NCBI RefSeq assembly: GCF_963378085.1
Contig: NZ_OY726395.1
Span: 4,712,001 to 4,776,000 of the forward strand
Length of the DNA stretch: 64,000 bases
Direction: 5' to 3'
Source of the DNA: Mycolicibacterium sp. MU0050
GTDB taxonomy: Bacteria > Actinomycetota > Actinomycetes > Mycobacteriales > Mycobacteriaceae
The position numbers and the translations under genes are program-made. Positions 1 to 64,000 of this stretch are shown here, piece by piece; the first letter of the stretch is position 1; every line of letters begins with the position of its first letter. The notes under the pieces were generated by a model. It saw nothing but the letters and a program-made list of their open reading frames with translations, did not search any database and was not told the origin of the DNA.

Positions 1-251
1 AGCCGCGGCGCGTCCTGCGCCGCCAGCTCCTGATACAGCACCACCTGCTCGGCGACGGACATGCCGCCGCCCCATTCGGCGGGCCAGTGAGGCACGGCGT
101 AGCCGGCCGAATGCAGGGTGGCGAACCAGTCCTTCTGGAACGCCACGAACTCCGCCTCGGTCACCGACGCCTGGCGTTGGCGCCAGTCGGTCGGGACGTT
201 GGCCGCGCACCAGTCCCGGACCGCCGCGCGGAAATCGTCCAGGTCGCTCAT
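1..251 (-). CDS. Acyl-CoA dehydrogenase, N-terminal part (runs off the window)
   Basis: Only the first ~83 codons are present. The reading begins MSDLDDFRAAVRDWCAANVP and continues with an HSAGYAVPHWPAEWGGG segment, which is the usual N-terminal helical domain of acyl-CoA dehydrogenases (FadE family) that oxidise acyl-CoA to enoyl-CoA with FAD. The ATG at 251 overlaps the TGA of the upstream acyl-CoA dehydrogenase by 4 bases, so it is translationally coupled in the long minus-strand operon that starts near 9.85 kb. The catalytic C-terminal domain lies outside the window, so substrate class and integrity cannot be judged. Confidence 0.85.
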   Translation of the reverse strand, partial: MSDLDDFRAAVRDWCAANVPTDWRQRQASVTEAEFVAFQKDWFATLHSAGYAVPHWPAEWGGGMSVAEQVVLYQELAAQDAPR

Positions 252-1180
252 CCCGAGTACAGCCCCGTCAGCCCGCGCCGGTCGACGCGGTCGGTGAGCA
301 GGGCGCGGGTCGCCGACAGCCCGAAGGGCAGGCGCCGCAACGGTTGGCTGTAGCGGGACAGCCAGGACAGCGTCGTCTCGTCGCAGAACCCGACGGCGCC
401 GTGGAGTTGATGACAGACCCGGAACACCACCTCGGCGGCCTCGATGGCGGCCATCCGCAGCGCCAGCGCGTCGTCGAGCGCCTCGGTCGCGGTGGTGCCC
501 GACGACGGCCCCGCGCTCCACAGCGCATGCTTGGCCAGCACCTCCAGGCCGCCGCGCTCCACCTCGGCGTCGGTGAGTTGGAACTGCACACTCTGGAACG
601 CCGAGAGCGGCTGACCGAACTGCTGTCGCATGCGGACGTGGGCAATGGTCAGTTCCAGTGCGCGATCCAACATTCCGAGCAGGGTCCAGCACGGCAGCAC
701 CAGGCCCAGCGCGACGTCGTCGGGCGCCGCGGCGCTCGTCGACGACAGCTCCAGTTCCGCGACGAATCCGGGCCGGGCGGCCGAGGTCCCCGCCACGGTG
801 CGGCTCTGACCGGACAGCGTCACCGCCGTCCACGGCAGCCGCACCCCGAACACCGGGGCCGACGGGTTGGTGTCCGCGACCACCAGCAGACCCGCGGTAT
901 CGCCGTCCGTCGGCCGGGACAGCCGCTCCGCGACGGGATACGGCAGCGCCCAGTACCCGGCGCTGCGGCACAGCGCCGCGGCGGCCTCGAGGCTGTCGGA
1001 GTCCGCGCGGGGCTCCAACTCCCAGGCGCCCAGGTCGGCCAGCACCGCGCCGACGAGCACCTCCCGGGTGTCCGGCTTGGCCTCGGCCTGCTGCAATAGC
1101 TGATCGCCGCCGGCGGCCTCGAACGCCCGCAGCGCCTGCCGGCCGAACTCGTCGGCCTCGGGACTGAGATCGAGGATCAT
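248..1180 (-). CDS. Short acyl-CoA dehydrogenase-like protein
   Basis: 310 residues from an ATG (MILDLSPEADEF) whose start overlaps the previous gene's stop by 4 bases. The C-terminal half carries acyl-CoA dehydrogenase features, RMRQQFGQPLSAFQSVQFQL and CHQLHGAVGFCDETTLSW, but the protein is about 70 residues shorter than ordinary FadE proteins and the N-terminal part is weakly conserved. Mycobacterial acyl-CoA dehydrogenases often work as heteromers of one full and one shortened subunit (FadE28/FadE29 type). I infer that this is such a partner for one of the two flanking full-length dehydrogenases. The long in-frame extension upstream of 1180 lies over the neighbouring gene and is not coding. 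Confidence 0.85.
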   Translation of the reverse strand: MILDLSPEADEFGRQALRAFEAAGGDQLLQQAEAKPDTREVLVGAVLADLGAWELEPRADSDSLEAAAALCRSAGYWALPYPVAERLSRPTDGDTAGLLVVADTNPSAPVFGVRLPWTAVTLSGQSRTVAGTSAARPGFVAELELSSTSAAAPDDVALGLVLPCWTLLGMLDRALELTIAHVRMRQQFGQPLSAFQSVQFQLTDAEVERGGLEVLAKHALWSAGPSSGTTATEALDDALALRMAAIEAAEVVFRVCHQLHGAVGFCDETTLSWLSRYSQPLRRLPFGLSATRALLTDRVDRRGLTGLYSG

Positions 1181-2325
1181 GACGCCGCCAGCAGGGCGCG
1201 GGACAGCAGGATGCGTTGCATCTCGATACTCCCGGACGACACGGTGGAGGCCTGCGAGTACCGCCAATGGTCCTCGACCTCCTCGCGGAACCGTCGCACC
1301 GGCGGTGCGTCGACGTCCGCGGCCGCGATGATCTCCATCAGCACCTCCGCGCTGTCCTGATCCAACTTCGTCACGGCGATCCGGTAGCCGGAGGCGTCGC
1401 CGGGCCGGACCTGCCCCTTGCTCTGCAACGCCACCAACCGGTACGCCAGCAGGCGCGCCCGACGGCAGTGCACGAGCATCCGAGTCCACCTGGCGCGCAA
1501 CTCATCCGGCAACGCGTCCCACGCCGGCCCGAGCGCCTGGGGCGCATCGTGCAACAGCTTCTCGCAGCGGGCGTACCGCGCGATCCCGACCCGTTCGAAC
1601 GACAGCACGTCCTGCACAATCGACCAGCCGGCGCCCACCTCGCCGAGCACGTCGGCCTCGGTGACCCGCAGGTCGTCGAAGAACACCTCGTTGAGATGGT
1701 GCGGCCCCATGATGCAGCGGATCGGACGCACCTGGATCGCCGGATCGGACATCGGCACCAGGAAGATCGTCAGGCCCTTCTGCTTCTTGTCCTCCTTGGA
1801 GGTGCGCGCCAGCAGGAAGCACCACTGCGCCATGGTCGCGTACGACGTCCAGATCTTCTGCCCGCTGACCAACCAGCCGTCGCCGTCGCGGCGGGCCGTG
1901 GTCCGCAGTGAGGCCAGGTCGGAACCGGCCTCGGGCTCCGAAAAGCCCTGACACCAGATCACTTCGCCGTTGGCGATCGGTGGCAGGTGACGCTGGCGCT
2001 GCTCGGGTGTGCCGTGCCGCATGATGATCGGCCCCACCCAGTTGACGCCCATGTACTGGGCGCCGCGCGGCTCGTGGTGCGCCCACATCTCCTCGCGCAC
2101 CACGGTCTGCTCCCACACCGAGGCGTCGCGGCCGCCGTACTCCTGCGGCCACGACATGCACAGCAGGCCCTGCTCGGCCAGGGTTCGGCAGAACTGTTGG
2201 GCCGCTGCCAGATCCGCGGGGTTGTCGGTGAATGCCCCCATGAAGTCGTCCGGCAGGTGCTCGGCCACCAGGCTGCGCAACTGACCGCGCAGCGCCGTGG
2301 CCGCCGCTCCCATTTCGAAGTCCAC
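1177..2325 (-). CDS. Acyl-CoA dehydrogenase (FadE family)
   Basis: 382 residues from a GTG at 2325 preceded by a GGGAGA ribosome site 5 bases away. It shows the full family layout: an N-terminal helical domain, a middle FAD/substrate segment WCQGFSEPEAGSDLASLRTT and SGQKIWTSYATMAQWCFLLART, and a C-terminal helical domain ending in STVSSGSIEMQRILLSRALL. The reaction is FAD-dependent alpha,beta-dehydrogenation of an acyl-CoA. It sits between the CoA-transferase (10 bases upstream) and the short dehydrogenase (4-base overlap), so it acts in the beta-oxidation limb of this catabolic operon. The substrate is unknown. Confidence 0.92.
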   Translation of the reverse strand: MDFEMGAAATALRGQLRSLVAEHLPDDFMGAFTDNPADLAAAQQFCRTLAEQGLLCMSWPQEYGGRDASVWEQTVVREEMWAHHEPRGAQYMGVNWVGPIIMRHGTPEQRQRHLPPIANGEVIWCQGFSEPEAGSDLASLRTTARRDGDGWLVSGQKIWTSYATMAQWCFLLARTSKEDKKQKGLTIFLVPMSDPAIQVRPIRCIMGPHHLNEVFFDDLRVTEADVLGEVGAGWSIVQDVLSFERVGIARYARCEKLLHDAPQALGPAWDALPDELRARWTRMLVHCRRARLLAYRLVALQSKGQVRPGDASGYRIAVTKLDQDSAEVLMEIIAAADVDAPPVRRFREEVEDHWRYSQASTVSSGSIEMQRILLSRALLAAS

Positions 2326-2335
2326 TGTCGTCTCC

Positions 2336-3541
2336 CTATCCCGAACCCAGTGCGGGCTCGGCGTCACTGTCGGGTGCCAGCGCTGCGGTGTTGCGCACAC
2401 CCAGCTCGTCGAGTACCGCCGCGGTGTCGGCGCCCAGTTCCGGGGCCGGGCCCCGGACGTGCCCGGGGGTCCGCGAAAACCAGGTCGGCACACCGGGAAA
2501 CCGGACCGGGCCGTGCGGCGTCTGCACCGTCTCGAACAGCCCGACGGCGTTGAGGTGCGGATTCTCGAACAACGCATCCGGCGTGTGGATCGGTGCGGCC
2601 GGGATCTCGAGTTCCTCGAACAGCGTCAGCCACTCCTCGGTGGTGCGCTCCTTCAACGTCTCGGCCACCAGACCGTACACCTTGTCGATCTGCTGCGCCC
2701 GCCGCTCCAGCGTCGAATACAGCGTCGGATCCTGTTCAACCCAGCACGGCCGGACCGCACCGACGAACGCGTTCCAGTGTTTGTCGTTGTAGATCAGCGC
2801 GGCGATGTGGCCGTCCTTGGTCTCGTACGGCCGGCGGTTGGGGGCGACGGTCCGCGGGTAGACCGCGGGCCCCAGCGGCGGGTCGAACATGGCCCCGTTG
2901 GCGTGCTCGACGAGCATGAACGAGGCCATCGTCTCGAACATGCTGACCTCGACCTCCTGGCCCTCACCGGTCCGTTCGCGGTGGAACAGCGCCATCATGG
3001 TGGCGTACAGCGCGGTCAGGCCCGCCACCTTGTCGGCCATGATGGTGCCCACATAGTTCGCCTCGCCGGTCAGCTGCTCCTGGACCGCGGGCAGCCCGCA
3101 TTCGGCCTGGATGGTGTCGTCGTAGGCCGGGCGATCCGCCGCCGGCCCGCGGCGGCTGTAGCCGTAGCAGTTGGTGTAGATGATCTCCGGATTGATGGCG
3201 GCCACCTCGGCGTAGGAAAACCCGAGATTGGCAATGGCCTTGGCCCGCATGGAGTGGATGAACACGTCGGAGGACTCGATCAGGGCGCGCAGAGCCGCGG
3301 TGCCCTCCTCAGTGCGCAGGTCCAGTACGGCGCTGCGCTTGCCGCGGTTGACGTTCACGAACACCCCGCTCATCCCGGGGGCGGGCCCCACCGAGATGAA
3401 TCGGGTGTTGTCCCCCTGCGGGGGTTCGATCTTGACGACGTCGGCGCCCATGTCGGCCATGATCTGCGTGCAGTACGGGCCCATCACCATGGCCGTGAGA
3501 TCCACGACCCGCACGCCGCTCAGCGGCCCGGCGGCGGTCAT
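2336..3541 (-). CDS. CaiB/BaiF family III CoA-transferase
   Basis: 401 residues. The start MTAAGPLSGVRVVDLTAMVM is an ATG overlapping the SDR stop by 4 bases. Family III hallmarks are present: the N-terminal GVRVVDL segment, MGADVVKIEPPQGD, NRGKRSAVLDL, and the Asp of IMADKVAG near residue 170, which matches the catalytic aspartate that forms the enzyme-CoA anhydride. Such enzymes move CoA between carboxylic acids, so this one probably activates an acid made by the oxygenases of the operon. An apparent 788-residue ORF in this frame is an artefact of reading through the overlapping upstream gene. Confidence 0.92.
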   Translation of the reverse strand: MTAAGPLSGVRVVDLTAMVMGPYCTQIMADMGADVVKIEPPQGDNTRFISVGPAPGMSGVFVNVNRGKRSAVLDLRTEEGTAALRALIESSDVFIHSMRAKAIANLGFSYAEVAAINPEIIYTNCYGYSRRGPAADRPAYDDTIQAECGLPAVQEQLTGEANYVGTIMADKVAGLTALYATMMALFHRERTGEGQEVEVSMFETMASFMLVEHANGAMFDPPLGPAVYPRTVAPNRRPYETKDGHIAALIYNDKHWNAFVGAVRPCWVEQDPTLYSTLERRAQQIDKVYGLVAETLKERTTEEWLTLFEELEIPAAPIHTPDALFENPHLNAVGLFETVQTPHGPVRFPGVPTWFSRTPGHVRGPAPELGADTAAVLDELGVRNTAALAPDSDAEPALGSG

Positions 3542-4455
3542 GGTTGCACCGCCTCGGCGGCCATCCCGAAGCTGTGACGGATGTGTGCGTCGTGCCCGCC
3601 CGGGACCACGGGGAAAACCAGCGGGTCGGCGGTGTCGCGGATCTCGGCGAGGTTCGCGGCAACGTCCTCGATGGTCCACGAGGGCCGGTAGACGCCCCGG
3701 GTCTCGCCGATGTAGGCGCGCGCGACGCGGCCGGCCAGCGCCACCAGGATCTCGCCGGTGACAGAACAGCTTTCGTGCGCCAGCCAGCCGACGGCCGGGG
3801 CGACCAGTTCGGCGCCCATCGGCGGGTAGGCCGAGGTGTCGATCCCCTCGGCCATCCGGGTGACGGCCGCGGGCACCACCACGTTGCTGATCACGTTCGA
3901 CGCCGCGCCCTCCAGGGCGGCGACGTTGGACAGCCCGAGCACACCGGCCTTGGCGACGGCGTAGTTGGCGACCTCGTGGTTGCCGTACAGACCGCCGATC
4001 GATGAGGTCAGGACGATGCGGCCGTAGCCCGCCTCGACCATCTCGGCGAACGCCGGGCGGACCACGTGGAAGGCGCCGCGCAGGTGGACGTCGACGACGG
4101 CGTCGAAGTCCTCGTAGGACATCTGCGCCAGCGGCGCCCGGCGCACGTTGCCCGCGTTGTGGATCAGGATGTCGATGCGGCCGAACTCCCGCAGGGCGGT
4201 GTCGATGATCGCCTGGCCGCCCTCGGCGGTGGCCACCGACTCGGTGCTGGCCACGGCCTGCCCGCCGGCCGCGACGATCTCGCCGACCACCGCGCTTGCG
4301 GGTCCGGCGTCGGCGCCGTCCCCGGTCAGCGTGCCGCCGACGTCGTTGACCACCACCGTGGCCCCGCGCGCCGCCAGCAGCATCGCGTACTCCCGGCCCA
4401 GACCGCGGCCGGCGCCGGTGACGACGGCAACGCGATCGTCGAAGCGCAAGGTCAC
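3538..4455 (-). CDS. SDR family oxidoreductase
   Basis: 305 residues starting at a GTG at 4455 ([20 protein letters not shown]) that overlaps the monooxygenase stop as GTGA. The Rossmann glycine motif TGAGRGLG is at about 13-20, NNAG-equivalent HNAG at 99-102, the catalytic Ser at 151-152, and YAVAK with Tyr165 and Lys169. The NDVGGTLTGDG segment is typical of the subgroup resembling the SDR part of peroxisomal multifunctional enzyme, often a 3-hydroxyacyl-CoA dehydrogenase. A closely similar but broken copy lies at 36794-37292 and another intact relative at 46253. Likely role: NAD-dependent oxidation of a hydroxy intermediate. Confidence 0.9.
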   Translation of the reverse strand: MTLRFDDRVAVVTGAGRGLGREYAMLLAARGATVVVNDVGGTLTGDGADAGPASAVVGEIVAAGGQAVASTESVATAEGGQAIIDTALREFGRIDILIHNAGNVRRAPLAQMSYEDFDAVVDVHLRGAFHVVRPAFAEMVEAGYGRIVLTSSIGGLYGNHEVANYAVAKAGVLGLSNVAALEGAASNVISNVVVPAAVTRMAEGIDTSAYPPMGAELVAPAVGWLAHESCSVTGEILVALAGRVARAYIGETRGVYRPSWTIEDVAANLAEIRDTADPLVFPVVPGGHDAHIRHSFGMAAEAVQP

Positions 4456-6314
4456 CGCAGTTCCAACCCCGCCAGGTCGCCGTTGTCCCGCCACCCGGCG
4501 ATGAGGTCGCCGAAGGCGTAGAACCCCGGTGAATAGAAGTCGCCCAGGAAGGCTCCGTTGCGTTCCTGGCCGCCGCGGCCCTCATTGTTGTAATAGCCGG
4601 GCGTGCAGGACAGTTCGAACGCCGAGTTGTCGATCGACAGTTCGCGGACGGTGGCCACCCACTCGTCTTGCCCCTGCTGACTCGGTTCGACCAGGGTGGC
4701 ACCCCGCTTCTGGGCCTCGGCGATGATGTAGGCGATGTGCTCGGCCTGTTGTTCGAACATCGCCGTGGTGTTCGCCGACACGCCCCCCTGGATGAATCCC
4801 ATGAAGAACTGGTTCGGGAAGCCGCGGCTGGTCATCCCGTGCAGGGTCTTGTAGTCGTCGCGCCAGTGCTCGAACAGGGACAACCCGTCGCGCCCCACGA
4901 TCTGGTCGATCGCGAAGCGGCGGCTGATCTCGGTGGAGATCTCGAATCCGCTCGCGAAGATCACGCAGTCGACCTCGTACTCCTGTCCGTTGGCGACGAT
5001 CCCCTTCTCGGTGAGTCGTTCCACGCCTTTGGATTCCGACACGTCGACCAGCGTCACGTTGGGCCGATTGAACGTGTCCAGGTACTGCTCGCTGGAGGTG
5101 GGGCGCTTGCACATGAAGCGGTAGTAGGGCTTGAGCGCCTCGGCGGTGACCGGATCCGCGACGATCTCGGCGACGCGGCGCCGCAGCCGCTCCATGATCT
5201 TGTAGTCTTCCTCCTCCCGGAAGGCCATGATCTGTTCGACCGTCACCGACGCCGGGTCGGGACTACTCGCGATGCGGGCGGTGAGGTTGCGGCCCAATTC
5301 GGTCCAGAAGTCGCAGACCAGATCGGGCTCGCCGAACACGACTCCCACGAACGGCGACCAGTTGTGGAAGTTGCGTTTGCGCTCCTCCTGCCAGCCCGGT
5401 TGCAGCGAGGCCGCCCACTTCGGGTCGGTCGGCGGGTTGGAGCGGGCGTCGACCGAGGACGGGGTGCGCTGGAAGACGAACAACTCCTTGGCATCCCGGC
5501 CGAGGTGCGGGACCAGCTGGACGCCGGTGGCGCCGGTGCCGACCAGCGCGACCCGCTTGTCGGCCAGCTTGTGCAGGCCGCCGTCGGCAGTTCCGCCGGT
5601 GTAGTCGTAATCCCAGCGTGCGGAATGGAACACGTGCCCGCCGGCCGCCCGGTAGTCCTTGATGCCGGGGATCCCCGGCAGCTTCGGGCGGTTGTAGGAG
5701 CCCTGCGCCATGACCACGAACCGGGCGCGGATCTCGTCACCGCGGTCGGTGTCGATCCGCCAGCGCTGCAGATCGTCCTCCCAGCGCAGTTCGCGCACCT
5801 GGGTGGAGAACAGCGCCCCGTCGTACAGGCCGAAATGCTTGCCGATGTTGCGGCAATGGTCGAAGATCTCGGCACCGTCGGCGAACTTCTTGCTCGGCAT
5901 GAAGCCGAGTTCCTCGAGCAGCGGGATGTAGCAGTACGCGTCGTTGTCACACTGAATGCCCGGGAACCGGTTCCAGTACCACACGCCGCCGAAGTCCCCG
6001 GCCATCTCGATGACCCGGATCCCCTCCACCCCGGCCTTCTTCAGATGGGCGCCGGCCAGCAGACCCGCGAACCCGCCGCCCAGGATGACGACCTCGACAT
6101 CCTCGGTGATCGGATCTCGTTCGACGCGGGTGGTGTACGGGTCCACCTCGTAGAAGTCGGCGAAATCGCCTTCGAGTTCGAGGTATTGATCGCCGCCCTC
6201 GGGCCGCAGTCGCTTGGCGCGCTCGGCCGCGTAGCGCTCCCGGATGGCCGGGATGTCGATGTCGGTGGGGGTATCGGTGGGCCCGCAGCCGGCGGCGGAT
6301 TCGGTCGAGGTCAT
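4452..6314 (-). CDS. Flavin monooxygenase, Baeyer-Villiger type
   Basis: 620 residues from ATG 6314 (MTSTESAAGC), overlapping the upstream stop as ATGA. It has two dinucleotide-binding motifs, ILGGGFAGLLAG for FAD and LVGTGATGVQLV for NADPH, bracketing a Baeyer-Villiger fingerprint G-HVF-H-SAR-WD. In the fingerprint the usual leading Phe (FxGxxxHxxxW) is Ala. The segments VIEMAGDFGGVWYWNRFPG and YCYIPLLEELG are typical of cyclohexanone- and steroid-type monooxygenases. Family chemistry is insertion of oxygen next to a ketone, giving an ester or lactone. It follows the flavin-dependent oxidoreductase directly. The ketone substrate cannot be read from sequence. Confidence 0.9.
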   Translation of the reverse strand: MTSTESAAGCGPTDTPTDIDIPAIRERYAAERAKRLRPEGGDQYLELEGDFADFYEVDPYTTRVERDPITEDVEVVILGGGFAGLLAGAHLKKAGVEGIRVIEMAGDFGGVWYWNRFPGIQCDNDAYCYIPLLEELGFMPSKKFADGAEIFDHCRNIGKHFGLYDGALFSTQVRELRWEDDLQRWRIDTDRGDEIRARFVVMAQGSYNRPKLPGIPGIKDYRAAGGHVFHSARWDYDYTGGTADGGLHKLADKRVALVGTGATGVQLVPHLGRDAKELFVFQRTPSSVDARSNPPTDPKWAASLQPGWQEERKRNFHNWSPFVGVVFGEPDLVCDFWTELGRNLTARIASSPDPASVTVEQIMAFREEEDYKIMERLRRRVAEIVADPVTAEALKPYYRFMCKRPTSSEQYLDTFNRPNVTLVDVSESKGVERLTEKGIVANGQEYEVDCVIFASGFEISTEISRRFAIDQIVGRDGLSLFEHWRDDYKTLHGMTSRGFPNQFFMGFIQGGVSANTTAMFEQQAEHIAYIIAEAQKRGATLVEPSQQGQDEWVATVRELSIDNSAFELSCTPGYYNNEGRGGQERNGAFLGDFYSPGFYAFGDLIAGWRDNGDLAGLELR

Positions 6315-7492
6315 GCGCTGACGCCCTCGGGCAGTGCGGCCGGATGCAGCGGTGCCGGCATCTCGTGCACCGCGGGCAGAACCTCGGCGGCGAACAGGCG
6401 GGTGCTTTCCATCGCGTCCTCGTACGGCATGGTGCCGAACTGCGGGACGATGGTGACCTCGGAGAACGAGCACGCCTCCTGGGCGGCCTTGAGCTTTTCG
6501 AACACCTGCTCCGGCGTGCCGATCAGCAGGTTCGACGCGTGATATCCGGGCGGGCCGCCCTTCTTCTGGTCACCGGTGACGGCCGAGGCGAGCACCGCGG
6601 TCGCGGTGGCCTCCCGGGCGGCGTAGGCCTCGTATCCCTTGACGCCCTTGAAGTTCGACGCGTCGGCGAAGCCGTAGTGGACGTTGACGTCGCGGTTGGC
6701 CGTCCAGATCCACTCCTCGGTGAGGGCCGCCATCCGGTCGTCCTCCTTGGCGGTGCAGTACATGAACATCACGTTCTTGGGCTGACAGGGCTCCAGGCCC
6801 TCCTCGGCGCGGAAGGTGTTGACCTTCTGCACCTCGGCGCCGGCGTCCCAGATCGGCTTGTTGCCCACGAACAACGGGACCATGCCGCGCCGGGACAGGA
6901 TCTCCAGCGACTCGGCCGTCGACGACGAGCTGTAGATCCGGTCGTACAGATCGGTGCTGATGGGCTCGGGGCGCAGCGACATCTCCGGGAAGGAGAAGAT
7001 TTCACCGTCGTAGGAGAACCGCTCGCCGCTGAAGGCGAGCTTGAGGATGTCCAGGGTTTCGTTGAAGCGCTGCCGGCTCTCCTCGCGAGGCACCCCGACC
7101 GCGTCGAACTCTCCCTTGGAGACCCCGCGGCCGATGCCGATGGTGTTGTACCGGCCGTTGGAAACGATGTCCAGGTAGGCGATCTGGTGCGCCAGTCGCA
7201 CCGGATTCCACCACGGCGCGACGGCGACGAAGGTGCCCAGGCTGACCCGCTCGGTGCGGCCGGCGAAGTACGTCAGCGCCTGAATCGGGTTGGGGGTCAT
7301 GCCGTACGGGGTGCCCTGATGCTCCGGGAACCAGATGCCGTCGAAACCCAACGGCTCGGCCAGATCCCCGAGGGCCAGCGCCGCCTGTACGCACTGGTAG
7401 TCGGGCGTCTCCGGGGGTGTGCTGAAGTTCCCGGCCATGACGCGTTCCCAGTCGCGGGAGTTCTGCGCTCCGGTCCCCAGATTGACTTTCAT
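6311..7492 (-). CDS. LLM class (luciferase-like) flavin-dependent oxidoreductase
   Basis: 393 residues from ATG 7492 (MKVNLGTGAQNSRDW) with a strong AGGAGAAGGAA ribosome site. The N-terminal TIM-barrel segments LAEPLGFDGIWFPEHQ, FAGRTERVSLGTFVAVAPWW and HQIAYLDIVSNGRYNTIGIGRG are characteristic of bacterial-luciferase-like monooxygenases that use FMNH2 or F420. Length is normal. It is separated from the Rieske oxygenase by 74 bases that hold a large inverted repeat (7511-7559), and its stop overlaps the Baeyer-Villiger monooxygenase start. Two different oxygenases plus the Rieske enzyme suggest several successive oxygenation steps on one substrate. Confidence 0.9.
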   Translation of the reverse strand: MKVNLGTGAQNSRDWERVMAGNFSTPPETPDYQCVQAALALGDLAEPLGFDGIWFPEHQGTPYGMTPNPIQALTYFAGRTERVSLGTFVAVAPWWNPVRLAHQIAYLDIVSNGRYNTIGIGRGVSKGEFDAVGVPREESRQRFNETLDILKLAFSGERFSYDGEIFSFPEMSLRPEPISTDLYDRIYSSSSTAESLEILSRRGMVPLFVGNKPIWDAGAEVQKVNTFRAEEGLEPCQPKNVMFMYCTAKEDDRMAALTEEWIWTANRDVNVHYGFADASNFKGVKGYEAYAAREATATAVLASAVTGDQKKGGPPGYHASNLLIGTPEQVFEKLKAAQEACSFSEVTIVPQFGTMPYEDAMESTRLFAAEVLPAVHEMPAPLHPAALPEGVSA

Positions 7493-7510
7493 TTCCTTCT
7501 CCTTCGTGGT

Positions 7511-7559
7511 GATTTCGGTGCGCTCAGCGGCGGTGAGCTCACCCCAGCGCACCGAAATC
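7511..7559. repeat. Large inverted repeat between oxygenase genes
   Basis: Perfect 14-base arms GATTTCGGTGCGCT (7511-7524) and AGCGCACCGAAATC (7546-7559) enclose a second 12-base palindrome GGTGAGCTCACC (7532-7543). On the minus-strand transcript this forms a strong hairpin between the Rieske oxygenase stop and the ribosome site of the next gene. There is no T-run on either side, so a simple intrinsic terminator is unlikely. An mRNA processing or stabilising element, or a protein-binding site, is more plausible. Confidence 0.7.
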
Positions 7560-7566
7560 GCGTGGC

Positions 7567-8970
7567 TTAAAGTTCGCGGGGCTCGCCGGTTCCCATGTAC
7601 TTGGACAGTTGGTGGTGCAGGTTGACGGTGCTGCGTTCGCGGTAGGGGTTGGGCCGGGTGCCGGGGAAGCCCAGCGACTTCATGCCCTGTTGCACCGCGG
7701 CCATGTTGGAGAAGTCCTGCGGCAGCACCGAGAGCCAGTTGGGGCTGTCCTTGGGGGTGTACTCCCACTCGGTCTGCGGCTCTTCGCCTTTCGGATACAA
7801 CTCGAGGGTGGCCACCTCGAAGATGCACTTGTTCGGGTCGTAGCTCGGATGCGGCCTGGCGCTATAGCACAGCGCGGTGGTCAGTCCCTGGCCGATCTGG
7901 AAGTTGGGGAACACCTGCCAGGCCGTGCCCGCCTGCCCGAGGATGTCCGCCGGGATGGTGGGCCAGATGACGCCGCGCGCCTCGTCGTCGCGGCGCGCCG
8001 AGGCCAGCCAATGTTCGAGCACCTTGTCCGGCGGCGTGCCCTCGGGCAGTTCGTCGACCAGCCGCTTGGCCGCGTTCACCAGGGTTTCGGTGGTGGTCGC
8101 GTTGGTCTGCTCCCAGGTGTACATCTGCATCTCCGCGGTGGAGACGCGCGGGTCGTCGCCGGTGCCCAGGCGGATCTTGGACTTGGTGGCCTCCATGTCC
8201 TTGGGCGCGTCGTAGCCGATGTTGCTGTGCTTGCCCTGCGCCTTGGCCCAGCCCTTGAACTCACCGAACTTGTTGAACTCCGGGTGGGTGGTGAACACGT
8301 GGTAGGTCTCGTTGAAGGCCTCCAGCGCAACCTTCCAGTTGCAGTCGAAGTACAGCCACTTGCGCCACTTGTAACGCATGTTCTCCAACCCGAACGGGTC
8401 GAGGATCTTGGCGGCCGGGAACAGGTAGTCGGCCAGCGGTTCGCAGTCGGGGTCCATGTTGACGAACAGCCATCCGCCCCAGGTGTCGACCTGGACGGGC
8501 ACCAGATGGGTGTTCTCCGGCGTGAGCACGCCCTTCCAGTCGTCCTGTTCGCGGATGTGCGTGCAGGCACCGTCGAGACCATAGGTCCACCCGTGGAAGC
8601 CGCAGACGAACGACTTGCGGGCCCGGCCGCAGGCGTTCTTCGCGTCGTCGGGGGTGTCCACCAGGCGGCGGCCGCGGTGCATGCAGACGTTGTGGTGGGC
8701 GGTGAAATCCTCTGCCGACGAGCCGGTTCCGGTGCGCACCACCAGGATCGAGTCGTCGAGGATGTCGTAGGTGAGGTAGCCGCCGACTTCGGGAATGTCC
8801 TCGACCCGGCCCACCTGCTGCCAGACCTTGCGCCACAACTTGTCCCGTTCGGCGCGCGCGTACTCCGGCGAGGTGTAGGCCTCGACCGGGATGGTCACCG
8901 GGCTGGACAGTTCCTCGGCCGACTCGACGTCGATTCTCGTGGCGTCCATGGCGTTGATGTCCTGGGTCAT
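7567..8970 (-). CDS. Rieske non-heme iron oxygenase, large (alpha) subunit
   Basis: 467 residues from ATG 8970 (MTQDINAMDATRID). The Rieske 2Fe-2S ligands are C96-x-H98 (CMHRGRRL) and C123-x2-H126 (CGFHGWTY). The mononuclear iron site is NWKVALEAFNETYHVFTTHPE with His224 and His229. The 24 residues between the two Rieske ligand pairs exceed the usual 15-17, so this loop is enlarged. Family chemistry is O2-dependent hydroxylation or dealkylation fed by a ferredoxin reductase, but no reductase or ferredoxin gene is in this operon. It is the second gene of the operon, after the SDR at 9000-9854. Confidence 0.93.
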   Translation of the reverse strand: MTQDINAMDATRIDVESAEELSSPVTIPVEAYTSPEYARAERDKLWRKVWQQVGRVEDIPEVGGYLTYDILDDSILVVRTGTGSSAEDFTAHHNVCMHRGRRLVDTPDDAKNACGRARKSFVCGFHGWTYGLDGACTHIREQDDWKGVLTPENTHLVPVQVDTWGGWLFVNMDPDCEPLADYLFPAAKILDPFGLENMRYKWRKWLYFDCNWKVALEAFNETYHVFTTHPEFNKFGEFKGWAKAQGKHSNIGYDAPKDMEATKSKIRLGTGDDPRVSTAEMQMYTWEQTNATTTETLVNAAKRLVDELPEGTPPDKVLEHWLASARRDDEARGVIWPTIPADILGQAGTAWQVFPNFQIGQGLTTALCYSARPHPSYDPNKCIFEVATLELYPKGEEPQTEWEYTPKDSPNWLSVLPQDFSNMAAVQQGMKSLGFPGTRPNPYRERSTVNLHHQLSKYMGTGEPREL

Positions 8971-8999
8971 CCGATCCTCGCTTTCGCTCGTGGCACTTC

Positions 9000-9854
9000 T
9001 CAGGACTCCCACCGGGTGATGGCTGCGCGGAAGGAGTCGTCGGCAAGAAACAGCGACGTGTTGTCGGCGCCCAGATGCGTCCAGCGCAGGTTCAGTCCGC
9101 CGTCGACCAACAGCGCCTGGCCGGTGATGTAGCTCGACAGCGTCGAGAGCAGGAACAGGATGGCGCCGGCCTGCTCCTCCGGGGTGCCGCGCCGTCCCAT
9201 CGCGATGGCGCGCCGGTCCCGTTCGGGGTCGGCGGCCACGTAGGTCCCCGAGGCCGGGGTCTCGGTGACGCCGGGGGCGACGACGTTGACGCGGATGTCG
9301 GCGTCGGCCAATTCGACGGCCATCGTGCGGGTCGCCGCGACCACCGCGGCCTTGGCCGTGCCGTAGGCAACATGGAACGGGGCGGTGTTGATCCCGCTGA
9401 TCGAGGAGACCGAGACGATCGAGCCGGGCAACTGGCGCGCCCGCAACTCGGCGGCCACCGCCTGGCTCATGAAGAACATGGTCTCGAGGTTCTGCGCGAA
9501 CAGCGCGCGCCAGTCCGCGCGGCTCACCCGGGTGCTGGGCATCCAGGTGCCGGGGGCCGCGCCGCCCGCGACGTTGACCAGTCCGTACAGGTCGCCCTCG
9601 GCGTCGCGGGCGCGCCCCAGCACGGTGGCGATGCCCTCGTCCGTCGCGGCGTCGGCGGCCACCGGCACGACGTCGAACCCCTCGGCGATCAGGGGCCCGA
9701 TGTGCCGATCGAGGTTCTCCGGCGAACGGCTGACCGCGATCACGGTGGCCCCGGCCCGCGCCACGGTACGGGTGACCGTGGTGCCGATGCCGCCACCGCC
9801 GGCTCCGGAGACGATGACGACGCGGTCCCTCAACCCCAACAGGTCGGCTTCCAC
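9000..9854 (-). CDS. SDR family oxidoreductase
   Basis: 284 residues from a GTG at 9854 (VEADLLGLRDRVVIVSG). The cofactor motif is SGAGGGGIGTTV, the NAG region VNVAGGAAPG, and catalytic residues lie in SVSSISG and YGTAKAA. The C-terminal ITGQALLVDGG is typical of classical SDRs. It is the first gene of the minus-strand operon, and the palindrome at 9874-9885 lies 20-31 bases upstream of its start. Likely an NAD(P)-dependent alcohol or ketone oxidoreductase in the same catabolic route; the substrate is unknown. Confidence 0.9.
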   Translation of the reverse strand: MEADLLGLRDRVVIVSGAGGGGIGTTVTRTVARAGATVIAVSRSPENLDRHIGPLIAEGFDVVPVAADAATDEGIATVLGRARDAEGDLYGLVNVAGGAAPGTWMPSTRVSRADWRALFAQNLETMFFMSQAVAAELRARQLPGSIVSVSSISGINTAPFHVAYGTAKAAVVAATRTMAVELADADIRVNVVAPGVTETPASGTYVAADPERDRRAIAMGRRGTPEEQAGAILFLLSTLSSYITGQALLVDGGLNLRWTHLGADNTSLFLADDSFRAAITRWES

Positions 9855-9873
9855 GACTACCGCACCCGGCTAA

Positions 9874-9885
9874 TTGTCCGGACAA
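9874..9885. promoter_or_regulatory. Candidate GntR/HutC operator (perfect palindrome)
   Basis: TTGTCCGGACAA is a perfect 12-base palindrome just upstream of the minus-strand operon. HutC-subfamily GntR regulators typically bind GT-N4-AC palindromes of this sort, and such a regulator is encoded 1.7 kb away at 11619. A degenerate second copy is at 9971-9982. Confidence 0.55.
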
Positions 9886-9970
9886 AAAACGCATGTGCAC
9901 TCATTTGAGAACATCATTCTTTACCAGCTCGTCGCTCGTCAAGGCCCGATCGGGAAATCGTCTGTCGCTA

Positions 9971-9999
9971 TTGTCTGGACTTATCCGGGTTGCTAATGT
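9971..9999 (+). promoter_or_regulatory. Promoter of the plus-strand operon with overlapping operator copy
   Basis: A -35 box TTGTCT (9971-9976), a 17-base spacer and a -10 box TAATGT (9994-9999) place the transcription start at about 10006-10007, exactly on the GTG codon of the next gene, so the message may be leaderless. The -35 is part of TTGTCTGGACTT (9971-9982), an imperfect copy of the palindrome at 9874. Repressor binding here would block the polymerase. Confidence 0.55.
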
Positions 10000-10006
10000 C
10001 CCAGCC

Positions 10007-11614
10007 GTGAACGCCTCGCCGACCCGCTCCGGCCTCTTTTCGTCGACCCTCGAGAGCGCCGCGGGCTGGCGCGTCGATCGGCTCACCGCGCCGAGTCGGT
10101 TGTTCGGCGCCAACGGGCTGCGCACCGGTCCGGACGGCCGGGTCTACATCGCCCAGGTCACCGGCAGTCAGATCAGCGCGCTGGACCTCGGTTCCGGAGA
10201 ACTGGATGCCGTCAGCCCCAAGGGCAGCGACATCGTGGCCCCGGACGATGTCGCGTTCGCCGACGACGGCACCCTGTTCGCCACCGAGGTCATGGACGGC
10301 AGGGTCAGCGCGCTGGAGAACGGCCGCGCGCGGGTACTGCGCGACGATCTGCCCTCGGCCAACGGCATCACGGTGCACCGCGGCCGGCTGTTCGTCGGGG
10401 AGTGCCGAGAAGGTGGCCGGCTGTTCGAACTCGACCCCGGCACCGGCGCGGCGCGGCTACTCCTCGAGGACGTGCCCTCCCCCAACGCCATGGAATTCGG
10501 CCCGGACGGACTGCTCTACTTCCCGGTGATGGGCGCCAACGAGATCTGGCGCATCGACCCCGACCAGGCCGGCCCCATCACCGTGGAGAAGGTGGCCGGC
10601 GATCTCGGCGTCCCGGACGCGGTGAAGTTCGACGCGCAGGGACAGATCGTCTCCACCCAGGTCGCCAGTGGCCAGGTGCTGCGGATCGACCCCCGCTCCG
10701 GCGCGCAGACCGCCCTCGCGACCCTCACCCCCGGCCTGGACAACCTCACCTTCGCCGACGGCAGGCTGTTGGTCTCGAACTTCACCGGCGAGATCACCGA
10801 GATCCTCGACGGCGGTCATCGCACCCTGCTGCCCGGCGGGCTGAACTGGCCCCTGGACCTGGCCGTCGGCGCCGACGGCGGGCTCTACGTCGCCGACGGC
10901 ACCTACTTCTACCGGCTGACGCCCGAGGGCGCGCTGCAGACCGTCGGCATGCTGTTCAGTCCCGGCTATCCGGGGTTCCTGCGCGGCCTGACACCGTCGG
11001 GAGCCGACGAGTTCACGGTGACGACCTCCGGCGGTCAGGTGGCCCGCTACCGGCCCGCCGCCGCTGAAACCGAGTATCTCGCCGACGGATTCGACCAGCT
11101 CTACGGGGTGAGCCTGGCACCCGACGGCGCCGCGGTCGTCGCCGAACTCGGCACCGGCCGCGTGCTGTCGGTGCGCGCCGGCGAGGTCACCGAGTTGGCC
11201 TCGGAGCTGGCGGATCCCGTGGGCGTCTCCGTCGATGCCGACGGTGCCGTCCTGGTCACCGAGTCGGGCGCGGGCCGGGTGGTCCGACTGGGCGACGGCG
11301 GCGCCGAACCGGTGCTCGAGGGGCTGGTCTGTCCGCAGGGCATCGTCGAATCCCACGGCCGGCTCTACGTCGTGGATGCGGGCAGCAAGGCCGTCATCGA
11401 ATTCGATCCCGGCAGCGGCACCCGACACACCATCGCCGCGGGCCTGCCGTTGGGCGCCCCCGCCGGGGTCACCCCCAAGCCGTTGTTGGGGATGCCGCCG
11501 TTCTCCGGCCCGCAGGGCCCGTTCGCCGGCATCGCCGCCGGGCCCGACCGCACCCTGTTCGTCTCGGCCGACGGTGACGGCAGCGTTCTGGCCCTCCGCC
11601 CCACCGACCGGTGA
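10007..11614 (+). CDS. SMP-30/NHL-like beta-propeller protein
   Basis: 535 residues from GTG 10007 (VNASPTRSGLFSS). An ORF start at 9893 would run across the promoter and is rejected. The protein is a chain of repeated blades such as GLRTGPDGRVYIAQV, DDVAFADDGTLFATEV and NAMEFGPDGLLYFPV, as in gluconolactonase/SMP-30 and strictosidine-synthase-like propellers. Some of these are lactone hydrolases. Because the divergent operon has a Baeyer-Villiger enzyme that could make a lactone, a lactonase role is attractive but is inference. No signal peptide is evident. It is the first gene of the operon with the GntR regulator. Confidence 0.8.
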   Translation: MNASPTRSGLFSSTLESAAGWRVDRLTAPSRLFGANGLRTGPDGRVYIAQVTGSQISALDLGSGELDAVSPKGSDIVAPDDVAFADDGTLFATEVMDGRVSALENGRARVLRDDLPSANGITVHRGRLFVGECREGGRLFELDPGTGAARLLLEDVPSPNAMEFGPDGLLYFPVMGANEIWRIDPDQAGPITVEKVAGDLGVPDAVKFDAQGQIVSTQVASGQVLRIDPRSGAQTALATLTPGLDNLTFADGRLLVSNFTGEITEILDGGHRTLLPGGLNWPLDLAVGADGGLYVADGTYFYRLTPEGALQTVGMLFSPGYPGFLRGLTPSGADEFTVTTSGGQVARYRPAAAETEYLADGFDQLYGVSLAPDGAAVVAELGTGRVLSVRAGEVTELASELADPVGVSVDADGAVLVTESGAGRVVRLGDGGAEPVLEGLVCPQGIVESHGRLYVVDAGSKAVIEFDPGSGTRHTIAAGLPLGAPAGVTPKPLLGMPPFSGPQGPFAGIAAGPDRTLFVSADGDGSVLALRPTDR

Positions 11615-11618
11615 GCCG

Positions 11619-12359
11619 ATGACCGCGGCCCGCACCTCCGATCCTCGCTACCTGCAGGTCGCCCGCGTGCTCCGGCAGGAGATCGTCGACGGCATCTACC
11701 CCGTCGGTTCCCAGTTGCCGACAGAACACGCACTGTGCGAACGCTTTTCGGTGAGCCGCTACACGGTCCGGGAGGCGCTGCGCCGGTTGCGCGAGGACCA
11801 TCTGATCTCCTCGCGGCCGCGCGCGGGCACCCTGGTGGTCCCGCGGACCTCCACCAGTTCCTATGCGCAGGACGTGATGTCGATCGACGACCTGATGGCC
11901 TTCGCCACCGGGGCGCGCTTCGTCATCCACGCCAACAAGATGCTCACCGTCGACGCGGACCTGGCCGACCGCACCGGCCTGCCGATCGGCGAGGAGTGGT
12001 TGGCGGTCGGAGGCTATCGACAGGTCGAAGGCGCCCCGAATCCGGTGTGCTTCACCGAGTACTACATCAACCGGTCCTTCGCCGCGGTCGGCCGACTGCT
12101 CCAGCGCCACCAGGGTCCGGTGTTCCCGCTGATCGAGGACATGTTCGGGCGCAGCGTCGTCGAGGTACATCAGGAGATCGCGGCCGTGCTGATGCGCTCG
12201 GACCTGGCCGCACGACTCGACGTCGACCCGGGCACCGCGGCGCTGGAGTTGCGGCGCACCTACAAGACCTCCGACGGGGAGATCGCCCAGGTCACCATCA
12301 ACACCCACCCCTCCTCGCGGTACCGCCACACGATGACCCTGCGCCGGGTCGAAAGCTAG
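11619..12359 (+). CDS. GntR family transcriptional regulator with UTRA domain
   Basis: 246 residues from ATG 11619 (MTAARTSDPRYLQVARVLR), 4 bases after the previous stop. The N-terminal winged helix shows IVDGIYPVGSQLPTEHALCERFSVSRYTVREALRRL, the standard GntR pattern. Residues ~90-240 form a UTRA effector-binding domain (FTEYYINRSFAAV, ALELRRTYKTSDGEIAQVTINTHP). This is the HutC subfamily, whose members usually act as repressors released by a pathway intermediate. The candidate operators at 9874 and 9971 make it the likely controller of both divergent operons. An ORF extending back to 11235 lies over the propeller gene. Confidence 0.92.
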   Translation: MTAARTSDPRYLQVARVLRQEIVDGIYPVGSQLPTEHALCERFSVSRYTVREALRRLREDHLISSRPRAGTLVVPRTSTSSYAQDVMSIDDLMAFATGARFVIHANKMLTVDADLADRTGLPIGEEWLAVGGYRQVEGAPNPVCFTEYYINRSFAAVGRLLQRHQGPVFPLIEDMFGRSVVEVHQEIAAVLMRSDLAARLDVDPGTAALELRRTYKTSDGEIAQVTINTHPSSRYRHTMTLRRVES

Positions 12360-12367
12360 TGCCGGCC

Positions 12368-13915
12368 ATGACGACCCGCGGCGACGGGGAACCGCGACCG
12401 GCGGCGAGCACCCTGGCCGACGCGCTGCGCGACGCCGCCGCGCGCAGCCCCGACCGGGTGCTGGTGGTCGATGGCGAGGTCCGGTTGACCTGCGCGGAGT
12501 TGCACCGGCAGGCCGCGGCCCTGGCGCAGTCGCTGCTGGCGCGGGTGCAGCCCGGCGCCGTGGTGTCGTTCATGCTGCCCAACTGGCACGAGGCCGCGGT
12601 GATCTATCTCGGCGCCACCATGGCCGGGCTGGTCGTCAACCCCATCCTGCCGTCACTGCGCGACCGTGAGCTCACCTTCATCCTCGACGACGTCGACTCG
12701 CGGATGATCTTCATCCCGCCGACCTTCCGCGGCCACGACTACGCGGCGATGCTGCGGCGCGTCACCGCGCAACTCTCCGCCCCGCCGGAGGTGGTGGTGG
12801 TCCGCGGCGACGAACACACCCCGTACGCCGACCTCATCGACGACGCACCGCAGCGCCCCGAATTCCCCGCGTTGGATCCCGACGCCGTCCGGATGGTGCT
12901 CTACACCTCGGGAACCACCGGGCGCGCCAAAGGTGTTCTGCACAGCCACAACTCGCTTAACGCCTTGATCGGCCAGCTGCGTGACCACTGGTACGTCGAT
13001 CCCGGCGACACCTTCCTTGTGCCCTCACCGATCGCGCACATCGGCGGCTCCATCTACGCCTTCGAATGTCCGCTGCTGCTCGGCACCACCGCGGTGCTGA
13101 TGGACCGCTGGGAGCCGAACGCGGCCGTGGCGCTGATGACCGCCGAACGCTGCTCCCACATGGCCGGCGCCACCCCCTTCCTGGTCGATCTGCTCGCCGC
13201 CGCCGAGCGTGCCGCGACCCGGCTGCCGGACCTGAAGGTGTTCATCTGCGGCGGCGCCTCGGTCCCCCCGTCGCTCATCCACCGCGCGACCGGATATTTC
13301 GAGCGCGCCGTGGTCAGCCGGGTCTACGGCTCCACCGAAGTGCCGGTGACCACCGTCGGCTCGATGCGTCCCGGCGACGTCGTCCATGCGGCCGAGACCG
13401 ACGGGCGCCCCGGGATCGCCGACGTGGTCCTGGTGGACGGCGAGATACGGGCCCGCGGCGCCCAGATGCTGTGCGGCTACCTGCATCCGGCGGACAACGA
13501 GGCGGCGTTCGACGAGCAGGGTTACTTCCGCACCGGGGATCTGGGCGCCTGGGTCGACGACGACTACCTGGTGGTCACGGGGCGGGCCAAGGACATCATC
13601 ATCCGCAACGGCGAGAACATCTCCCCCAAGGAGATCGAGGATCTCCTGATCGCGCTGCCGGAGATCGCCGAGATCGCGGTGGTGGGTCTGCCCGACGCCC
13701 GCACCGGCGAGCGGTCCTGCGCGGTCATCGTGCCCGGACCGGCCGGCCCGCCGGATCTGGACCGGTTGCGCCGCGCCCTGCTGGCGCACGGCGTGGCGAA
13801 GTTCAAGATCCCTGAGCAGGTGGAGATCTGGGAGCAGCTCCCGAAGAACGATGCGGGCAAGGTGCTCAAGCATCGGATCCGCGCGACGCTGACCGCAGCC
13901 GTGGAGGCGGGATGA
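12368..13915 (+). CDS. AMP-binding acyl-CoA ligase
   Basis: 515 residues from ATG 12368 (MTTRGDGEPRPAAS), 8 bases after the regulator stop. It has the adenylate-forming core motifs: P-loop YTSGTTGRAKG at about 179-189, YGSTEVP, YFRTGDLG, GRAKDIIIRNGENI and the C-terminal lysine loop KNDAGKVLK. It resembles cyclohexanecarboxylate- or short-chain acid-CoA ligases. The reaction is acid + ATP + CoA to acyl-CoA + AMP. A second ligase follows at 14711, so two different acids or stages are probably activated. The longer 726-residue reading frame upstream covers the GntR gene and is not coding. Confidence 0.9.
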   Translation: MTTRGDGEPRPAASTLADALRDAAARSPDRVLVVDGEVRLTCAELHRQAAALAQSLLARVQPGAVVSFMLPNWHEAAVIYLGATMAGLVVNPILPSLRDRELTFILDDVDSRMIFIPPTFRGHDYAAMLRRVTAQLSAPPEVVVVRGDEHTPYADLIDDAPQRPEFPALDPDAVRMVLYTSGTTGRAKGVLHSHNSLNALIGQLRDHWYVDPGDTFLVPSPIAHIGGSIYAFECPLLLGTTAVLMDRWEPNAAVALMTAERCSHMAGATPFLVDLLAAAERAATRLPDLKVFICGGASVPPSLIHRATGYFERAVVSRVYGSTEVPVTTVGSMRPGDVVHAAETDGRPGIADVVLVDGEIRARGAQMLCGYLHPADNEAAFDEQGYFRTGDLGAWVDDDYLVVTGRAKDIIIRNGENISPKEIEDLLIALPEIAEIAVVGLPDARTGERSCAVIVPGPAGPPDLDRLRRALLAHGVAKFKIPEQVEIWEQLPKNDAGKVLKHRIRATLTAAVEAG

Positions 13916-13928
13916 GAGGGGATTCGCA

Positions 13929-14714
13929 ATGCAGGTGGCAATAGTCACCGGTGCCAGCAGTGGCATCGGATTCGGTTGCGCGACACTGCTGGCCGAACAG
14001 GGCATGGCCGTCCTGGGCACGGGCCGCGACGAGGCGCGGCTGGCCGCCCTCACCGAGGCGGTGACCGCGGCGACGGGCGATCCAGACCGGGTGGCGACCC
14101 TGGCGGTGGACCTCACCGCCGACGACGCCCCGGCGCGCATCGTCGAGACGGCGTTGCAGCGGTGGGGCCGGATCGACTTCCTGATCAACAACGCCGGTGT
14201 CGGCAGCCCCAAACCTCTGCACGAGACCGATGACGAATCCCTGGACTACTTCTTGGGTCTGATGCTGCGGGCCCCGTTCCGGTTGGCCCGGGACGTCGTC
14301 GGGCACATGCAGCCGGGCTCAGCGATCATCAACATCACCTCGACGTTCGCGGTGGTCGGGGGACTGCGCGGTGGCGCCTACTCGGCGGCCAAGGGCGGCC
14401 TGACCGCATTGACCACGCACATCGCGTGTCAGTATGGGCCGCAAGGGATCCGGTGTAACGCGGTGGCCCCCGGGGTGACCGTGACCCCCATGGTCGAGCA
14501 GCGCCTCGAGGACGAGCGGTTCCGCAAGATCAACACCGAGATGACACCGCATCAGCGGCTGGGCCGGGTCGAGGACATCGCCGCCACCGTGGCCTTCCTC
14601 TGTTCGCCGGGTGGCGCCTTCATCAACGGCCAGACCATCGTCGTCGACGGCGGCTGGAGCTCCACCAAGTATCTGTCGGACTTCGCGCTGAGCTCGGAAT
14701 GGGTTCCGCGGTGA
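13929..14714 (+). CDS. SDR family oxidoreductase
   Basis: 261 residues from ATG 13929 (MQVAIVTGASSGIGFGCA) with a GAGAGGGG ribosome site 7 bases upstream. It is a classical SDR of normal length: TGASSGIG cofactor motif, NNAG in FLINNAGVG, Ser in NITSTFAVVGG, YSAAKGG active-site Tyr and Lys, and INGQTIVVDGG at the C-terminus. It lies between the two acyl-CoA ligases, overlapping the second one. Probably an NAD(P)-dependent dehydrogenase of the same catabolic pathway. Confidence 0.92.
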   Translation: MQVAIVTGASSGIGFGCATLLAEQGMAVLGTGRDEARLAALTEAVTAATGDPDRVATLAVDLTADDAPARIVETALQRWGRIDFLINNAGVGSPKPLHETDDESLDYFLGLMLRAPFRLARDVVGHMQPGSAIINITSTFAVVGGLRGGAYSAAKGGLTALTTHIACQYGPQGIRCNAVAPGVTVTPMVEQRLEDERFRKINTEMTPHQRLGRVEDIAATVAFLCSPGGAFINGQTIVVDGGWSSTKYLSDFALSSEWVPR

Positions 14715-16180
14715 ACGTTTTCACCATGCTGGAGGCCGCCGCGACCCGCCATCCCGACGAGGGGGCGCTCTACCTCGGCGAACAGCGGGTTGCGACCTGG
14801 CGCGAGCTCCGGGACCGGGCGCTGCGGCTGGGCGCGGCGCTGCGCGACTCCTGCGAACCCGGCACCCGCATCGCGGTGGCCAGCGAGAACCGGCCGGAGA
14901 TCGTCGAATTGCTGTTCGGCATCTGGGCGGCCGGCTGCGTCGTCGTGCCGATCAACTTCAAGCTGCACCCGCGGGAGATGGCCGACATCCTCGGGGACTG
15001 CGAGGCGGCAACGGTCTTCGCCTCCCCCAAGATCGCCGCGGAGTTGGCCTCCCACACCGACGTTCGCATCGAGGTCGTCGGTTCCGCGGCATACCTGGGC
15101 CGATTCGACACCGCGATCCAGCCCGCCGCCGACGTCGACCCGGCGGCGCTGGCCTGGCTGTTCTACACCAGCGGCACCACCGGTCGATCGAAGGGTGCGA
15201 TGCTCACGCACCGCAACCTGACCGCCATGACCGTCGCGCACCTCGCCGACATCGACGCCCCGGACAACGGTTGCGCGCTGGTGCACGCCGCGCCGATGTC
15301 GCACGGCTCCGGGCTGTACATCCCGGCGTACGTGCTGCGCGGCGCCCGCCAGGTGGTGCCCGCCTCCGGGGCGTTCGACGCCGACGAGTTCCTGGACCTG
15401 TGCGCGGCGCACCCGGGTTGCGCCGCCTTTCTGGCGCCGACCATGGTGCAGCGTCTGGTGGACACCGGCCGCGGCGCGCCGCCCACGCTGCGCACCATCG
15501 TCTACGGCGGCGGGCCCATGTACGTCGAGAGCCTCAAGCAGGCGATGGCCGCGTTCGGTCCGATATTCGCCCAGATCTACGGGCAAGGTGAGTCACCGAT
15601 GACGATCACCGGCCTGCGGCGCGCCGACCACCAATGCGGGGAGGACGCGATCCTGGGCTCCGTCGGCACCGCCCGGTCCGGGGTCGAGGTGGCCGTGCTG
15701 ACCGAGGACGGAACCCGGGCCGCCCCCCACCAGATCGGCGAGATCGTCTGTCGCGGTGACGTTGTCATGGCCGGGTACTGGAACAACCCGGACGCCTCGG
15801 CGGCCGCACTGGCCGGCGGTTGGCTGCACACCGGCGATCTGGGCTCCTTCGACGACCGGGGTTACCTGACGCTGCGCGACCGGTCCAAGGACGTGGTGAT
15901 CAGCGGCGGATCCAACATCTACCCCCGCGAGGTCGAGGAGGTGCTGCTCGCGCATCCCGCGGTGCGGGAGGCATGCATCGTCGGCGCACCGGACGCCGAG
16001 TGGGGCGAGGTGGTCGTCGCCTTCATCGTCGGCGACGTTGCCGCGAGCGCGCTCGACGCGCACCTACTCGAGCGGATCGCCCGCTTCAAGCGCCCCAAGC
16101 GGTATCTGTTCGTCGATGAACTACCGAAGAACAGCTACGGCAAGGTGCTCAAACGCGAACTGCGGGCCCGGCTGGCGTGA
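14711..16180 (+). CDS. AMP-binding acyl-CoA ligase
   Basis: 489 residues if started at GTG 14711 (VNVFTMLEAAATRHPDE), a GTGA overlap with the SDR stop. An in-frame ATG at 14699 would add four residues and is the alternative. Motifs are YTSGTTGRSKGAMLTHRN, YGQGESP, LHTGDLGSF, RSKDVVISGGSNIYPREVE and KNSYGKVLKREL. These are typical fatty-acid or aromatic-acid CoA ligases. It is the last gene of the operon and ends 16 bases before a convergent gene. Confidence 0.9.
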   Translation: MNVFTMLEAAATRHPDEGALYLGEQRVATWRELRDRALRLGAALRDSCEPGTRIAVASENRPEIVELLFGIWAAGCVVVPINFKLHPREMADILGDCEAATVFASPKIAAELASHTDVRIEVVGSAAYLGRFDTAIQPAADVDPAALAWLFYTSGTTGRSKGAMLTHRNLTAMTVAHLADIDAPDNGCALVHAAPMSHGSGLYIPAYVLRGARQVVPASGAFDADEFLDLCAAHPGCAAFLAPTMVQRLVDTGRGAPPTLRTIVYGGGPMYVESLKQAMAAFGPIFAQIYGQGESPMTITGLRRADHQCGEDAILGSVGTARSGVEVAVLTEDGTRAAPHQIGEIVCRGDVVMAGYWNNPDASAAALAGGWLHTGDLGSFDDRGYLTLRDRSKDVVISGGSNIYPREVEEVLLAHPAVREACIVGAPDAEWGEVVVAFIVGDVAASALDAHLLERIARFKRPKRYLFVDELPKNSYGKVLKRELRARLA

Positions 16181-16195
16181 CGGGCAACCGCCCCC

Positions 16196-16732
16196 CTACA
16201 GCCCCGAATAACCGGAACCGCCGACGAAGAACCGCTCGGTGCGCTCGGCGGCCGGCGCCGCGATCGACGCCAGCGCGTGATTCTTGAAAACGTGTGCCGC
16301 CGCGGTGAGCTGGTGCTCGGCCACAACCGCCCGATGGCCGACGCCGGCCGGCAACTCGGCACCCCAGAAGGTCACCTCGGTGCCGCGCCGCAGCGCGGTG
16401 CTCACCTGGCGGCCGATCCGCGGATCGCGGGCGCACATCTCGGCCGACACCGCCAGTGCCTGCGGTCGGTAGCCCGTGGCGCGCGCCTCCGTCAACGCCG
16501 CCTCGAGATCGAAAGCGCGCGCACCCAGTATCGACAGCGGCCGGACGTCGTCGGGTTTCGGCAACAACACGTTGACCTCCCACCCGGCCATCACCCGGTC
16601 GAACATCCAACCACCGGACGTCGACACGGCCTCGATCACCGAGGACGCGACCATCGTGAGCTGGTATTTCAGCGAAGACTCGGCGGGGGTGGCCCCGCCC
16701 GCGTACTCGTCGTGCACCAGGGTGGCGGGCAT
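16196..16732 (-). CDS. Conserved hypothetical protein
   Basis: 178 residues from ATG 16732 (MPATLVHDEYAGGATPAES). I do not recognise a named family. It is soluble and mixed alpha/beta by appearance, with segments SGGWMFDRVMAGWEVNVLLP and LSILGARAFDLEAAL and a C-terminal ERTERFFVGGSGYSGL. There are no membrane segments or signal peptide. It faces the acyl-CoA ligase operon tail to tail and is separated by 162 bases from the anti-sigma-like kinase gene on the same strand. The coding frame is supported by strong third-position GC and the good match of its ends to the gaps between neighbours. Confidence 0.75.
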   Translation of the reverse strand: MPATLVHDEYAGGATPAESSLKYQLTMVASSVIEAVSTSGGWMFDRVMAGWEVNVLLPKPDDVRPLSILGARAFDLEAALTEARATGYRPQALAVSAEMCARDPRIGRQVSTALRRGTEVTFWGAELPAGVGHRAVVAEHQLTAAAHVFKNHALASIAAPAAERTERFFVGGSGYSGL

Positions 16733-16894
16733 CGCTGAATCCTCCGTAGGGGCTGACCGAGCTAGCAGTCCCTCGAGCGTGACAGTTTTCTCGCGATATG
16801 TAAAGGCTCGATTTGGTCTCGACGGCCCGGACCCGCGTTACAGCTTCAGGGCCGACTGTCAACCCCGGTCAACGGCCCGGCCTACCGGCGGCCG

Positions 16895-17326
16895 CTACGC
16901 CATGGCCGAGGACGGGTTGCTCACCTGGTCGAACCGCATCCGGACGGTGGTGCCCGTCGGAGAAGAATCGATGACCACCTCGTCGGCGAGGGCCTCCATG
17001 AGCGGGATCCCCCGGCCGCGCAGCTGCGGGTTGCCGTCGTCGGACGGCTCCCGCCAGGCCCCCTCGTCGGTGACGGTGACCGTCAACGAATCATTGGCCG
17101 GGTCGCAGCGCACCGTCAGCGTGACGGCCCCCGGCTTGCGATGGCGGCGATAGGCGAATTCCGCGGTATTTGCCAACGCCTCGTTGACCGCCAACACCAG
17201 ATCGGCGTGCCGATCCGGGGCGAGTCCGAACTGGCGCAACCACCGGCTGAATTCCTCGCGCATTCGGCCGACGCTGACGGCGTCGGCAACATCGCTGTGG
17301 TGGCGGGATTCTGCGGCGGCGGGCAT
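16895..17326 (-). CDS. Anti-sigma factor kinase-like ATP-binding protein (RsbW type)
   Basis: 143 residues. It is a GHKL-type ATPase domain with N-box VNEALANTAEFAY, G1 box VTDEGAW and G2 box RGRGIPLMEALAD followed by TGTTVRMRF, the arrangement of RsbW/SpoIIAB-like serine kinases. These bind a sigma factor and phosphorylate a STAS antagonist. The STAS protein is encoded 32 bases upstream on the same strand (17359-17742), so the two form a partner-switching pair. No sigma factor gene is adjacent, so the target is unknown. Confidence 0.88.
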   Translation of the reverse strand: MPAAAESRHHSDVADAVSVGRMREEFSRWLRQFGLAPDRHADLVLAVNEALANTAEFAYRRHRKPGAVTLTVRCDPANDSLTVTVTDEGAWREPSDDGNPQLRGRGIPLMEALADEVVIDSSPTGTTVRMRFDQVSNPSSAMA

Positions 17327-17358
17327 GGCGTGAGGTGGTTACCCGAATTCGCCGGCCA

Positions 17359-17742
17359 CTACGCAGCCAACTCGGCCAACGCCTTGTCCAGCGTCGGGTA
17401 CACGTCGACGATGTCGGTGACGCCCACCAATTTCAGCGGGCGACCGGTGACCGGACCGTCCGCGACCACGGCGAACGTGATCCCTTCCGGGGTCTGCTGG
17501 CGGGCGGCGATCAACACGCTCATGCCGGCGGAGGCCAGGAATTCGACATCGGTGAGGTCCACCACCACCGCGGCCGGCTTCTGCGCCACCACGGTGGAGA
17601 TCCGCTCCTCGAGCTTCGGCGAGGTGAGCATGTCCACCGTGCCGGCGGCGGAGACCACCGCGACCCGGTCGAACCACTTCTCCTCCACCACGCAGTCGGG
17701 CGGCAGGATCACCTCGTCGGCGATGTTCGATTCATCTGGCAT
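17359..17742 (-). CDS. STAS-domain anti-sigma factor antagonist
   Basis: 127 residues from ATG 17742 (MPDESNIADEVILPP) with a GAGGTG ribosome site. The STAS fold is seen in VVDLTDVEFLASAGMSVLIAAR, where the Ser of ASAGM is the residue usually phosphorylated by the RsbW-like kinase. The kinase gene follows directly. The N-terminal ~25 residues are a family-atypical extension. The gene diverges from a TetR regulator across a 232-base region. Confidence 0.9.
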   Translation of the reverse strand: MPDESNIADEVILPPDCVVEEKWFDRVAVVSAAGTVDMLTSPKLEERISTVVAQKPAAVVVDLTDVEFLASAGMSVLIAARQQTPEGITFAVVADGPVTGRPLKLVGVTDIVDVYPTLDKALAELAA

Positions 17743-17817
17743 CAGAGCACCTCACTGTTTTCGCGCACATGCGTTTGCGTCACGTCTGCAAGGCTGCGGG
17801 TTGAACCTGGCAAGGTC

Positions 17818-17829
17818 GTTCTCGAGAAC
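17818..17829. promoter_or_regulatory. Palindrome in the divergent STAS/TetR promoter region
   Basis: GTTCTCGAGAAC is a perfect 12-base palindrome in the 232-base gap between the STAS gene and the TetR gene. Autoregulation by the TetR protein is the simplest explanation, but no second copy was found to support it. Confidence 0.35.
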
Positions 17830-17974
17830 AATACTGTCCTGTCCATGGCCACTTCGCGACAAGGGCTGGTACACGCTCTCTTGCCCCACGTTGCGGCCAT
17901 CTTTTTGGCTTTACCTCTACGATCTGGTTCATCATACGTTTATCCGCCCCACCGACCCGTGTAGGACCGACGCC

Positions 17975-18529
17975 GTGAACCGACCTTCCAGCCCCGCCAC
18001 TGCGGGGGGCGCCGTCGAGGACAACTCGACGCGGCAGCGGATCCTCGCGGCCACGGCCGAGGTGCTGGGCCGCAGCGGGCAGGCCAAGCTCAGCCTATCG
18101 GATGTCGCCCAGCAGGCCGGGGTGTCCCGGCCCACGCTGTACCGCTGGTTCGCCTCCAAGGAGGCGCTCTTGGACGCGTTCGCCGTGTACGAGCGGCAGA
18201 TGTTCGACACCGGCATCAGCCGCGCCACGGCGGGGTTACGCGGGAGCGACCGCCTCGACGGCGCGCTGCAGTTCATCGTGGACTATCAGCACTCGTATTC
18301 GGGGGTCCGCGCGGTCGACATCGAACCCGAGGTGGTGATCGCGCGGCTCGGGCAGGTCATCCCGGTGATGCGGGCGCAGTTGGAGCGGCTGCTCACCGGG
18401 CCCAGCGCGCCGGTCAAGGCCGCGACCGCCATCCGGGTCGCGGTGTCGCATTACATCGTGCGCAGCGACGACGACGACGGCTTCCTGGACCAGTTGCGGC
18501 ACGCGGTCGGCATCAGACCTTCCCGCTGA
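17975..18529 (+). CDS. TetR family transcriptional regulator
   Basis: 184 residues from GTG 17975 (VNRPSSPATAGGAVED). The N-terminal HTH is seen in RQRILAATAEVLGRSGQAKLS and VAQQAGVSRPTLYRWFASKEALL, followed by a helical ligand domain of normal length. A much longer ORF reaching back to 17141 runs over the divergent STAS gene and is rejected. It diverges from the STAS/kinase pair and converges on the rhomboid gene. The target genes are unknown; the palindrome at 17818 may be its site. Confidence 0.88.
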   Translation: MNRPSSPATAGGAVEDNSTRQRILAATAEVLGRSGQAKLSLSDVAQQAGVSRPTLYRWFASKEALLDAFAVYERQMFDTGISRATAGLRGSDRLDGALQFIVDYQHSYSGVRAVDIEPEVVIARLGQVIPVMRAQLERLLTGPSAPVKAATAIRVAVSHYIVRSDDDDGFLDQLRHAVGIRPSR

Positions 18530-18542
18530 CGCCCCGGCCCGA

Positions 18543-19427
18543 TCACGCGATGATGATCGCGCCGCCGAACATATCCAGCAGCACCCCGGTGCGCCACCAC
18601 ACCAGCGCGACGAACAACGCCAGGAACGCCACGGTCACCGTGGCCGCCACCGCGTTGCGTTGCCGGGCGGGCGCGTAGACGAAGGCCGCCGCCACCAGCG
18701 CGCCGGCGACCAAGCCACCGAGGTGACCCTGCCAACTGATGGCCCCGACACCGGTCAGCGGCGCGACGAACGTGATGACCAGGTTCAGCCCGATCAAGAT
18801 CACCACGCCGCGGACATCGAGGTTCAGCCGGCGGCCCACCACGAACGCCGCGCCGAACAGGCCGAAGATGGCGCCCGAGGCGCCGGCGGTCGCGGTATTG
18901 ATCGGCGAGAGCAGGTACACCAACAGCGAGCCGCCCAGCGCGCTGAGCCCGTAGAGCAGGCCGAAGCGCAGCCGTCCCAGGGCCAGTTCCAATTGCGGTC
19001 CCACGATGTAGAGCGCCAGCATGTTGAACAGGATGTGCATGGCCCCGTAGTGCAGGAACGCCGACGTCACCAGGCGATAGACCTGTCCGTCGGCGACCGC
19101 CGGCGGCCACAACGTCAGCTGCCGCTCGAACTGCCCGGATGCCATCTGCAGGACGAACATCACCACGTTGATCCCGATCAACGTCCAGGTGACCACCGGT
19201 TTCCCGGAGGCGTGCAGGCGGCCACCCAGCACGGTGCGCGGCTGCCGCACGGTTGCGGCTCCGGCGCGCACGCAATCCACGCACTGGTGGCCGACCGCGG
19301 CGGTCCGCATGCAGTCCCCGCAGACGTAGCGGTGGCACCGGGTGCAGCGGGCATAGGTGGTCCGGTCGGGGTGCCGATAGCAGACCGGGGCCTGCGCCGG
19401 CGGGCCCGGCACGCTGGGGTGACTCAT
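18543..19427 (-). CDS. Rhomboid family intramembrane serine protease with N-terminal zinc-finger
   Basis: 294 residues from ATG 19427 (MSHPSVPGPPAQAP). Residues 16-52 hold a Cys/His cluster (CYRHPD, CTRCHRYVCGDC, HQCVDC) that looks like a B-box-type zinc finger. Six or more membrane segments follow from about residue 78. The rhomboid catalytic pair is Ser184 in GASGAIFG and His235 in WQGHLGG, with the conserved HILFNMLAL Asn135. It is membrane-bound and would cleave transmembrane substrates. It stands alone, convergent with the TetR gene. Longer upstream starts are weaker. Confidence 0.92.
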   Translation of the reverse strand: MSHPSVPGPPAQAPVCYRHPDRTTYARCTRCHRYVCGDCMRTAAVGHQCVDCVRAGAATVRQPRTVLGGRLHASGKPVVTWTLIGINVVMFVLQMASGQFERQLTLWPPAVADGQVYRLVTSAFLHYGAMHILFNMLALYIVGPQLELALGRLRFGLLYGLSALGGSLLVYLLSPINTATAGASGAIFGLFGAAFVVGRRLNLDVRGVVILIGLNLVITFVAPLTGVGAISWQGHLGGLVAGALVAAAFVYAPARQRNAVAATVTVAFLALFVALVWWRTGVLLDMFGGAIIIA

Positions 19428-19506
19428 GCCCACAAAGGTACTGGCCGCGCGGTGACCAGCATCGTCGTGGCTCGACGCAGCCCGGCCGCGAACCGCCGGC
19501 GCCGGC

Positions 19507-21759
19507 CTAGGTTTCGGGTTCCGGTTCCGGCGCCTCGACCAGCAGTGCCATCCCGTGGTGCGGCGGCATCTCGACGGCAAAACTGTGCAGGTCGTCGATC
19601 GTGGCGAAGGCGTGTCCGCTGAACATGTCCGAGACCGTCGCGCCGGGCGGCAAGGTGTCGGAGCGCACCGTCCCGGCGATCGGTTCGTCGGCGAAATTCA
19701 GCACGGTCAGCTGATGCTGCTGGGGATCCTCGAGCTGGTGCACCATGACCAGCATGGCTCGATGCGACACCTCGGGGATGTCGATCTGCCGGCTGGTCGC
19801 GATGCCGTAGTGCGAGCGGACCCGCAGGATCGCCCGCAGCTGACGCAGGAAACTGGTCTCGTCGGCGAGCTGTTCCGGGATGGAGCCGTAAAGACTTTTC
19901 CCCCTGGGCATTCCGGCCATCGACCCGGTGGCTCCGGGGTTGACCCCCATCAGGTCGTGCGCGGCCCGGTGTATCCAGCGTGTGTCGCCGTACCGCATCA
20001 ACTCGGCGACGTCGTCAGCGGGCAGGGTGAGCATGCCGCACAGGTCCCACCCGGACAGCGCGAACACCCCGGGCTGCAGGGCGTTGAACATGGCCAGCAA
20101 CAGGTGCGCGCGGCGCACGCGGTCCACCTCGGCGGGATCGTCGAGCTCGTCGAGATCGGTGATGCCGAGGGTCGCGGTGATCAACGATGCTGTGGTGCAG
20201 GCGATCCCGTTGGTGGTGAACACCCGGTTGTAGGGGGCGTGCTCGCCGGTGAGCTTCTCGGTGAGATCGGTGCGGACGATTTCGCCCAGTTCCTCGCCGG
20301 TGACCTCCGCGTTCTTGTAGATGTAGCGGTCGTCGCGGTGACCGGTCGACCAGTGCACCAACTCGTAGGTCAGCTCGTCGTGGTTCTGCAGCGCGTGCAC
20401 CAGCGACGCAGGGTCCACGCCGAGTTCCAGTGTGGTGCGCAGCGTCAACCGCAGGAACTCGGTGTCGGCGGTGGCGAACGCGTGCTGGTAGGCGGGCCGG
20501 TTGATGAAGTCGTAGGACAGATCGGCGCCATCCTCGCCGATCTGCTTGATGTCGTCGATGGTCAGGTTCAGCTCCTGGAAGGTGAACCCGCCGAGCTTGC
20601 GCACCATGCTGGCGATCAGATGGTTGGCCGCCTCCGAGAGTGGATGCCCTTCCGACCACCCCGGGTTCTCGTCGGCGGCGGTCTTCTCCGCGCCCAGGAA
20701 GCCGTTGGCGTCCAGCCGCAGCCCCCCGGAGCCGAGGTCGGTGAGGGAATGCAGCGCGTCGCCGATGACCAGCCGCATACCGGCGAAGGACGGGTCCAGC
20801 CAGTTGATCGACGGCTGCCCGTCCTTGAAGTAGTGCAGGTACACCCAGCGGCGTTCGACGCCGTCGACCCCGAGCACCGGGCGGGTCACGCTCCAGTTCG
20901 TCTCCTTGACGCCTTCGGCGTAGAAGATGACCCGTTGCAGCCGGCCGATGATGTAGCCGGCCTTGTCCAGCCAGTCCTCGCAGGCCGCGTCGATGTTGAC
21001 CGAGTCCGCGCCGGGGGGCACGTCGGGCAGATGCTCCCAGTCCCGCGGGTCGACCTCGACCATGTGGTAGATGCCCGGGTAGTCCGCGTACTTCATCTCG
21101 GCGAGCCGGAAGTCCGCGCCCTTGCCGGTGTGGCCGGGCACGATGTCGTCGATGATGGTGCCGCCGTACCAGTTGGCGGTGCCGCACAGGGTCCGGAAGT
21201 CGTCCTCGGTGCCGAACGCGGGATCGATCTGGGTGCTGATCCGGTCGAAGTGACCGTCCACGCTGGGGGTGTGCGACCACCCGGAGATTCCGCCGGCACG
21301 TTTCACCGGCCCGGTGTGCACGGCCTCGATACCGATGTCGGCGAACGCCTTCCACATCGCCTCGTCCGCCATCGCCTTGAGGAACGATTCGTCCGGCCGG
21401 GTGATCAGCGACAAGGGGTAGGCAGTGAACCACACCGAGGCGGTCTCCACCGCCGCCCGGGGCATCGGCGTGGCGTACGGGTTCTGCCACATGGACCCTT
21501 GCCCGGAGAATTGCTGACTGATGGTGTTGGCGTCGGCGAGCATCGACTGCGACAGCAGCCAGGACACGTACGCGGGATTATCCGCCGCAGGGGCCCCCTC
21601 CTGGCCGAGCGACTTACGGGTGAACGCCGCCTTGACCCGGGGCCGGTAGCGCAGGGTGCGCGGCCGCGCGGGATGCAGATGCTCGTCGAAAGTGAGCTCG
21701 GGCGAGTCGCTGGGCTGCTCCGGCTGGTCACCGGACACCGATTCCACCGGTTGCGACAT
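19507..21759 (-). CDS. GH13 alpha-amylase-family glucosyltransferase (trehalose-synthase-like)
   Basis: 750 residues from ATG 21759 ([15 protein letters not shown]) with an excellent AAGGAG site 5 bases away. GH13 elements appear in order: DDIVPGHTG (~204-212, region I), [11 protein letters not shown] with nucleophile Asp350, FQELN with acid/base Glu396, and LQNHDEL with Asp461. A C-terminal beta domain follows. The layout and the maltose-linked motifs resemble maltose glucosyltransferases of the TreS group, but the protein is longer than ordinary ~600-residue TreS and region I reads PGHT instead of NH. The exact substrate is therefore uncertain. It diverges from the molybdopterin oxidoreductase across 214 bases. 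Confidence 0.8.
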
Positions 21760-21973
21760 GGAGCTCCTTCCTGGCATATCCGGAATCGCTCGGCCGATTC
21801 GGACCGCGTGTTCCAACGAGACTACGGACGGCCGGCCTCCGATGCCCTGGCTCGCCATCGCCACCTCGGCCAGTATTGCCACGCCGAGGGTCGGTCGAAA
21901 CGCCACGCGGGTAGCGAATGACCATTCGACGCTTGACCTTTACAACCAACCGCTCCGGTGTCACGCTGAGCGA

Positions 21974-24193
21974 ATGACTGCGCCCACGGCGGCCGGGGCG
22001 GCGGCCCGCACTGGTGACGAGGCCGCCGACACCGTGTTCACCTTCTGCCGGTTCTGCCTGGCGTCCTGCGGTGTCGAGGTGACGGTCTCCGACAACCGGG
22101 TACTGAAGATCGCCGCCGACAAACAACACCCGCACAGTTGGCGCGACTTCTGCGCCAAGGGCCGCAACGCGCACCAACTGGTCGAGCACCCGCGCCGGAT
22201 CCGCACCCCGATGAAGCGCGTGGGCGACCGCTACGTGGCCGCCGGCTGGGACGAGGCCATCGCCGACATCGCCGCGCGGATGACCGCGCTGATCGCCAGC
22301 GACGGCCCCGACACCATCGGCGTCTACTACGGCAATCCCGCGGGGTTCTCGTCGTCCAACCTGATCTTCCTCAACGGCTGGCTCGACGGGATCGGGACCC
22401 GGAGCCGCTATTCGGTGGGCTCGGTGGACCAGAACGCGTTGCACGTGGTGGCCGAGGCGATGTACGGCTCGGCCGTGATGGTGCCGGTGTCCGACATCGA
22501 CGCCTGCGACTACTTCCTGCTGATCGGCACGAATCCCGCTGTCAGCGCCTGGAATTGGGTGGAGACGGTGCCCGGTGGGTGGCGCCGCGCGCTGCAGCGC
22601 CAACGCGACGGCGCCAAGATCGTGGTGGTCGACCCGGTGCGCACCGAAAGCGCCGATCAGGCCGACACCCACCTCGCCGTGCGCCCCGGCCAGGATTGGG
22701 CGCTGCTGCTGGCGATGGTGAAGGTCATCCTCTCCGAGCGCCTCGAGCATCGGCAGGACTGCATGCAGCGGGTCACCGGGATGGCCGCGCTGCGCGACCT
22801 GATCGATGACGTCGACCTCGACGACCTGGCCGCCCGCTGCGATGTGCCGCGCGCGCTGATCGAGCAGACCGCCCGCGACTTCGCCACCGCGCGGGCCGCG
22901 ATGGCCGTCACCCGAACCGGGGTGTCGCTGCATCTCGCCGGCACCGTCGGCGAATGGCTCGGGCACGTGCTCAACGTCGTCACCGGCCGGATGGACCGCC
23001 CCGGCGGGCGCCGGTTCGAGCCCGGCTACCTCGATGCGTTGCGGTTGGCCGGGCTGGCCAAGACGCCCGATCACCGCAACCGGGTCTCCGGGCGGCCGAT
23101 GGTCGCCGGCGCGCACACGCTCAGCGACCTGCCCGCCGAGATCACCACGCCCGGCCGCGGCCGGATCCGGGCGATGGTGATCGACGCCGGCAACCCGGTG
23201 GTCTCGGGTCCCGACGGCGGCGCGCTGGACGCGGCGCTGGGGCAGCTGGACCTGTTGGTCGCCATCGACCTTGTGCAGCGCGAAAGTCACCGGCACGCGC
23301 ACTGGCTGTTGCCGGCGGTGCACTGGCTGGAACGCGACGACCTGTTGGCACTGACCAGCAACATGCACGACGAACCGTTCGTGCAATACGGAACCAAGGC
23401 GGTCGAGCCGCCGCCCGAAGCCCGGCCCGAATGGCGGATCTTCGTCGACCTGGCGATCGCCATGAAGACCCCGCTGTTCGGCGCCCGCGGGCTGAACGGG
23501 TTCATTCGCGCCACCCGTGTGCTCGCGCGGCGTACCGGTCGCCCGGGCCTGGAGTTCGGTCCCGGCTGGTTGGACCGCGTCATGGTGGCGGCCTCACGGA
23601 AGGTCAACGGGCGCAAACTGCGGTGGCGCGATCTGACCGAGAACCCGCACGGCCGGGTGCTGGGGCCGCGCGAGTACGGCCACTTCGCGGCGGCGCTGCG
23701 CACCGAGGACAAGAAGATTCACGTCGCGCCCGCCGAACTCGTCGCGCGCGCCCGGCAGTTGTCGGCCGAGCCGGCGCCCGTGCCGCCGGCCGGCTATCCA
23801 TTCCAGCTGGGCAACCGCCGGCACCGGCATTCGATGAACTCCTACCTCAACGAACTCCCGGGCCTGCACCCCGGCGGGCGCGGCAACCGGGTGCTCATGC
23901 ACCCCGACGACGCGGCCGAGTTGGGTATCGCCGACGGCGACGCCGTGCGGGTCTTCTCGGCGGTCGGCGAGGTGGAACTGTCCGCGGAGCTCAGCGACCG
24001 GCCGCGGCGGGGCCTGCTGATCATCGATCACGGCTGGGGTTCGCGGGTGTTCGATCCGACCGGCGCCGGTGCGCCGCAGGCCCACGGGGTGAACCGGAAC
24101 CTGTTGATCTCCGCGGACCCGGTGGATCCGCTGTCCCAGACCCCGGCCCTGAGCTCGGGGTACGTCGGCGTTCGACGCTGCGGCGACAAATGA
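21974..24193 (+). CDS. Molybdopterin-dependent oxidoreductase (DMSO reductase family)
   Basis: 739 residues from ATG 21974 (MTAPTAAGAAARTG). The N-terminal 4Fe-4S motif is C25-x2-C28-x3-C32-x27-C60 (FCRFCLASCG and DFCAKGR). Later segments IGTNPAVSAWNWVE and VVDPVRTESADQADTHLAVRPGQD match the MGD-binding domains, and LGIADGDAVRVFSAVG is the C-terminal cofactor domain. Around residues 145-153 (RYSVGSVDQ), where many relatives have a Cys or SeCys molybdenum ligand, there is Ser. There is no Tat signal, so it is cytoplasmic. It stands alone, without a small subunit. The substrate is unknown. Confidence 0.88.
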   Translation: MTAPTAAGAAARTGDEAADTVFTFCRFCLASCGVEVTVSDNRVLKIAADKQHPHSWRDFCAKGRNAHQLVEHPRRIRTPMKRVGDRYVAAGWDEAIADIAARMTALIASDGPDTIGVYYGNPAGFSSSNLIFLNGWLDGIGTRSRYSVGSVDQNALHVVAEAMYGSAVMVPVSDIDACDYFLLIGTNPAVSAWNWVETVPGGWRRALQRQRDGAKIVVVDPVRTESADQADTHLAVRPGQDWALLLAMVKVILSERLEHRQDCMQRVTGMAALRDLIDDVDLDDLAARCDVPRALIEQTARDFATARAAMAVTRTGVSLHLAGTVGEWLGHVLNVVTGRMDRPGGRRFEPGYLDALRLAGLAKTPDHRNRVSGRPMVAGAHTLSDLPAEITTPGRGRIRAMVIDAGNPVVSGPDGGALDAALGQLDLLVAIDLVQRESHRHAHWLLPAVHWLERDDLLALTSNMHDEPFVQYGTKAVEPPPEARPEWRIFVDLAIAMKTPLFGARGLNGFIRATRVLARRTGRPGLEFGPGWLDRVMVAASRKVNGRKLRWRDLTENPHGRVLGPREYGHFAAALRTEDKKIHVAPAELVARARQLSAEPAPVPPAGYPFQLGNRRHRHSMNSYLNELPGLHPGGRGNRVLMHPDDAAELGIADGDAVRVFSAVGEVELSAELSDRPRRGLLIIDHGWGSRVFDPTGAGAPQAHGVNRNLLISADPVDPLSQTPALSSGYVGVRRCGDK

Positions 24194-24212
24194 GCGCCTA
24201 CACTGAGCGCTT

Positions 24213-24812
24213 ATGAGGTCTAAGCAATCCGTGGGGCTGGCCGCCGCGCTGGCCCTCGTGGGCTGGTGCGCCTCCGCAGCGATCGCTGTCGCCGATCCCG
24301 ATCCCGCACCCGCCCCCGGCCCCCCGCCGGGCCCCCAGACGACATTCGAGGGCGATGGCACCTACGCCGTCGGCACCCAGATCCTGCCCGGGACCTACCG
24401 CTCGGCCGGGCCCGTCGAGGGCAGCGCCTGCTACTGGAAGCGGGTCAGCGGCGAGAAGCTGGTCGACAACGCCATGAGCAAGAAGCCTCAGGTGGTCAAG
24501 ATCGAGGCCGGCGACACGTCCTTCCGGACCAGCGACTGCCAGCCGTGGAACAAGATCGAGGACTGCCTGCCGGGCTGCGGCCCGCAGGGCGCCAACCCGG
24601 CCGCCATCCTCGGCCAACTCGGCCAACTGGTGCTCGGCAATCCCGGTGCGGCCACCGGTCAGGCACCACCCACCGGGCCGGCGCCCGCCGCGTCGAGCCC
24701 GGCACCCGGCGCGCCGAAGCCGGCTCCCGCCGGACCCAGCGGCACCGGCCCGGCCCCCGGCCCAGCCGCCGGCGCGGCCGAAGCCCCCGGTGCCGCCGAA
24801 GCCGGTTCCTGA
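24213..24812 (+). CDS. Secreted protein of unknown function, proline/alanine-rich tail
   Basis: 199 residues from ATG 24213. A signal peptide is clear: MRSKQSVGLAAALALVGW then an alanine-rich stretch with likely cleavage before DPDPAPAP. The folded part (~40-130) holds DGTYAVGTQILPGTYRSAG, SACYWKRVSG and four further cysteines in DCQPWNKIEDCLPGCG. The last ~70 residues are low-complexity Pro/Ala/Gly. Similar small exported proteins occur in mycobacteria without known function. A TACACT -10 box (24198-24203) lies 9 bases before the start, so the leader is very short. Confidence 0.8.
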   Translation: MRSKQSVGLAAALALVGWCASAAIAVADPDPAPAPGPPPGPQTTFEGDGTYAVGTQILPGTYRSAGPVEGSACYWKRVSGEKLVDNAMSKKPQVVKIEAGDTSFRTSDCQPWNKIEDCLPGCGPQGANPAAILGQLGQLVLGNPGAATGQAPPTGPAPAASSPAPGAPKPAPAGPSGTGPAPGPAAGAAEAPGAAEAGS

Positions 24813-24861
24813 CCCATTTCCACCAGCCGCTACGGCGGCCGCCCGGTGACCTTTTAGTAGG

Positions 24862-25410
24862 GTGACGCGGGTGAGCACGCCGTCGTCGCGCGTCCGCCGA
24901 CTGCGCGGCGCCCTGATCGGTGGCTGTTCGGCACTGGTCACCGCGGCGGCCCACGCCGCCGCCGGCGGCGGACTCCCGGGCGGTGGCACCCTGATGGTGC
25001 TCACCATCGGTTCGGTCACCGTCGGCGCCATCGCAAGCCGGTTCACCGTCGAGAACCGGCGCGGCCAACTCGGTGCGCTCGTCGCGGCGCTGGGCGTCGC
25101 GCAGGCGTTCGGGCACCTCGCTCTGGCGCTCACCGGCGAGCACGCGCACGGTCCCCTGCTGCCGTCGCTGCCGATGCTGCTGCTGCACACCGCGGCCGCG
25201 GTCGGCCTGGCCGTGCTGATCGCCGCCGTCGAGCACCTGTATTCCGTCTGCGAGTCGGTGTTGTGCTGGCTGCGCCTGATCCTGGTCGGCGGGTCCACCC
25301 CGCTCGTCAGAATTCCCCGTCGTCGCGCGAAAAACGTTGTCGCGCAATCTGTTCTCGTCTACTGCGGGAGGGGCATGCGCGCCCCGCCCGGTGTTGCGTC
25401 GATCGGCTGA
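24862..25410 (+). CDS. Small integral membrane protein
   Basis: 182 residues from GTG 24862, or 179 from GTG 24871 (VSTPSSRVRRLRGAL). Four hydrophobic segments can be seen: LIGGCSALVTAAAHAAAG, LMVLTIGSVTVGAIAS, LGALVAALGVAQAFGHLAL and MLLLHTAAAVGLAVLIAAV. His residues lie within the second half (FGHLALALTGEHAHG). I do not recognise the family. The position before a PepSY membrane protein, 107 bases away, suggests a joint role in metal or redox handling at the membrane, as similar pairs are often copper-linked; this is inference. Confidence 0.75.
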   Translation: MTRVSTPSSRVRRLRGALIGGCSALVTAAAHAAAGGGLPGGGTLMVLTIGSVTVGAIASRFTVENRRGQLGALVAALGVAQAFGHLALALTGEHAHGPLLPSLPMLLLHTAAAVGLAVLIAAVEHLYSVCESVLCWLRLILVGGSTPLVRIPRRRAKNVVAQSVLVYCGRGMRAPPGVASIG

Positions 25411-25517
25411 GCCGACCCCTTCACCGCCGCCGGATGCTCCGGCGCGATGTCCTTGTGCACCAACCCCGACCCCGGTCGGCGTTGTGCTTCCTTTTTCGAC
25501 GTAACCGAAAGCGCACC

Positions 25518-26960
25518 ATGACCACAACCGAATCCGAAAAGCCTCCGTACGACGAGCCCAGTCCACCGGGCCGCTGCGCGCCACCGCCCCGGCCGCACGG
25601 CTTTGCCGCGCTGCTGCGCCGGCTGCACTTCTACGCCGGCGTGTTCGTCGGCCCCTTCATCCTGATCGCGGCGGTGACGGGGCTGATGTACGCCCTGATT
25701 CCGCAGCTCGACACCTATGTCCATCGCGACCATCTGACCGTCGATCGCGTCGGCGACCAGCGGCTGCCGCTGGCCGACCAACTCGCCGCGGCCCGCGCCG
25801 CACACCCGGAGGGCACCGTGGCGAGCATCCGGCCGCCGGGGGCTCCCGAGGAGACCACCTGGGTCACCCTGGCGGTCGACGACGTCCCGCCCGACTACCA
25901 ACGCACGGTCTTCGTCGATCCGTACAGCGCCGAGGTGCGCGGCGCACTGACCACCTACGGGCAGTGGCTGCCCACCCGGGCCTGGTTCGACGAGTTGCAC
26001 CGCAACCTGCATCTGGATGCCGTGGGCCGCCACTACAGCGAGCTGGCCGCCAGCTGGCTGGGCATCACCGCGCTGGCCGGCCTGTGGTTGTGGGTCGGGC
26101 ACCGGCGTCAGACCGGGTCCTGGCGGCGGATCGCGGTGCCCGACCGCGGGCGAAAGGGCCGCCGCCGCACCCGGTCCTGGCACGCCGTGATCGGGGTGTG
26201 GATCCTGCTGGGCCTGCTCGGCCTGTCGCTCACCGGGATCACCTGGTCCCGGTATGGCGGCGCCTCCATCGACTCGGTGCAGCAGGCGCTGGGCGGCACC
26301 GCCCCGGCCGTGGACACCACGCTGGGCGAAACGGCCGCTACCGCCGCCGCCGGGCCGCACGCGCAGCACGGCGGACCGGCGGGCGAAGGTGCGGATTTCC
26401 TGACCGGCGCCGATATCGCGCTGCACGCCGCCCACGACGCCGGCCTGCGGGAACCGATGTGGATGTATCCCCCCGCCGAGGCCGAACAGGGCTGGCTGGT
26501 CGCGGAGAAGAAGCGGGACTGGCCGACCCGCAACGACGCCGTCTCGGTGCACCCGGAGACCGGGGTCATCACCGACCGGGTCGACTTCGCGCAATGGCCC
26601 GTGCTGGCGAAACTCACCCGCTGGGCCATCGACACCCACATGGGGATCCTGTTCGGGGTACCGAACCAGATTGTGTTGGCGCTCATCGCAATCGGGCTCA
26701 TCGTCCTGATCGTCCACGGCTACCGGATGTGGTGGCAGCGCCGGCCAACCCGCGGCGCGGCGTGGGCGATGGGACGCCCGCCGTTGCGCGGCGCGATCCG
26801 CAGCCTGTCGCCCGTGACCACAGTGGCGCTGGCGGCCGCCGCGATCGCGGTGGGCTGGTTCCTGCCGCTGTTCGGCCTGAGTCTGCTTGCGTTCGTCGTC
26901 GTCGATGCGATCATCGGTGGCGTCAAGCGCCGCACGCCCGACCGGGTCGCGGCGGACTGA
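25518..26960 (+). CDS. PepSY-associated transmembrane protein
   Basis: 480 residues from ATG 25518 (MTTTESEKPPYDEPS). The first membrane helix is LHFYAGVFVGPFILIAAVTGLMYAL, followed by a periplasmic PepSY-like domain, LAASWLGITALAGLWLWVGH, SWHAVIGVWILLGLLGLSLTGITW, a second extracytoplasmic domain and two or three C-terminal helices. The LHFYAG and SWHAVIG histidines are typical of PiuB-like proteins linked to iron or copper reduction. It follows the small membrane protein gene and precedes the carboxyltransferase by 14 bases, which may be coincidental. Confidence 0.85.
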   Translation: MTTTESEKPPYDEPSPPGRCAPPPRPHGFAALLRRLHFYAGVFVGPFILIAAVTGLMYALIPQLDTYVHRDHLTVDRVGDQRLPLADQLAAARAAHPEGTVASIRPPGAPEETTWVTLAVDDVPPDYQRTVFVDPYSAEVRGALTTYGQWLPTRAWFDELHRNLHLDAVGRHYSELAASWLGITALAGLWLWVGHRRQTGSWRRIAVPDRGRKGRRRTRSWHAVIGVWILLGLLGLSLTGITWSRYGGASIDSVQQALGGTAPAVDTTLGETAATAAAGPHAQHGGPAGEGADFLTGADIALHAAHDAGLREPMWMYPPAEAEQGWLVAEKKRDWPTRNDAVSVHPETGVITDRVDFAQWPVLAKLTRWAIDTHMGILFGVPNQIVLALIAIGLIVLIVHGYRMWWQRRPTRGAAWAMGRPPLRGAIRSLSPVTTVALAAAAIAVGWFLPLFGLSLLAFVVVDAIIGGVKRRTPDRVAAD

Positions 26961-26974
26961 GCAGAGGAGCGCGG

Positions 26975-28543
26975 ATGCCCGACGGCGACCTACCGGACAA
27001 CCATCTCGAGTTGCTTCGCCGTCGGGCACTCACCGAGGACGCCGCCCGGCCCGAGGCGGTGCAACGTCGCCACGCCGCGGGGGCCCGCACCGCCCGGGAG
27101 AACATCGCCGACCTGGTCGATCCCGGCTCGTTCGTCGAGTACGGCCGGTTCGCGATCGCCGCGCAGCGCCAACGTCGTCCCGTCGACGACCTGATCGCGC
27201 GGACCCCGGCCGACGGCCTGGTGGCGGGCACGGCGCGGGTCAACGGCGCGATGTTCGGGCCGCAGCGCAGCGCCTGCGCGGTGCTGTCCTACGACTACAC
27301 GGTGCTGGCCGGCACCCAGGGCGTGTTCGGGCACCGCAAGAAGGACCGGCTCTTCGACCTGATCGAGCGGATGCGGCTGCCCACGGTGTTCTTCGCCGAG
27401 GGCGGCGGCGGCCGTCCCGGCGACACCGACTACCCGACGGTGTCCTCGCTGGAAGTGCGGGCGTTCAAGCTGTGGGCGGTGCTGTCCGGGCTGGTCCCCC
27501 GCATCGCCGTGGTCAAGGGCCGCTGTTTTGCGGGCAACGCCGTCATCGCGGGTTCGGCCGACCTGATCGTGGCGACCGCCGACACGTCGATCGGGATGGG
27601 CGGTCCGGCGATGATCACCGGCGGCGGCCTGGGCGACGTGCCGCCCGACGAGGTGGGGCCCATCTCGGTGCAGGAACCCAACGGCGTGGTCGACGTGGTG
27701 GTCGCCGACGAGGCCGAGGCGGTGGCGGTCACCAAACGTCTGCTGTCCTACTTCCAGGGACCCGCCGAGCCGGGGCCGGTCGCCGATCAAACCTCTTTGC
27801 GCACAATCCTTCCCGAACGCGCCCGCCGCGCCTATCACGTCGACCCGATCATCACCACGCTCGCCGACCAGGACAGCGTGACGTTCCTGCGGCCGCGGTT
27901 CGCGCCCGAACTCGTGACCGCCCTGGGCCGCATCGACGGGCGCCCGGTCGGGTTCATCGCCAACAACACCCGGGTCATGGCCGGGGCCATCACCGCGCCC
28001 GCCTCCGACAAGGCGGCGCGCTTCCTGCAGCTGTGTGACGCCTTCGGGTTGCCGGTGGTGTCGCTGGTGGACTGCCCGGGGTTCATGGTGGGCCCCGACG
28101 CCGAGGCGCAGGCGCTGGTGCGGCGCGCGTCGCGGATGCTGGTGGCCGGGGCGGCGCTGGAGGTGCCGTTGATCGCGGTGATTTTGCGCCGCGGCTACGG
28201 GCTGGGCGCCCAGGCCATGGCCGGCGGCAGTCTGCAGGAGCCGCTGCTGACGGTCGCCTGGCCGGGCGCGCACCTGGGCCCGATGGGGCTGGAAGGGGCG
28301 GTTCGCCTGGGCCTGCGCAAGGAACTCGAGGCCATCGCCGACCCGGCCGAGCGCGAGGAACGGGTACGGCAAGCCACGGCGTCCGCGCAGCAGAACGCCG
28401 CGGCCCTCAACGCAGCAACGATCTTCGAGATCGACGACGTGATCGACCCCGCCGACACCCGGGAACTGATCGTCGCCACGCTCGAGGCGGCGACGCTGCA
28501 CGACCGCGGGCCGCGACGCACCCGGTTCGTGGACACCTGGTAG
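26975..28543 (+). CDS. Acyl-CoA carboxylase carboxyltransferase subunit
   Basis: 522 residues from ATG 26975 (MPDGDLPDNHLELLRRR) with GAGGAG 6 bases upstream. It is a two-half crotonase-fold carboxyltransferase. The N-terminal half has GGGGRPGDTDYP and NAVIAGSADLIVATADTSIGMG, and the C-terminal half has NNTRVMAGAITAPASDKAARF, SLVDCPGFMVGPDAE and RGYGLGAQAMAGGS. It transfers the carboxyl from biotin to an acyl-CoA. No biotin carboxylase or carrier gene lies nearby, so it must borrow one. The adjacent acyl-CoA dehydrogenases suggest a branched-chain or unusual acyl-CoA substrate. Confidence 0.88.
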   Translation: MPDGDLPDNHLELLRRRALTEDAARPEAVQRRHAAGARTARENIADLVDPGSFVEYGRFAIAAQRQRRPVDDLIARTPADGLVAGTARVNGAMFGPQRSACAVLSYDYTVLAGTQGVFGHRKKDRLFDLIERMRLPTVFFAEGGGGRPGDTDYPTVSSLEVRAFKLWAVLSGLVPRIAVVKGRCFAGNAVIAGSADLIVATADTSIGMGGPAMITGGGLGDVPPDEVGPISVQEPNGVVDVVVADEAEAVAVTKRLLSYFQGPAEPGPVADQTSLRTILPERARRAYHVDPIITTLADQDSVTFLRPRFAPELVTALGRIDGRPVGFIANNTRVMAGAITAPASDKAARFLQLCDAFGLPVVSLVDCPGFMVGPDAEAQALVRRASRMLVAGAALEVPLIAVILRRGYGLGAQAMAGGSLQEPLLTVAWPGAHLGPMGLEGAVRLGLRKELEAIADPAEREERVRQATASAQQNAAALNAATIFEIDDVIDPADTRELIVATLEAATLHDRGPRRTRFVDTW

Positions 28544-28600
28544 GACGCAAATCACACCCCGGTCTTTGTTGACGGGTGTCCATTCCATATCGTGGCTGCC

Positions 28601-29809
28601 ATGAGCACCGCTGCCGACTCCGAACGGGTCGCCGACCTCGCCCGGCAGGTCGTCGCCGACCACAACCCGAAATCCGTTCCGATTCCCGAGTATCTCGGCG
28701 CCTGTTACGACGCCGGCCTGTCCTGGGTCCACTTCCCGGAGGGCCAGGGTGGCCTCGGCGTCTCCCGCGGTCTGCAGGCCGTGGCCGACGGGATCCTGCA
28801 GGGCGCCGGCGGTCCGGTGCCGCTGGGGCTCAACCCGATGGGCTACGGCATGGCCGCGCCCACCATCCGCGAGCATGCGCAGTCCGACGAACTGAAGACG
28901 TTCTGGCTGCGCCCGCTCGCCACCACCGAGGACATCTGGTGCCAGCTGTTCTCCGAGCCGGGCGCGGGCTCCGACCTGGCCGGGCTGGCCACCACCGCGG
29001 TACAGGACGGCTCCGGGGAGGGCGCAGACTGGGTGATCAACGGCCAGAAGGTGTGGACCAGCCTGGCGCACCGCGCCCGCTGGGGATTGTTGCTGGCGCG
29101 CACCGATCCCAACGTGCCCAAGCACAAAGGCCTGACCTACTTCGTCATCGACATGCACGGTCCGGGCGTAGAGACCCGGCCGCTGCGGCAGCTGACCGGG
29201 CAGGCGGAGTTCAACGAGGTGTACTTCACCGACGCGCGCATTCCCGACGCCCATCGTCTCGGCGCGGTCGGCAACGGTTGGGGCGTGGCAATGACCACGC
29301 TGATGAACGAGCGCAGTGCGCTGGGCGGCAGCGGCAGCCGACGCGGCGCCGGCACCATCTCCGATGCCGTCGGATTGTGGGCGGCCCGGCCCGAACTGCG
29401 CACGCCGGTGCTGCGCGACCGGCTGACCCAGCTGTGGCTGCGGTCCGAGGCGCAACGTCTGACCGCCGAACGCTCCCGCGCCTCGGCCGGTGTCGGCGGC
29501 CCCGGCCCGGAGGGGTCGATCGGCAAGCTGGTCGGCGCCGAACTCAACCAGCACATCTACCAGTGGTGCATGGATCTGCTCGGGCCGGAAGGGGTGCTGT
29601 ACCACGACTACAACCTGCCGGCCGAGCGCGATTCCGAGACCGACTGGCGCGGGCCGATCCAGCAGCGGTTCCTGCGCAGCCGCGCGAACACCATCGAAGG
29701 CGGCACCTCCGACGTGATGCGCAACATTCTCGGCGAGCGCGTTCTGGGCCTGCCGGGCGACCTGCGTGCCGATGCCGGCATGCCGTGGAAGGAGATCCCC
29801 CGTGGCTGA
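28601..29809 (+). CDS. Acyl-CoA dehydrogenase (FadE family)
   Basis: 402 residues from ATG 28601 (MSTAADSERVADLARQ); an in-frame GTG at 28592 would add three. FAD and substrate motifs are CQLFSEPGAGSDLAGLATTAV and WVINGQKVWTSLAHRARWGLLLART, and the C-terminal RANTIEGGTSDVMRNILGERVLGLP is the usual family signature. It is coupled to the next dehydrogenase by an overlap, the arrangement typical of mycobacterial heteromeric FadE pairs. The substrate is unknown. Confidence 0.92.
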   Translation: MSTAADSERVADLARQVVADHNPKSVPIPEYLGACYDAGLSWVHFPEGQGGLGVSRGLQAVADGILQGAGGPVPLGLNPMGYGMAAPTIREHAQSDELKTFWLRPLATTEDIWCQLFSEPGAGSDLAGLATTAVQDGSGEGADWVINGQKVWTSLAHRARWGLLLARTDPNVPKHKGLTYFVIDMHGPGVETRPLRQLTGQAEFNEVYFTDARIPDAHRLGAVGNGWGVAMTTLMNERSALGGSGSRRGAGTISDAVGLWAARPELRTPVLRDRLTQLWLRSEAQRLTAERSRASAGVGGPGPEGSIGKLVGAELNQHIYQWCMDLLGPEGVLYHDYNLPAERDSETDWRGPIQQRFLRSRANTIEGGTSDVMRNILGERVLGLPGDLRADAGMPWKEIPRG

Positions 29810-30959
29810 GTTCACGTTCAGCACCGAGCAGCAGGAGCTGCGCAAGGCGGTGCGTAAGTTCGCGGCGGACAACTTCGGCGAGGAGACCGTCCGGCGCCTG
29901 ATGGAGTCGGATCCCACCTTCGACCCGAAGGTGTGGGGACGGCTCGGCGCCGAGCTCGGCGTGCTGGGCCTGGCGGTCCCCGAGGGCGCCGGCGGGGTCG
30001 GCGGGACCCTGGTGGACCAGGCCGTCGCGGTCGAGGAGCTGGGTGCCGCGCTGTCCTGCGGTCCGCTGTTCGGCACCGTGTACCTGGCGATCCCCGCGCT
30101 GGTGGCCGCGTCCGCCGGCGCCGCGCGCGATGCGCTGCTGCCCGAGCTGATCGAGGGCCGCAAGACCGCGGCCTTCGCGGTGCCCGATCACGGCGGGGCG
30201 TTCGACGCCGGTCGGGTCACGCTGACCGCAACCCCCGGCGAGTCCGGCACCGTCAGCGGTACGGTCGCGCGGGTGGTCGACGGCGACGCCGCCGACGTGA
30301 TCCTGGTGGCGGCCAACGGATCCGACGGCGTGGGACTGTACGCCGTGGACGCCGGCGCCGTGCAGCGCCGCAAGCTGGTGACCCTGGACCTCACCCGCCC
30401 GCAGGCCGATCTGGAATTCTCCGAAGCCCCAGCGCAATTGGTGGCCGGCGCCGAGGAGGCCGAGCGGGTCATCAATCATGCGCTGCAGGTCGGTTCGGTG
30501 CTGTTGGCCGTCGAACAGGTCGGCGCGAGTCAGCATCTCCTCGACATCGCCGTGGAGTACGCCAAGACCCGCCTGCAGTTCGGTCGGCCCATCGGGTCGT
30601 TCCAGGCCGTCAAGCACCGGTTGGCCGATCTGTTGGTGGAGGTCGAGCACGCCCGGTCGACCGCCTACCACGCCGTGTGGGCGCTCACCGACGGCAGCGA
30701 CGATCCGGCGCTGGCGGCCAGCATTGCGCAGGCCACCTGCTCGGCGGCGTTCAGCCAGGTTGCGCGCGACACCATCCAGACCCTGGGCGGCATCGGCTTC
30801 ACCTGGGAGCACCAGGCGCATCTGTACTTCAAGCGCGCCGTCTGCGACGCGGCGTTGCTCGGGTCGCCCGAGCAGCATCGCGACCGGGTGGCGCAATTGG
30901 TGCTCGACGACGCGTCGGTGGAGCGGGTTCCGGACGTCGCGGTCGGCGTGCCCGGCTGA
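29802..30959 (+). CDS. Acyl-CoA dehydrogenase (FadE family), partner of the preceding gene
   Basis: 385 residues from GTG 29802 (VAEFTFSTEQQELRKAV) with GGAG upstream; it overlaps the previous gene by 8 bases. C-terminal features include KTRLQFGRPIGSFQAVKHRLADLLV and IQTLGGIGFTWEHQAHLYFKRA. The middle domain is less canonical than in the preceding gene (TAAFAVPDHGG in place of the usual FAD loop), consistent with the second subunit of an alpha2beta2 dehydrogenase. The acyl-CoA thioesterase gene follows after 51 bases. Confidence 0.9.
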   Translation: MAEFTFSTEQQELRKAVRKFAADNFGEETVRRLMESDPTFDPKVWGRLGAELGVLGLAVPEGAGGVGGTLVDQAVAVEELGAALSCGPLFGTVYLAIPALVAASAGAARDALLPELIEGRKTAAFAVPDHGGAFDAGRVTLTATPGESGTVSGTVARVVDGDAADVILVAANGSDGVGLYAVDAGAVQRRKLVTLDLTRPQADLEFSEAPAQLVAGAEEAERVINHALQVGSVLLAVEQVGASQHLLDIAVEYAKTRLQFGRPIGSFQAVKHRLADLLVEVEHARSTAYHAVWALTDGSDDPALAASIAQATCSAAFSQVARDTIQTLGGIGFTWEHQAHLYFKRAVCDAALLGSPEQHRDRVAQLVLDDASVERVPDVAVGVPG

Positions 30960-31010
30960 CCCGGGCAGCCGACACCGGTCACCCGCCACGCGCTATGTAC
31001 CATTCGGTCT

Positions 31011-31823
31011 ATGGCTGAGCAGCATCCTTTCGACGTCGGCATCGCCCTCGAGCACTCCGACGACGGGACGCTGCGCGGCCGTACCGACCCGGGCTGGAAC
31101 AACATGGTGGGTCCGTTCGGCGGGATCACCGCGGCCACCCTGCTGCACGCGATCGAGTCCCAGCCCGACGCGCACGGCGCACCGCTGACCCTGACGGTCA
31201 ACTTCCTCGCGCCGATCGCCGACGGCGAGTTCCAGGTGTCCGCACGCGCGCTGCGCACCAATCGGACCAACCAGCACTGGTATGCCGAACTGTCCCAGGA
31301 CGGTGCGCCCAAGACCACCGCCACCGCGATCTTCGGCATCCGCCGCGAAACCTGGTCGGACACCGAACTCATCGCGCCCGACGTGCCGGTCCCCGAGGAC
31401 CTGCCGGAGCCGGGCACACCGCGCGGGGTCGCGGTGTGGATCGGCAACTACGACATGCGGGTCATCGAGGGGCCGTATCCCGGACCCGACGACGGTCCCA
31501 GCCCGTCCTCGTTGACCAAGCTGTGGGTGCGCGATCGCCGCGGCCGGACCCACGACTACGCCGCGCTGACCGCCCTGTGCGACATCTTCTATCCGCGGTC
31601 CTATGTGCGGCGCGCGCAGGTCGGCCCCGCCGGCACCATCTCCATGACCATCTACTTCCACGCCGACAGCGCCGAATTACAGTCCGTGGGCGACGATTTC
31701 CTGCTCGGCTGCGCGCGCGGGAACCGGTTCTCGAACGGGTACTTCGACCAATCAGCCGAACTCTGGTCCCGTTCCGGGGCGCTGCTGGCCACCACCCACC
31801 AGCTGGTGTACTTCAAGGCGTGA
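31011..31823 (+). CDS. Acyl-CoA thioesterase family protein (double hotdog)
   Basis: 270 residues from ATG 31011 (MAEQHPFDVGIALEHSD). The N-terminal hotdog is seen in GWNNMVGPFGGITAATLLHAIESQP and LTVNFLAPIADGEFQVSARALR, and a second hotdog in SMTIYFHADSAELQSVGDDFLLG, as in TesB-like/4HBT_3 proteins. It would hydrolyse acyl-CoA to acid and CoA. A TATGTA -10-like box (30994-30999) just upstream suggests its own promoter with a very short leader. It converges with hrpA, 4 bases away. Confidence 0.88.
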   Translation: MAEQHPFDVGIALEHSDDGTLRGRTDPGWNNMVGPFGGITAATLLHAIESQPDAHGAPLTLTVNFLAPIADGEFQVSARALRTNRTNQHWYAELSQDGAPKTTATAIFGIRRETWSDTELIAPDVPVPEDLPEPGTPRGVAVWIGNYDMRVIEGPYPGPDDGPSPSSLTKLWVRDRRGRTHDYAALTALCDIFYPRSYVRRAQVGPAGTISMTIYFHADSAELQSVGDDFLLGCARGNRFSNGYFDQSAELWSRSGALLATTHQLVYFKA

Positions 31824-31827
31824 GCGC

Positions 31828-34800
31828 TCAGCGCAGCACCGCGTCGATGGCGCGGTAGATCCGCTTCTCGCTGACCGGCTTCGGCGTGCCGAGCTGCTGG
31901 GCCCACAGGCTGACCCGGAACTCCTCGATCTGCCGGCCGATCTCACGGACGTCCTGGGCCTGCGCCCGGATCGGTGAAAGTGACTGCAGCAGTTCATGAT
32001 AAGCGTCTTCGACGGCATGCACGCGCAGCATCCGTTCGCGGTCGGCGCCCGGTGCCTGCGCCAAGCGTTCCAGCCGCCGGGCGATCGCGGTCAGATAGCG
32101 GGTCAGATCAGCGAGATGCCCCGCCCCGGCCGCGCTGACGAATCCGGCGGGCATCAGGTCGGCGAGTTGCGCGCGGATGTCGGCGACGGCGTCGGCCTGC
32201 GCCGCGTTGGGCTGATCCGGGAGCCCCACTCGCACGTCGTGATAGGCGGCCAGCACCCGCTGCGCGCGGGCCAGCAGATCGCGCGTCCGCGCACCCAATC
32301 CGTCCGCCACCCGCCGGCGCAGGGCCGCGAATTCGTCTCGGGTCCAGGCCGGTTCGGGCGCCAGCGCGGCGATCGCGGCGTCGGCGCAGTCCTCGATCAG
32401 AGCCGACAGCGACCCGTTGGGATTGTTGCCCAGGATCAGCCGCGCGCGGGGGTCCAGTTCGCGCTCGAGGGCCTTGGTCGGCACCGGGACCACGAGGCGC
32501 AGCAGCGCCCGGGTGCCCGCCCGCATCGCGGCGCGCTGTTCCTCGGGCGTCGGGAGGACCCGCACGTCCACCGCGGCACCGGCGGCGACCAACGCCGGGT
32601 AGCCCCGCACCGGGTTGCCGCCGCTGACCGATTCGACGGTCTGCGGCAGCGTCTCGAGGTCCGCGGGCCAGTCCCGCAGGCCGGTCCGTTCCACGCCGTC
32701 GGCCAGCGCCTTGGCCACTGCCACGCGGGTGGTCCCCGCCAGGTTCTCCCGCAACGCGTCGATGTCCTTGCCCCGGGCCACCTCGGCACCGTCGGCGTTC
32801 TCCACGGCGAAGGTGACGCGCAGGTGCGCGGGGATCTTCTCCAGGTCGAACGCCGACACCGGGACCACCACGCCGGTGCGCCGACGCAGAGCCCGCTGCA
32901 GGGCGTCGAGCAGCGGTTCGGTGCCCGGCTCCAGTTCGGGCAGCACCGCCCGCGCGGTGTCCGGTGCGGGAACGAAGTTGCGCCGCAGATCCTTCGGCAG
33001 CGACTTGATCAGCGCGGTGACCAATTCCTCGCGCAACGCCGGGACCTGCCAGGCAAAGCTGTCACCGCCGAGCCGGGCCAGCACCTCCAGCGGCACATGC
33101 ACGGTCACGCCGTCGTCCTCGGCGCCGGGCTCGAACCGGTAGGTCAGCGGCAACGCGACGTCGTCGGCGCGCCAGACGTCGGGATGCTCGGCGTCGTCGT
33201 CGCCGCGTAGCAATTCGTCCCGGGTGAAGGTGAGCAGGTCCGGGGTGCGGTGCCGCTGCTTCTTCCACCAGGCGTCGAAGTGCCGGACCGAGACGACGTC
33301 GGCCGGGATGCGGGCGTCATACAGCGCGTAGATCTCGTCGTCGCTGACCATGAGGTCACGCCGGCGCGCGCGCTCCTCGACCTCGACGAGTTCGTTGCGC
33401 AGCGCGGTGTTGTCCCGGAAGAAGTGGTGCCGGGTCTGCCACTCGCCGTCGACCAGGGCGTGCCGAATGAACATCTCGCGCGCCAACTCCGGGTCGGTGC
33501 GCGCGAAGTCCACCGGCCGCCGCACCACCAGCGGCAAGCCGTAGAGCGTCACCCGCTCGTAGGCCATCGCGGCCCCGCGCTTGGCACTCCAGTGCGGCTC
33601 GCTGTAGCTGCGCTGCACCAGGTCACCGGCGATGCCCTCAATGGCTTCCGGTTCGATACGCGCCGCGATCCGCCCGTAGAGCCGGCTGGTCTCCACCAGT
33701 TCGGCGACCACCAGCCAGCGCGGCGGCCGTTTGGTCAGCACGGATCCGGGCGCCAACACGAACCGGGAGTTCCGCGCCCCCTGATATTCCCGGGAATCTC
33801 CGTCCCGCATCCCGATGTGCGACAGCAGGCCCGCCGTCAGCGCCGCGTGCACCCGGTTCGGGTCCGCCGGTTCCCCGCCCGCCTCGCCGGCCCGGATCCC
33901 GAGCCCGGCGGCGATGCTGCGCAACTGGCCGACCAGGTCCTGCCACTCGCGGATGCGCAGGTAATGCAGGAACTCCTCGCGACACATCCGCCGAAAGGCG
34001 TTTCCGGACCGGGCCTTTCGCTGCTCACGCAGATAGTTCCACAGGTTCAGATAGGTCATGAAGTCGGAGTGCTCGTCGGCGAAGCGGGCATGCTTTTGCC
34101 GGGCGGCTTCCTCGCGGTCGGTGGGGCGCTCGCGCGGATCCGGGATCGACAGCGCCGCCGCCAGCACCAATACCTCTGCGACACAGCCCTGTTCGTCGGC
34201 CGCCAGGATCATCCGGCCCAGCCGGGGGTCGACGGGCAGCTGCGCCAACCGACGGCCCAGCTCGGTGATGGCACCGCCGGCGTCGAAGGCGCCGAGTTCC
34301 TGCAGCAGCTGCACGCCGTCGCGGATACTGCGGCCCTCCGGCGGATCCAGGAACGGGAAGCTCTCGATGTCGCCGAGGCCCAGTGCCGCCATCTGCAGGA
34401 TCACCGCGGACAGGTTGGTGCGCAGGATCTCCGGGTCGGTGTAACGCGGCCGAGCCGCGAAATCCGGCTCTGAGTACAGCCGGATGCAGACGCCGGGCGC
34501 GGTGCGGCCGGACCGCCCTGCCCGCTGATCGGCCGACGCCTGCGAGATCGGTTCGATCGGCAGCCGCTGCACCTTGGTCCGGCGGCTGTAGCGGGAGATC
34601 CGGGCGGTCCCGGGGTCGATGACGTAGCGGATGCCCGGCACCGTCAGCGACGTCTCGGCGACGTTGGTGGCCAGCACGATTCGCCGGCGTAGGTTGTCGG
34701 CCGGCCGGGGGCTGAACACCCGCTGCTGCTCGGCGGTGGGCAGCCGGGCGTACAGCGGCAGCACTTCCAGCTCGTGGCCGCCGGTGTGGGCGGCCCGCAA

Positions 34801-35775
34801 AGCTTCGGCGGTGTCCCGGATCTCGCGCTCCCCGGACAGGAACACCAAGACGTCGCCGGGTGGTTCGGCGGCCAGTTCGTCGACCGCGTCGAGGATGGCC
34901 TCGGTCTGGTCGCGGGTCTCGCTGCGGATGATCTCGTGGTCGGGGTCGTCGGGGTCCGCGTCGTCCTGCGCGTCGCCGACGGCCACCTCCAAGGGGCGGT
35001 ACCGGATCTCGACGGGGTAGGTGCGTCCGGACACCTCGACGATCGGAGCCGGTCGTCCGGCGTCGCCGAAGTGCGCCGCGAACCGCTCCGGTTCGATGGT
35101 CGCCGAGGTGACGATGACCTTCAGGTCCGGTCGGCGGGGCAGCAGCTCCCGCAGGTAGCCGAGCAGGAAGTCGATGTTGAGGCTGCGTTCGTGCGCCTCG
35201 TCGAGGATCAGGGTGTCGTAGCGCAGCAGTCGCCGGTCCCGCTGGATCTCGGCCAACAGGATGCCGTCGGTCATCAGCTTGATCAGGGTGCGGTCGCCGG
35301 CCTGATCGGTGAACCGGACCGTATAGCCGACGGTCTCGCCGAGCGGGGTGCCCAGTTCGTCGGCGATCCGCTGGGCCACCGTGCGCGCGGCCAGCCGCCG
35401 CGGCTGGGTGTGCCCAATGGTGCCGCGGATCCCGCGGCCGAGTTCCAGACAGAGCTTGGGCAGCTGGGTGGTCTTTCCGGAGCCGGTCGCGCCGGCGACG
35501 ACCACGACCTGGTTGGCGTTGATCGCGGCGGCCAGTTCGTCCCGGGACGCGCTGACCGGCAGGTCGGGATAGCTGATCTGCGGCACCGCGTCGCGGCGCG
35601 CCACCACCAGCGCCTCGGCGCTGCCGATCTGGTTCTCAATCTTGGCCAGGGCGTCCGGAGTGGGCTTCCGCAGGCCCTTGAGCCGCCGTCCCAGCCGGGC
35701 CGCGTCGCGGATCGTCAGCCCGTCCAGGCGGGCGCGCAGCGCGCGCACCGCCTCGCGCGAAGATGGATCGGACAC
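31828..35775 (-). CDS. hrpA: ATP-dependent RNA helicase HrpA
   Basis: 1315 residues from GTG 35775 (VSDPSSREAVRALRAR), directly abutting the MTHFR stop. It is a DEAH helicase: Walker A GATGSGKTTQLPK, DEAH box LILDEAHERSLN, SAT motif VTSATIEPERF and QRAGRSGRTAPGVC motif VI. A helicase-associated domain and the long C-terminal HrpA-specific region follow (DALRENLAGTTRVAVAKALADG, and VSEKRIYRAIDAVLR at the end). Full family length (~1300). It acts on RNA in mRNA processing or ribosome rescue. Confidence 0.95.
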   Translation of the reverse strand: MSDPSSREAVRALRARLDGLTIRDAARLGRRLKGLRKPTPDALAKIENQIGSAEALVVARRDAVPQISYPDLPVSASRDELAAAINANQVVVVAGATGSGKTTQLPKLCLELGRGIRGTIGHTQPRRLAARTVAQRIADELGTPLGETVGYTVRFTDQAGDRTLIKLMTDGILLAEIQRDRRLLRYDTLILDEAHERSLNIDFLLGYLRELLPRRPDLKVIVTSATIEPERFAAHFGDAGRPAPIVEVSGRTYPVEIRYRPLEVAVGDAQDDADPDDPDHEIIRSETRDQTEAILDAVDELAAEPPGDVLVFLSGEREIRDTAEALRAAHTGGHELEVLPLYARLPTAEQQRVFSPRPADNLRRRIVLATNVAETSLTVPGIRYVIDPGTARISRYSRRTKVQRLPIEPISQASADQRAGRSGRTAPGVCIRLYSEPDFAARPRYTDPEILRTNLSAVILQMAALGLGDIESFPFLDPPEGRSIRDGVQLLQELGAFDAGGAITELGRRLAQLPVDPRLGRMILAADEQGCVAEVLVLAAALSIPDPRERPTDREEAARQKHARFADEHSDFMTYLNLWNYLREQRKARSGNAFRRMCREEFLHYLRIREWQDLVGQLRSIAAGLGIRAGEAGGEPADPNRVHAALTAGLLSHIGMRDGDSREYQGARNSRFVLAPGSVLTKRPPRWLVVAELVETSRLYGRIAARIEPEAIEGIAGDLVQRSYSEPHWSAKRGAAMAYERVTLYGLPLVVRRPVDFARTDPELAREMFIRHALVDGEWQTRHHFFRDNTALRNELVEVEERARRRDLMVSDDEIYALYDARIPADVVSVRHFDAWWKKQRHRTPDLLTFTRDELLRGDDDAEHPDVWRADDVALPLTYRFEPGAEDDGVTVHVPLEVLARLGGDSFAWQVPALREELVTALIKSLPKDLRRNFVPAPDTARAVLPELEPGTEPLLDALQRALRRRTGVVVPVSAFDLEKIPAHLRVTFAVENADGAEVARGKDIDALRENLAGTTRVAVAKALADGVERTGLRDWPADLETLPQTVESVSGGNPVRGYPALVAAGAAVDVRVLPTPEEQRAAMRAGTRALLRLVVPVPTKALERELDPRARLILGNNPNGSLSALIEDCADAAIAALAPEPAWTRDEFAALRRRVADGLGARTRDLLARAQRVLAAYHDVRVGLPDQPNAAQADAVADIRAQLADLMPAGFVSAAGAGHLADLTRYLTAIARRLERLAQAPGADRERMLRVHAVEDAYHELLQSLSPIRAQAQDVREIGRQIEEFRVSLWAQQLGTPKPVSEKRIYRAIDAVLR

Positions 35776-36672
35776 TCAGTCGAGGATAGGCGGGGACCAG
35801 TAGGCCAGCAGCTCCGCGAAGGTGTCGAAGGCGGCCTTGTTGACGGCGTAGGTGGCCTCCAGATGGATGCTCAGCGGGAAACCCAGCTCGGCGACCCCGT
35901 CGATCACCCGCTTGTACAGGTCCACCATCCGTCGGCGGCGCTGCGCCGGTTCGTCGGCGGCCAACGACCTCACGAACTCCTGCTCCTCGGCGACCGCCGC
36001 GTTCCCGGGATCCTGGATCAGCCAGTTGATAAGACCCACCCGGGTCTCGACCTGCGGCACGAATCCGAACGACAGCAGGATCTCGGGGCGATGATCGGTC
36101 TCGGCGGCGAACCGGGTCAGGAAGTCGACGATGGCGTCGGAGTACAACAGCTGGGTCAGGCCGTAGGTGGCGCCGCGGTCGCATTTGAAGTTGAACCGGC
36201 CGTGCTCGCCGTCGCGGGTGGGGATCAGGATCGCGCCGCGGTTGGGCACCTCGGCCTCGAACAGCGACAGCGCGTCGGTCGGGGCGACCCCGTGGCCCTC
36301 GCCGTCGTTCATGGTGCGCGGAACCCCGACGAAGGCGATGCCCTCGATCCCGGCGTCCTGCAGGTCACGCACCCGGCGGCGCAGCGGATCTTCGTCGAGG
36401 AACGCGGTGACCTGGGTGCACAATCCGCTGACCCCGGGAAGTTCCGGCTTGATGACGTTCCAGAAGTCCAGGACGTCCATCTTCGGCTTCATCTCGACGG
36501 GACGGCCGTCGTCCTCCTCGATCATGCTGGGCATCATCACGTGCCCGATCCGCCCCTCCAGGCCGGTGGCCGACGCGGCCTCCCGCACCTTGTGTGCCTC
36601 CTCGATGGCGCGTCCGCGGCCGAGCTCGGCGTTGGGCGGCACGAGTTCCAGCGCAACGGTGTTGAGGGTCAC
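35776..36672 (-). CDS. Mycobacterial-type methylenetetrahydrofolate reductase
   Basis: 298 residues from GTG 36672 (VTLNTVALELVPPNAELG) with AGGAG 9 bases upstream; the in-frame ATG at 36720 gives an unlikely extension. The sequence resembles Rv2172c, the small divergent MTHFR of mycobacteria, including KVREAASATGLEGRIGHVMMP, GIAFVGVPRTMNDGEGHG and LLYSDAIVDFLTRF. It would supply 5-methyl-THF for methionine synthesis. It abuts hrpA with no spacer and is the last intact gene before the decayed SDR region. Confidence 0.85.
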   Translation of the reverse strand: MTLNTVALELVPPNAELGRGRAIEEAHKVREAASATGLEGRIGHVMMPSMIEEDDGRPVEMKPKMDVLDFWNVIKPELPGVSGLCTQVTAFLDEDPLRRRVRDLQDAGIEGIAFVGVPRTMNDGEGHGVAPTDALSLFEAEVPNRGAILIPTRDGEHGRFNFKCDRGATYGLTQLLYSDAIVDFLTRFAAETDHRPEILLSFGFVPQVETRVGLINWLIQDPGNAAVAEEQEFVRSLAADEPAQRRRRMVDLYKRVIDGVAELGFPLSIHLEATYAVNKAAFDTFAELLAYWSPPILD

Positions 36673-36793
36673 GAAATAGCTCCTAGGACGGCTTGCCGGT
36701 GAGTGTGGCCGCATCGCCATCGCCGGCGGCCGGGGATCGGCACCTCAGGACACGATAGCCGCACCGGGTTCGCGCCCGGGCGCTAGGACGACC

Positions 36794-37292
36794 TCACAGG
36801 CGGGGCGCGGCCGCACCGGTCAGACCCGCCCCGTCGAGGTCCATGATGCGGTCCAGTTGCCCGGCGACGTCCTCGATCGTCAGCGACGGGTTCGATATGC
36901 CCTGGCTGACCACCATGGCCATCCGGGCGACCCCGCCCATGCCGGCCTGCAGTACCTCGCCGGTGAGCGGACACGACTCGTGCGCCAGGAAGGCCGCGGC
37001 CGGGGCGACGAGGTCCGGGGGCATGCCGGCGTTGATCTGGTCCATCACCTCGCTGCTCAGCGACAGCACGGCCGCCACCTTGTCCGAGTGGGAGGCCGAC
37101 ATGCGGGTGAAGGCGCGCGGGGCGACCGCGTTGACCGCGATCCCGTGCGCCGCCCCCTCGGTGGCGAGATTGCGGGTGAGCGACCACCACCCGCGCTCCG
37201 CGGGCGGCCAACAGCAACGCGTAGCTGCGCCCCACGCCGCGGCCGGCGCCGGTGACGACCACGACCCGGTCGTCGAAACGAAGTTCGGTCAC
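36794..37292 (-). pseudogene. Decayed SDR oxidoreductase with internal deletion and frameshift
   Basis: The 5' part reads [21 protein letters not shown] then [13 protein letters not shown], nearly identical to the N-terminus of the SDR at 3538-4455. The frame then breaks. One base later the reading [13 protein letters not shown] continues in another frame through [12 protein letters not shown] and [14 protein letters not shown] to [16 protein letters not shown]. Relative to the intact paralog, about residues 38-174 are missing, including the NAG motif and the Ser/Tyr/Lys active site. The product cannot be an active SDR. It lies about 10 bases after the P450 stop, so it was once the 3' gene of that operon. 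Short ORFs at 36783-37295 and 36794-37102 are fragments of it. Confidence 0.85.
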
Positions 37293-37301
37293 CACGGCCC
37301 G

Positions 37302-38519
37302 TTACTGCGGGTCGAACAGGACCGGCACGGCGGTGGGTGAACGGAACACCTGGCCGCGGATGTGCGGATCACCCGCGTCCGGGTCCAGCCGAAGGTTGGG
37401 CAGCCGGTCCAGCAAAAGGTTGATGGCCGTGCGCATTTCGAGGCGCGCCAGGTGCATGCCGAGACACACGTGCACGCCGTGCCCCCAGCCCAGGTGTCCC
37501 TTGGGGGTGCGGAACAGGTCGAATGTGTTGGGATCGGGGTACCGATCGTCCTGCCGGTTGGCCGCGCCCAGCATCGGCATGACCGTCGCCCCGGCCGGGA
37601 TCTGCACCCCGCCGAGCACGGTGTCGCGGGTGGCCACCCGGGTGATGGTGAGCAGCGGAGCTTCCCAGCGCACGCCCTCCTCGATGGCCTGCGGGAGCAG
37701 CGACCGATCGGCGCGGATGGCTTCCAGCTGTGCCGGATCCGACAGCAGCGCCAGCAGCAGGCTGCCCAGCGCCCGGTAGGTGGTCTCCACTCCGGCGGGC
37801 AGCAGCAGTCGCAGGAAGGAGAAGATCTCCTCGTCCGCAAGCTTCTCGCCGTCGATCTCGGCCGCCGCCAACGCGCTGATGAGGTCCTCGCGTGGGTCGG
37901 CCCGGCGGGCGTCGAGGATCGGCGCGAAGTAGTCGCACAACGCCTGCGACGCAGCGAGTCCGCGCTCCGGGTTCATCAGCCAGCTCAGCAGTGAGATGGA
38001 CCAGCGCTGGAACTGCGGGTAGTCGTCCTCCGGCAGCCCGAGCAACCCGGCGATGATCTGGCTCGGGTAGTCGAAGGTGAATTCCTTCACCAGGTCGGCC
38101 TTGCCGTTCGGCGCGAAGTTGTCGATCAGGCTGTTGCCCACCCGGCCGACCAACTCGTCTTCCCACCGCGCCAAGGCCTTCTGACCGAACGCCTTCTGCA
38201 CCAGCGCGCGCAGCCGGCCGTGGACCGGTTCGTCCATGCCGAGCATCACCCGCTCGCCGAGCACCGGGCCGAACGCCGCGATGACGCTCGCCGAGGAGAA
38301 GGTCTCGTTGTCGCGCAGCATCTGCTGCGCCTCCTCGTAGCGGTACACGATGAACATCGGCAGCGATTCCTCGTGCGGCAACGCCCCGGAGGTCTCCAGG
38401 CGTTGGACGGGTTCGGAGTTGCGCAGCCGGGCCAACTCGGTATAGGGGTCGCGGACGTCACCGGAGATCGCGTCGTCGAAGGCGCCGAAATCCTCGAGAT
38501 CGTCGAAAAGCTGTTCCAT
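37302..38519 (-). CDS. Cytochrome P450
   Basis: 405 residues from ATG 38519 (MEQLFDDLEDFGAFDD). The I-helix motif is LLPAGVETT (~239-247), the K-helix ExxR lies in AIEEGVRWE, and the heme loop HLGWGHGVHVCLGMHLAR has the cysteine ligand at 352; the usual Phe of FGxG is Trp. It is soluble, bacterial class I, and needs a ferredoxin and reductase not encoded here. It follows the aldehyde dehydrogenase by 27 bases in an operon with an AveC-like protein and a substrate-binding protein, suggesting oxidation of an imported or membrane-handled hydrophobic substrate. Confidence 0.93.
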   Translation of the reverse strand: MEQLFDDLEDFGAFDDAISGDVRDPYTELARLRNSEPVQRLETSGALPHEESLPMFIVYRYEEAQQMLRDNETFSSASVIAAFGPVLGERVMLGMDEPVHGRLRALVQKAFGQKALARWEDELVGRVGNSLIDNFAPNGKADLVKEFTFDYPSQIIAGLLGLPEDDYPQFQRWSISLLSWLMNPERGLAASQALCDYFAPILDARRADPREDLISALAAAEIDGEKLADEEIFSFLRLLLPAGVETTYRALGSLLLALLSDPAQLEAIRADRSLLPQAIEEGVRWEAPLLTITRVATRDTVLGGVQIPAGATVMPMLGAANRQDDRYPDPNTFDLFRTPKGHLGWGHGVHVCLGMHLARLEMRTAINLLLDRLPNLRLDPDAGDPHIRGQVFRSPTAVPVLFDPQ

Positions 38520-38546
38520 TGTGCTCCTTACGGGGTGAAAGCCTGC

Positions 38547-40031
38547 TTACTGGGCCGGGTAGGCCACCGATTTCACCTCGGTGTACTGCGCGAATCCGAT
38601 GGCGCCGTTCTGCCGGCCGACGCCGCTGTCCTTGTAACCACCGAACGGGGTGTCCGCGCCGTAGCCCGCGGTGCCGTTGAGGCCGATGAACCCCGCCCGC
38701 AGCCGCCGCGCCACGGCCAGGGAGCGCTCCAGCGAGCCCGACATCACGTTGCCGGCCAGGCCGTACGGGCTGTCGTTGGCGATCCGGACGGCGTCGTCCT
38801 CATCGTCGTATCCGATGACCGTCAGCACCGGGCCGAAGATCTCCTCCTGCGCAATGGTCATCGAGTTGTCCACCTCGGTGAACAGCGTCGGGCTGACCCA
38901 GAATCCCTTGTCGAACTCCGCGGGCGCCGCGGCGCTGCCCACCAGCATCGTCGCGCCCTCGTCGACACCCTTGCGGATGTAGCCGAGGATGCGGTCCCGC
39001 TGTTTGGCCGAGATCACCGGCCCGCACAAGGTGCCGGGGTCCTGCGGATCGCCGGGAGCGATGTTCTGGTAGATGCCCTGCAGGATCGCGACACCCTCGT
39101 CATACCTGGAGCGCGGCAACAATATCCGGGTGGGCGCGGCGCATCCTTGACCGGCGTGTAGCAGCGGACCGATACCGATCAGGCAGGCCGTGTTGAAGTC
39201 GGCGTCGTCGAGCACGATGGTCGCCGATTTGCCGCCGAGTTCGAGGAACAGCCGCTTCATGGTCGCCGCGCCTTTTTCCATGATGCGCTTGCCCACCGCG
39301 GTGGAACCGGTGAAGGAGATCATGTCCACCTTCGGCGAGAGGGTGAGTTCCTCGCCGACCAGGTGATCCGAAGCGGTCACCACGTTCACCGCGCCGGCCG
39401 GCATATCGGTGTGCTCGGCGATCAGCCGGCCGAGCCGGGTGGCGTTGAACGGGGTGTCCGGCGCGGCTTTGAGCACCACGGTGTTGCCCGCGGCCAGCGC
39501 CTGACCGAGCTTGTTGATGCTCACCTCGAAGGGGAAGTTCCACGGGACGATGGCCCCGACGACGCCGACCGGCTCGTGCCAGACCTTGCGGGTGGTGTTG
39601 ACGCCGGTCACCGACACCACGGTGTCACCGAGGTCGGTTTCCCAGCCGAAGGTGTCGATCAGACCGGCGGGATAGCGCAGGCCGTCGGCGAACGGGGCGT
39701 CCAGCTGCGGGCCGTGGGTCACCGCGCGCGGCGCGCCCACCTCCCGGATGAGTTCCTCGCGCAGTTCCTCCAATTCGCCGGCGATGGCGTCGTGCAACTG
39801 CAGCAGGCAGCGCTTCCGGAACTGGTGATCGGTGGCCCAGTCGGTCTCGTCGAAGCAGCGGCGGGCCGCATCGATCGCGCGGCGCATGTCCGCACGCGAG
39901 GCATCGGCCACCTCACCGAGCACCTCCTCGGTGGCCGGATTGATGTTGGTGAAGGCGCCCGCTTCGCCGTCGACGAGCTTGCCGTCGATCAGCATCCGGG
40001 ACTCGTACGGTGCCGCTACGGCCTCAGTCAT
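38547..40031 (-). CDS. Aldehyde dehydrogenase
   Basis: 494 residues from ATG 40031 (MTEAVAAPYESRMLI); an ATG at 40040 would add three residues. ALDH motifs are present: VVGAIVPWNFPFEVSINKLG, FTGSTAVGKRIME, the general base Glu in LELGGKSATIV, the catalytic Cys in HAGQGCAAPTR, and QEEIFGPVLTVIGYD. Full length. It oxidises an aldehyde to an acid with NAD(P). It overlaps the preceding SDR gene, so the pair probably carries out alcohol-to-aldehyde-to-acid oxidation after P450 hydroxylation. Confidence 0.94.
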   Translation of the reverse strand: MTEAVAAPYESRMLIDGKLVDGEAGAFTNINPATEEVLGEVADASRADMRRAIDAARRCFDETDWATDHQFRKRCLLQLHDAIAGELEELREELIREVGAPRAVTHGPQLDAPFADGLRYPAGLIDTFGWETDLGDTVVSVTGVNTTRKVWHEPVGVVGAIVPWNFPFEVSINKLGQALAAGNTVVLKAAPDTPFNATRLGRLIAEHTDMPAGAVNVVTASDHLVGEELTLSPKVDMISFTGSTAVGKRIMEKGAATMKRLFLELGGKSATIVLDDADFNTACLIGIGPLLHAGQGCAAPTRILLPRSRYDEGVAILQGIYQNIAPGDPQDPGTLCGPVISAKQRDRILGYIRKGVDEGATMLVGSAAAPAEFDKGFWVSPTLFTEVDNSMTIAQEEIFGPVLTVIGYDDEDDAVRIANDSPYGLAGNVMSGSLERSLAVARRLRAGFIGLNGTAGYGADTPFGGYKDSGVGRQNGAIGFAQYTEVKSVAYPAQ

Positions 40032-41040
40032 GGTTCGCATTCTTTTGTTCGGCGTCCTGCCGCGCGGCCTGGCGGCGGGCGGCCGCCTGCCCGAGCCGCT
40101 GCAGGACGGGTTGCGGAAGAATCTTGGCGGCCACCACCATGGCCCGCTGCGTGGCGGTCAAGGGCACCGCGCCGCCGCGCATCGCACCCTGCCGCGGGAT
40201 CCCCAGCACCATCCGGGACATGTGGTGCATGCCCGCGGCGGGCAGGATCCGGTTGGCCACCAACAACATCGATGCTTCGATGCCGACGCCGCGCCGACGG
40301 AAGCCGGCCCGGTCGGCCAGCGCCGCCAGCAGGCCGTCGGTGAACTTCTCCGGGGGCCGCGCGAAACTCATGGCGTACCGACCGCGGGTGTTCATGGTGT
40401 CGTGCACCCGGGCGTAGGGGCCGTCGAGATCGCGGTCGTCGATGGTGCCGGCGTCGGTGATGATGTCGGTGTCGTAGGTACCGGTCACCAGCACCGTCAC
40501 GCCCAGCCCGAAGGGGGCGATCTCACCCGCCATCGACTCGCCCCAGCGTTCCAGGGCACCCTTGGCCGCGGAGTAGGCCGCGATCCCGGGCTGGCCCCGC
40601 ACCCCGCCGGCGCTGGAGATCAGCACGATGCGGCCCTCCCCGGCGGCGCGCATGGCCGGCAGCAACGCCTTGGTCAGCGCCACGGGGCCCATGACGTGGG
40701 TGGCGAACATGTCCTGCCAGAGCTGTAGGTCGGCCTCCTCCACCATGCCGGCCGCAGAGATACCGGCGTTGTGCACGATGGCGTACGGAGCGCCGACGGA
40801 CTCCTCGATGAGCTTGGCCGCGGCGGTGACCGACGCGTGGTCCATCAAGTCGAGTTGCACACCGATCAGCCGCGGATCATCCTCGCCGGCGCCGGTGGCC
40901 TCACGCAGCAGCGGCATCCCCCGGTCCGGCGTGCGCATCGCCGCGACCACGCGCCACCCCTCGCGATACAACCGGACGGTCGACGCGAAGCCCAGCCCCC
41001 GCGACGCCCCGGTGACGACGACGGTGCGCGGCTCACCCAT
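40024..41040 (-). CDS. SDR family oxidoreductase
   Basis: 338 residues from ATG 41040 (MGEPRTVVVTGASRGLGFA), overlapping the AveC-like gene by 8 bases. It has the TGASRGLG cofactor motif, HNAGISAAG, LISSAGGV and YSAAKGALERWGE with active-site Tyr and Lys. The C-terminal ~90 residues (from FARPPEKFTDGLLAALADR) are longer than in classical SDRs and end in a basic Ala/Arg/Gln-rich tail. Likely an alcohol dehydrogenase in the P450/ALDH operon. Confidence 0.9.
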   Translation of the reverse strand: MGEPRTVVVTGASRGLGFASTVRLYREGWRVVAAMRTPDRGMPLLREATGAGEDDPRLIGVQLDLMDHASVTAAAKLIEESVGAPYAIVHNAGISAAGMVEEADLQLWQDMFATHVMGPVALTKALLPAMRAAGEGRIVLISSAGGVRGQPGIAAYSAAKGALERWGESMAGEIAPFGLGVTVLVTGTYDTDIITDAGTIDDRDLDGPYARVHDTMNTRGRYAMSFARPPEKFTDGLLAALADRAGFRRRGVGIEASMLLVANRILPAAGMHHMSRMVLGIPRQGAMRGGAVPLTATQRAMVVAAKILPQPVLQRLGQAAARRQAARQDAEQKNANHD

Positions 41041-42184
41041 CCTGGTTCTCCGGTGCGCACTTGCCTTCCCCGGGCGGCGGCGGTTCCACGTCGGGCCGGC
41101 CGTTGGGCAGACCGCTCTGCCAGGTGGCCCACTTGCCGACCGAGAACGGCCCCTGGGCGCCTTCCTTCTCGAAATACCCCTGCGGGTCATACACTTTCGC
41201 CTCCGGGTACGGCCAGGGGCAGGCCACCGCGGTGGCCAGGCCACTGGCCTTGATGGCGGCGAACCAGGAGCCGTAGGCGAAGTAGGCGACGTTGATGATC
41301 GTGAACATCACCAGGAAGGTGCCCAACACCGGTTTCTTCGGGAACAGTTTCGCGCGCGCGGCCAGCTTCTCGGCCACCGACTTGCCGGTGTCGTCCCGGT
41401 AGCACAGGATGGCCGCCGGGATCATCACGAACGTCACCGCCAGCGATTCCCAGATCAGCGGGAACTGGAAGGTGGTGCCGGGGAACAACGTTCCGAACGG
41501 GATGGCCTGGGAGTAGATGTACAGGCCCGTGCGGACCAGGCTCACCTCCAGGATCGCGTCGAAGATGAAGCCGATGACCAGCACCAGCAACCCGAGGCTG
41601 ATCAGGGGGTGCCGTGACACGAAGGCAGTGGGCCCGTACTTGGCCTGCCATTTGCGCAGGATCCAGATGGCCGGGAAGAACGGGGCGAAGTAGAACGCGA
41701 CGTAGCCGAACACGATGAACGGCTCGACTGTCGGCGACAGCATGATCAACGGCCAGTTTTCCGGCCAGTGGATCAATTCAGGGTTGTACACCGCGAACGG
41801 CGCCCAGTTCATGATCGGGTCCTGCCACACGATCAGGGTGGTGCACAGGAACATCAACATGATCGGGCTACCCGGATCGCGCCGCCACCCGCGCACGAAG
41901 ATCACCACGAGGACCACCAACAGCACCACGGTGCCGATCTGGTGCACCCACAGCCACCCGTCGAATCCGAACAGGAACTCGACCGGTCGGGGTCGGCCCT
42001 CGACGTTCGGGTTCGCCACCCGGGGATGGACCTCGGTGCGCGCGAACGCGATGAAGAGCCCGAAGAAGGCGATCAGCGCGAAGGCACCCGCCCACCGTCC
42101 CCAGTTGGGGCCGGTTCGAGCCGCGGGATCCTTTCGGGCCGAGGGTTTCTCGGTGGCCAGCGGCGCGAACTCCTCGGTGGTCAC
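41033..42184 (-). CDS. AveC-like (spirocyclase family) multi-pass membrane protein
   Basis: 383 residues from GTG 42184 (VTTEEFAPLATEKPSARK). About seven hydrophobic helices, for example WAGAFALIAFFGLFIAFA, IGTVVLLVVLVVIFV, PLISLGLLVLVIGFIFDAI and VLGTFLVMFTIINVAYFA, with conserved VWQDPIMNWAPFAVYNP. It resembles the AveC family, named for avermectin spiroketal formation, whose mycobacterial members have no established function. A second member is at 62831 in this window, also beside a P450. It lies 31 bases after the substrate-binding protein and overlaps the SDR. Confidence 0.8.
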   Translation of the reverse strand: MTTEEFAPLATEKPSARKDPAARTGPNWGRWAGAFALIAFFGLFIAFARTEVHPRVANPNVEGRPRPVEFLFGFDGWLWVHQIGTVVLLVVLVVIFVRGWRRDPGSPIMLMFLCTTLIVWQDPIMNWAPFAVYNPELIHWPENWPLIMLSPTVEPFIVFGYVAFYFAPFFPAIWILRKWQAKYGPTAFVSRHPLISLGLLVLVIGFIFDAILEVSLVRTGLYIYSQAIPFGTLFPGTTFQFPLIWESLAVTFVMIPAAILCYRDDTGKSVAEKLAARAKLFPKKPVLGTFLVMFTIINVAYFAYGSWFAAIKASGLATAVACPWPYPEAKVYDPQGYFEKEGAQGPFSVGKWATWQSGLPNGRPDVEPPPPGEGKCAPENQDG

Positions 42185-42215
42185 CGGAGGGCTCCGGTCA
42201 GTGACGACGGTTCCA

Positions 42216-43334
42216 TCAGTCTTCCTCCCCGAATCTGTCGACCAGATGTGAGTTGATACCGTCCGCGTCGAGCGTGCGGGCCACCAGATACCCCGAGCCC
42301 ATCCACGCCCGTCGGGTCCACTTGCCGAGCGACACCCGGGTGCCGGGGGCCCCAGAGGCGGCCGGCATCATCTTGACCCGCTCGAGGGCTTCCTTGACCC
42401 CGCGCGGGCTCAGGGGGTGGGCATCGGCGAAGGCCCGCACCAGGGTGGCGGCCACGTCGTGGTTGACCACCGACACGCAGTACTCGGGGCGGCTTCCGTT
42501 GTAGCGCTTGGCATACCGGTCGAGCCAGGCCTGCCCCACCGCGTTGCCCTCGTCGTACTGGTCGACCCCCACCCACCCCAGAAACGCGTTCCACATGATC
42601 GGGTTGACCCACGCGTTCTGGAAGGCGGTGGTGGTGAAGCGCGGCGGATCCCAGTCGACGGCTTCGAGGGCGGGATTGATGAACACGATGCCGAAACCGA
42701 ACCCGAGATGCACGATGGCCTCGGCCTTGGCCTGATGCAGGGTGCTCACCGCCGCGTTGATGTCCTGCGCGGTCTGCGCGATGCCGGCCTCGGCGACAAT
42801 GCGAATCCCCTTGCGCGCCGCGGCGCTCCGCAGGTTCTTCAGATAGCTCTCGCCGATGAGGTTCTGCTCGACCAGCACCCCGATCTCCTTGAGGCCCCGC
42901 TTGGCCACCAGGTCGATCAGGAAGATCGGCTCGTCGGTCATCGACCCCTGGGGGAAGGCGAAGGTCCATTCGCCCAGCCAGTCGTCGGTGCCGGTGACAC
43001 TGATCGCCGGCACCTTGAACCGCTCCTCGATGGCCTCCCGCACCGGCACACAGTTGTCGGTGATGTTCGGTCCGAACACCACCAGGCAGCCCTCGTCGAC
43101 CAGTTCGCCGTAGGCATCGATGACGGCCTTGACCGACCCCTTCGGCAGACCCTCGACCTCGCGGTAGATCATCTGCACCGAGCGGTCCAGCACACCCTGT
43201 TCCCGCGCCTCCTCGAAGACCAGGTCGAAGGTGCGGGTGAACGAACTCATCAGCTCGTCCGGGAATCCGGGCGGCAGGGTGAAGTCCATCAGGTATCCGA
43301 CCTTGATGGGCTCTGCGGTGCTCTCGTAGGACAT
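42216..43334 (-). CDS. Periplasmic-binding-protein-like (LivJ-type) protein without signal peptide
   Basis: 372 residues from ATG 43334 (MSYESTAEPIKVGYLMDF). It has the type I binding-protein fold of branched-chain amino acid receptors: KVGYLMDFTLPPGFPDE, VVFGPNITDNCVPVREAIEE, GVLVEQNLIGESYLKNLRSA and YCVSVVNHDVAATLVRAFADA. There is no signal peptide or lipobox, and no permease or ATPase gene is adjacent, so it probably works in the cytoplasm as a ligand carrier or sensor. It is the first gene of the AveC/SDR/ALDH/P450 operon, driven by the promoter at 43397-43426. Confidence 0.85.
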   Translation of the reverse strand: MSYESTAEPIKVGYLMDFTLPPGFPDELMSSFTRTFDLVFEEAREQGVLDRSVQMIYREVEGLPKGSVKAVIDAYGELVDEGCLVVFGPNITDNCVPVREAIEERFKVPAISVTGTDDWLGEWTFAFPQGSMTDEPIFLIDLVAKRGLKEIGVLVEQNLIGESYLKNLRSAAARKGIRIVAEAGIAQTAQDINAAVSTLHQAKAEAIVHLGFGFGIVFINPALEAVDWDPPRFTTTAFQNAWVNPIMWNAFLGWVGVDQYDEGNAVGQAWLDRYAKRYNGSRPEYCVSVVNHDVAATLVRAFADAHPLSPRGVKEALERVKMMPAASGAPGTRVSLGKWTRRAWMGSGYLVARTLDADGINSHLVDRFGEED

Positions 43335-43380
43335 CTGACCTCCGTCGCGCCGCGCAGGTCACAGCCACCCGCACGGGAAA

Positions 43381-43393
43381 CCTAATATTTGTT
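43381..43393 (-). promoter_or_regulatory. Copy C of the shared 13-bp motif (RACARANNTTWGG)
   Basis: On the minus strand it reads AACAAATATTAGG, 3 bases downstream of the -10 box of the promoter for the substrate-binding-protein operon, so bound protein would cover the transcription start. It is an exact match to the consensus built from eight sites between 43.3 and 59.8 kb. Confidence 0.65.
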
Positions 43394-43396
43394 TAG

Positions 43397-43426
43397 ACAC
43401 TAGCGGCGCCGTCTCCGCATGGTCAA
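43397..43426 (-). promoter_or_regulatory. Promoter of the substrate-binding-protein/AveC/P450 operon
   Basis: Minus strand: -35 TTGACC (43426-43421), 18-base spacer, -10 TAGTGT (43402-43397), with motif copy C directly after it. The -35 box includes the stop codon of the CbbQ-type gene. The start codon of the first gene is 63 bases downstream of the -10. Confidence 0.6.
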
Positions 43427-44268
43427 TGGTTGGCGGGCTGCCCCAAGTAGATGTCGATCATCTCGTTCAGTCCGCGCAGGACCGCCGCGTCGTCGGTCAA
43501 CGGTCCGGCGATGGCCACCCGGGCGGCGTCGGCGATGGGCAACCCCTCGGCGATCAGACGACCGGCGGCGATCAACACCCGAGTCGAGGCCACCTCCCGC
43601 AACCCGCCGGTCTCGAGGCGACGGATCGCCTGGCCGAACCGCACCAACTCCACGGCGGTCGCGTGATCGACGCCCGACTCGTGGGCGATGATGCCCTCCT
43701 CCACCTCCGGCTCCGGGAACCCGAACTCGATGGCCACCATCCGTTGCCGGGTCGAGTCCTTGAGATCCTTCAGCACACTCTGATAGCCCGGGTTGTACGA
43801 CACCACCAGGCCGAATCCGGGCGCCGCCTCCAGCGTCACACCGAGCCGTTCGATCGGGAGTTGCCGCCGGTAGTCGGCGAGCGGGTGCAGCACCACGGTG
43901 GTGTCCTGACGGGCCTCCACCACCTCGTCGAGGTAGCAGATCGCGCCCTCGCGCACGGCGCGGGTCAGCGGACCGTCGACCCAGACCGTCTCGTCGCCAC
44001 GCAGCAGGTACCGGCCGACGAGGTCGGCGGTGGTCAGATCGTCGTGGCAGGCGACGGTGATCAGCGGCCGGCCCAGATCGTGCGCCATCGCCTCGACGAA
44101 TCGGGTCTTGCCGCAGCCGGTCGGGCCCTTGAGCACCAGCGACAGCCCCTGGCGGTAGGCCGCCTTGAACACGGTCTCCTCGTTACCGACCGCCCGGTAG
44201 TACGGGCGGGCGCTCGCGGTCTGCGGCTTCACACCGTTCTGGTAGGCGACCCCGGAATCATTCGACAT
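43423..44268 (-). CDS. CbbQ/NirQ/NorQ-type AAA+ (MoxR) ATPase
   Basis: 281 residues from ATG 44268 (MSNDSGVAYQNGVKPQ). Walker A is LKGPTGCGKTRFVE (48-55 core) and Walker B AICYLDEVVEAR (111-116 core); then SYNPGYQSVLKDLKDSTRQRM and a C-terminal helical domain. These MoxR-group ATPases team with a VWA protein to insert metal or remodel an enzyme, as CbbQ/CbbO for Rubisco and NorQ/NorD for nitric oxide reductase. The VWA partner is upstream (44458-46164), with a 21-codon gene between. The client enzyme is not evident. Motif copy F lies just before it. Confidence 0.92.
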   Translation of the reverse strand: MSNDSGVAYQNGVKPQTASARPYYRAVGNEETVFKAAYRQGLSLVLKGPTGCGKTRFVEAMAHDLGRPLITVACHDDLTTADLVGRYLLRGDETVWVDGPLTRAVREGAICYLDEVVEARQDTTVVLHPLADYRRQLPIERLGVTLEAAPGFGLVVSYNPGYQSVLKDLKDSTRQRMVAIEFGFPEPEVEEGIIAHESGVDHATAVELVRFGQAIRRLETGGLREVASTRVLIAAGRLIAEGLPIADAARVAIAGPLTDDAAVLRGLNEMIDIYLGQPANH

Positions 44269-44314
44269 CTAGATACCTTTCCTCGCATCGCGCGCTCCGC
44301 CACACGGCGAGCGC

Positions 44315-44327
44315 AACAGATGTTTGT
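44315..44327 (+). promoter_or_regulatory. Copy F of the shared 13-bp motif
   Basis: AACAGATGTTTGT, one mismatch to RACARANNTTWGG, between the 21-residue peptide gene and the CbbQ-type ATPase gene. It contains a perfect AACA-GA-TGTT dyad. It could control an internal promoter for the ATPase gene. Confidence 0.45.
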
Positions 44328-44328
44328 T

Positions 44329-44394
44329 TTAGAAGTTGGACGCCGCGAACGGGATGGGCCGGCGGTAGACGAATGCGTTGGTGCGACTGGTCAT
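44329..44394 (-). CDS. Candidate 21-residue peptide gene
   Basis: A 22-codon frame starts ATG at 44394 behind a near-ideal ribosome site (AGGAGAGGTA directly before ATG) and ends TAA at 44329. The peptide begins MTSRTNAFVYRRPIPF and ends AASNF. 19 of 21 sense codons end in G or C, as in neighbouring genes. The overlapping 67-codon frame (44258-44461) has many A/T third positions and looks non-coding. It lies between the VWA gene (63 bases) and the AAA+ ATPase (60 bases) on the same strand. The peptide is basic, amphipathic and has no signal peptide, Cys or Glu. I know no family for it. It may be a modified-peptide precursor, a small subunit of the VWA/ATPase complex, or a leader peptide. Confidence 0.6.
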   Translation of the reverse strand: MTSRTNAFVYRRPIPFAASNF

Positions 44395-44457
44395 TACCTC
44401 TCCTGTTGGTTGTCGAGCCTTGCCACCGAGGACAACTCGCCCTCAGGTCGGTGGTGT

Positions 44458-46164
44458 TCATGCCACGCGCCGGCGAACCTCCGCCGAACGAACGGCCGAG
44501 CGGAACATCGGTCCGATCACGCGCGCCAGATGGTCCGGCTGCGCGATGGTGGCGTGCGCCGTGCTGCCGAACACCCGACGCAGCGCGTTCACGTCGGTGC
44601 TGGCGCCGACGGTCAGGCATACACACCCGACGCCACGGAGGCGGGCCTCGCCCAGTGCACGTCGGGCATCCGCAGCGCCATAAGCCTTCTCGTAGCCATG
44701 GTCATAGGCGAGGCCGTCGGAAATCACGACCAGCAGCCGCCGCGACGTCCCGCCGCGCTGCTCCAGCACGGTCGAACCGTGCCGGATGGCCGCGCCCAGG
44801 CGGGAGTACGCGCCGGGTTCCAGACTGTTCAGCCGCCGCAGCACCTGGGCGTCGAGGTGGTCGTCGAAACGCTTGACCGGCACCATGCTCACCGCCGAAC
44901 GTCCCGACGAGTAGTAGCCGTAGAGGGCCACCCGGTCGCCCAGATCGTGCAACGCGACCATCAGGTGGGCAACCGCGACCCGCTGCTGCTCGTGCACCGT
45001 CCGGCCCACCGTGCCCGGTTCCGCCGTCGACCCGGAGATGTCGAGCAGCAGCAGCACCGAAAGATCGCGCTGCCGGCGCAGACTGTCGAGGTAGACCGCC
45101 TCGTCGGGCACCGAACCGGCGCGCACCTCGACGCGGGCCTCGACGGCCGCGTCCACGTCGATGTCGTCGCCCTGGGGCTGCCGGTGCCGTCGGTGCAGTC
45201 CCATCCCCAGCCGGGCCAACGGGCGTCGCACCCCGACGGCGCCCTCGATCTCCTGCGTCGCCGACGGTTTGATCTGCGCCTCGACCTCGCGGACGGTGCA
45301 CCAGTCCGGCTTGTAGCTGCCGTGCTCGGCGTCCCATTCCGGGTACTTGCGGCCGTCGCGCGCGATGTCGGTCACCTCATCGCTGTTCAGGGTCGCCAAC
45401 GACGCGACCGCGTAGGTCCCCCGTCTCGACGAATCGGTGCGGTGCGTGGGTGCGTCCGCTCCCGGCGGCCCCCCACCGTTGCCCCCGGTCTTGCGGGCGG
45501 CCGACAGCAGCTTCTTCAGCAGCTTGCCGATGGCACCGCCGCCACCGACCGGGCTGCTGAAGAGGTCCGGATCATCGGAGTCGTCGACCGCCTCGTCGTC
45601 GAGTTCCTCCAGCTCCGGTGGCGTGGACTGCTGCCGCGGGACGTGGCCCACCTGCTCGTGGTCGGCCTGCTTGGCCGTCGCGGCCGCGGCGGCCAAGATC
45701 TTCTTGGGCCGCAGCACGCCGAAACCCGAAGGTGCACCGGGGAGTTGCTGCCGCCCCCGGGCCACCAGCAGCGACGCCGCGGTGGAGTCGCTGAGACCGG
45801 CGACGACGGGATCGGCCAGGGTCGACAGGCGCGGGGGCAGCATCAGCCCGTTGGCGACCAGTGCGCGGTGCGCCTCCACCGCCAGGTACCGCTTGGCCAG
45901 CCGCGGGTGGCGCACCAGGCTGCCCACCACCGCGGGGTCCAGACTGTCCGCGGCGATCAGCGACGCGTGCACGGCGACCGAGGCCGTGTGCTCGGCCCGG
46001 GCGCCCGCCGGGTCCAGATAGATCGTCTGGCCGTCGGTCCACGACGGCGCCCCCGGCGGCGCCGGCGACACTCCGACCGGGCGGCCGGCCAACGCCGAGG
46101 CCAGCATGCCGAGGGATTGCAGGTGGGCACCTTCGCTGTCGTTCTGCACCGCGTCGTTCTGCAC
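44458..46164 (-). CDS. VWA-domain protein (NorD/CbbO-type partner of the AAA+ ATPase)
   Basis: 568 residues from GTG 46164 (VQNDAVQNDSEGAHLQ). The coding start is a 12-base direct repeat (46138-46149 and 46153-46164), so GTG 46149 is an alternative start. The middle is acidic and linker-like (TPPELEELDDEAVDDSDD), followed by a glycine-rich stretch. The C-terminal von Willebrand A domain has the MIDAS motif DISGS at 375-379 and ends RLLVVISDGLAYDHGYE. Together with the downstream CbbQ-type ATPase it forms a MoxR/VWA activation module. Motif copy D sits beside its probable -10 box. Confidence 0.9.
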   Translation of the reverse strand: MQNDAVQNDSEGAHLQSLGMLASALAGRPVGVSPAPPGAPSWTDGQTIYLDPAGARAEHTASVAVHASLIAADSLDPAVVGSLVRHPRLAKRYLAVEAHRALVANGLMLPPRLSTLADPVVAGLSDSTAASLLVARGRQQLPGAPSGFGVLRPKKILAAAAATAKQADHEQVGHVPRQQSTPPELEELDDEAVDDSDDPDLFSSPVGGGGAIGKLLKKLLSAARKTGGNGGGPPGADAPTHRTDSSRRGTYAVASLATLNSDEVTDIARDGRKYPEWDAEHGSYKPDWCTVREVEAQIKPSATQEIEGAVGVRRPLARLGMGLHRRHRQPQGDDIDVDAAVEARVEVRAGSVPDEAVYLDSLRRQRDLSVLLLLDISGSTAEPGTVGRTVHEQQRVAVAHLMVALHDLGDRVALYGYYSSGRSAVSMVPVKRFDDHLDAQVLRRLNSLEPGAYSRLGAAIRHGSTVLEQRGGTSRRLLVVISDGLAYDHGYEKAYGAADARRALGEARLRGVGCVCLTVGASTDVNALRRVFGSTAHATIAQPDHLARVIGPMFRSAVRSAEVRRRVA

Positions 46165-46197
46165 CGCGCACCTTCCCGGCGATCGACCATCGTGGGA

Positions 46198-46218
46198 CCA
46201 AATATCTGTTCCAGAGTA
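46198..46218 (-). promoter_or_regulatory. Copy D of the shared motif with -10 box of the VWA operon
   Basis: Minus strand: a TACTCT -10-like box (46218-46213) is followed after 2 bases by AACAGATATTTGG (46210-46198), an exact consensus match. A clear -35 is not seen. The site is in the 88-base gap between the divergent VWA and SDR genes and could control both. Confidence 0.5.
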
Positions 46219-46252
46219 GAACCTGAGACCCGCCGTTGGATAGCCTTTCGGG

Positions 46253-47227
46253 GTGATTGATTTCCGGGACCAGGTGGCGATCGTGACCGGCGGCGGCCGC
46301 GGCCTCGGCCGGCTTTACGCCCTCGACCTGGCCCGCCGCGGCGCATCGGTGGTGGTCAACGACGTCGGGGGCACCATGGCCGGCGTGGGGACCGACAGCA
46401 GCGTCGCCGACGAGGTGGTCGCCGAGATCGTCGCCGCCGGCGGCCGCGCGGTGGCGTCCTACGACTCGGTGGACAGCCCCGAGGGCGGCCAGGCGATCGT
46501 GGATACCGCGATCGCGGCCTTCGGCCGAGTCGACACGGTGATCAGCAACGCCGGCATCTTCAACAGCGTCCCGTTCGAGCAACTGTCCGCGCGGGATTGG
46601 CGACAGATGTTGCGGGTGCACCTCGACGGCGGGTTCTACCTCAGCCAACCGGCGTTCCAGGTGATGGCCGAGCAGCGGTACGGCCGGTTCGTGTTCATCT
46701 CGTCGTCCGCCGGCAATTTCGGCCAGCCCATGGAGGCGCATTATGCCGCCGCCAAGACCGGCCTGATCGGCCTGTCGAACGTCATCGCCATGGAGGGAGC
46801 CGCCCACGGTATTTTGTCGAATACCGTTCTGCCCACCGGGTTTTCCCGGATGGTGACCGAAACGGTCGGCGACGAGAAATTTCTCGCCGAGTCCGGCTTC
46901 ATGCGAGCCATCCGGCCCGAGCTGGTCGTCGGACTGGTGACGTTCCTGGCCAGTCGCGCCTGCGAGTTCACCCATCGCAACTACTCCGCCTGCGCGGGCC
47001 GCTATGCGCGGGTCTTCGTGGGCCTCGGCGAGGGGTGGCTGGCCGAGCCCGACCGCGCGCCGACGGCCGAGGACATCCACGCGAATCTGGCCGAGATCTC
47101 GTCGACCGAGAGGTTCATCGTCCCCGACTCGATCGTCGACGAAGTCCTGGAGGTGTGCGACCGGCTCGGCATCAGCGCCATGCCGGACGGCGCCGAGGTG
47201 GCGTTTCCCGACGCCCGCCCGCGGTGA
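46253..47227 (+). CDS. SDR family oxidoreductase (MFE-type)
   Basis: 324 residues from GTG 46253 (VIDFRDQVAIVTGGGRGLG). It has TGGGRGLGRLYALDLARRG, NDVGGTMAGVG, SNAGIFNSVPF, FISSSAGNFGQ and HYAAAKTGLIGLSN with active-site Tyr and Lys. It belongs to the same subgroup as the SDR at 3538 and the pseudogene at 36794. The TAGCCT box at 46241-46246 places transcription start close to the GTG, so the message may be leaderless. It diverges from the VWA gene across motif copy D. Confidence 0.9.
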   Translation: MIDFRDQVAIVTGGGRGLGRLYALDLARRGASVVVNDVGGTMAGVGTDSSVADEVVAEIVAAGGRAVASYDSVDSPEGGQAIVDTAIAAFGRVDTVISNAGIFNSVPFEQLSARDWRQMLRVHLDGGFYLSQPAFQVMAEQRYGRFVFISSSAGNFGQPMEAHYAAAKTGLIGLSNVIAMEGAAHGILSNTVLPTGFSRMVTETVGDEKFLAESGFMRAIRPELVVGLVTFLASRACEFTHRNYSACAGRYARVFVGLGEGWLAEPDRAPTAEDIHANLAEISSTERFIVPDSIVDEVLEVCDRLGISAMPDGAEVAFPDARPR

Positions 47228-47248
47228 TCGCCCTCCACGACTTCCCGG

Positions 47249-47261
47249 GACAAATATTTGG
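47249..47261 (+). promoter_or_regulatory. Copy E of the shared 13-bp motif
   Basis: GACAAATATTTGG, an exact match to RACARANNTTWGG, in the 116-base gap before the CobW GTPase gene. A TACACT -10-like box follows at 47300-47305. Confidence 0.5.
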
Positions 47262-47343
47262 CTCACCCGATCCTGACGTTGCCGGTTTGCCGCGACATCT
47301 ACACTCGGGGCGCGAAGCCGTCGGCAGTGGAGAGGGAAACAGC

Positions 47344-48387
47344 GTGGCAGCGGTGCCCGTGATCGTGTTGACCGGATATCTGGGTGCCGGCAAGACCACG
47401 TTGCTCAACCACGTGCTGCGCACCCCCGATGCGCGCATCGGGGTGGTCATCAACGATTTCGGTGAACTCAACGTCGACGCCGCCCTGGTGACCGGGCAGA
47501 TCGACGAACCCGCCTCGATCGCCGGCGGCTGCATCTGCTGTCTGCCGGACGAAGGGGGCCTCGACGAGGCGTTGGCCAAGCTCGCCGACCCACGGCTGCG
47601 CCTGGACGCCATCATCGTGGAGGCCAGCGGGCTGGCCGAGCCGGTCGCCGTGGGCCGGATGATCCGATTCAGCGGCGTCGACAACGTCCGCCTCGGCGGC
47701 GTGGTCGACGTCATCGACGCCGCGACCCACTTCGAGACGGTGGATCGCGACCCCACTCCACCGGCCCGGTACTCGGCGTCGTCGCTGGTGGTGATCAACA
47801 AGCTGGATCAGGTGGGCGAGGCGGACCGGGAGTCGGTGTTCGACCGCATCGAGGCCCGCATCCGCCAGAGCAACCCGGCGGTGCACGTGGTCGGCGCCGT
47901 CAGCGCGAAGATCGATGCGGCGCTGCTGTTCGACATCACCGCTGCCGAGGACCATTCGGGGCAGCTGTCGTTGCGTGAGCTCCTGCTCGACGAGGCGGCC
48001 GAGCAGCGCGACGGTCACGACCACGCCCACCCCCATGACGGCGCGCACGCCGCGTCCGTGACCGCCACCAGCACCGGCGACATCGACCCGGGCGCGCTAC
48101 TCGACCTGCTGGAGGAGCCGCCGGCCGGGGTGTACCGGATGAAGGGCGTCGTCGCCGTGCGCGCCCGCGATCGTTCGCGCCGCTATCTGGTCAATACGGT
48201 TGGCAACACAATCCACATCGCGGCGGCGCCGCCCAAGGCGCGCAGCAACACCCTCGTCGCGATCGGCACCGGCCTGGACCTCGACGCCGTGCGCGCCCGC
48301 GTCGAGAACGCGGTGCGCCCGATCGATGCGCCCGCGCCGGCGGCCGGGTTCCGCCGCCTGCAGCGTTACCGGAAGCTGAGCGTCTGA
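47344..48387 (+). CDS. CobW/COG0523-type GTP-binding metallochaperone
   Basis: 347 residues from GTG 47344 (VAAVPVIVLTGYLGAGKTT) with GAGAGGGA upstream. Walker A is GYLGAGKTT, the metal motif GGCICCLPDE has Cys63, Cys65 and Cys66, and a further EASGLAEP, VINKLDQV G-domain motif and a His-rich loop DGHDHAHPHDGAH follow before the C-terminal domain. Such GTPases deliver zinc, cobalt or other metals to client enzymes. Its place beside the VWA/AAA+ module suggests that all three serve a metalloenzyme. The apparent ORF start at 46597 lies in the SDR gene. Confidence 0.92.
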   Translation: MAAVPVIVLTGYLGAGKTTLLNHVLRTPDARIGVVINDFGELNVDAALVTGQIDEPASIAGGCICCLPDEGGLDEALAKLADPRLRLDAIIVEASGLAEPVAVGRMIRFSGVDNVRLGGVVDVIDAATHFETVDRDPTPPARYSASSLVVINKLDQVGEADRESVFDRIEARIRQSNPAVHVVGAVSAKIDAALLFDITAAEDHSGQLSLRELLLDEAAEQRDGHDHAHPHDGAHAASVTATSTGDIDPGALLDLLEEPPAGVYRMKGVVAVRARDRSRRYLVNTVGNTIHIAAAPPKARSNTLVAIGTGLDLDAVRARVENAVRPIDAPAPAAGFRRLQRYRKLSV

Positions 48388-48507
48388 CGTGCTTCGCCGG
48401 CACCGCCCCGGGCCACCGATCGGTCGGTAGACTCGCTGCGAGAATCCTCGTGCCCCAGCGCACCGGTGGGATTGCTGCGCGAAGGTAGGACGGGAGAGTC
48501 GGTAACC

Positions 48508-49791
48508 GTGCGAGAAGCGGTGAGCAAGACGACGGCGGTGGATGTGGCGGTCGATGACGCCAGTCGTCGCACCGAGATCTTGCAAACCGCCAACACCGTG
48601 ATCGCCAATTCGGGGTTGCGAACCTCGCTGCAACAGATCGCCGACGCCGCCGGGATCCTGGCCGGCAGCCTCTACCACCACTTCGAGTCCAAAGAAGCCA
48701 TCCTCATCGAGTTGATCCGGCGCTACCACGCCGAGCTCGACCGGATCGGTCAACGGGCCCTCGACGGGCTGGACGCTCCGAATCCGCGTCCCATCGACGA
48801 GCAGATCATCGAACTCGGCTGCGCCATCGCCGGATGCGCGGTGGAACACCGTGCGGCACTGCAGATGTCGTTCTACGAGGGACCGAGCGCGGACCCCGAG
48901 CTGATGGAACTGACCCGGCGTCGCCCCACCTCGATCCAGGCCGCCATGCTGCAGATCCTGCGGGCAGGCAAGTGGAGCGGCTACGTGCGGGCCGATGTCG
49001 ACCTGCCCATTCTCGCCGACCGGATCTGCCAGACCATGCTGCACGTGGGTCTCGACGTGATCCGCAACAACGCCCCCAGCGACCGGGTGGCCACCGTGTT
49101 CTGCCGGATCTTGTTGCAGGGGTTGGCCGCCGGCCAGCCCACCGACGCGGACCTCGACCGGTCCGCCGCGTTTGCGGCCGCCGACGACGTGGTGAACACC
49201 TGGGACGACGCCGATCTGGATCTCGACAACAAGGCCGACCGGGTGCGGGCGGCGGCGCGGGCCGAGTTCGGCCGGCGCGGTTACGAGACCACCACGGTGC
49301 GCGACATCGCCGCCGCCGCCGGGATGGGCACCGGCACCGTCTATCGGCTGATCGGGTCGAAAGAGGATCTGCTGATGTCCATCATGTTGGCCTTCGGCCA
49401 GCGGGTGGGTGCGGGCTGGACCGCGGTGTTGAAGTCCGACGCGACGCCGGTGCAGAAGCTGGACGCCTTGAGCTGGGTCAACATCAATGCGCTGACCCGC
49501 TTTCCGGACGAGTTCCGGATTCAGCTGGCCTGGATGCGAACATCACCGCCGGACACGCCAAACCCCGGTGCGGCCTTTTCCACCCGGGTTCGGCAGATGA
49601 AATCCATGCTGTCCGAGGGGATTCGGTCCGGCGAGATCGACATCGAACATCCCAGCGCGGAGATACTCGCCCGCTGCGTGATCGGCGTGCAGTGGATTCC
49701 CGAGAACATCCTGCTGGAGCTCGGCCCCCGCGGTTCCCTGATCCACGCGCGGGACACCGTCATTCGCGGCGTCACCACCCGCGAAGGCTGA
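48508..49791 (+). CDS. Mce3R-like regulator with two TetR domains (copy 1)
   Basis: 427 residues from GTG 48508 (VREAVSKTTAVDVAVDD), with GTG 48520 as an alternative. It has two HTH regions: LRTSLQQIADAAGILAGSLY plus HHFESKEAILIELIRRYHAEL near the N-terminus, and TTTVRDIAAAAGMGTGTVY plus RLIGSKEDLLMSIM near residue 270. Two TetR domains in one chain is the arrangement of Mce3R of M. tuberculosis (~406 residues), which represses mce3 and lipid genes. A close paralog is at 58191 and the mce operon lies between them. It probably binds the RACARANNTTWGG sites; its own upstream region lacks the motif but has ACCGATCGGT (48415-48424). Confidence 0.9.
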   Translation: MREAVSKTTAVDVAVDDASRRTEILQTANTVIANSGLRTSLQQIADAAGILAGSLYHHFESKEAILIELIRRYHAELDRIGQRALDGLDAPNPRPIDEQIIELGCAIAGCAVEHRAALQMSFYEGPSADPELMELTRRRPTSIQAAMLQILRAGKWSGYVRADVDLPILADRICQTMLHVGLDVIRNNAPSDRVATVFCRILLQGLAAGQPTDADLDRSAAFAAADDVVNTWDDADLDLDNKADRVRAAARAEFGRRGYETTTVRDIAAAAGMGTGTVYRLIGSKEDLLMSIMLAFGQRVGAGWTAVLKSDATPVQKLDALSWVNINALTRFPDEFRIQLAWMRTSPPDTPNPGAAFSTRVRQMKSMLSEGIRSGEIDIEHPSAEILARCVIGVQWIPENILLELGPRGSLIHARDTVIRGVTTREG

Positions 49792-49815
49792 CCGCCTCAC
49801 CCCACCGGGGTCAGC
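49787..49815. terminator. Possible bidirectional hairpin between convergent genes
   Basis: GCTGACC (49787-49793) can pair with GGTCAGC (49809-49815) across a 15-base loop that also holds CCCC-ACC-GGGG. It spans the stops of the converging regulator and secreted-protein genes. There is no T-run, so termination strength is uncertain. Confidence 0.35.
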
Positions 49816-50279
49816 GTGAAGGGCATCTCGATGGTCACCCACCGGTTGACGCCGCAGGCCCCGCTGGGGCCGACGGTCTTGTCCCAGCCGGTCAGCGCGA
49901 TGGGGTTCGACCGGTCCGGCCAGAATTGAAAGCCCTGTTTGCCCGGGAAGGTCGCGCCGTCGCGACATTTCAGCCACTCCGGCACGGTGTGCGACACCCA
50001 CCAATAGCCGCTGCGATAGGTCAGGTCGGCGCTCCACCCGTGGTCGCTGTCCACCCGCCCGGTGCAATCCAGATAGCTCTGGCAGGTCGAACTGATGGTC
50101 CAGGTGCTGATCAGCGCCGGCCGCTCCTCGAAGCGCTCGTTGGTCTTCGCCCACTGGCCATCGGAGACCGCGGTGTAGACGCCGTTGAGGGCGATCTCGT
50201 CGGCGCGGGCCGGTGCCGCACCCAGCCCGCCGAACACAAGGGCGCCGCACGCCAGCAGCGCTACTCGGCGGGTGATCAT
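49797..50279 (-). CDS. Secreted protein at the end of the mce operon
   Basis: 160 residues from ATG 50279 (MITRRVALLACGALVFGG), overlapping the mceF stop as ATGA. The signal peptide probably ends at APARA before DEIALNG. The mature part has STWTISSTCQSYLDCTG, YRSGYWWVSHTVPEWLKC and GPSGACGVNRWVTIEMPFTL, with four cysteines likely in disulfides. Mycobacterial mce operons are commonly followed by small Mce-associated exported proteins; this one does not look like the usual membrane-anchored Mas proteins. Its function is unknown. Confidence 0.85.
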   Translation of the reverse strand: MITRRVALLACGALVFGGLGAAPARADEIALNGVYTAVSDGQWAKTNERFEERPALISTWTISSTCQSYLDCTGRVDSDHGWSADLTYRSGYWWVSHTVPEWLKCRDGATFPGKQGFQFWPDRSNPIALTGWDKTVGPSGACGVNRWVTIEMPFTLTPVG

Positions 50280-51817
50280 CCCGGCCCCCTCGGCAGCATC
50301 AGGTCGCGCCAATCAGACGGCGCACCAACCAGATTGGACTGCTCGTAGCTGCGGCCGTCGGGTCCCAGATATCGGCCCGTCCGCGGATCGTACTCCGCGA
50401 TCGCCAACCCCGGCCCAGGGTTCGCGCCGCCGTGGTGGGCACTCGGTGCCACCGGAACGGGCGGGGGCTCTCCGACGGGCGGGGTCCCTTGAGCCGGAGG
50501 TGGCTCCTGGGCCGGCAACGGGGTGCCCTCCAGCGGACCGAAGATCTCCGTATCGCCGGCCCGGATGTCGAGCGGAACTCCCTGTGCCACCAGGTTCGGG
50601 TCGAACGGCATCGGTCCCAGCGCGTGTTGCCGCATGGCCAACGGCATGAATTCCTTGTCGCTTTCGCAGATCTCCACCGTCGGGGCCCGCTTACCCGGCC
50701 GGGTCATGCAGGGGATGTTGCGCGCGCCCCGCACCGCGATCGGCGAGTCCTGGGGCAGCTTGCAGTACAACCCGTCCGGGGTGTCGATGATCGTGGTGTC
50801 GGCGGGCGACCGCCACTGCGAGGGCGGCAGGAAGCCGACCATGCAGCCGGGGGGATCGTCCACGGAGATCCGGAAATCGCCGAGGGGAATGCCGGTCGCG
50901 TTGTTCTTCGGCATCGACGATTGGTAGTTGCTGGTCGCCGGCGGCAGTAACACCAGCAACTGCTCCAGGCTGGGCCGGTAGGCCAGCGCCACCTGACCCA
51001 GGCTGACCAGGTTGGCCAACAGGATCGGCAGGGTCGGTCGGACCCGGTCGAGGAGCGCCGAAACATCCTGCGCCAGTTCCGGTCCGGTCCGCAGGATGGT
51101 CCGGATCTGCGGATCGTTGTGGTTCAGTTGGGCGGTGACCGCAGCCATGCTGCGGGTCCAGGTGCGCGTCGACTGCTCCGCCTGGACCATGCCGTCGAGC
51201 AGAACCGTGCTGTCGGCCACCAGCCCGCGCACGTCGGTGCGCACGGAGCGCGCGTCTTCGGCCAGCGTCGACGCGGAGTCCAACAGCGAGCCCAGATCGA
51301 ATCCCGCCCCGTCCAACCCCCGGGCCGACTCGTCCAACAGCGCGGCCATCCGGTCCTTCGGGATGCTGCCCACCAGTTCGCTGACCTCGTCCAGCATCGG
51401 CCCGACGGGCTGCGGAATCCGGCTGTTCTGCACCGGGATCACCGACCCGTCGCGCAGATACGGCGGTGCGTCCTGGTCCGGGCGTAGCTCGACGTACTGC
51501 TCGCCGACCGCGGACATGCTGCGCACCTCCGCGACGAGCCGCTCGGGGATCCGCGGGCGGGTCTGCAGGGACAGCGTGGCCGTGACACGGTCTCCGGTCA
51601 GGTCGACCTCGGTGACCTTGCCGACTTCCACACCGCGGTAGGTGACATTGCCGAATCGGTAAAGGCCGCCCGCCGCGGGCAGCTCGAGCGTCACCGTGAT
51701 CCGCCCCACCCCCAGCAGGGTGGGCAGCTGCATGTAGGTGTACAGCATGGTGGAGACCGCGACGATCGACGCTGCGGTGAAGATGACCAGCTGTATCCGT
51801 ACCAATCTGGGGAGCAT
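50276..51817 (-). CDS. mceF: MceF family protein
   Basis: 513 residues from ATG 51817 (MLPRLVRIQLVIFTAAS), TGATG overlap with mceE. The N-terminal membrane helix is LVIFTAASIVAVSTMLY, and the MCE domain follows (ITVTLELPAAGGLYRFGNVT, YRGVEVGKVTEVDL). A helical region and a long Pro-rich C-terminal tail end with AEYDPRTGRYLGPDGRSYEQ. MceF is the last core subunit of the Mce lipid importer, anchored in the membrane and reaching into the cell envelope. The length fits the family. Confidence 0.95.
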   Translation of the reverse strand: MLPRLVRIQLVIFTAASIVAVSTMLYTYMQLPTLLGVGRITVTLELPAAGGLYRFGNVTYRGVEVGKVTEVDLTGDRVTATLSLQTRPRIPERLVAEVRSMSAVGEQYVELRPDQDAPPYLRDGSVIPVQNSRIPQPVGPMLDEVSELVGSIPKDRMAALLDESARGLDGAGFDLGSLLDSASTLAEDARSVRTDVRGLVADSTVLLDGMVQAEQSTRTWTRSMAAVTAQLNHNDPQIRTILRTGPELAQDVSALLDRVRPTLPILLANLVSLGQVALAYRPSLEQLLVLLPPATSNYQSSMPKNNATGIPLGDFRISVDDPPGCMVGFLPPSQWRSPADTTIIDTPDGLYCKLPQDSPIAVRGARNIPCMTRPGKRAPTVEICESDKEFMPLAMRQHALGPMPFDPNLVAQGVPLDIRAGDTEIFGPLEGTPLPAQEPPPAQGTPPVGEPPPVPVAPSAHHGGANPGPGLAIAEYDPRTGRYLGPDGRSYEQSNLVGAPSDWRDLMLPRGPG

Positions 51818-52983
51818 CAGCCACCACCCGGGAAGTCGGGCATCGGCGGCGCCGGCACCGGTGACGGGGCGTCCGGGGGCGGCGCCGGGGCGGTGAGCGG
51901 GCTGGCGCCGTAGTAGGCCTCGTAGCCGGGGTCTCCGGGCGCCGGCACCAGGGGCAGCTCCGAGTTACCCCACCGTGTTCCCGCGGCGAGGCCCTTCTTG
52001 AGGCGATGCTGAGTCAGGTCGATGGTGACGAACAGGTTCATGTAGTCGCCGCGGATCCCACGGTCGATCATGTTCTGGCCCAGTGGATATACCGGAGCGA
52101 ATGCGATCGCGTCGTCGATGTCGGGTCCCACGTCGGCCAGCGCCCCGACCGTCGGGTCGAGGTTGCGCAGGTTGCGCAACAGGTCGTCCTGGGTCTCGTC
52201 GATCAGACCGCGCGCGGTGTCGGCGAAGACGCGCAGCTTGTCCAGCATCGTCGTGAACCGGGTCCGCTCCCGATTGAGCACCTCCAGCGCCGGCGGGATC
52301 CGCTCGAGCGCGGCGCTGACCACGTCGCGTTGGGCCGCCAGGGTGGCCGCGAGTCGGTTCATCGCCGCAATGGAGGCGATGACGCTGTCGCGCTGCGCAT
52401 CGAAGATCCCGACGAATCGGTCCAGCCGCTGCAGCAGGTCCCTGGCCTGATCGCGATTGCCGGCCAGGGCCGTGCCGAGATTGTGCACAATGTCGCCGAT
52501 CTGCCCGAGCCCACCGGCGTTGACCACCGTCGACAACGAGGCCAGTGTCTGTTCGGTGGAGGGATAGGCGCTCGACCGGCTCACCGGCACGGTGGCACCC
52601 GGTTCGAGGCGGCCCGCCGGCGGTTCACCCAACGGCGGGTCGAGCGCCACGTGCATCGAGCCGAGCAGGCTGGTCTGGCCGACCGTCGCCACCACGTTGC
52701 CCGGCACCTCGATGTCGGAGCGCACCGACACCTCGACGTTCGCCTGCCAATCCTCGAGTCGCATCGAGCGGACGCTTCCCACCACGACGTCGTCGATCAG
52801 CACCGGCGAATTGGGTTCCAGCGTCCCGACGTTGGCCAGTTGCACGGTGTACACCACGCCGTCGCTGCCGCGCCCCACCGCACCCGGCAGGGGCAGCGAG
52901 TTGACCCCGCCGAACGCGCACCCGGGCAGCAGCGCGCAACACGACAAGGCGGCGGCCCGGCGGAGCAACCTCAGCGATGTCAT
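51817..52983 (-). CDS. mceE: MceE family lipoprotein
   Basis: 388 residues from ATG 52983 (MTSLRLLRRAAALSCCALL), ATGA overlap with mceD. The lipobox is LLPGC near residue 22, so the mature protein is lipid-anchored, as in LprK-type MceE proteins. The MCE domain covers YTVQLANVGTLEPNSPVLIDD and VEVSVRSDIEVPGNVVATVG; long helices and a Pro-rich tail follow. It forms part of the Mce substrate conduit. Confidence 0.94.
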   Translation of the reverse strand: MTSLRLLRRAAALSCCALLPGCAFGGVNSLPLPGAVGRGSDGVVYTVQLANVGTLEPNSPVLIDDVVVGSVRSMRLEDWQANVEVSVRSDIEVPGNVVATVGQTSLLGSMHVALDPPLGEPPAGRLEPGATVPVSRSSAYPSTEQTLASLSTVVNAGGLGQIGDIVHNLGTALAGNRDQARDLLQRLDRFVGIFDAQRDSVIASIAAMNRLAATLAAQRDVVSAALERIPPALEVLNRERTRFTTMLDKLRVFADTARGLIDETQDDLLRNLRNLDPTVGALADVGPDIDDAIAFAPVYPLGQNMIDRGIRGDYMNLFVTIDLTQHRLKKGLAAGTRWGNSELPLVPAPGDPGYEAYYGASPLTAPAPPPDAPSPVPAPPMPDFPGGG

Positions 52984-54326
52984 GAGGGCGGGCCTCCCGC
53001 GAGGGCACCGCCGGGTTTCTGCTCGGCGGGCAGCGGCTCGGCCGGACCCACGGGGAGCAGGACATCCGGCAGCTGGGCCGGGGGCCCCATGCCCGGCGGC
53101 GGCGGCACGTCGCCGACGCCGGTGTAGGCAGACACCGCCGGCGTCGGCGCCGAGGTCGTGGGCGCTCCGTCGACCAGATGCGGTTCCGTGTAGATCAGCT
53201 GATGCGGCGCGGGCTGCGCCGTCAGCAGCGGGTTGAACGGAAAAGGTAGATAGTTGAAGCTCATCGAGCGCAGGCCCGGCCCCAGCGTCTTCGTGCACAG
53301 ATCGTTGGTCGCGGCCGCGGTCACGTTCTCCAGGGCACCGATCTGGCCGCAGATGAATTTCACCGGGTCGGCGAAGTTGTTCAGGGTGAACACGCCGCTG
53401 GCGGCGCCGGTCCGCGGATCGAACATGTTGTAGGCGTTGGCATATGCGGTGGGCGCCACGTGCAGGACTTCTTCGAGGTTGCGCCGGTTGTCCACCAGCG
53501 TCTGGGTGACATTGCTCAGCCGCTGCACCTGTTCGACGGTCTGCTCCCGGGTGCCCCGCACGAACCGGGTGACCTCGCCGATCACCTCGGAGATGTTGCG
53601 CAAGGCCAGGTCCAGGTCGGACCGGCTGCCGTCGAGGACGGCGCTCAGGGTGGCCAGCCGATCCTGGAACTGCACGATCTGCGTGTTGCTGTCGCGCAGG
53701 GTGCTGATGAAGGTGTGCAGGGCCTTGATGATGTCGGCCAGATCACCGCTGCCCTCGGCCAAGATCCGGCCGGCACCGGACAACTGGCGCAGAGTCTCCC
53801 GCAGCTTCACCCCGTTGCCGCCCATCGCGTCGGCCGCGCTGTCGATGAACCGGCCCACCGAGGTGTCGGACACCGCCCCGTCGGGACCCAGTTCGGTGGC
53901 CAACCGCATCACCTGCTCCTTGACCTCGTCCCACTCCACCGGCACGGCGGTCCGGTCCGCGGGGATCACCGCGCCGTCGGGCATCGTCGGCCCGGTCTCC
54001 AGGTAGGCCGGCGTCAACTGCACATACCTGGCCGCCACCAGATTCAGCGCGACGATCACCGCCTGGGCATCGGCCGGGATGGGCACGTCGCGGTCGACGT
54101 GCATCGTGACGCGGGCATGGGCACCGACTGGCTCGATGCCGCCGATGGTGCCCACCTTGACCCCGGCGACGCGGACGTCGTCGCCGGGATAGATACCGGT
54201 GGCGGTGCTGAAGTAGGCGGTGATGGTGTTCGGCCGGAACAGCGTGGCGCGCACCAGGACCGCGCACCCGGCGAGCAGCACGACGACCAAGACCAGCGCC
54301 AGTGGCCCACGCATGCGCGCGCTCAC
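52980..54326 (-). CDS. mceD: MceD family protein
   Basis: 448 residues from GTG 54326 (VSARMRGPLALVLVVVLL), GTGA overlap with mceC. The N-terminal helix LALVLVVVLLAGCAVLVR is followed by the MCE domain ITAYFSTATGIYPGDDVRVAGV. The C-terminal part NLPF-type signature is MSFNYLPFPFNPLLTAQP, followed by a Pro-rich tail. Length and position match the fourth gene of mce operons. Confidence 0.94.
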   Translation of the reverse strand: MSARMRGPLALVLVVVLLAGCAVLVRATLFRPNTITAYFSTATGIYPGDDVRVAGVKVGTIGGIEPVGAHARVTMHVDRDVPIPADAQAVIVALNLVAARYVQLTPAYLETGPTMPDGAVIPADRTAVPVEWDEVKEQVMRLATELGPDGAVSDTSVGRFIDSAADAMGGNGVKLRETLRQLSGAGRILAEGSGDLADIIKALHTFISTLRDSNTQIVQFQDRLATLSAVLDGSRSDLDLALRNISEVIGEVTRFVRGTREQTVEQVQRLSNVTQTLVDNRRNLEEVLHVAPTAYANAYNMFDPRTGAASGVFTLNNFADPVKFICGQIGALENVTAAATNDLCTKTLGPGLRSMSFNYLPFPFNPLLTAQPAPHQLIYTEPHLVDGAPTTSAPTPAVSAYTGVGDVPPPPGMGPPAQLPDVLLPVGPAEPLPAEQKPGGALAGGPPS

Positions 54327-55405
54327 CGCGGCTTCTCCGGGATTCCGTTGTACGGGAACGGGAATTCGGACCGCGGACCGACGTCGTCGGGCGGTTGGCC
54401 GGCGTTGACGCCGCGGCGGAAGCCGAACGCGTAGTCCAGGAACGGCTGCAACAGCGGCGGCAGGTCCAGGTTGGGGATGAACGCGGTGTAGAACGGTCCG
54501 CTGGCGACCGTCTCCCCCAACGTGACCTGGAACTTGGCCAACCCCGGCAACGCCTTGGCGATGTTTTCGCGGCTGCGCTCCAGCATCTCGGTCACCGCGT
54601 TCAGCTTCGCCAAGGTCGGGGCCAACTCCTGTTCGTTGTCGGCCACCAGGCCGGAGAGTTCCCGCGCGACAGCGGAACTGGCGTTGATGAGCTGGACGAG
54701 CTGTTGGCGGCGCTGGACGAGGATGTCCAGCAGATCGTTGGCGTTGAGCAGCAGGGTGTCGATCTGCTGACTGCGCTCCGAGAGGATTCCGGTGACCTTT
54801 CCGGTGTTGGCCAGCAGCTCGGTCACGGTGTCGTTGCGCCGGTTGACCGACTGCGACAGCCGGGACAGCCCGTCGAATGTCGGCCCCAGTTGCGGGGCGA
54901 CCCGATCGATGGTGGTGGCCAGGGTGTCCAGCGACTGATTCAGTGACTCGGTGTTGGTGCCGCCGATGTTCGTGGTCAATTCGCCCACCGCCTCCGTCAG
55001 GGAGTACGGGGACGACGTGCGGGCCAGCGGGATCACCTCCAGCGGGCGCATGCGGGACTCGCCGTCCGATTCGAGCACCAGCAACCGCTCGCCGAGCAGC
55101 GTCCCGGTCCGGATGTGCGCGGTGGTCGTCGAGCCCAGGGGAACCTTGCTGTCCACGGAGAAATCGACCCGGGCGCGGCCCCGCTCCAGCCTCACCCCGG
55201 ACACCGAACCCACCGTCACGCCCGCGATCTTCACCTCGTTCCCGGGGATCAGGCCGCCGGCCTCGGCGAACACCGCCTCGTAGCGCACGGCGCCGGCCCA
55301 GCTGATGATGCGTTGCGGCTGCAGTCCTATCGCGACGACGAGCACCACCAGGACCGCACCGATGAAGCCGGTGCGCATCAGCTGCGGGCCGCGGTATCGA
55401 TTCAT
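54323..55405 (-). CDS. mceC: MceC family protein
   Basis: 360 residues from ATG 55405 (MNRYRGPQLMRTGFIGAV), ATGA overlap with mceB. It has one N-terminal membrane helix, the MCE domain (YEAVFAEAGGLIPGNEVKIAG), long helical segments and a C-terminal PLLQPFLDYAFGFRRG region characteristic of MceC. It is an envelope-spanning part of the Mce importer. Confidence 0.94.
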   Translation of the reverse strand: MNRYRGPQLMRTGFIGAVLVVLVVAIGLQPQRIISWAGAVRYEAVFAEAGGLIPGNEVKIAGVTVGSVSGVRLERGRARVDFSVDSKVPLGSTTTAHIRTGTLLGERLLVLESDGESRMRPLEVIPLARTSSPYSLTEAVGELTTNIGGTNTESLNQSLDTLATTIDRVAPQLGPTFDGLSRLSQSVNRRNDTVTELLANTGKVTGILSERSQQIDTLLLNANDLLDILVQRRQQLVQLINASSAVARELSGLVADNEQELAPTLAKLNAVTEMLERSRENIAKALPGLAKFQVTLGETVASGPFYTAFIPNLDLPPLLQPFLDYAFGFRRGVNAGQPPDDVGPRSEFPFPYNGIPEKPR

Positions 55406-56430
55406 TCCGGCTCCGTGCAGCGGCCGGCTTCTTGCCGGAAGACCGGGAATTCGGCGGTCCGGTTCTGCAGATCCGAGATGCGGATCGCGATCGAACAGAT
55501 GTAGTAGTTCACGAAACTGCCGTAGGCGCCGATCCGGACCAGTTTGCGGTAGTTCTCCGGCGCCTTCTGCAGGGCCGTCTCGATGCGGTCCTTCTTCGCG
55601 TCCAGGGCGGGCGCGAGACGGTTGAGCTGATCGACAGTGGCGGCCAACGGCGGTCGGGCCTCGCCGAGCAGGTCCAACAGCGAGCTGGTGCCACTGCTCA
55701 GCGCTTCGATGGCGGCGCCGATCGGCTCCCGCTCGGCGGCCAAACCCGTGACCAACCGCTCCATTCCGTCGACCAGCGCGGAGAATTCAGCGCCGTCGCG
55801 GGCCATGGTGCCCATGGCCGCGTTCAGATTGTCGATCAGGTCCTCGAGGAGTTGACCGTTGTCGGCCAGGGCCGTGGTGAAACTCGAGGTGCGGGCGAAC
55901 AGCGATTCCGCGGTGCCGGCCTGTCCCTGCAGAACCTGGACCAGCGCGGAGGTCAACGCGTTCACGTCGGCCGGGTCGAGTCCCTGGATGACCGGTTTGA
56001 GCCCGCCGAGCAGGGAGTCGAGGTCCAGCGCACCGGCGGTGCGCTCCACCGGGATCCGGCTGCCGGCCGGCAACACCGCGGTGGGCCCGGGGCCGTCGAC
56101 GAGTTCCAGGTACCGGTCCCCCACCAGGTTGAGATAGCGCACGACGGCCGTGGTTCCGGCGGTCAGGGCCACCGTGCTGTCGGCGTCGAAATCCACCACG
56201 GCGGTCTTCGCCTCGGTCAGCCGAACCGCACTGACCTGCCCCACGCGGATACCCGAGATACGCACCGTGTCACCGGGTTCGAGGCTCGAGACGTCCTGGA
56301 AGACCGCGCTGTAACCGGTGGTGCTGCCGCCGCGGTACTCGCTGAAGATCATCACCATGAAGGCGGTGATCACCGACATCACGACAGCGAAGATCCCGAA
56401 CTTCCACGCCGGTCCGCGGGTGCGGTTCAT
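55402..56430 (-). CDS. mceB: MceB family protein
   Basis: 342 residues from ATG 56430 (MNRTRGPAWKFGIFAVVM), ATGA overlap with mceA. Membrane helix, MCE domain (YSAVFQDVSSLEPGDTVRISG), helical repeat region and the MceB-type C-terminus YGSFVNYYICSIAIR are present. It is the second Mce subunit. Confidence 0.95.
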   Translation of the reverse strand: MNRTRGPAWKFGIFAVVMSVITAFMVMIFSEYRGGSTTGYSAVFQDVSSLEPGDTVRISGIRVGQVSAVRLTEAKTAVVDFDADSTVALTAGTTAVVRYLNLVGDRYLELVDGPGPTAVLPAGSRIPVERTAGALDLDSLLGGLKPVIQGLDPADVNALTSALVQVLQGQAGTAESLFARTSSFTTALADNGQLLEDLIDNLNAAMGTMARDGAEFSALVDGMERLVTGLAAEREPIGAAIEALSSGTSSLLDLLGEARPPLAATVDQLNRLAPALDAKKDRIETALQKAPENYRKLVRIGAYGSFVNYYICSIAIRISDLQNRTAEFPVFRQEAGRCTEPE

Positions 56431-57662
56431 CCGGGCTGGCCGATCTGTGCGGAATTGCGTGGCGGGCCGTCCAGCGGTCCGAACAGGGCCTCTTTGAGCG
56501 CATCGGAGTTCCAGGTGATGCGCGGATTGTCGTAGCGCCACGGGTTGGCCCCGGTGTCGGCGACGACATAGGGGGTCCGGGTTTCGAACGGCACCTCGGG
56601 CATGTGCGTGCACTGCGGTCCGCCCTTGGCGGCCACCTTGGGCAGATTGGCCGGATACCGCCAACGCTCCTGTCCCCACAGGAATCCGGCGAGCACCTCG
56701 ACCCCGGGGACCGTCAGCGGGTCGGCCTGCGCCATCACCACCATGCCGCCCAGTCCGCAGGTCAGCGCCGGCCCGTATTGGTTGGTCAGGTCCGTGACGG
56801 GCGCCAGCAGGCGCAGGGTTTCCGTCAGCGGGCCGCGGTTGGCGCTCAGCACGTCGTTGCCGATGTCGGCCAGGCCGATCACGCTCACCAGCAGCGCATC
56901 CAGATTGTCCTGCTCGGCGACAATGCTGTCGCTGATCCGGCCGGCATTCGCGGCGGCGTCGACGAGGTCGGGTGCGACGTCGGCGAAGGTGGTCAAAACC
57001 GAAGGCAGGACGGCGATGTCGTGCGCCAGGCTGGGCAACTCGGGCTCCAGTTCGGCGAGCACGGCGTCGAAGTCGGCGATGGTTCGGCCCAGCTGCTCGC
57101 CACGCCCGTCGAGGCCGGCCGCCAAGGCGCCCAGAGTCTGATTCAGCTTCTGCGGCTCGATGACCGCCAACACCGCGGACAGCTTCTCGAAGACCGTGTT
57201 GACTTCCACGGTGACCCGGTCGGCCCGCACCACGTCGCCCGGCCGCAGCGGCGCCGCGGCGGCTGCGACCGGGGGCAGGAACTGGACGAACTTCGCGCCG
57301 AACACGGTGGATGACGCGATGTCCACCCGGGCATTCGCCGGGATCATTGCCAACCGGTCGGGGTCCATCGCCAGCTGGACCGCCGCGGAACCGTCGGGCC
57401 GGCGTTCGACGGCGGCGACGCGACCGACCTGGACACCCAGCATCTTCACCTTGGCGTCCGGATTCAACACCAGCCCGCTGCGGTCGGACAGCACGGTCAG
57501 CGGGACGCTTGCGGTGAAGCTGCCACGGAAGAACGCTGCCGTCAGCGCCACCAGCGCGACCATGCCCAGGACCGTCACCAGCCCGACGATCGGACGAATC
57601 AGGTAGTCGCTCAACACCGGCCTGCCCGGGTGGAACATCCGCGGCCGACCCAACCCGTGCAT
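56427..57662 (-). CDS. mceA: MceA family protein, first gene of the operon
   Basis: 411 residues from ATG 57662 (MHGLGRPRMFHPGRPVLS) with a GGGGGGAG site upstream. Membrane helix LIRPIVGLVTVLGMVALVALTAAFF, then MCE domain LTVLSDRSGLVLNPDAKVKM and SSTVFGAKFVQFLPP, and the long helical C-terminal region. In other mycobacterial mce operons two yrbE permease genes precede mceA; here the 528 bases upstream are non-coding and the next gene is a divergent regulator. A promoter with an internal motif copy is at 57840-57869. Confidence 0.94.
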   Translation of the reverse strand: MHGLGRPRMFHPGRPVLSDYLIRPIVGLVTVLGMVALVALTAAFFRGSFTASVPLTVLSDRSGLVLNPDAKVKMLGVQVGRVAAVERRPDGSAAVQLAMDPDRLAMIPANARVDIASSTVFGAKFVQFLPPVAAAAAPLRPGDVVRADRVTVEVNTVFEKLSAVLAVIEPQKLNQTLGALAAGLDGRGEQLGRTIADFDAVLAELEPELPSLAHDIAVLPSVLTTFADVAPDLVDAAANAGRISDSIVAEQDNLDALLVSVIGLADIGNDVLSANRGPLTETLRLLAPVTDLTNQYGPALTCGLGGMVVMAQADPLTVPGVEVLAGFLWGQERWRYPANLPKVAAKGGPQCTHMPEVPFETRTPYVVADTGANPWRYDNPRITWNSDALKEALFGPLDGPPRNSAQIGQPG

Positions 57663-57839
57663 CACGCGCTCCCCCCGGTCCCCGTCACCGCATCGAGCCG
57701 TGCTGCCGCAGCGCATCGGCGCCGCGGCCGTGGGTATCCGTCAGCGCGCGTTGATGTTTCGCCGAAGTGGACGTGAGCGGTCTCCATCGGTGGGGGGGTT
57801 CCGGACACGTGGCCGAAGTCCCGTGGGCTGAGCGTGCCG

Positions 57840-57869
57840 AGACTACGGCAGAAACAGATGTTAGGTCAA
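57840..57869 (-). promoter_or_regulatory. mceA promoter with shared motif copy A in the spacer
   Basis: Minus strand: -35 TTGACC (57869-57864), 18-base spacer, -10 TAGTCT (57845-57840). The motif AACAGATGTTAGG (plus strand, 57853-57865) fills the spacer and touches the -35, so binding would exclude RNA polymerase. Confidence 0.62.
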
Positions 57870-58027
57870 TAGGATGAGCGCACCGAGTCAGCGAACTCCG
57901 CCGGTTCCGCTGGGACCACGGGCGAACTTTGCTTATTTACGCATGTGCAGACACTTGGACCGGCGATAATGCCCTTCGGCCCGGACGGCTCCCGCTCCCG
58001 GTTCACGCGGCCCGCTGGACCATGCGC

Positions 58028-58040
58028 AACAAACCTTAGG
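58028..58040 (+). promoter_or_regulatory. Copy H of the shared 13-bp motif
   Basis: AACAAACCTTAGG, an exact consensus match, 150 bases upstream of the second Mce3R-like regulator; suggests autoregulation. Confidence 0.5.
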
Positions 58041-58190
58041 GAAGATGTCACGGGTAGCCGGCCCCAAGCCAGGTGAGCTGATCTGATACCGTTTGCCCTC
58101 ACTGCGGGCTCGCCGGCAGTGGTGTCATCGGCGCTTCGGTGGGACCGCGCGCGGCCCCACCGGCACGACTTCGGCAGCCTGGGAGGTGTG

Positions 58191-59531
58191 GTGTCGCTGC
58201 AGCACTCTGCCGACGGACCGGCGCCGGTGCCAGCCGGTGAAGCCGAGGCGTTCTCCGGGGAGAGTTCCCGGCGCGCCGAGATCCTGGCGACCGCCGAGGC
58301 CCTGATCGCCACGACGGGGCTGCGCACATCGTTACAGCAGATCGCCGGCGCCGCCGGCATTCTCACCGGCAGCCTCTACCACCACTTCGCCTCCAAGGAA
58401 GCGTTGCTGATCGAACTCGTCCGCCGCTATCACGCGGACCTGGCCGAGGTCGGGGCGACGGGACTGCGCCGCCTGGATGCCGCCGACGCGGCCGGCGTCG
58501 AGGACAAGATCGTCGAACTGTCGGCGGACATCGCCCGCTGCGCGGTGCGCAACCGGGCCGCGCTGCAGATGTCCTTCCTCGAGGCCCCCACGGAAAGCCC
58601 CGAATTGAAGGCGCTGCTGAGTCGACCGCCGGGCGCCATCCAGGACGCCATGGTGCAAACCCTGCGCGCCGGGCGCTGGAGCGGTTACCTGCGCGCGGAC
58701 CTGGACCTGGCTCCGCTGGCCGACCGCTTCTGCCAGTCCATGCTGCACGTGGGCCTCGATGTCATCCGGCGTGACGCCGCCCCGGAAGACGTGGCCCGGG
58801 TGCTGTGTCAGATCCTGTTGCACGGCCTCGCCGCGCGCCCTCCCGCCGACGCCGACCTCGACCGCTCGGCGGCCCGTTCGGCGGCCGACGCAGTGATCGA
58901 CCAGTGGGGCGACAGCGCCGACCCGGTGGCCGGCGGGCGCACCGGCCCCACCCGCCCCGACAGCGATGCCAAGGCCGACCACATCCGCCGGTCCGCACGT
59001 ACCGTCTTCGCGCGCAAGGGGTTCGAGCTGACCACCATCCGGGACATCGCCGCCGAGGCCGGCCTCAACGCGGCAACGGTGTACCGGGTGATCGGCGCCA
59101 AGGACCAGTTGCTGGCCTCGATCATGCAGGCCTTCGGCGACAAGATCAGCGCCGCGACGGCGGCCGCGCTCGATTCGGATTCCACCATCGTCGAAAAGCT
59201 CGACGCGGTGTGCTGGATCCACATCAACGCCGTGCTGCGGTTCCCCGACGAGTGGAAGATCCAGCTGGCCTGGATGCGCCATTCGCCGCCCACCAGCGAG
59301 AGTCCGGCCGAGTCGTTCGGGCAGCGGATGCAGGATCTGGCGATGCTGTTGATCCGGGGCCTACAGGACGGTGACCTGCGAGTAGACCCGCAGCCACCGC
59401 TGGACCTGCTGGCCCGCTGCGTCATCGACGTGCTGTGGGTACCGGAGAACCTGATCCGCGGACTGGGCGCCGAGGCCGCGCTCGCGATGGCCCGCGACGA
59501 CGTCATCCGGGGCGTCGCCGGCCGCGACTGA
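58191..59531 (+). CDS. Mce3R-like regulator with two TetR domains (copy 2)
   Basis: 446 residues from GTG 58191 (VSLQHSADGPAPVPAGE), next to GGGAGG; GTG 58188 and an upstream start at 58119 are alternatives. HTH 1 is LRTSLQQIAGAAGILTGSLY with HHFASKEALLIELVRRYHADL, and HTH 2 is LTTIRDIAAEAGLNAATVY with RVIGAKDQLLASIM. Long stretches match copy 1 at 48508 (for example LQMSF, SMLHVGLDVIRR, RFPDEWKIQLAWMR), so the two are paralogs. It is divergent from the mce operon, as mce3R is from mce3 in M. tuberculosis, and is the best candidate repressor of mceA-F and the nearby P450. Confidence 0.9.
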   Translation: MSLQHSADGPAPVPAGEAEAFSGESSRRAEILATAEALIATTGLRTSLQQIAGAAGILTGSLYHHFASKEALLIELVRRYHADLAEVGATGLRRLDAADAAGVEDKIVELSADIARCAVRNRAALQMSFLEAPTESPELKALLSRPPGAIQDAMVQTLRAGRWSGYLRADLDLAPLADRFCQSMLHVGLDVIRRDAAPEDVARVLCQILLHGLAARPPADADLDRSAARSAADAVIDQWGDSADPVAGGRTGPTRPDSDAKADHIRRSARTVFARKGFELTTIRDIAAEAGLNAATVYRVIGAKDQLLASIMQAFGDKISAATAAALDSDSTIVEKLDAVCWIHINAVLRFPDEWKIQLAWMRHSPPTSESPAESFGQRMQDLAMLLIRGLQDGDLRVDPQPPLDLLARCVIDVLWVPENLIRGLGAEAALAMARDDVIRGVAGRD

Positions 59532-59587
59532 CCGCCCCCGCGTCCCCGGCGACCACCGGCCGGGCCGAACCGGCCGACCGTCGCTGA

Positions 59588-59600
59588 AACAGATATTAGG
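59588..59600 (+). promoter_or_regulatory. Copy B of the shared 13-bp motif
   Basis: AACAGATATTAGG, an exact consensus match, in the 229-base gap upstream of the P450 gene, about 60 bases before its -35 box. With copy G it would give two sites at one promoter. Confidence 0.5.
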
Positions 59601-59659
59601 CCGTTCCCAGGGGCAGCGATGGCACGTCAGCACCGTGAGATCTACGTAGTTCCTAGCCA

Positions 59660-59708
59660 TTGACCGCGCCACGCCCGCGGCGCTACGGTGCTGAGAACAA
59701 AGGTTAGG
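59660..59708 (+). promoter_or_regulatory. P450 promoter with shared motif copy G
   Basis: -35 TTGACC (59660-59665), 18-base spacer, -10 TACGGT (59684-59689), then AACAAAGGTTAGG (59696-59708) covering the expected transcription start. This is the same geometry as at 43381-43426. Confidence 0.6.
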
Positions 59709-59760
59709 TTTTCTGGGATCGCCTACGGGTGGTCGGCGGCGGATGGAGCAGGAGCGCCTT

Positions 59761-61029
59761 GTGACCGACTTCGACACGATGGATTTCTTCACGGACGAGA
59801 AGCTCGTCCCCGACCCGTACCCGTACTTCGACCACCTCCGCGCCCGATGCCCGGTCACGATGGCGACCCCGTTCAACGTCCTGACCGTGACGGGATACGA
59901 AGAGGCGCTGGCGGTCTACAAGGACCCCGCCTTCTCGTCGTGCGTCTCGGTGGCGGGCCCCTTCTCCGGCCTGCCGTTCGGCCCCGGGGAATCCGACGAC
60001 GTGTCCGACCTCATCGAGCAGCACCGCGGCCAGGTGCCGATGTCCGAACACATCACCACCGAGGACCCACCGGAACACACCCGCACCCGCGCCCTGCTGA
60101 ACCGCCTGATCACCCCCAAACGCCTCAGCGAGAACGAAGACTTCATGTGGCGGCTGGCCGACCAACAGCTCGATACCTTCCTGGAGCGGGGGGCCTGCGA
60201 GTTCCTGTCGGACTACGCCAAACCGTTCTCGCTGTTGGTGATCGCCGATCTGTTGGGCGTGCCCGCCGAGGACCACGACGAGTTCAAAGCGGCGTTCGCG
60301 CTGTCGCAGGTCGGGGAACTCGGGCAGGAGGCACCCACCGAGCACAACCCGCTGAGCTGGCTGAACGAGAAGTTCTACGGCTACATCGAGGATCGACGGC
60401 GCGCCCCGCGCGACGATGTCCTGACCGAACTGGCCCAGGCCAAGCACGAGGACGGGTCCACGCCGGACATCGAGCACGTCATGAACCTGTCGACGTTCCT
60501 GTTCGCGGCGGGCACCGAGACCACCACCAAGCTGGTCAGCGCTGCGGTGCGGTTCATCGGCGAGGACCCCGGGTACGAGGCGGACCTGCGCCGGGACCGC
60601 AGCAGGATCCCGGCGTTCCTCGAAGAGACCCTGCGGGTCGAGAGCCCGGTCAAGGCGCACTTCCGGTTGGCGCGCACCACGACGAAACTCGGTGAGGTCG
60701 AGGTCCCCGCCGGCACCACCGTGATGGTGCTGCCCGGGGCCTGCAACCGCGACGAGCGAAAGTTCGAGGACCCCAACAGCTTCCGGCCGGACCGTGCCAA
60801 CGTCCGCGAACAGATCGCCTTCATCCGCGGAGTGCACTCCTGCCCGGGCGCCCCGCTCGCCCGCGCCGAAGGCAAGGTGTCGCTCAATCGGATCCTCGAT
60901 CGAATGCGGGACATCACGATCTCCGAGGAACACCACGGCACCCCGGCCGACCGGCACTACAGCTACGAGCCGACGTTCATCATGCGCGGGCTCAGCGAAC
61001 TCCACATCACCTTCGACCCGATCGGCTGA
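59761..61029 (+). CDS. Cytochrome P450
   Basis: 422 residues from GTG 59761 (VTDFDTMDFFTDEKLVPD) with AGGAG 7 bases away; ATG 59743 is an alternative. I-helix FAAGTETTT (~248-256), K-helix EETLR (288-292), and heme loop FIRGVHSCPGAPLAR with Cys361. It is followed after 24 bases by a mycofactocin-type SDR, suggesting hydroxylation then oxidation of an alcohol. Redox partners are not encoded nearby. Confidence 0.93.
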   Translation: MTDFDTMDFFTDEKLVPDPYPYFDHLRARCPVTMATPFNVLTVTGYEEALAVYKDPAFSSCVSVAGPFSGLPFGPGESDDVSDLIEQHRGQVPMSEHITTEDPPEHTRTRALLNRLITPKRLSENEDFMWRLADQQLDTFLERGACEFLSDYAKPFSLLVIADLLGVPAEDHDEFKAAFALSQVGELGQEAPTEHNPLSWLNEKFYGYIEDRRRAPRDDVLTELAQAKHEDGSTPDIEHVMNLSTFLFAAGTETTTKLVSAAVRFIGEDPGYEADLRRDRSRIPAFLEETLRVESPVKAHFRLARTTTKLGEVEVPAGTTVMVLPGACNRDERKFEDPNSFRPDRANVREQIAFIRGVHSCPGAPLARAEGKVSLNRILDRMRDITISEEHHGTPADRHYSYEPTFIMRGLSELHITFDPIG

Positions 61030-61053
61030 ACCGACCAGCAAAGGACACATACC

Positions 61054-61932
61054 ATGACCGGAAAGCTCAGCGGCAAGGTCGCTTTCATCACCGGGGCGGC
61101 ACGCGGGCAGGGCCGCGCCCACGCGTGCGCGATGGCGCGCGAGGGCGCCGACATCATCGCGGTGGACATCTGCCGCGACATCCCATCCAATCCCTATCCC
61201 CTGGCCACCCCGGACGACCTCGCCGAGACCGAGCGCTCGGTCAAGGAACTGGGCCGGCGGGTCGTGGCCCGCATCGCCGACGTCCGCGAGCGCCACGAGC
61301 TCCGCGACGCCCTGGAGGCGGGCCTGGCCGATCTGGGGCACGTCGACATCGTGGTCGCCAACGCCGGCATCCTGCCCATGGCCATGGGCAACCCGGACCC
61401 GATGGGCTTCGTCGATGCCTCCGACGTCGACCTGGTCGGCGTCATGAACACCGTGGCGGTGGCGATCCCGCACCTGCCGGACGGCTCATCGATCATCGTG
61501 ACCGGGTCGACGGCGGGAATGATCCGGGGCACCACCACCAGTCCCGACATGGGTCCCGGTGGCGCGGGGTACGGCTGGAGCAAACGCGTGGTCATCGAAT
61601 ACGTCGAGGAGATGAGTCTTCACCTGGCGCCCAAGATGATTCGCGTCAACGCCATTCACCCCACCAACTGCAACACCCATCTGCTGCAGAACGACGGCAT
61701 GTACGGGGTGTTCCGGCCGGACCTGATCGCCGAGGGCAAGAAGCCCACCCGCGAGGAGGCCGAGCCGTTGTTCTCGATCTTCCAGGCCATGCCGATCCCC
61801 TACATCGAGCCCGAGGACATGGCCCATCTCGGGGTGTTCCTCGCCAGCGACGAGAGCCGCTACATCACCGGCCAGCAGATCCGGGTCGACGCTGGGTCGC
61901 TGTTGAAGTGGCCCAACGGTCCGGGTGGATAG
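61054..61932 (+). CDS. Mycofactocin-coupled SDR family oxidoreductase
   Basis: 292 residues from ATG 61054 (MTGKLSGKVAFITGAARGQG). The subgroup hallmark VDICRDIPSNPYPLATPDDL follows the first Rossmann unit, a segment associated with SDRs that hold NAD tightly and recycle it with mycofactocin. Other motifs are VANAGILPM, VTGSTAG, the YGWSKR active site and ITGQQIRVDAG. It probably oxidises the alcohol made by the P450 upstream. Confidence 0.92.
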   Translation: MTGKLSGKVAFITGAARGQGRAHACAMAREGADIIAVDICRDIPSNPYPLATPDDLAETERSVKELGRRVVARIADVRERHELRDALEAGLADLGHVDIVVANAGILPMAMGNPDPMGFVDASDVDLVGVMNTVAVAIPHLPDGSSIIVTGSTAGMIRGTTTSPDMGPGGAGYGWSKRVVIEYVEEMSLHLAPKMIRVNAIHPTNCNTHLLQNDGMYGVFRPDLIAEGKKPTREEAEPLFSIFQAMPIPYIEPEDMAHLGVFLASDESRYITGQQIRVDAGSLLKWPNGPGG

Positions 61933-61936
61933 CCGC

Positions 61937-62602
61937 TCAGCTCTGGCGGTGCAGGAAGCCGTGCAGCACGGCCTGGACCAGCTCGTCGACGATCACTTCC
62001 CGCGGCGGTGGTCTGTTGCCGAAGAAGGTCGACCGCAACGCCACCATGCCGACGATCATCGCCACCGTCGAGTGTGCGGGCAGATCCGGTTGCCCGGAAT
62101 GCATTCCACGCAGGCTCATGCCTTCGCCGCTGATCTGGCCGAGCAGCGTCAGCGCGCGCCGGATGTCGGCTATACCGGCGCTCTCGATGTCCTCGTCGCT
62201 GAGCCCGTCGGCGGCGACCAGGGTCAGCAACAGGCCCCGGTGATCGACCAGGACGTCGTAGAGTCGGCCGACGAACTGTCGAGCCAACTCCTTCTCGTCG
62301 GTCTCTTCGGGGACGACGGACTGCCACGTCGTCCCGAACTCGTCGACGAAGTTGGTGAACGGCAGCACCAGCGCTTCCCGGAACAGGCCCGCCTTCGACC
62401 CGAAGTGGCGGAACAGCAGATACTCGGTGACACCGGCGGCTTCGGCGATCTCGCGCGTGGTGGTGCTGCGGTAGTCGCGGCGAGCGAACAGATCCCGGGC
62501 GGCCTCGAGCAACAGCCGGCGGGCCTCGCCGGGGGGCCGGCGAGGGGCCGCCTTGGCACCCGTCGACCGCTTTCCGGTCGAACGCCCCTGGGGCACGTGC
62601 AT
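61937..62602 (-). CDS. TetR family transcriptional regulator
   Basis: 221 residues from ATG 62602 (MHVPQGRSTGKRSTGAK) with GAGGAG upstream; the ATG at 62680 would run through the operator. The HTH is ARRDYRSTTTREIAEAAGVT and EYLLFRHFGSKAGLFREAL. It converges with the SDR gene (4 bases) and diverges from the small membrane protein/AveC-like operon across a perfect 22-base palindrome, which is probably its operator. Confidence 0.9.
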   Translation of the reverse strand: MHVPQGRSTGKRSTGAKAAPRRPPGEARRLLLEAARDLFARRDYRSTTTREIAEAAGVTEYLLFRHFGSKAGLFREALVLPFTNFVDEFGTTWQSVVPEETDEKELARQFVGRLYDVLVDHRGLLLTLVAADGLSDEDIESAGIADIRRALTLLGQISGEGMSLRGMHSGQPDLPAHSTVAMIVGMVALRSTFFGNRPPPREVIVDELVQAVLHGFLHRQS

Positions 62603-62665
62603 CACTCCTCGGACCGCACTGCGCGGTGGAACTTTCAACGATAGGCGCATGCTTGACCCAACCCA

Positions 62666-62687
62666 GTTAATAGTGTCCACTATTAAC
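62666..62687. promoter_or_regulatory. Perfect 22-base palindrome, likely TetR operator
   Basis: Arms GTTAATAGTG and CACTATTAAC are exact reverse complements separated by TC. It lies in the 115-base gap between the TetR gene and the divergent operon, overlapping the AT-rich promoter region, and is the usual size for a TetR dimer site. Confidence 0.75.
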
Positions 62688-62717
62688 TATCGAATTTGCC
62701 CGCCAAAGGAGGCAGCC

Positions 62718-62834
62718 GTGGGCGCACTCGTCATGCTCGGCACACTTTTCGGCCTGATCGTCCTGATCGTGGGATTGGTGCTCTATTTCGATCCGGAGGC
62801 CCGCGGTGCCGTGCGCCCGGAGGTCGAGCAGTGA
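62718..62834 (+). CDS. 38-residue single-pass membrane protein
   Basis: 38 residues from GTG 62718 with a near-perfect AAAGGAGG site 5 bases before it. It is one hydrophobic helix, VMLGTLFGLIVLIVGLVLYF, followed by a short charged tail (DPEARGAVRPEVEQ). The stop overlaps the AveC-like gene as GTGA, so the two are co-translated and may form a complex. A 93-residue ORF starting at 62553 would cross the operator and is rejected. No family recognised. Confidence 0.75.
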   Translation: MGALVMLGTLFGLIVLIVGLVLYFDPEARGAVRPEVEQ

Positions 62835-63616
62835 ACGTCAGCGTCGATTTCCTGATCACCGCCGGTGTCACGTTCGCCTACGTCGGCGGCCTGTCCTTCC
62901 TGCTCATCGGCATCTACCTGAGCTACCGGCGGGGTCGGCTGCATCCGCTTCTGCTGCTGTCCATCTCGGCGATCTCGTTCTCCTGGATCGAGGCGCCCTA
63001 CGACTGGGCGGTCTATGCCCAGTTCCCGCCCGCGCTGCCGCGGATGCCGTCCTGGTGGCCGCTGGACATGACCTGGGGCGGGCTGCCGTCGGCGGTCCCG
63101 GTCGGCTACATCGCGTACTTCGTGCTGCCCGCGGTCCTTGGCGCCGCCCTGGGCCGCTGGGTCGCCGGGCGCTTCCAGTGGCGCCGGCCGCAGACCCTGC
63201 TGGCCGTCGGCTTCACCGTCGGCTTCTGCTGGGCGTTCGTGTTCAACGCGCTGATCGGCGCGCGCCTCGGGCTGTTCCATTACGGGTATGTGATCCCCGG
63301 CCTCGCGGTGGCCGAAGGCACCAAGCACCAGTACCCGATCTACGACTCGATCGCCATGGGCGTGCAGATGATGACGTTCACCTACCTCCTCGGCCGAACC
63401 GACGCCCAGGGTCGCAACGTGCTGGATATGTTGGCGGACAGGCTGTCCAAGACCAAGTTGCAGTCGGCCCTGGTCTCCGTGGTGGCGGTGATCGTCGTCG
63501 GGCACGCCGTCTACCTCTCGGTGTTCGCGCCGCACCTGGTGACCAAGCTCAACGGCTGGGTGACCTCCGGGCCCACCGAACAACTGTTCCCCGGTGTCCC
63601 GAACCAGCCGCAGTGA
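62831..63616 (+). CDS. AveC-like (spirocyclase family) multi-pass membrane protein, second copy
   Basis: 261 residues from GTG 62831 (VNVSVDFLITAGVTFAYV). About six or seven helices, with the conserved SWIEAPYDWAVYAQFPP motif that corresponds to WQDPIMNWAPFAVYNP in the protein at 41033. It is shorter than that protein and lacks its N- and C-terminal extensions. It is coupled by GTGA overlaps to the small membrane protein and to the following P450. Function is not established for mycobacterial members. Confidence 0.8.
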   Translation: MNVSVDFLITAGVTFAYVGGLSFLLIGIYLSYRRGRLHPLLLLSISAISFSWIEAPYDWAVYAQFPPALPRMPSWWPLDMTWGGLPSAVPVGYIAYFVLPAVLGAALGRWVAGRFQWRRPQTLLAVGFTVGFCWAFVFNALIGARLGLFHYGYVIPGLAVAEGTKHQYPIYDSIAMGVQMMTFTYLLGRTDAQGRNVLDMLADRLSKTKLQSALVSVVAVIVVGHAVYLSVFAPHLVTKLNGWVTSGPTEQLFPGVPNQPQ

Positions 63617-64000
63617 CAGTCAACCCGATGACTGACTTGTATTACGACCCATTCGATTTCGACATCGACGACAACCCGTACCCGGTGTGGAAGCGGATGC
63701 GGGCCGAGGCGCCGCTGTACTACAACGACAAGTACAACTTCTACGCCCTGAGCCGTTACGACGATGTCGCCCACGCCCTGCCGGACTGGCAGACCTACCG
63801 CTCCGGCCGGGGTACCACCGCCGACATCCTGTTCAGCGGCATCGAGGTGCCCCCGGGCATCCTGCTGTTCGAAGACCCGCCGCTGCATGACCTCCATCGA
63901 CGCCTGCTGTCGCGGGTCTTCACGCCGCGCCGGATACTCGCGGTCGAGGACCTGGTCCGCGGATTCTGTGCGCGCGCATTGGATCCGCTGCGGGAGGCCG
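63613..64000 (+). CDS. Cytochrome P450, N-terminal part (runs off the window)
   Basis: The start is GTG 63613 (GTGA overlap with the AveC-like gene) or ATG 63628 (MTDLYYDPFDFDIDDNPYP). About 125 residues are visible, including YPVWKRMRAEAPLYYNDKYNF, FYALSRYDDVAHAL and the B'-C region FEDPPLHDLHRRLLSRVFTPRRI, all standard for bacterial P450s. The heme-binding part is outside the window. Confidence 0.9.
   Translation, partial: MTVNPMTDLYYDPFDFDIDDNPYPVWKRMRAEAPLYYNDKYNFYALSRYDDVAHALPDWQTYRSGRGTTADILFSGIEVPPGILLFEDPPLHDLHRRLLSRVFTPRRILAVEDLVRGFCARALDPLREA

Follow-up and report, generated by a model that had tools for sequence, protein, structure and literature searches.

A 16-bp quasi-palindromic element as candidate operator of a self-regulating double-TetR family in a mycobacterial oxidation and lipid-handling cluster

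We infer from sequence that GAACARATATTWGGTY, a 16-bp element recurring at the promoters of one gene cluster and its counterparts in related species, is very probably the operator bound by a family of self-regulating double-TetR repressors whose members here are T1 and its paralogue T2. What was computed are the sites, how they are restricted to the cluster and conserved, their promoter registers, their co-occurrence with the regulator gene and the predicted fold; binding and repression by T1 and T2 are deduced from these. The features lie within a window of 64 kb, the whole stretch of DNA that was analysed (Table 1).

Table 1. Candidate operators, promoters and genes of the cluster in the window
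Feature	Position	Strand	Remark
Candidate operator, +1 register, pbp-aveC-SDR-ALDH-P450 run	43379..43394	-	13-mer 43381-43393
pbp promoter	-35 TTGACC 43421-43426; -10 TAGTGT 43397-43402	-	read from sequence
Symmetric (A/A) candidate operator AACAGATGTTTGTT before cbbQ	44314..44329; AACAGATGTTTGTT 44315-44328	.	motif and conservation
Candidate operator GAACAGATATTTGGTC common to divergent vwa (-) and SDR (+)	46196..46211	-	motif and promoter registers
Candidate operator before cobW, and T1 by probable co-transcription	47248..47263	+	78-bp cobW-T1 gap
Candidate operator in mceA promoter spacer	57852..57867	+	motif
mceA promoter	-35 TTGACC 57864-57869; -10 TAGTCT 57840-57845	-	read from sequence
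Site before T2	58027..58042	+	motif; 13-mer exact, outer positions poor
First site upstream of CYP150-like P450	59587..59602	+	motif
Second site upstream of CYP150-like P450, +1 register	59695..59710	+	motif
CYP150-like P450 promoter	-35 TTGACC 59660-59665; -10 TACGGT 59684-59689	+	read from sequence
Cytochrome P450	37302..38519	-	
Aldehyde dehydrogenase	38547..40040	-	
SDR gene	40024..41244	-	longest ORF
AveC-like gene	41033..42184	-	
pbp, periplasmic-binding-protein-like	42216..43334	-	first target of its run
CbbQ/NorQ-type AAA ATPase	43423..44268	-	
VWA-domain protein	44458..46164	-	
SDR divergent from vwa	46253..47227	+	
CobW-family GTPase	47344..48387	+	
T1, tandem-TetR regulator	48466..49791	+	441 aa, conserved family member
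mceF to mceA run	50276..57716	-	without yrbE in window
T2, paralogous tandem-TetR regulator	58119..59531	+	longest ORF 470 aa, true start probably further in
P450 close to CYP150A6	59743..61029	+	
Mycofactocin-coupled SDR	61054..61932	+	3' of P450

A sharply defined element confined in exact form to one cluster

The earlier note had described a 13-bp motif, RACARANNTTWGG, with eight copies lying far above chance. All eight were recovered at their positions, and the case proved stronger than claimed: seven are exact (starting at 43381 and 46198 on the minus strand and at 47249, 57853, 58028, 59588 and 59696 on the plus strand) and the eighth, at 44315, departs from the 13-mer at one base, while 100 dinucleotide shuffles of the window yielded a mean of 0.01 exact copies and a maximum of 1. 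With up to one mismatch, 11 matches were found in the window against 1.14 expected, those with one mismatch being 44315 and three beyond the original eight (14665, 27732 and 35448). The genome-wide scan that the note had suggested did not find the motif equally common elsewhere: across the 5,224,726 bases of the two contigs, the only exact copies are the seven of the cluster in the window, and the pattern read backwards occurs once.

The same element recurs in relatives. Across 80 loci with relatives of T1, the motif was found 204 times and its reversed pattern twice, mostly upstream of the same genes, and these counts, together with the shuffles and the genome scan, rule out chance as its origin. 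T1 was the query, so its presence in all 80 loci is by construction; sites stand at T1-family promoters in most of them. Among the 80 loci, pbp and cbbQ each came within reach in 65 and mceA in 5, and the mce genes are therefore not the regulon core. Of 16 sites without a listed target, five fall inside a predicted ORF.

The motif is real, but its 13-bp limits did not hold: the conserved block spans 16 bp and is quasi-palindromic. In the genome scan the 16-mer has seven matches at up to two mismatches, six inside the window and one at 5,148,267, and 27 at up to three, against 12 for the control. The site at 44315 sits at three mismatches and the T2 site at 58028 falls outside that limit. A reading of 44315 as a decayed copy was ruled out, as it corresponds to the symmetric form kept at the cbbQ promoters of other loci. 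Linkage between the half-sites extends beyond a single position: ACCTAA occurs 92 times and AACTAA is missing from the 16 commonest half-sites, and AACAGA occurs 117 times against 8 for ACCAGA.

Two tandem-TetR regulators and the comparison with KstR2

T1 and T2 each contain two TetR_N units. Modelled T1 has a full-length double-TetR fold like that of 9b7y, which T2 would share by its sequence similarity to T1, and by sequence both have the marks of TetR-family repressors, namely a TetR_N HTH and candidate operators over target promoters and their own. The family is present in 91 of 148 same-genus genomes, and the motif averages 6.13 copies per genome with a T1/T2-family gene versus 1.75 without (control 2.22 versus 1.86), in a comparison that ignores phylogeny and, because the T1 gene sits in the target cluster, cannot separate following the regulator from following its targets. 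At least four copies were found in 7 of the 57 genomes without a family match (G005, G025, G033, G040, G068, G074 and G147), and a renewed search for the family in all of these but G074 gave two weak half-length matches. The association with the family, and the sites at the relatives' loci, favour the suggestion that a tandem-TetR regulator is the likely reader of the motif.

The recognition segment of HTH1, GIL-x-GSLYHHF, resembles that of KstR2 (Rv3557c), whose box is given as AnCAAGnnCTTGnT (PMC3068626) and, in a second version, as AAGCAAGNNCTTGCTT (PMC8228715). KstR2 also has the 16-bp frame and half-site frame seen here and uses one site for divergent promoters, as at vwa/SDR; in structural alignment it matches the second half of the structural model, not the first. 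However, KstR2 is a single-unit TetR that acts as a homodimer, whereas T1 and T2 have two units each. We consider it very improbable that KstR2, or another single-chain TetR homodimer, reads the sites with T1 and T2 as bystanders. The KstR2 frame of the site, the existence of a symmetric form and a gene with a KstR2-like HTH at 430 kb would all suit such a reader, but none of the five places in the genome with an exact AnCAAGnnCTTGnT is in the window and three lie within about 8 kb of the 430-kb gene. Moreover, the bases flanking the centre are not the same, the KstR2 box having G/C there, with G where the present site has A, and the frequent sites at T1-family promoters, albeit in loci collected with T1 as query, point to the family itself.

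Promoter registers and orientation of the sites

The three TTGACC-N18-TAnnnT cores reported earlier, at pbp, mceA and the P450, are present as read from the sequence. The overlap between site and core promoter at conserved promoters takes one of two registers, one covering +1 and the other the -35 box with the spacer, at fixed spacing to the -35 and -10 boxes; the A-half is turned towards the -10 box in all 212 asymmetric pairs that were classified. TTGAC and TAnnnT boxes accompany the sites at vwa, pbp and SDR; TTGAC stands at -35 in only 3 of 54 T1 promoters, and the two mceA sites in other loci match neither register. Within the window, the vwa/SDR -35 boxes are degenerate, and at the cbbQ, cobW and T2 sites a core promoter in register is not clearly recognisable.

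In either position a bound protein would obstruct polymerase, which fits repression. The constant distance to the two boxes could also be expected of an activator site or of an extended promoter signal for an alternative sigma factor, with no repressor operator involved. This is very unlikely, since two opposite registers are in use, one site serves two divergent promoters, TTGAC and TAnnnT boxes exist besides the site at vwa, pbp and SDR, and the blocking positions are those that repression would use.

Relationship to Mce3R

Mce3R of Mycobacterium tuberculosis (Rv1963c; PDB 9b7y) is a repressor of an mce operon and of genes related to lipids, and it binds 25-bp nonpalindromic sites (PMC11667970), a description that sets its operator apart from the 16-bp quasi-palindrome found here. 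The earlier label "Mce3R-type" is apt in the wider sense of the predicted double-TetR fold, which modelled T1 has in common with Mce3R at 17% identity in structural alignment, but not if taken to mean Mce3R proper. Against 9b7y, T1 and T2 reach E values of 4e-12 and 1e-7, weaker than those of two other tandem TetRs encoded in this genome at 3.92 and 4.10 Mb (2e-37 and 4e-34), which align along almost their entire length and are the closer Mce3R relatives. In a tree of TetR halves whose deep forks are weak and branches long, and from which two of four Mce3R orthologues and four of seven single TetRs were left out, these two genes, not T1 and T2, group with Mce3R. An orthologue search at 1e-110 had no match in this genome (the best Mce3R match among the genomes searched was 87%), and by sequence T1 and T2 are not orthologous to Rv1963c. 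The Mce3R gene stands beside yrbE3A of its mce operon; MlaE/YrbE stretches number 32 in this genome, and none of them is in the window.

A role as operators for Mce3R proper, or for close Mce3R relatives encoded at other places in the genome, is hardly credible for these sites despite the same fold and a target set that also joins an mce operon to lipid-related genes (PMC11667970): the motif is absent at the 3.92- and 4.10-Mb relatives, both as exact copies and at up to three mismatches to the 16-mer, and from 122,327 bp covering 30 Mce3R orthologues and 1.5 kb on either side of each, and it averages 0.75 copies in genomes that have Mce3R and lack the T family (n=4) against 6.00 where the T family occurs without Mce3R (n=68), the 148 genomes being taken as a subset of the 396 searched for Mce3R, with which the table rows listed agree.

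Proposed regulon and its implications

The restriction of exact copies to the cluster and the same sites in relatives suggest that the motif does mark a regulon, as had been proposed, with the T1/T2 family as its repressors. A single chain would fold as an intramolecular TetR 'pair', with one HTH on each half-site of one operator; lying across the start site, or across the -35 box and spacer, the bound repressor would block RNA polymerase at the pbp/P450 run, cbbQ, vwa, SDR, mce and P450 genes and at its own promoter. Release would come from a ligand, probably lipid-like.

The asymmetric halves had been thought to suit a regulator with two different HTHs. Two unlike half-sites are indeed present, but the point was overstated, and asymmetry alone is no proof of two different HTHs, because the site is near-palindromic in the KstR2 frame, the cbbQ form is symmetric and variation at the same position is seen among this genome's KstR2-type boxes. 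As symmetric cbbQ sites exist, the C-half is not obligatory. It is tempting to speculate, although we would put this at a little short of even, that the operator is polar, its A-half being read by the KstR2-like HTH1 and its C-half by HTH2, and with site direction set in evolution by the promoter so that the A-half faces -10 in both registers. Perhaps a symmetric KstR2-type box became oriented when two TetR units were fused, and the cbbQ sites with their symmetric form are steps of this one regulon that differ in affinity.

Double-TetR repressors are described as infrequent in bacterial genomes, with 204 predicted in actinomycetes, and Mce3R as the first with a structure (PMC11667970). The T1/T2 family would be a second, separate one with a sharply defined candidate operator and conserved target promoters. 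Because its sites are of both the symmetric and the asymmetric kind, the regulon has a built-in comparison, and the advantage of a fused, two-headed TetR over a homodimer becomes testable. Our literature search found no study of this regulon among the matches listed; a report on an M. avium isolate mentions a spirocyclase, P450, SDR, aldehyde dehydrogenase, two TetR genes and a CbbQ gene, without regulation (PMC10876796). An unstudied oxidation and lipid-handling cluster, comprising P450s, an aldehyde dehydrogenase, a mycofactocin-coupled SDR, a CbbQ/VWA pair and an mce run without yrbE, thus acquires a candidate regulator and becomes a testable regulon whose sites recur in related species.

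Among the remaining genes, a 21-aa ORF between vwa and cbbQ had no match in the 80 loci when searched as a short peptide pattern. The P450 downstream of T2 matches CYP150A6 (PDB 6dcd) over its whole length with 560 bits, a likeness at the enzyme level only.

Form and distribution of the sites

The 13-bp motif RACARANNTTWGG described in the earlier note is present in seven exact copies in the window, against 0.01 expected from shuffling, together with an eighth site of one mismatch, and the three TTGACC-N18-TAnnnT promoters that the note listed are all found in the sequence. Across the whole 5.22-Mb genome the exact copies are the same seven, while the motif read backwards, used as a control, occurs once. 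The motif also recurs in related loci. Among 80 loci with T1 relatives (the best 80 of 186 relatives that a scan of named genomes gave, with Nocardia vinacea, N. pseudovaccinii, and two Aldersonia among the genomes), there are 204 copies versus two of the reversed pattern, both in one locus, L110; at least one copy lies in 78 of the 80 loci, at least two in 70, and at least three in 46.

The 13-bp limits did not hold, as the aligned flanks of the 204 sites show a conserved block of 16 bp, GAACARATATTWGGTY, with T at position 14 in 197/204, T or C at position 15 in 196/204, and G at position 0 in 153/204. The block nearly equals its own reverse complement and is thus a quasi-palindrome. It lies in the same frame as the box of KstR2, a known TetR-family regulator, which is written AnCAAGnnCTTGnT in one paper (PMC3068626) and AAGCAAGNNCTTGCTT in another (PMC8228715). 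Genome-wide, the 16-mer has 7 matches with up to two mismatches, six of them inside the window, and 27 with up to three, versus 12 for the reversed control; the T2 site at 58028 exceeds the three-mismatch limit. The one two-mismatch match outside the window is possibly a further regulon member.

Coordinates of features discussed (window-based unless a genome or locus label is given)
Feature	Position	Strand	Remark
T1, tandem-TetR regulator	48466-49791	+	
T2, paralogous tandem-TetR regulator	58119-59531	+	
Eighth site	44315		one mismatch to RACARANNTTWGG
T2-side sites	57853, 58028, 59588, 59696		end TTAGG
16-mer match outside window	G000:C1:5148267-5148282		GAACAGGTGTTTGGTT, two mismatches
Tandem TetRs nearer Mce3R, same genome	L157:750-1976; L158:440-1681		409 and 414 aa
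21-aa ORF	44329-44394	-	good ribosome-binding site; between vwa and cbbQ, ending at cbbQ operator
cobW	47344-48387		between its operator and T1
mce run	50276-57716		no yrbE/MlaE gene in window; 0 of genome's 32 MlaE stretches here
P450	59743		close to CYP150A6 (560 bits)
Second AveC-like gene	62696-63616		past P450/SDR pair and a single TetR gene

Without the asymmetry requirement, the 80 loci yield 288 sites versus 24 for the control: by the A/C position of their halves, 204 are A+C, 45 A+A, 6 C+C, and 33 other. The commonest half-sites are AACAAA (170), ACCAAA (131), AACAGA (117), and ACCTAA (92). Because a fourth-place T accompanies the C-half, and A-halves often, but C-halves seldom (ACCAGA, 8), have G in fifth place, the half-sites fall into two linked types, as would be required by two different reading heads. 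Two observations count against this argument: the A/C position is also variable in the KstR2-type boxes of the window's genome, and one promoter class, that of cbbQ, has the symmetric A/A form (it accounts for 42 of the 43 symmetric sites).

Likely identity of the regulator

T1 and T2 each contain two TetR_N domains, are 56% identical, and share a predicted double-TetR fold with Mce3R, another known TetR-family regulator. Relatives (E 1e-60 or better) occur in 91 of 148 same-genus genomes, own genome counted, and in 15 of 201 genomes of a family-level sample, 13 from the window's genus and two from one other genus. Those encoded by 29 fetched loci of other genomes share 60-71% identity with T1 and 54-58% with T2; being nearer T1, they mark T1 as the conserved member and T2 as a divergent paralogue.

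Among the 148 genomes, those with a T-family gene average 6.13 motif copies (n=91, none at zero) versus 1.75 in those without (n=57, 18 at zero), and the reversed control averages 2.22 versus 1.86 (Mann-Whitney P: motif, 1e-18; control, 0.14). As counter-evidence, four or more copies occur in seven of the 57 genomes lacking the gene; a repeat search of six of them gave weak half-length matches in two.

Mce3R itself was rejected as the regulator. Its orthologues (E 1e-110) occur in 69 of 396 genomes, with none in the window's genome, and no motif copy was found within 1.5 kb of 30 of them (122,327 bp). Mean copies are 6.52 in genomes with both genes (n=23), 6.00 with the T family only (n=68), 0.75 with Mce3R only (n=4), and 1.83 with neither (n=53). 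The regulator family is thus best described, from sequence and predicted structure, as double-TetR proteins whose predicted fold is that of Mce3R and whose site has the KstR2 frame, and not as Mce3R. Of the further tandem TetRs nearer Mce3R, the one at 3.92 Mb adjoins a pair of MlaE/YrbE genes, as in Mce3R.

Promoter registers and proposed mechanism

With every site-gene pair taken once, a TTGACN-N16-19-TANNNT core accompanies 59/60 vwa, 59/60 pbp, and 35/35 SDR pairs (background 0.010 per stretch), at a nearly constant -10 box offset (-8 in 57, -9 in 50, and +19 in 33 pairs, respectively). At cbbQ, 48/50 pairs have a core, with the site in its spacer, when the -35 is relaxed to TTGANN; at T1, TANNNT lies just upstream of the site in 44/54 pairs, with a TTGAC core in only three. 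The site thus takes one of two registers: it starts directly after the -10 box and covers the transcription start, or it overlaps the -35 box and spacer; both mceA pairs and 4/6 p450a pairs match neither. Asymmetric sites have the A-half first in 166/166 pairs of the former register and the C-half first in 46/46 of the latter, so that the A-half is turned towards the -10 box in every one of the 212 classified pairs (18 more fit neither register). These pairs are not independent, as vwa and SDR have sites in common and orthologues share ancestry; we judge that about six to ten independent promoters lie behind them. In the spacer register this direction is partly a consequence of overlap, since the C-half letters GACC close TTGACC, but no such overlap explains it at pbp and T1, where the sites take the +1 register.

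The earlier observation stands: the sequence analysis supports a genuine and well-conserved group of operator-like sites, and a regulon; no published work on this regulon was found in the literature searched. From the computed sites, conservation, registers, co-occurrence, and predicted fold, we infer binding, repression, a ligand, and a half-site assignment: T1, and near it T2, would most likely each bind 16-bp sites as a single chain, block polymerase at target promoters and at their own, and be freed by a ligand from the substrate pathway. The T2-side sites share their TTAGG ending with the pbp site, the vwa/SDR and cobW sites end TTTGG, and the second recognition helix of T2 differs from that of T1; a division of labour is therefore possible, with T2 and T1 perhaps sub-specialised.

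Candidate target genes

Sites were assigned to genes starting within 450 bp downstream: 59 to pbp alone, 48 to T1 alone, 33 to SDR and vwa together, 22 to vwa alone, and 42 symmetric plus eight asymmetric sites to cbbQ, with the remainder in smaller classes. CbbQ and VWA proteins usually function jointly as an activating chaperone pair. For 16 of the 204 asymmetric sites, no relative of any window gene lies in that range; five of these sit within a predicted ORF, and ten ORFs adjoining nine of the 16 encode luciferase-like monooxygenases (three), DAP_DH_C-type dehydrogenases (four), an acyl-CoA dehydrogenase, an amidohydrolase, and an alkylsulfatase-like protein. Two loci, L094 and L101, carry a gene for a DAP_DH_C-type dehydrogenase ahead of mceA.

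Since mceA was found in 5/80 loci and pbp and cbbQ in 65/80 each (the search could reach no further than the 10-kb flanks and the contig ends), mce is not the core of the regulon. A short peptide pattern for the 21-aa ORF matched none of the 80 loci. Neither was cobW matched in any of the 80, and it may be an insertion in this lineage that placed cobW under the regulator. The SDR behind the P450 is of the mycofactocin-coupled type (330 bits; cut-off 300), and the combination of P450, alcohol/aldehyde dehydrogenases, binding protein, and Mce proteins suggests that a hydrophobic substrate is taken up and oxidised step by step.
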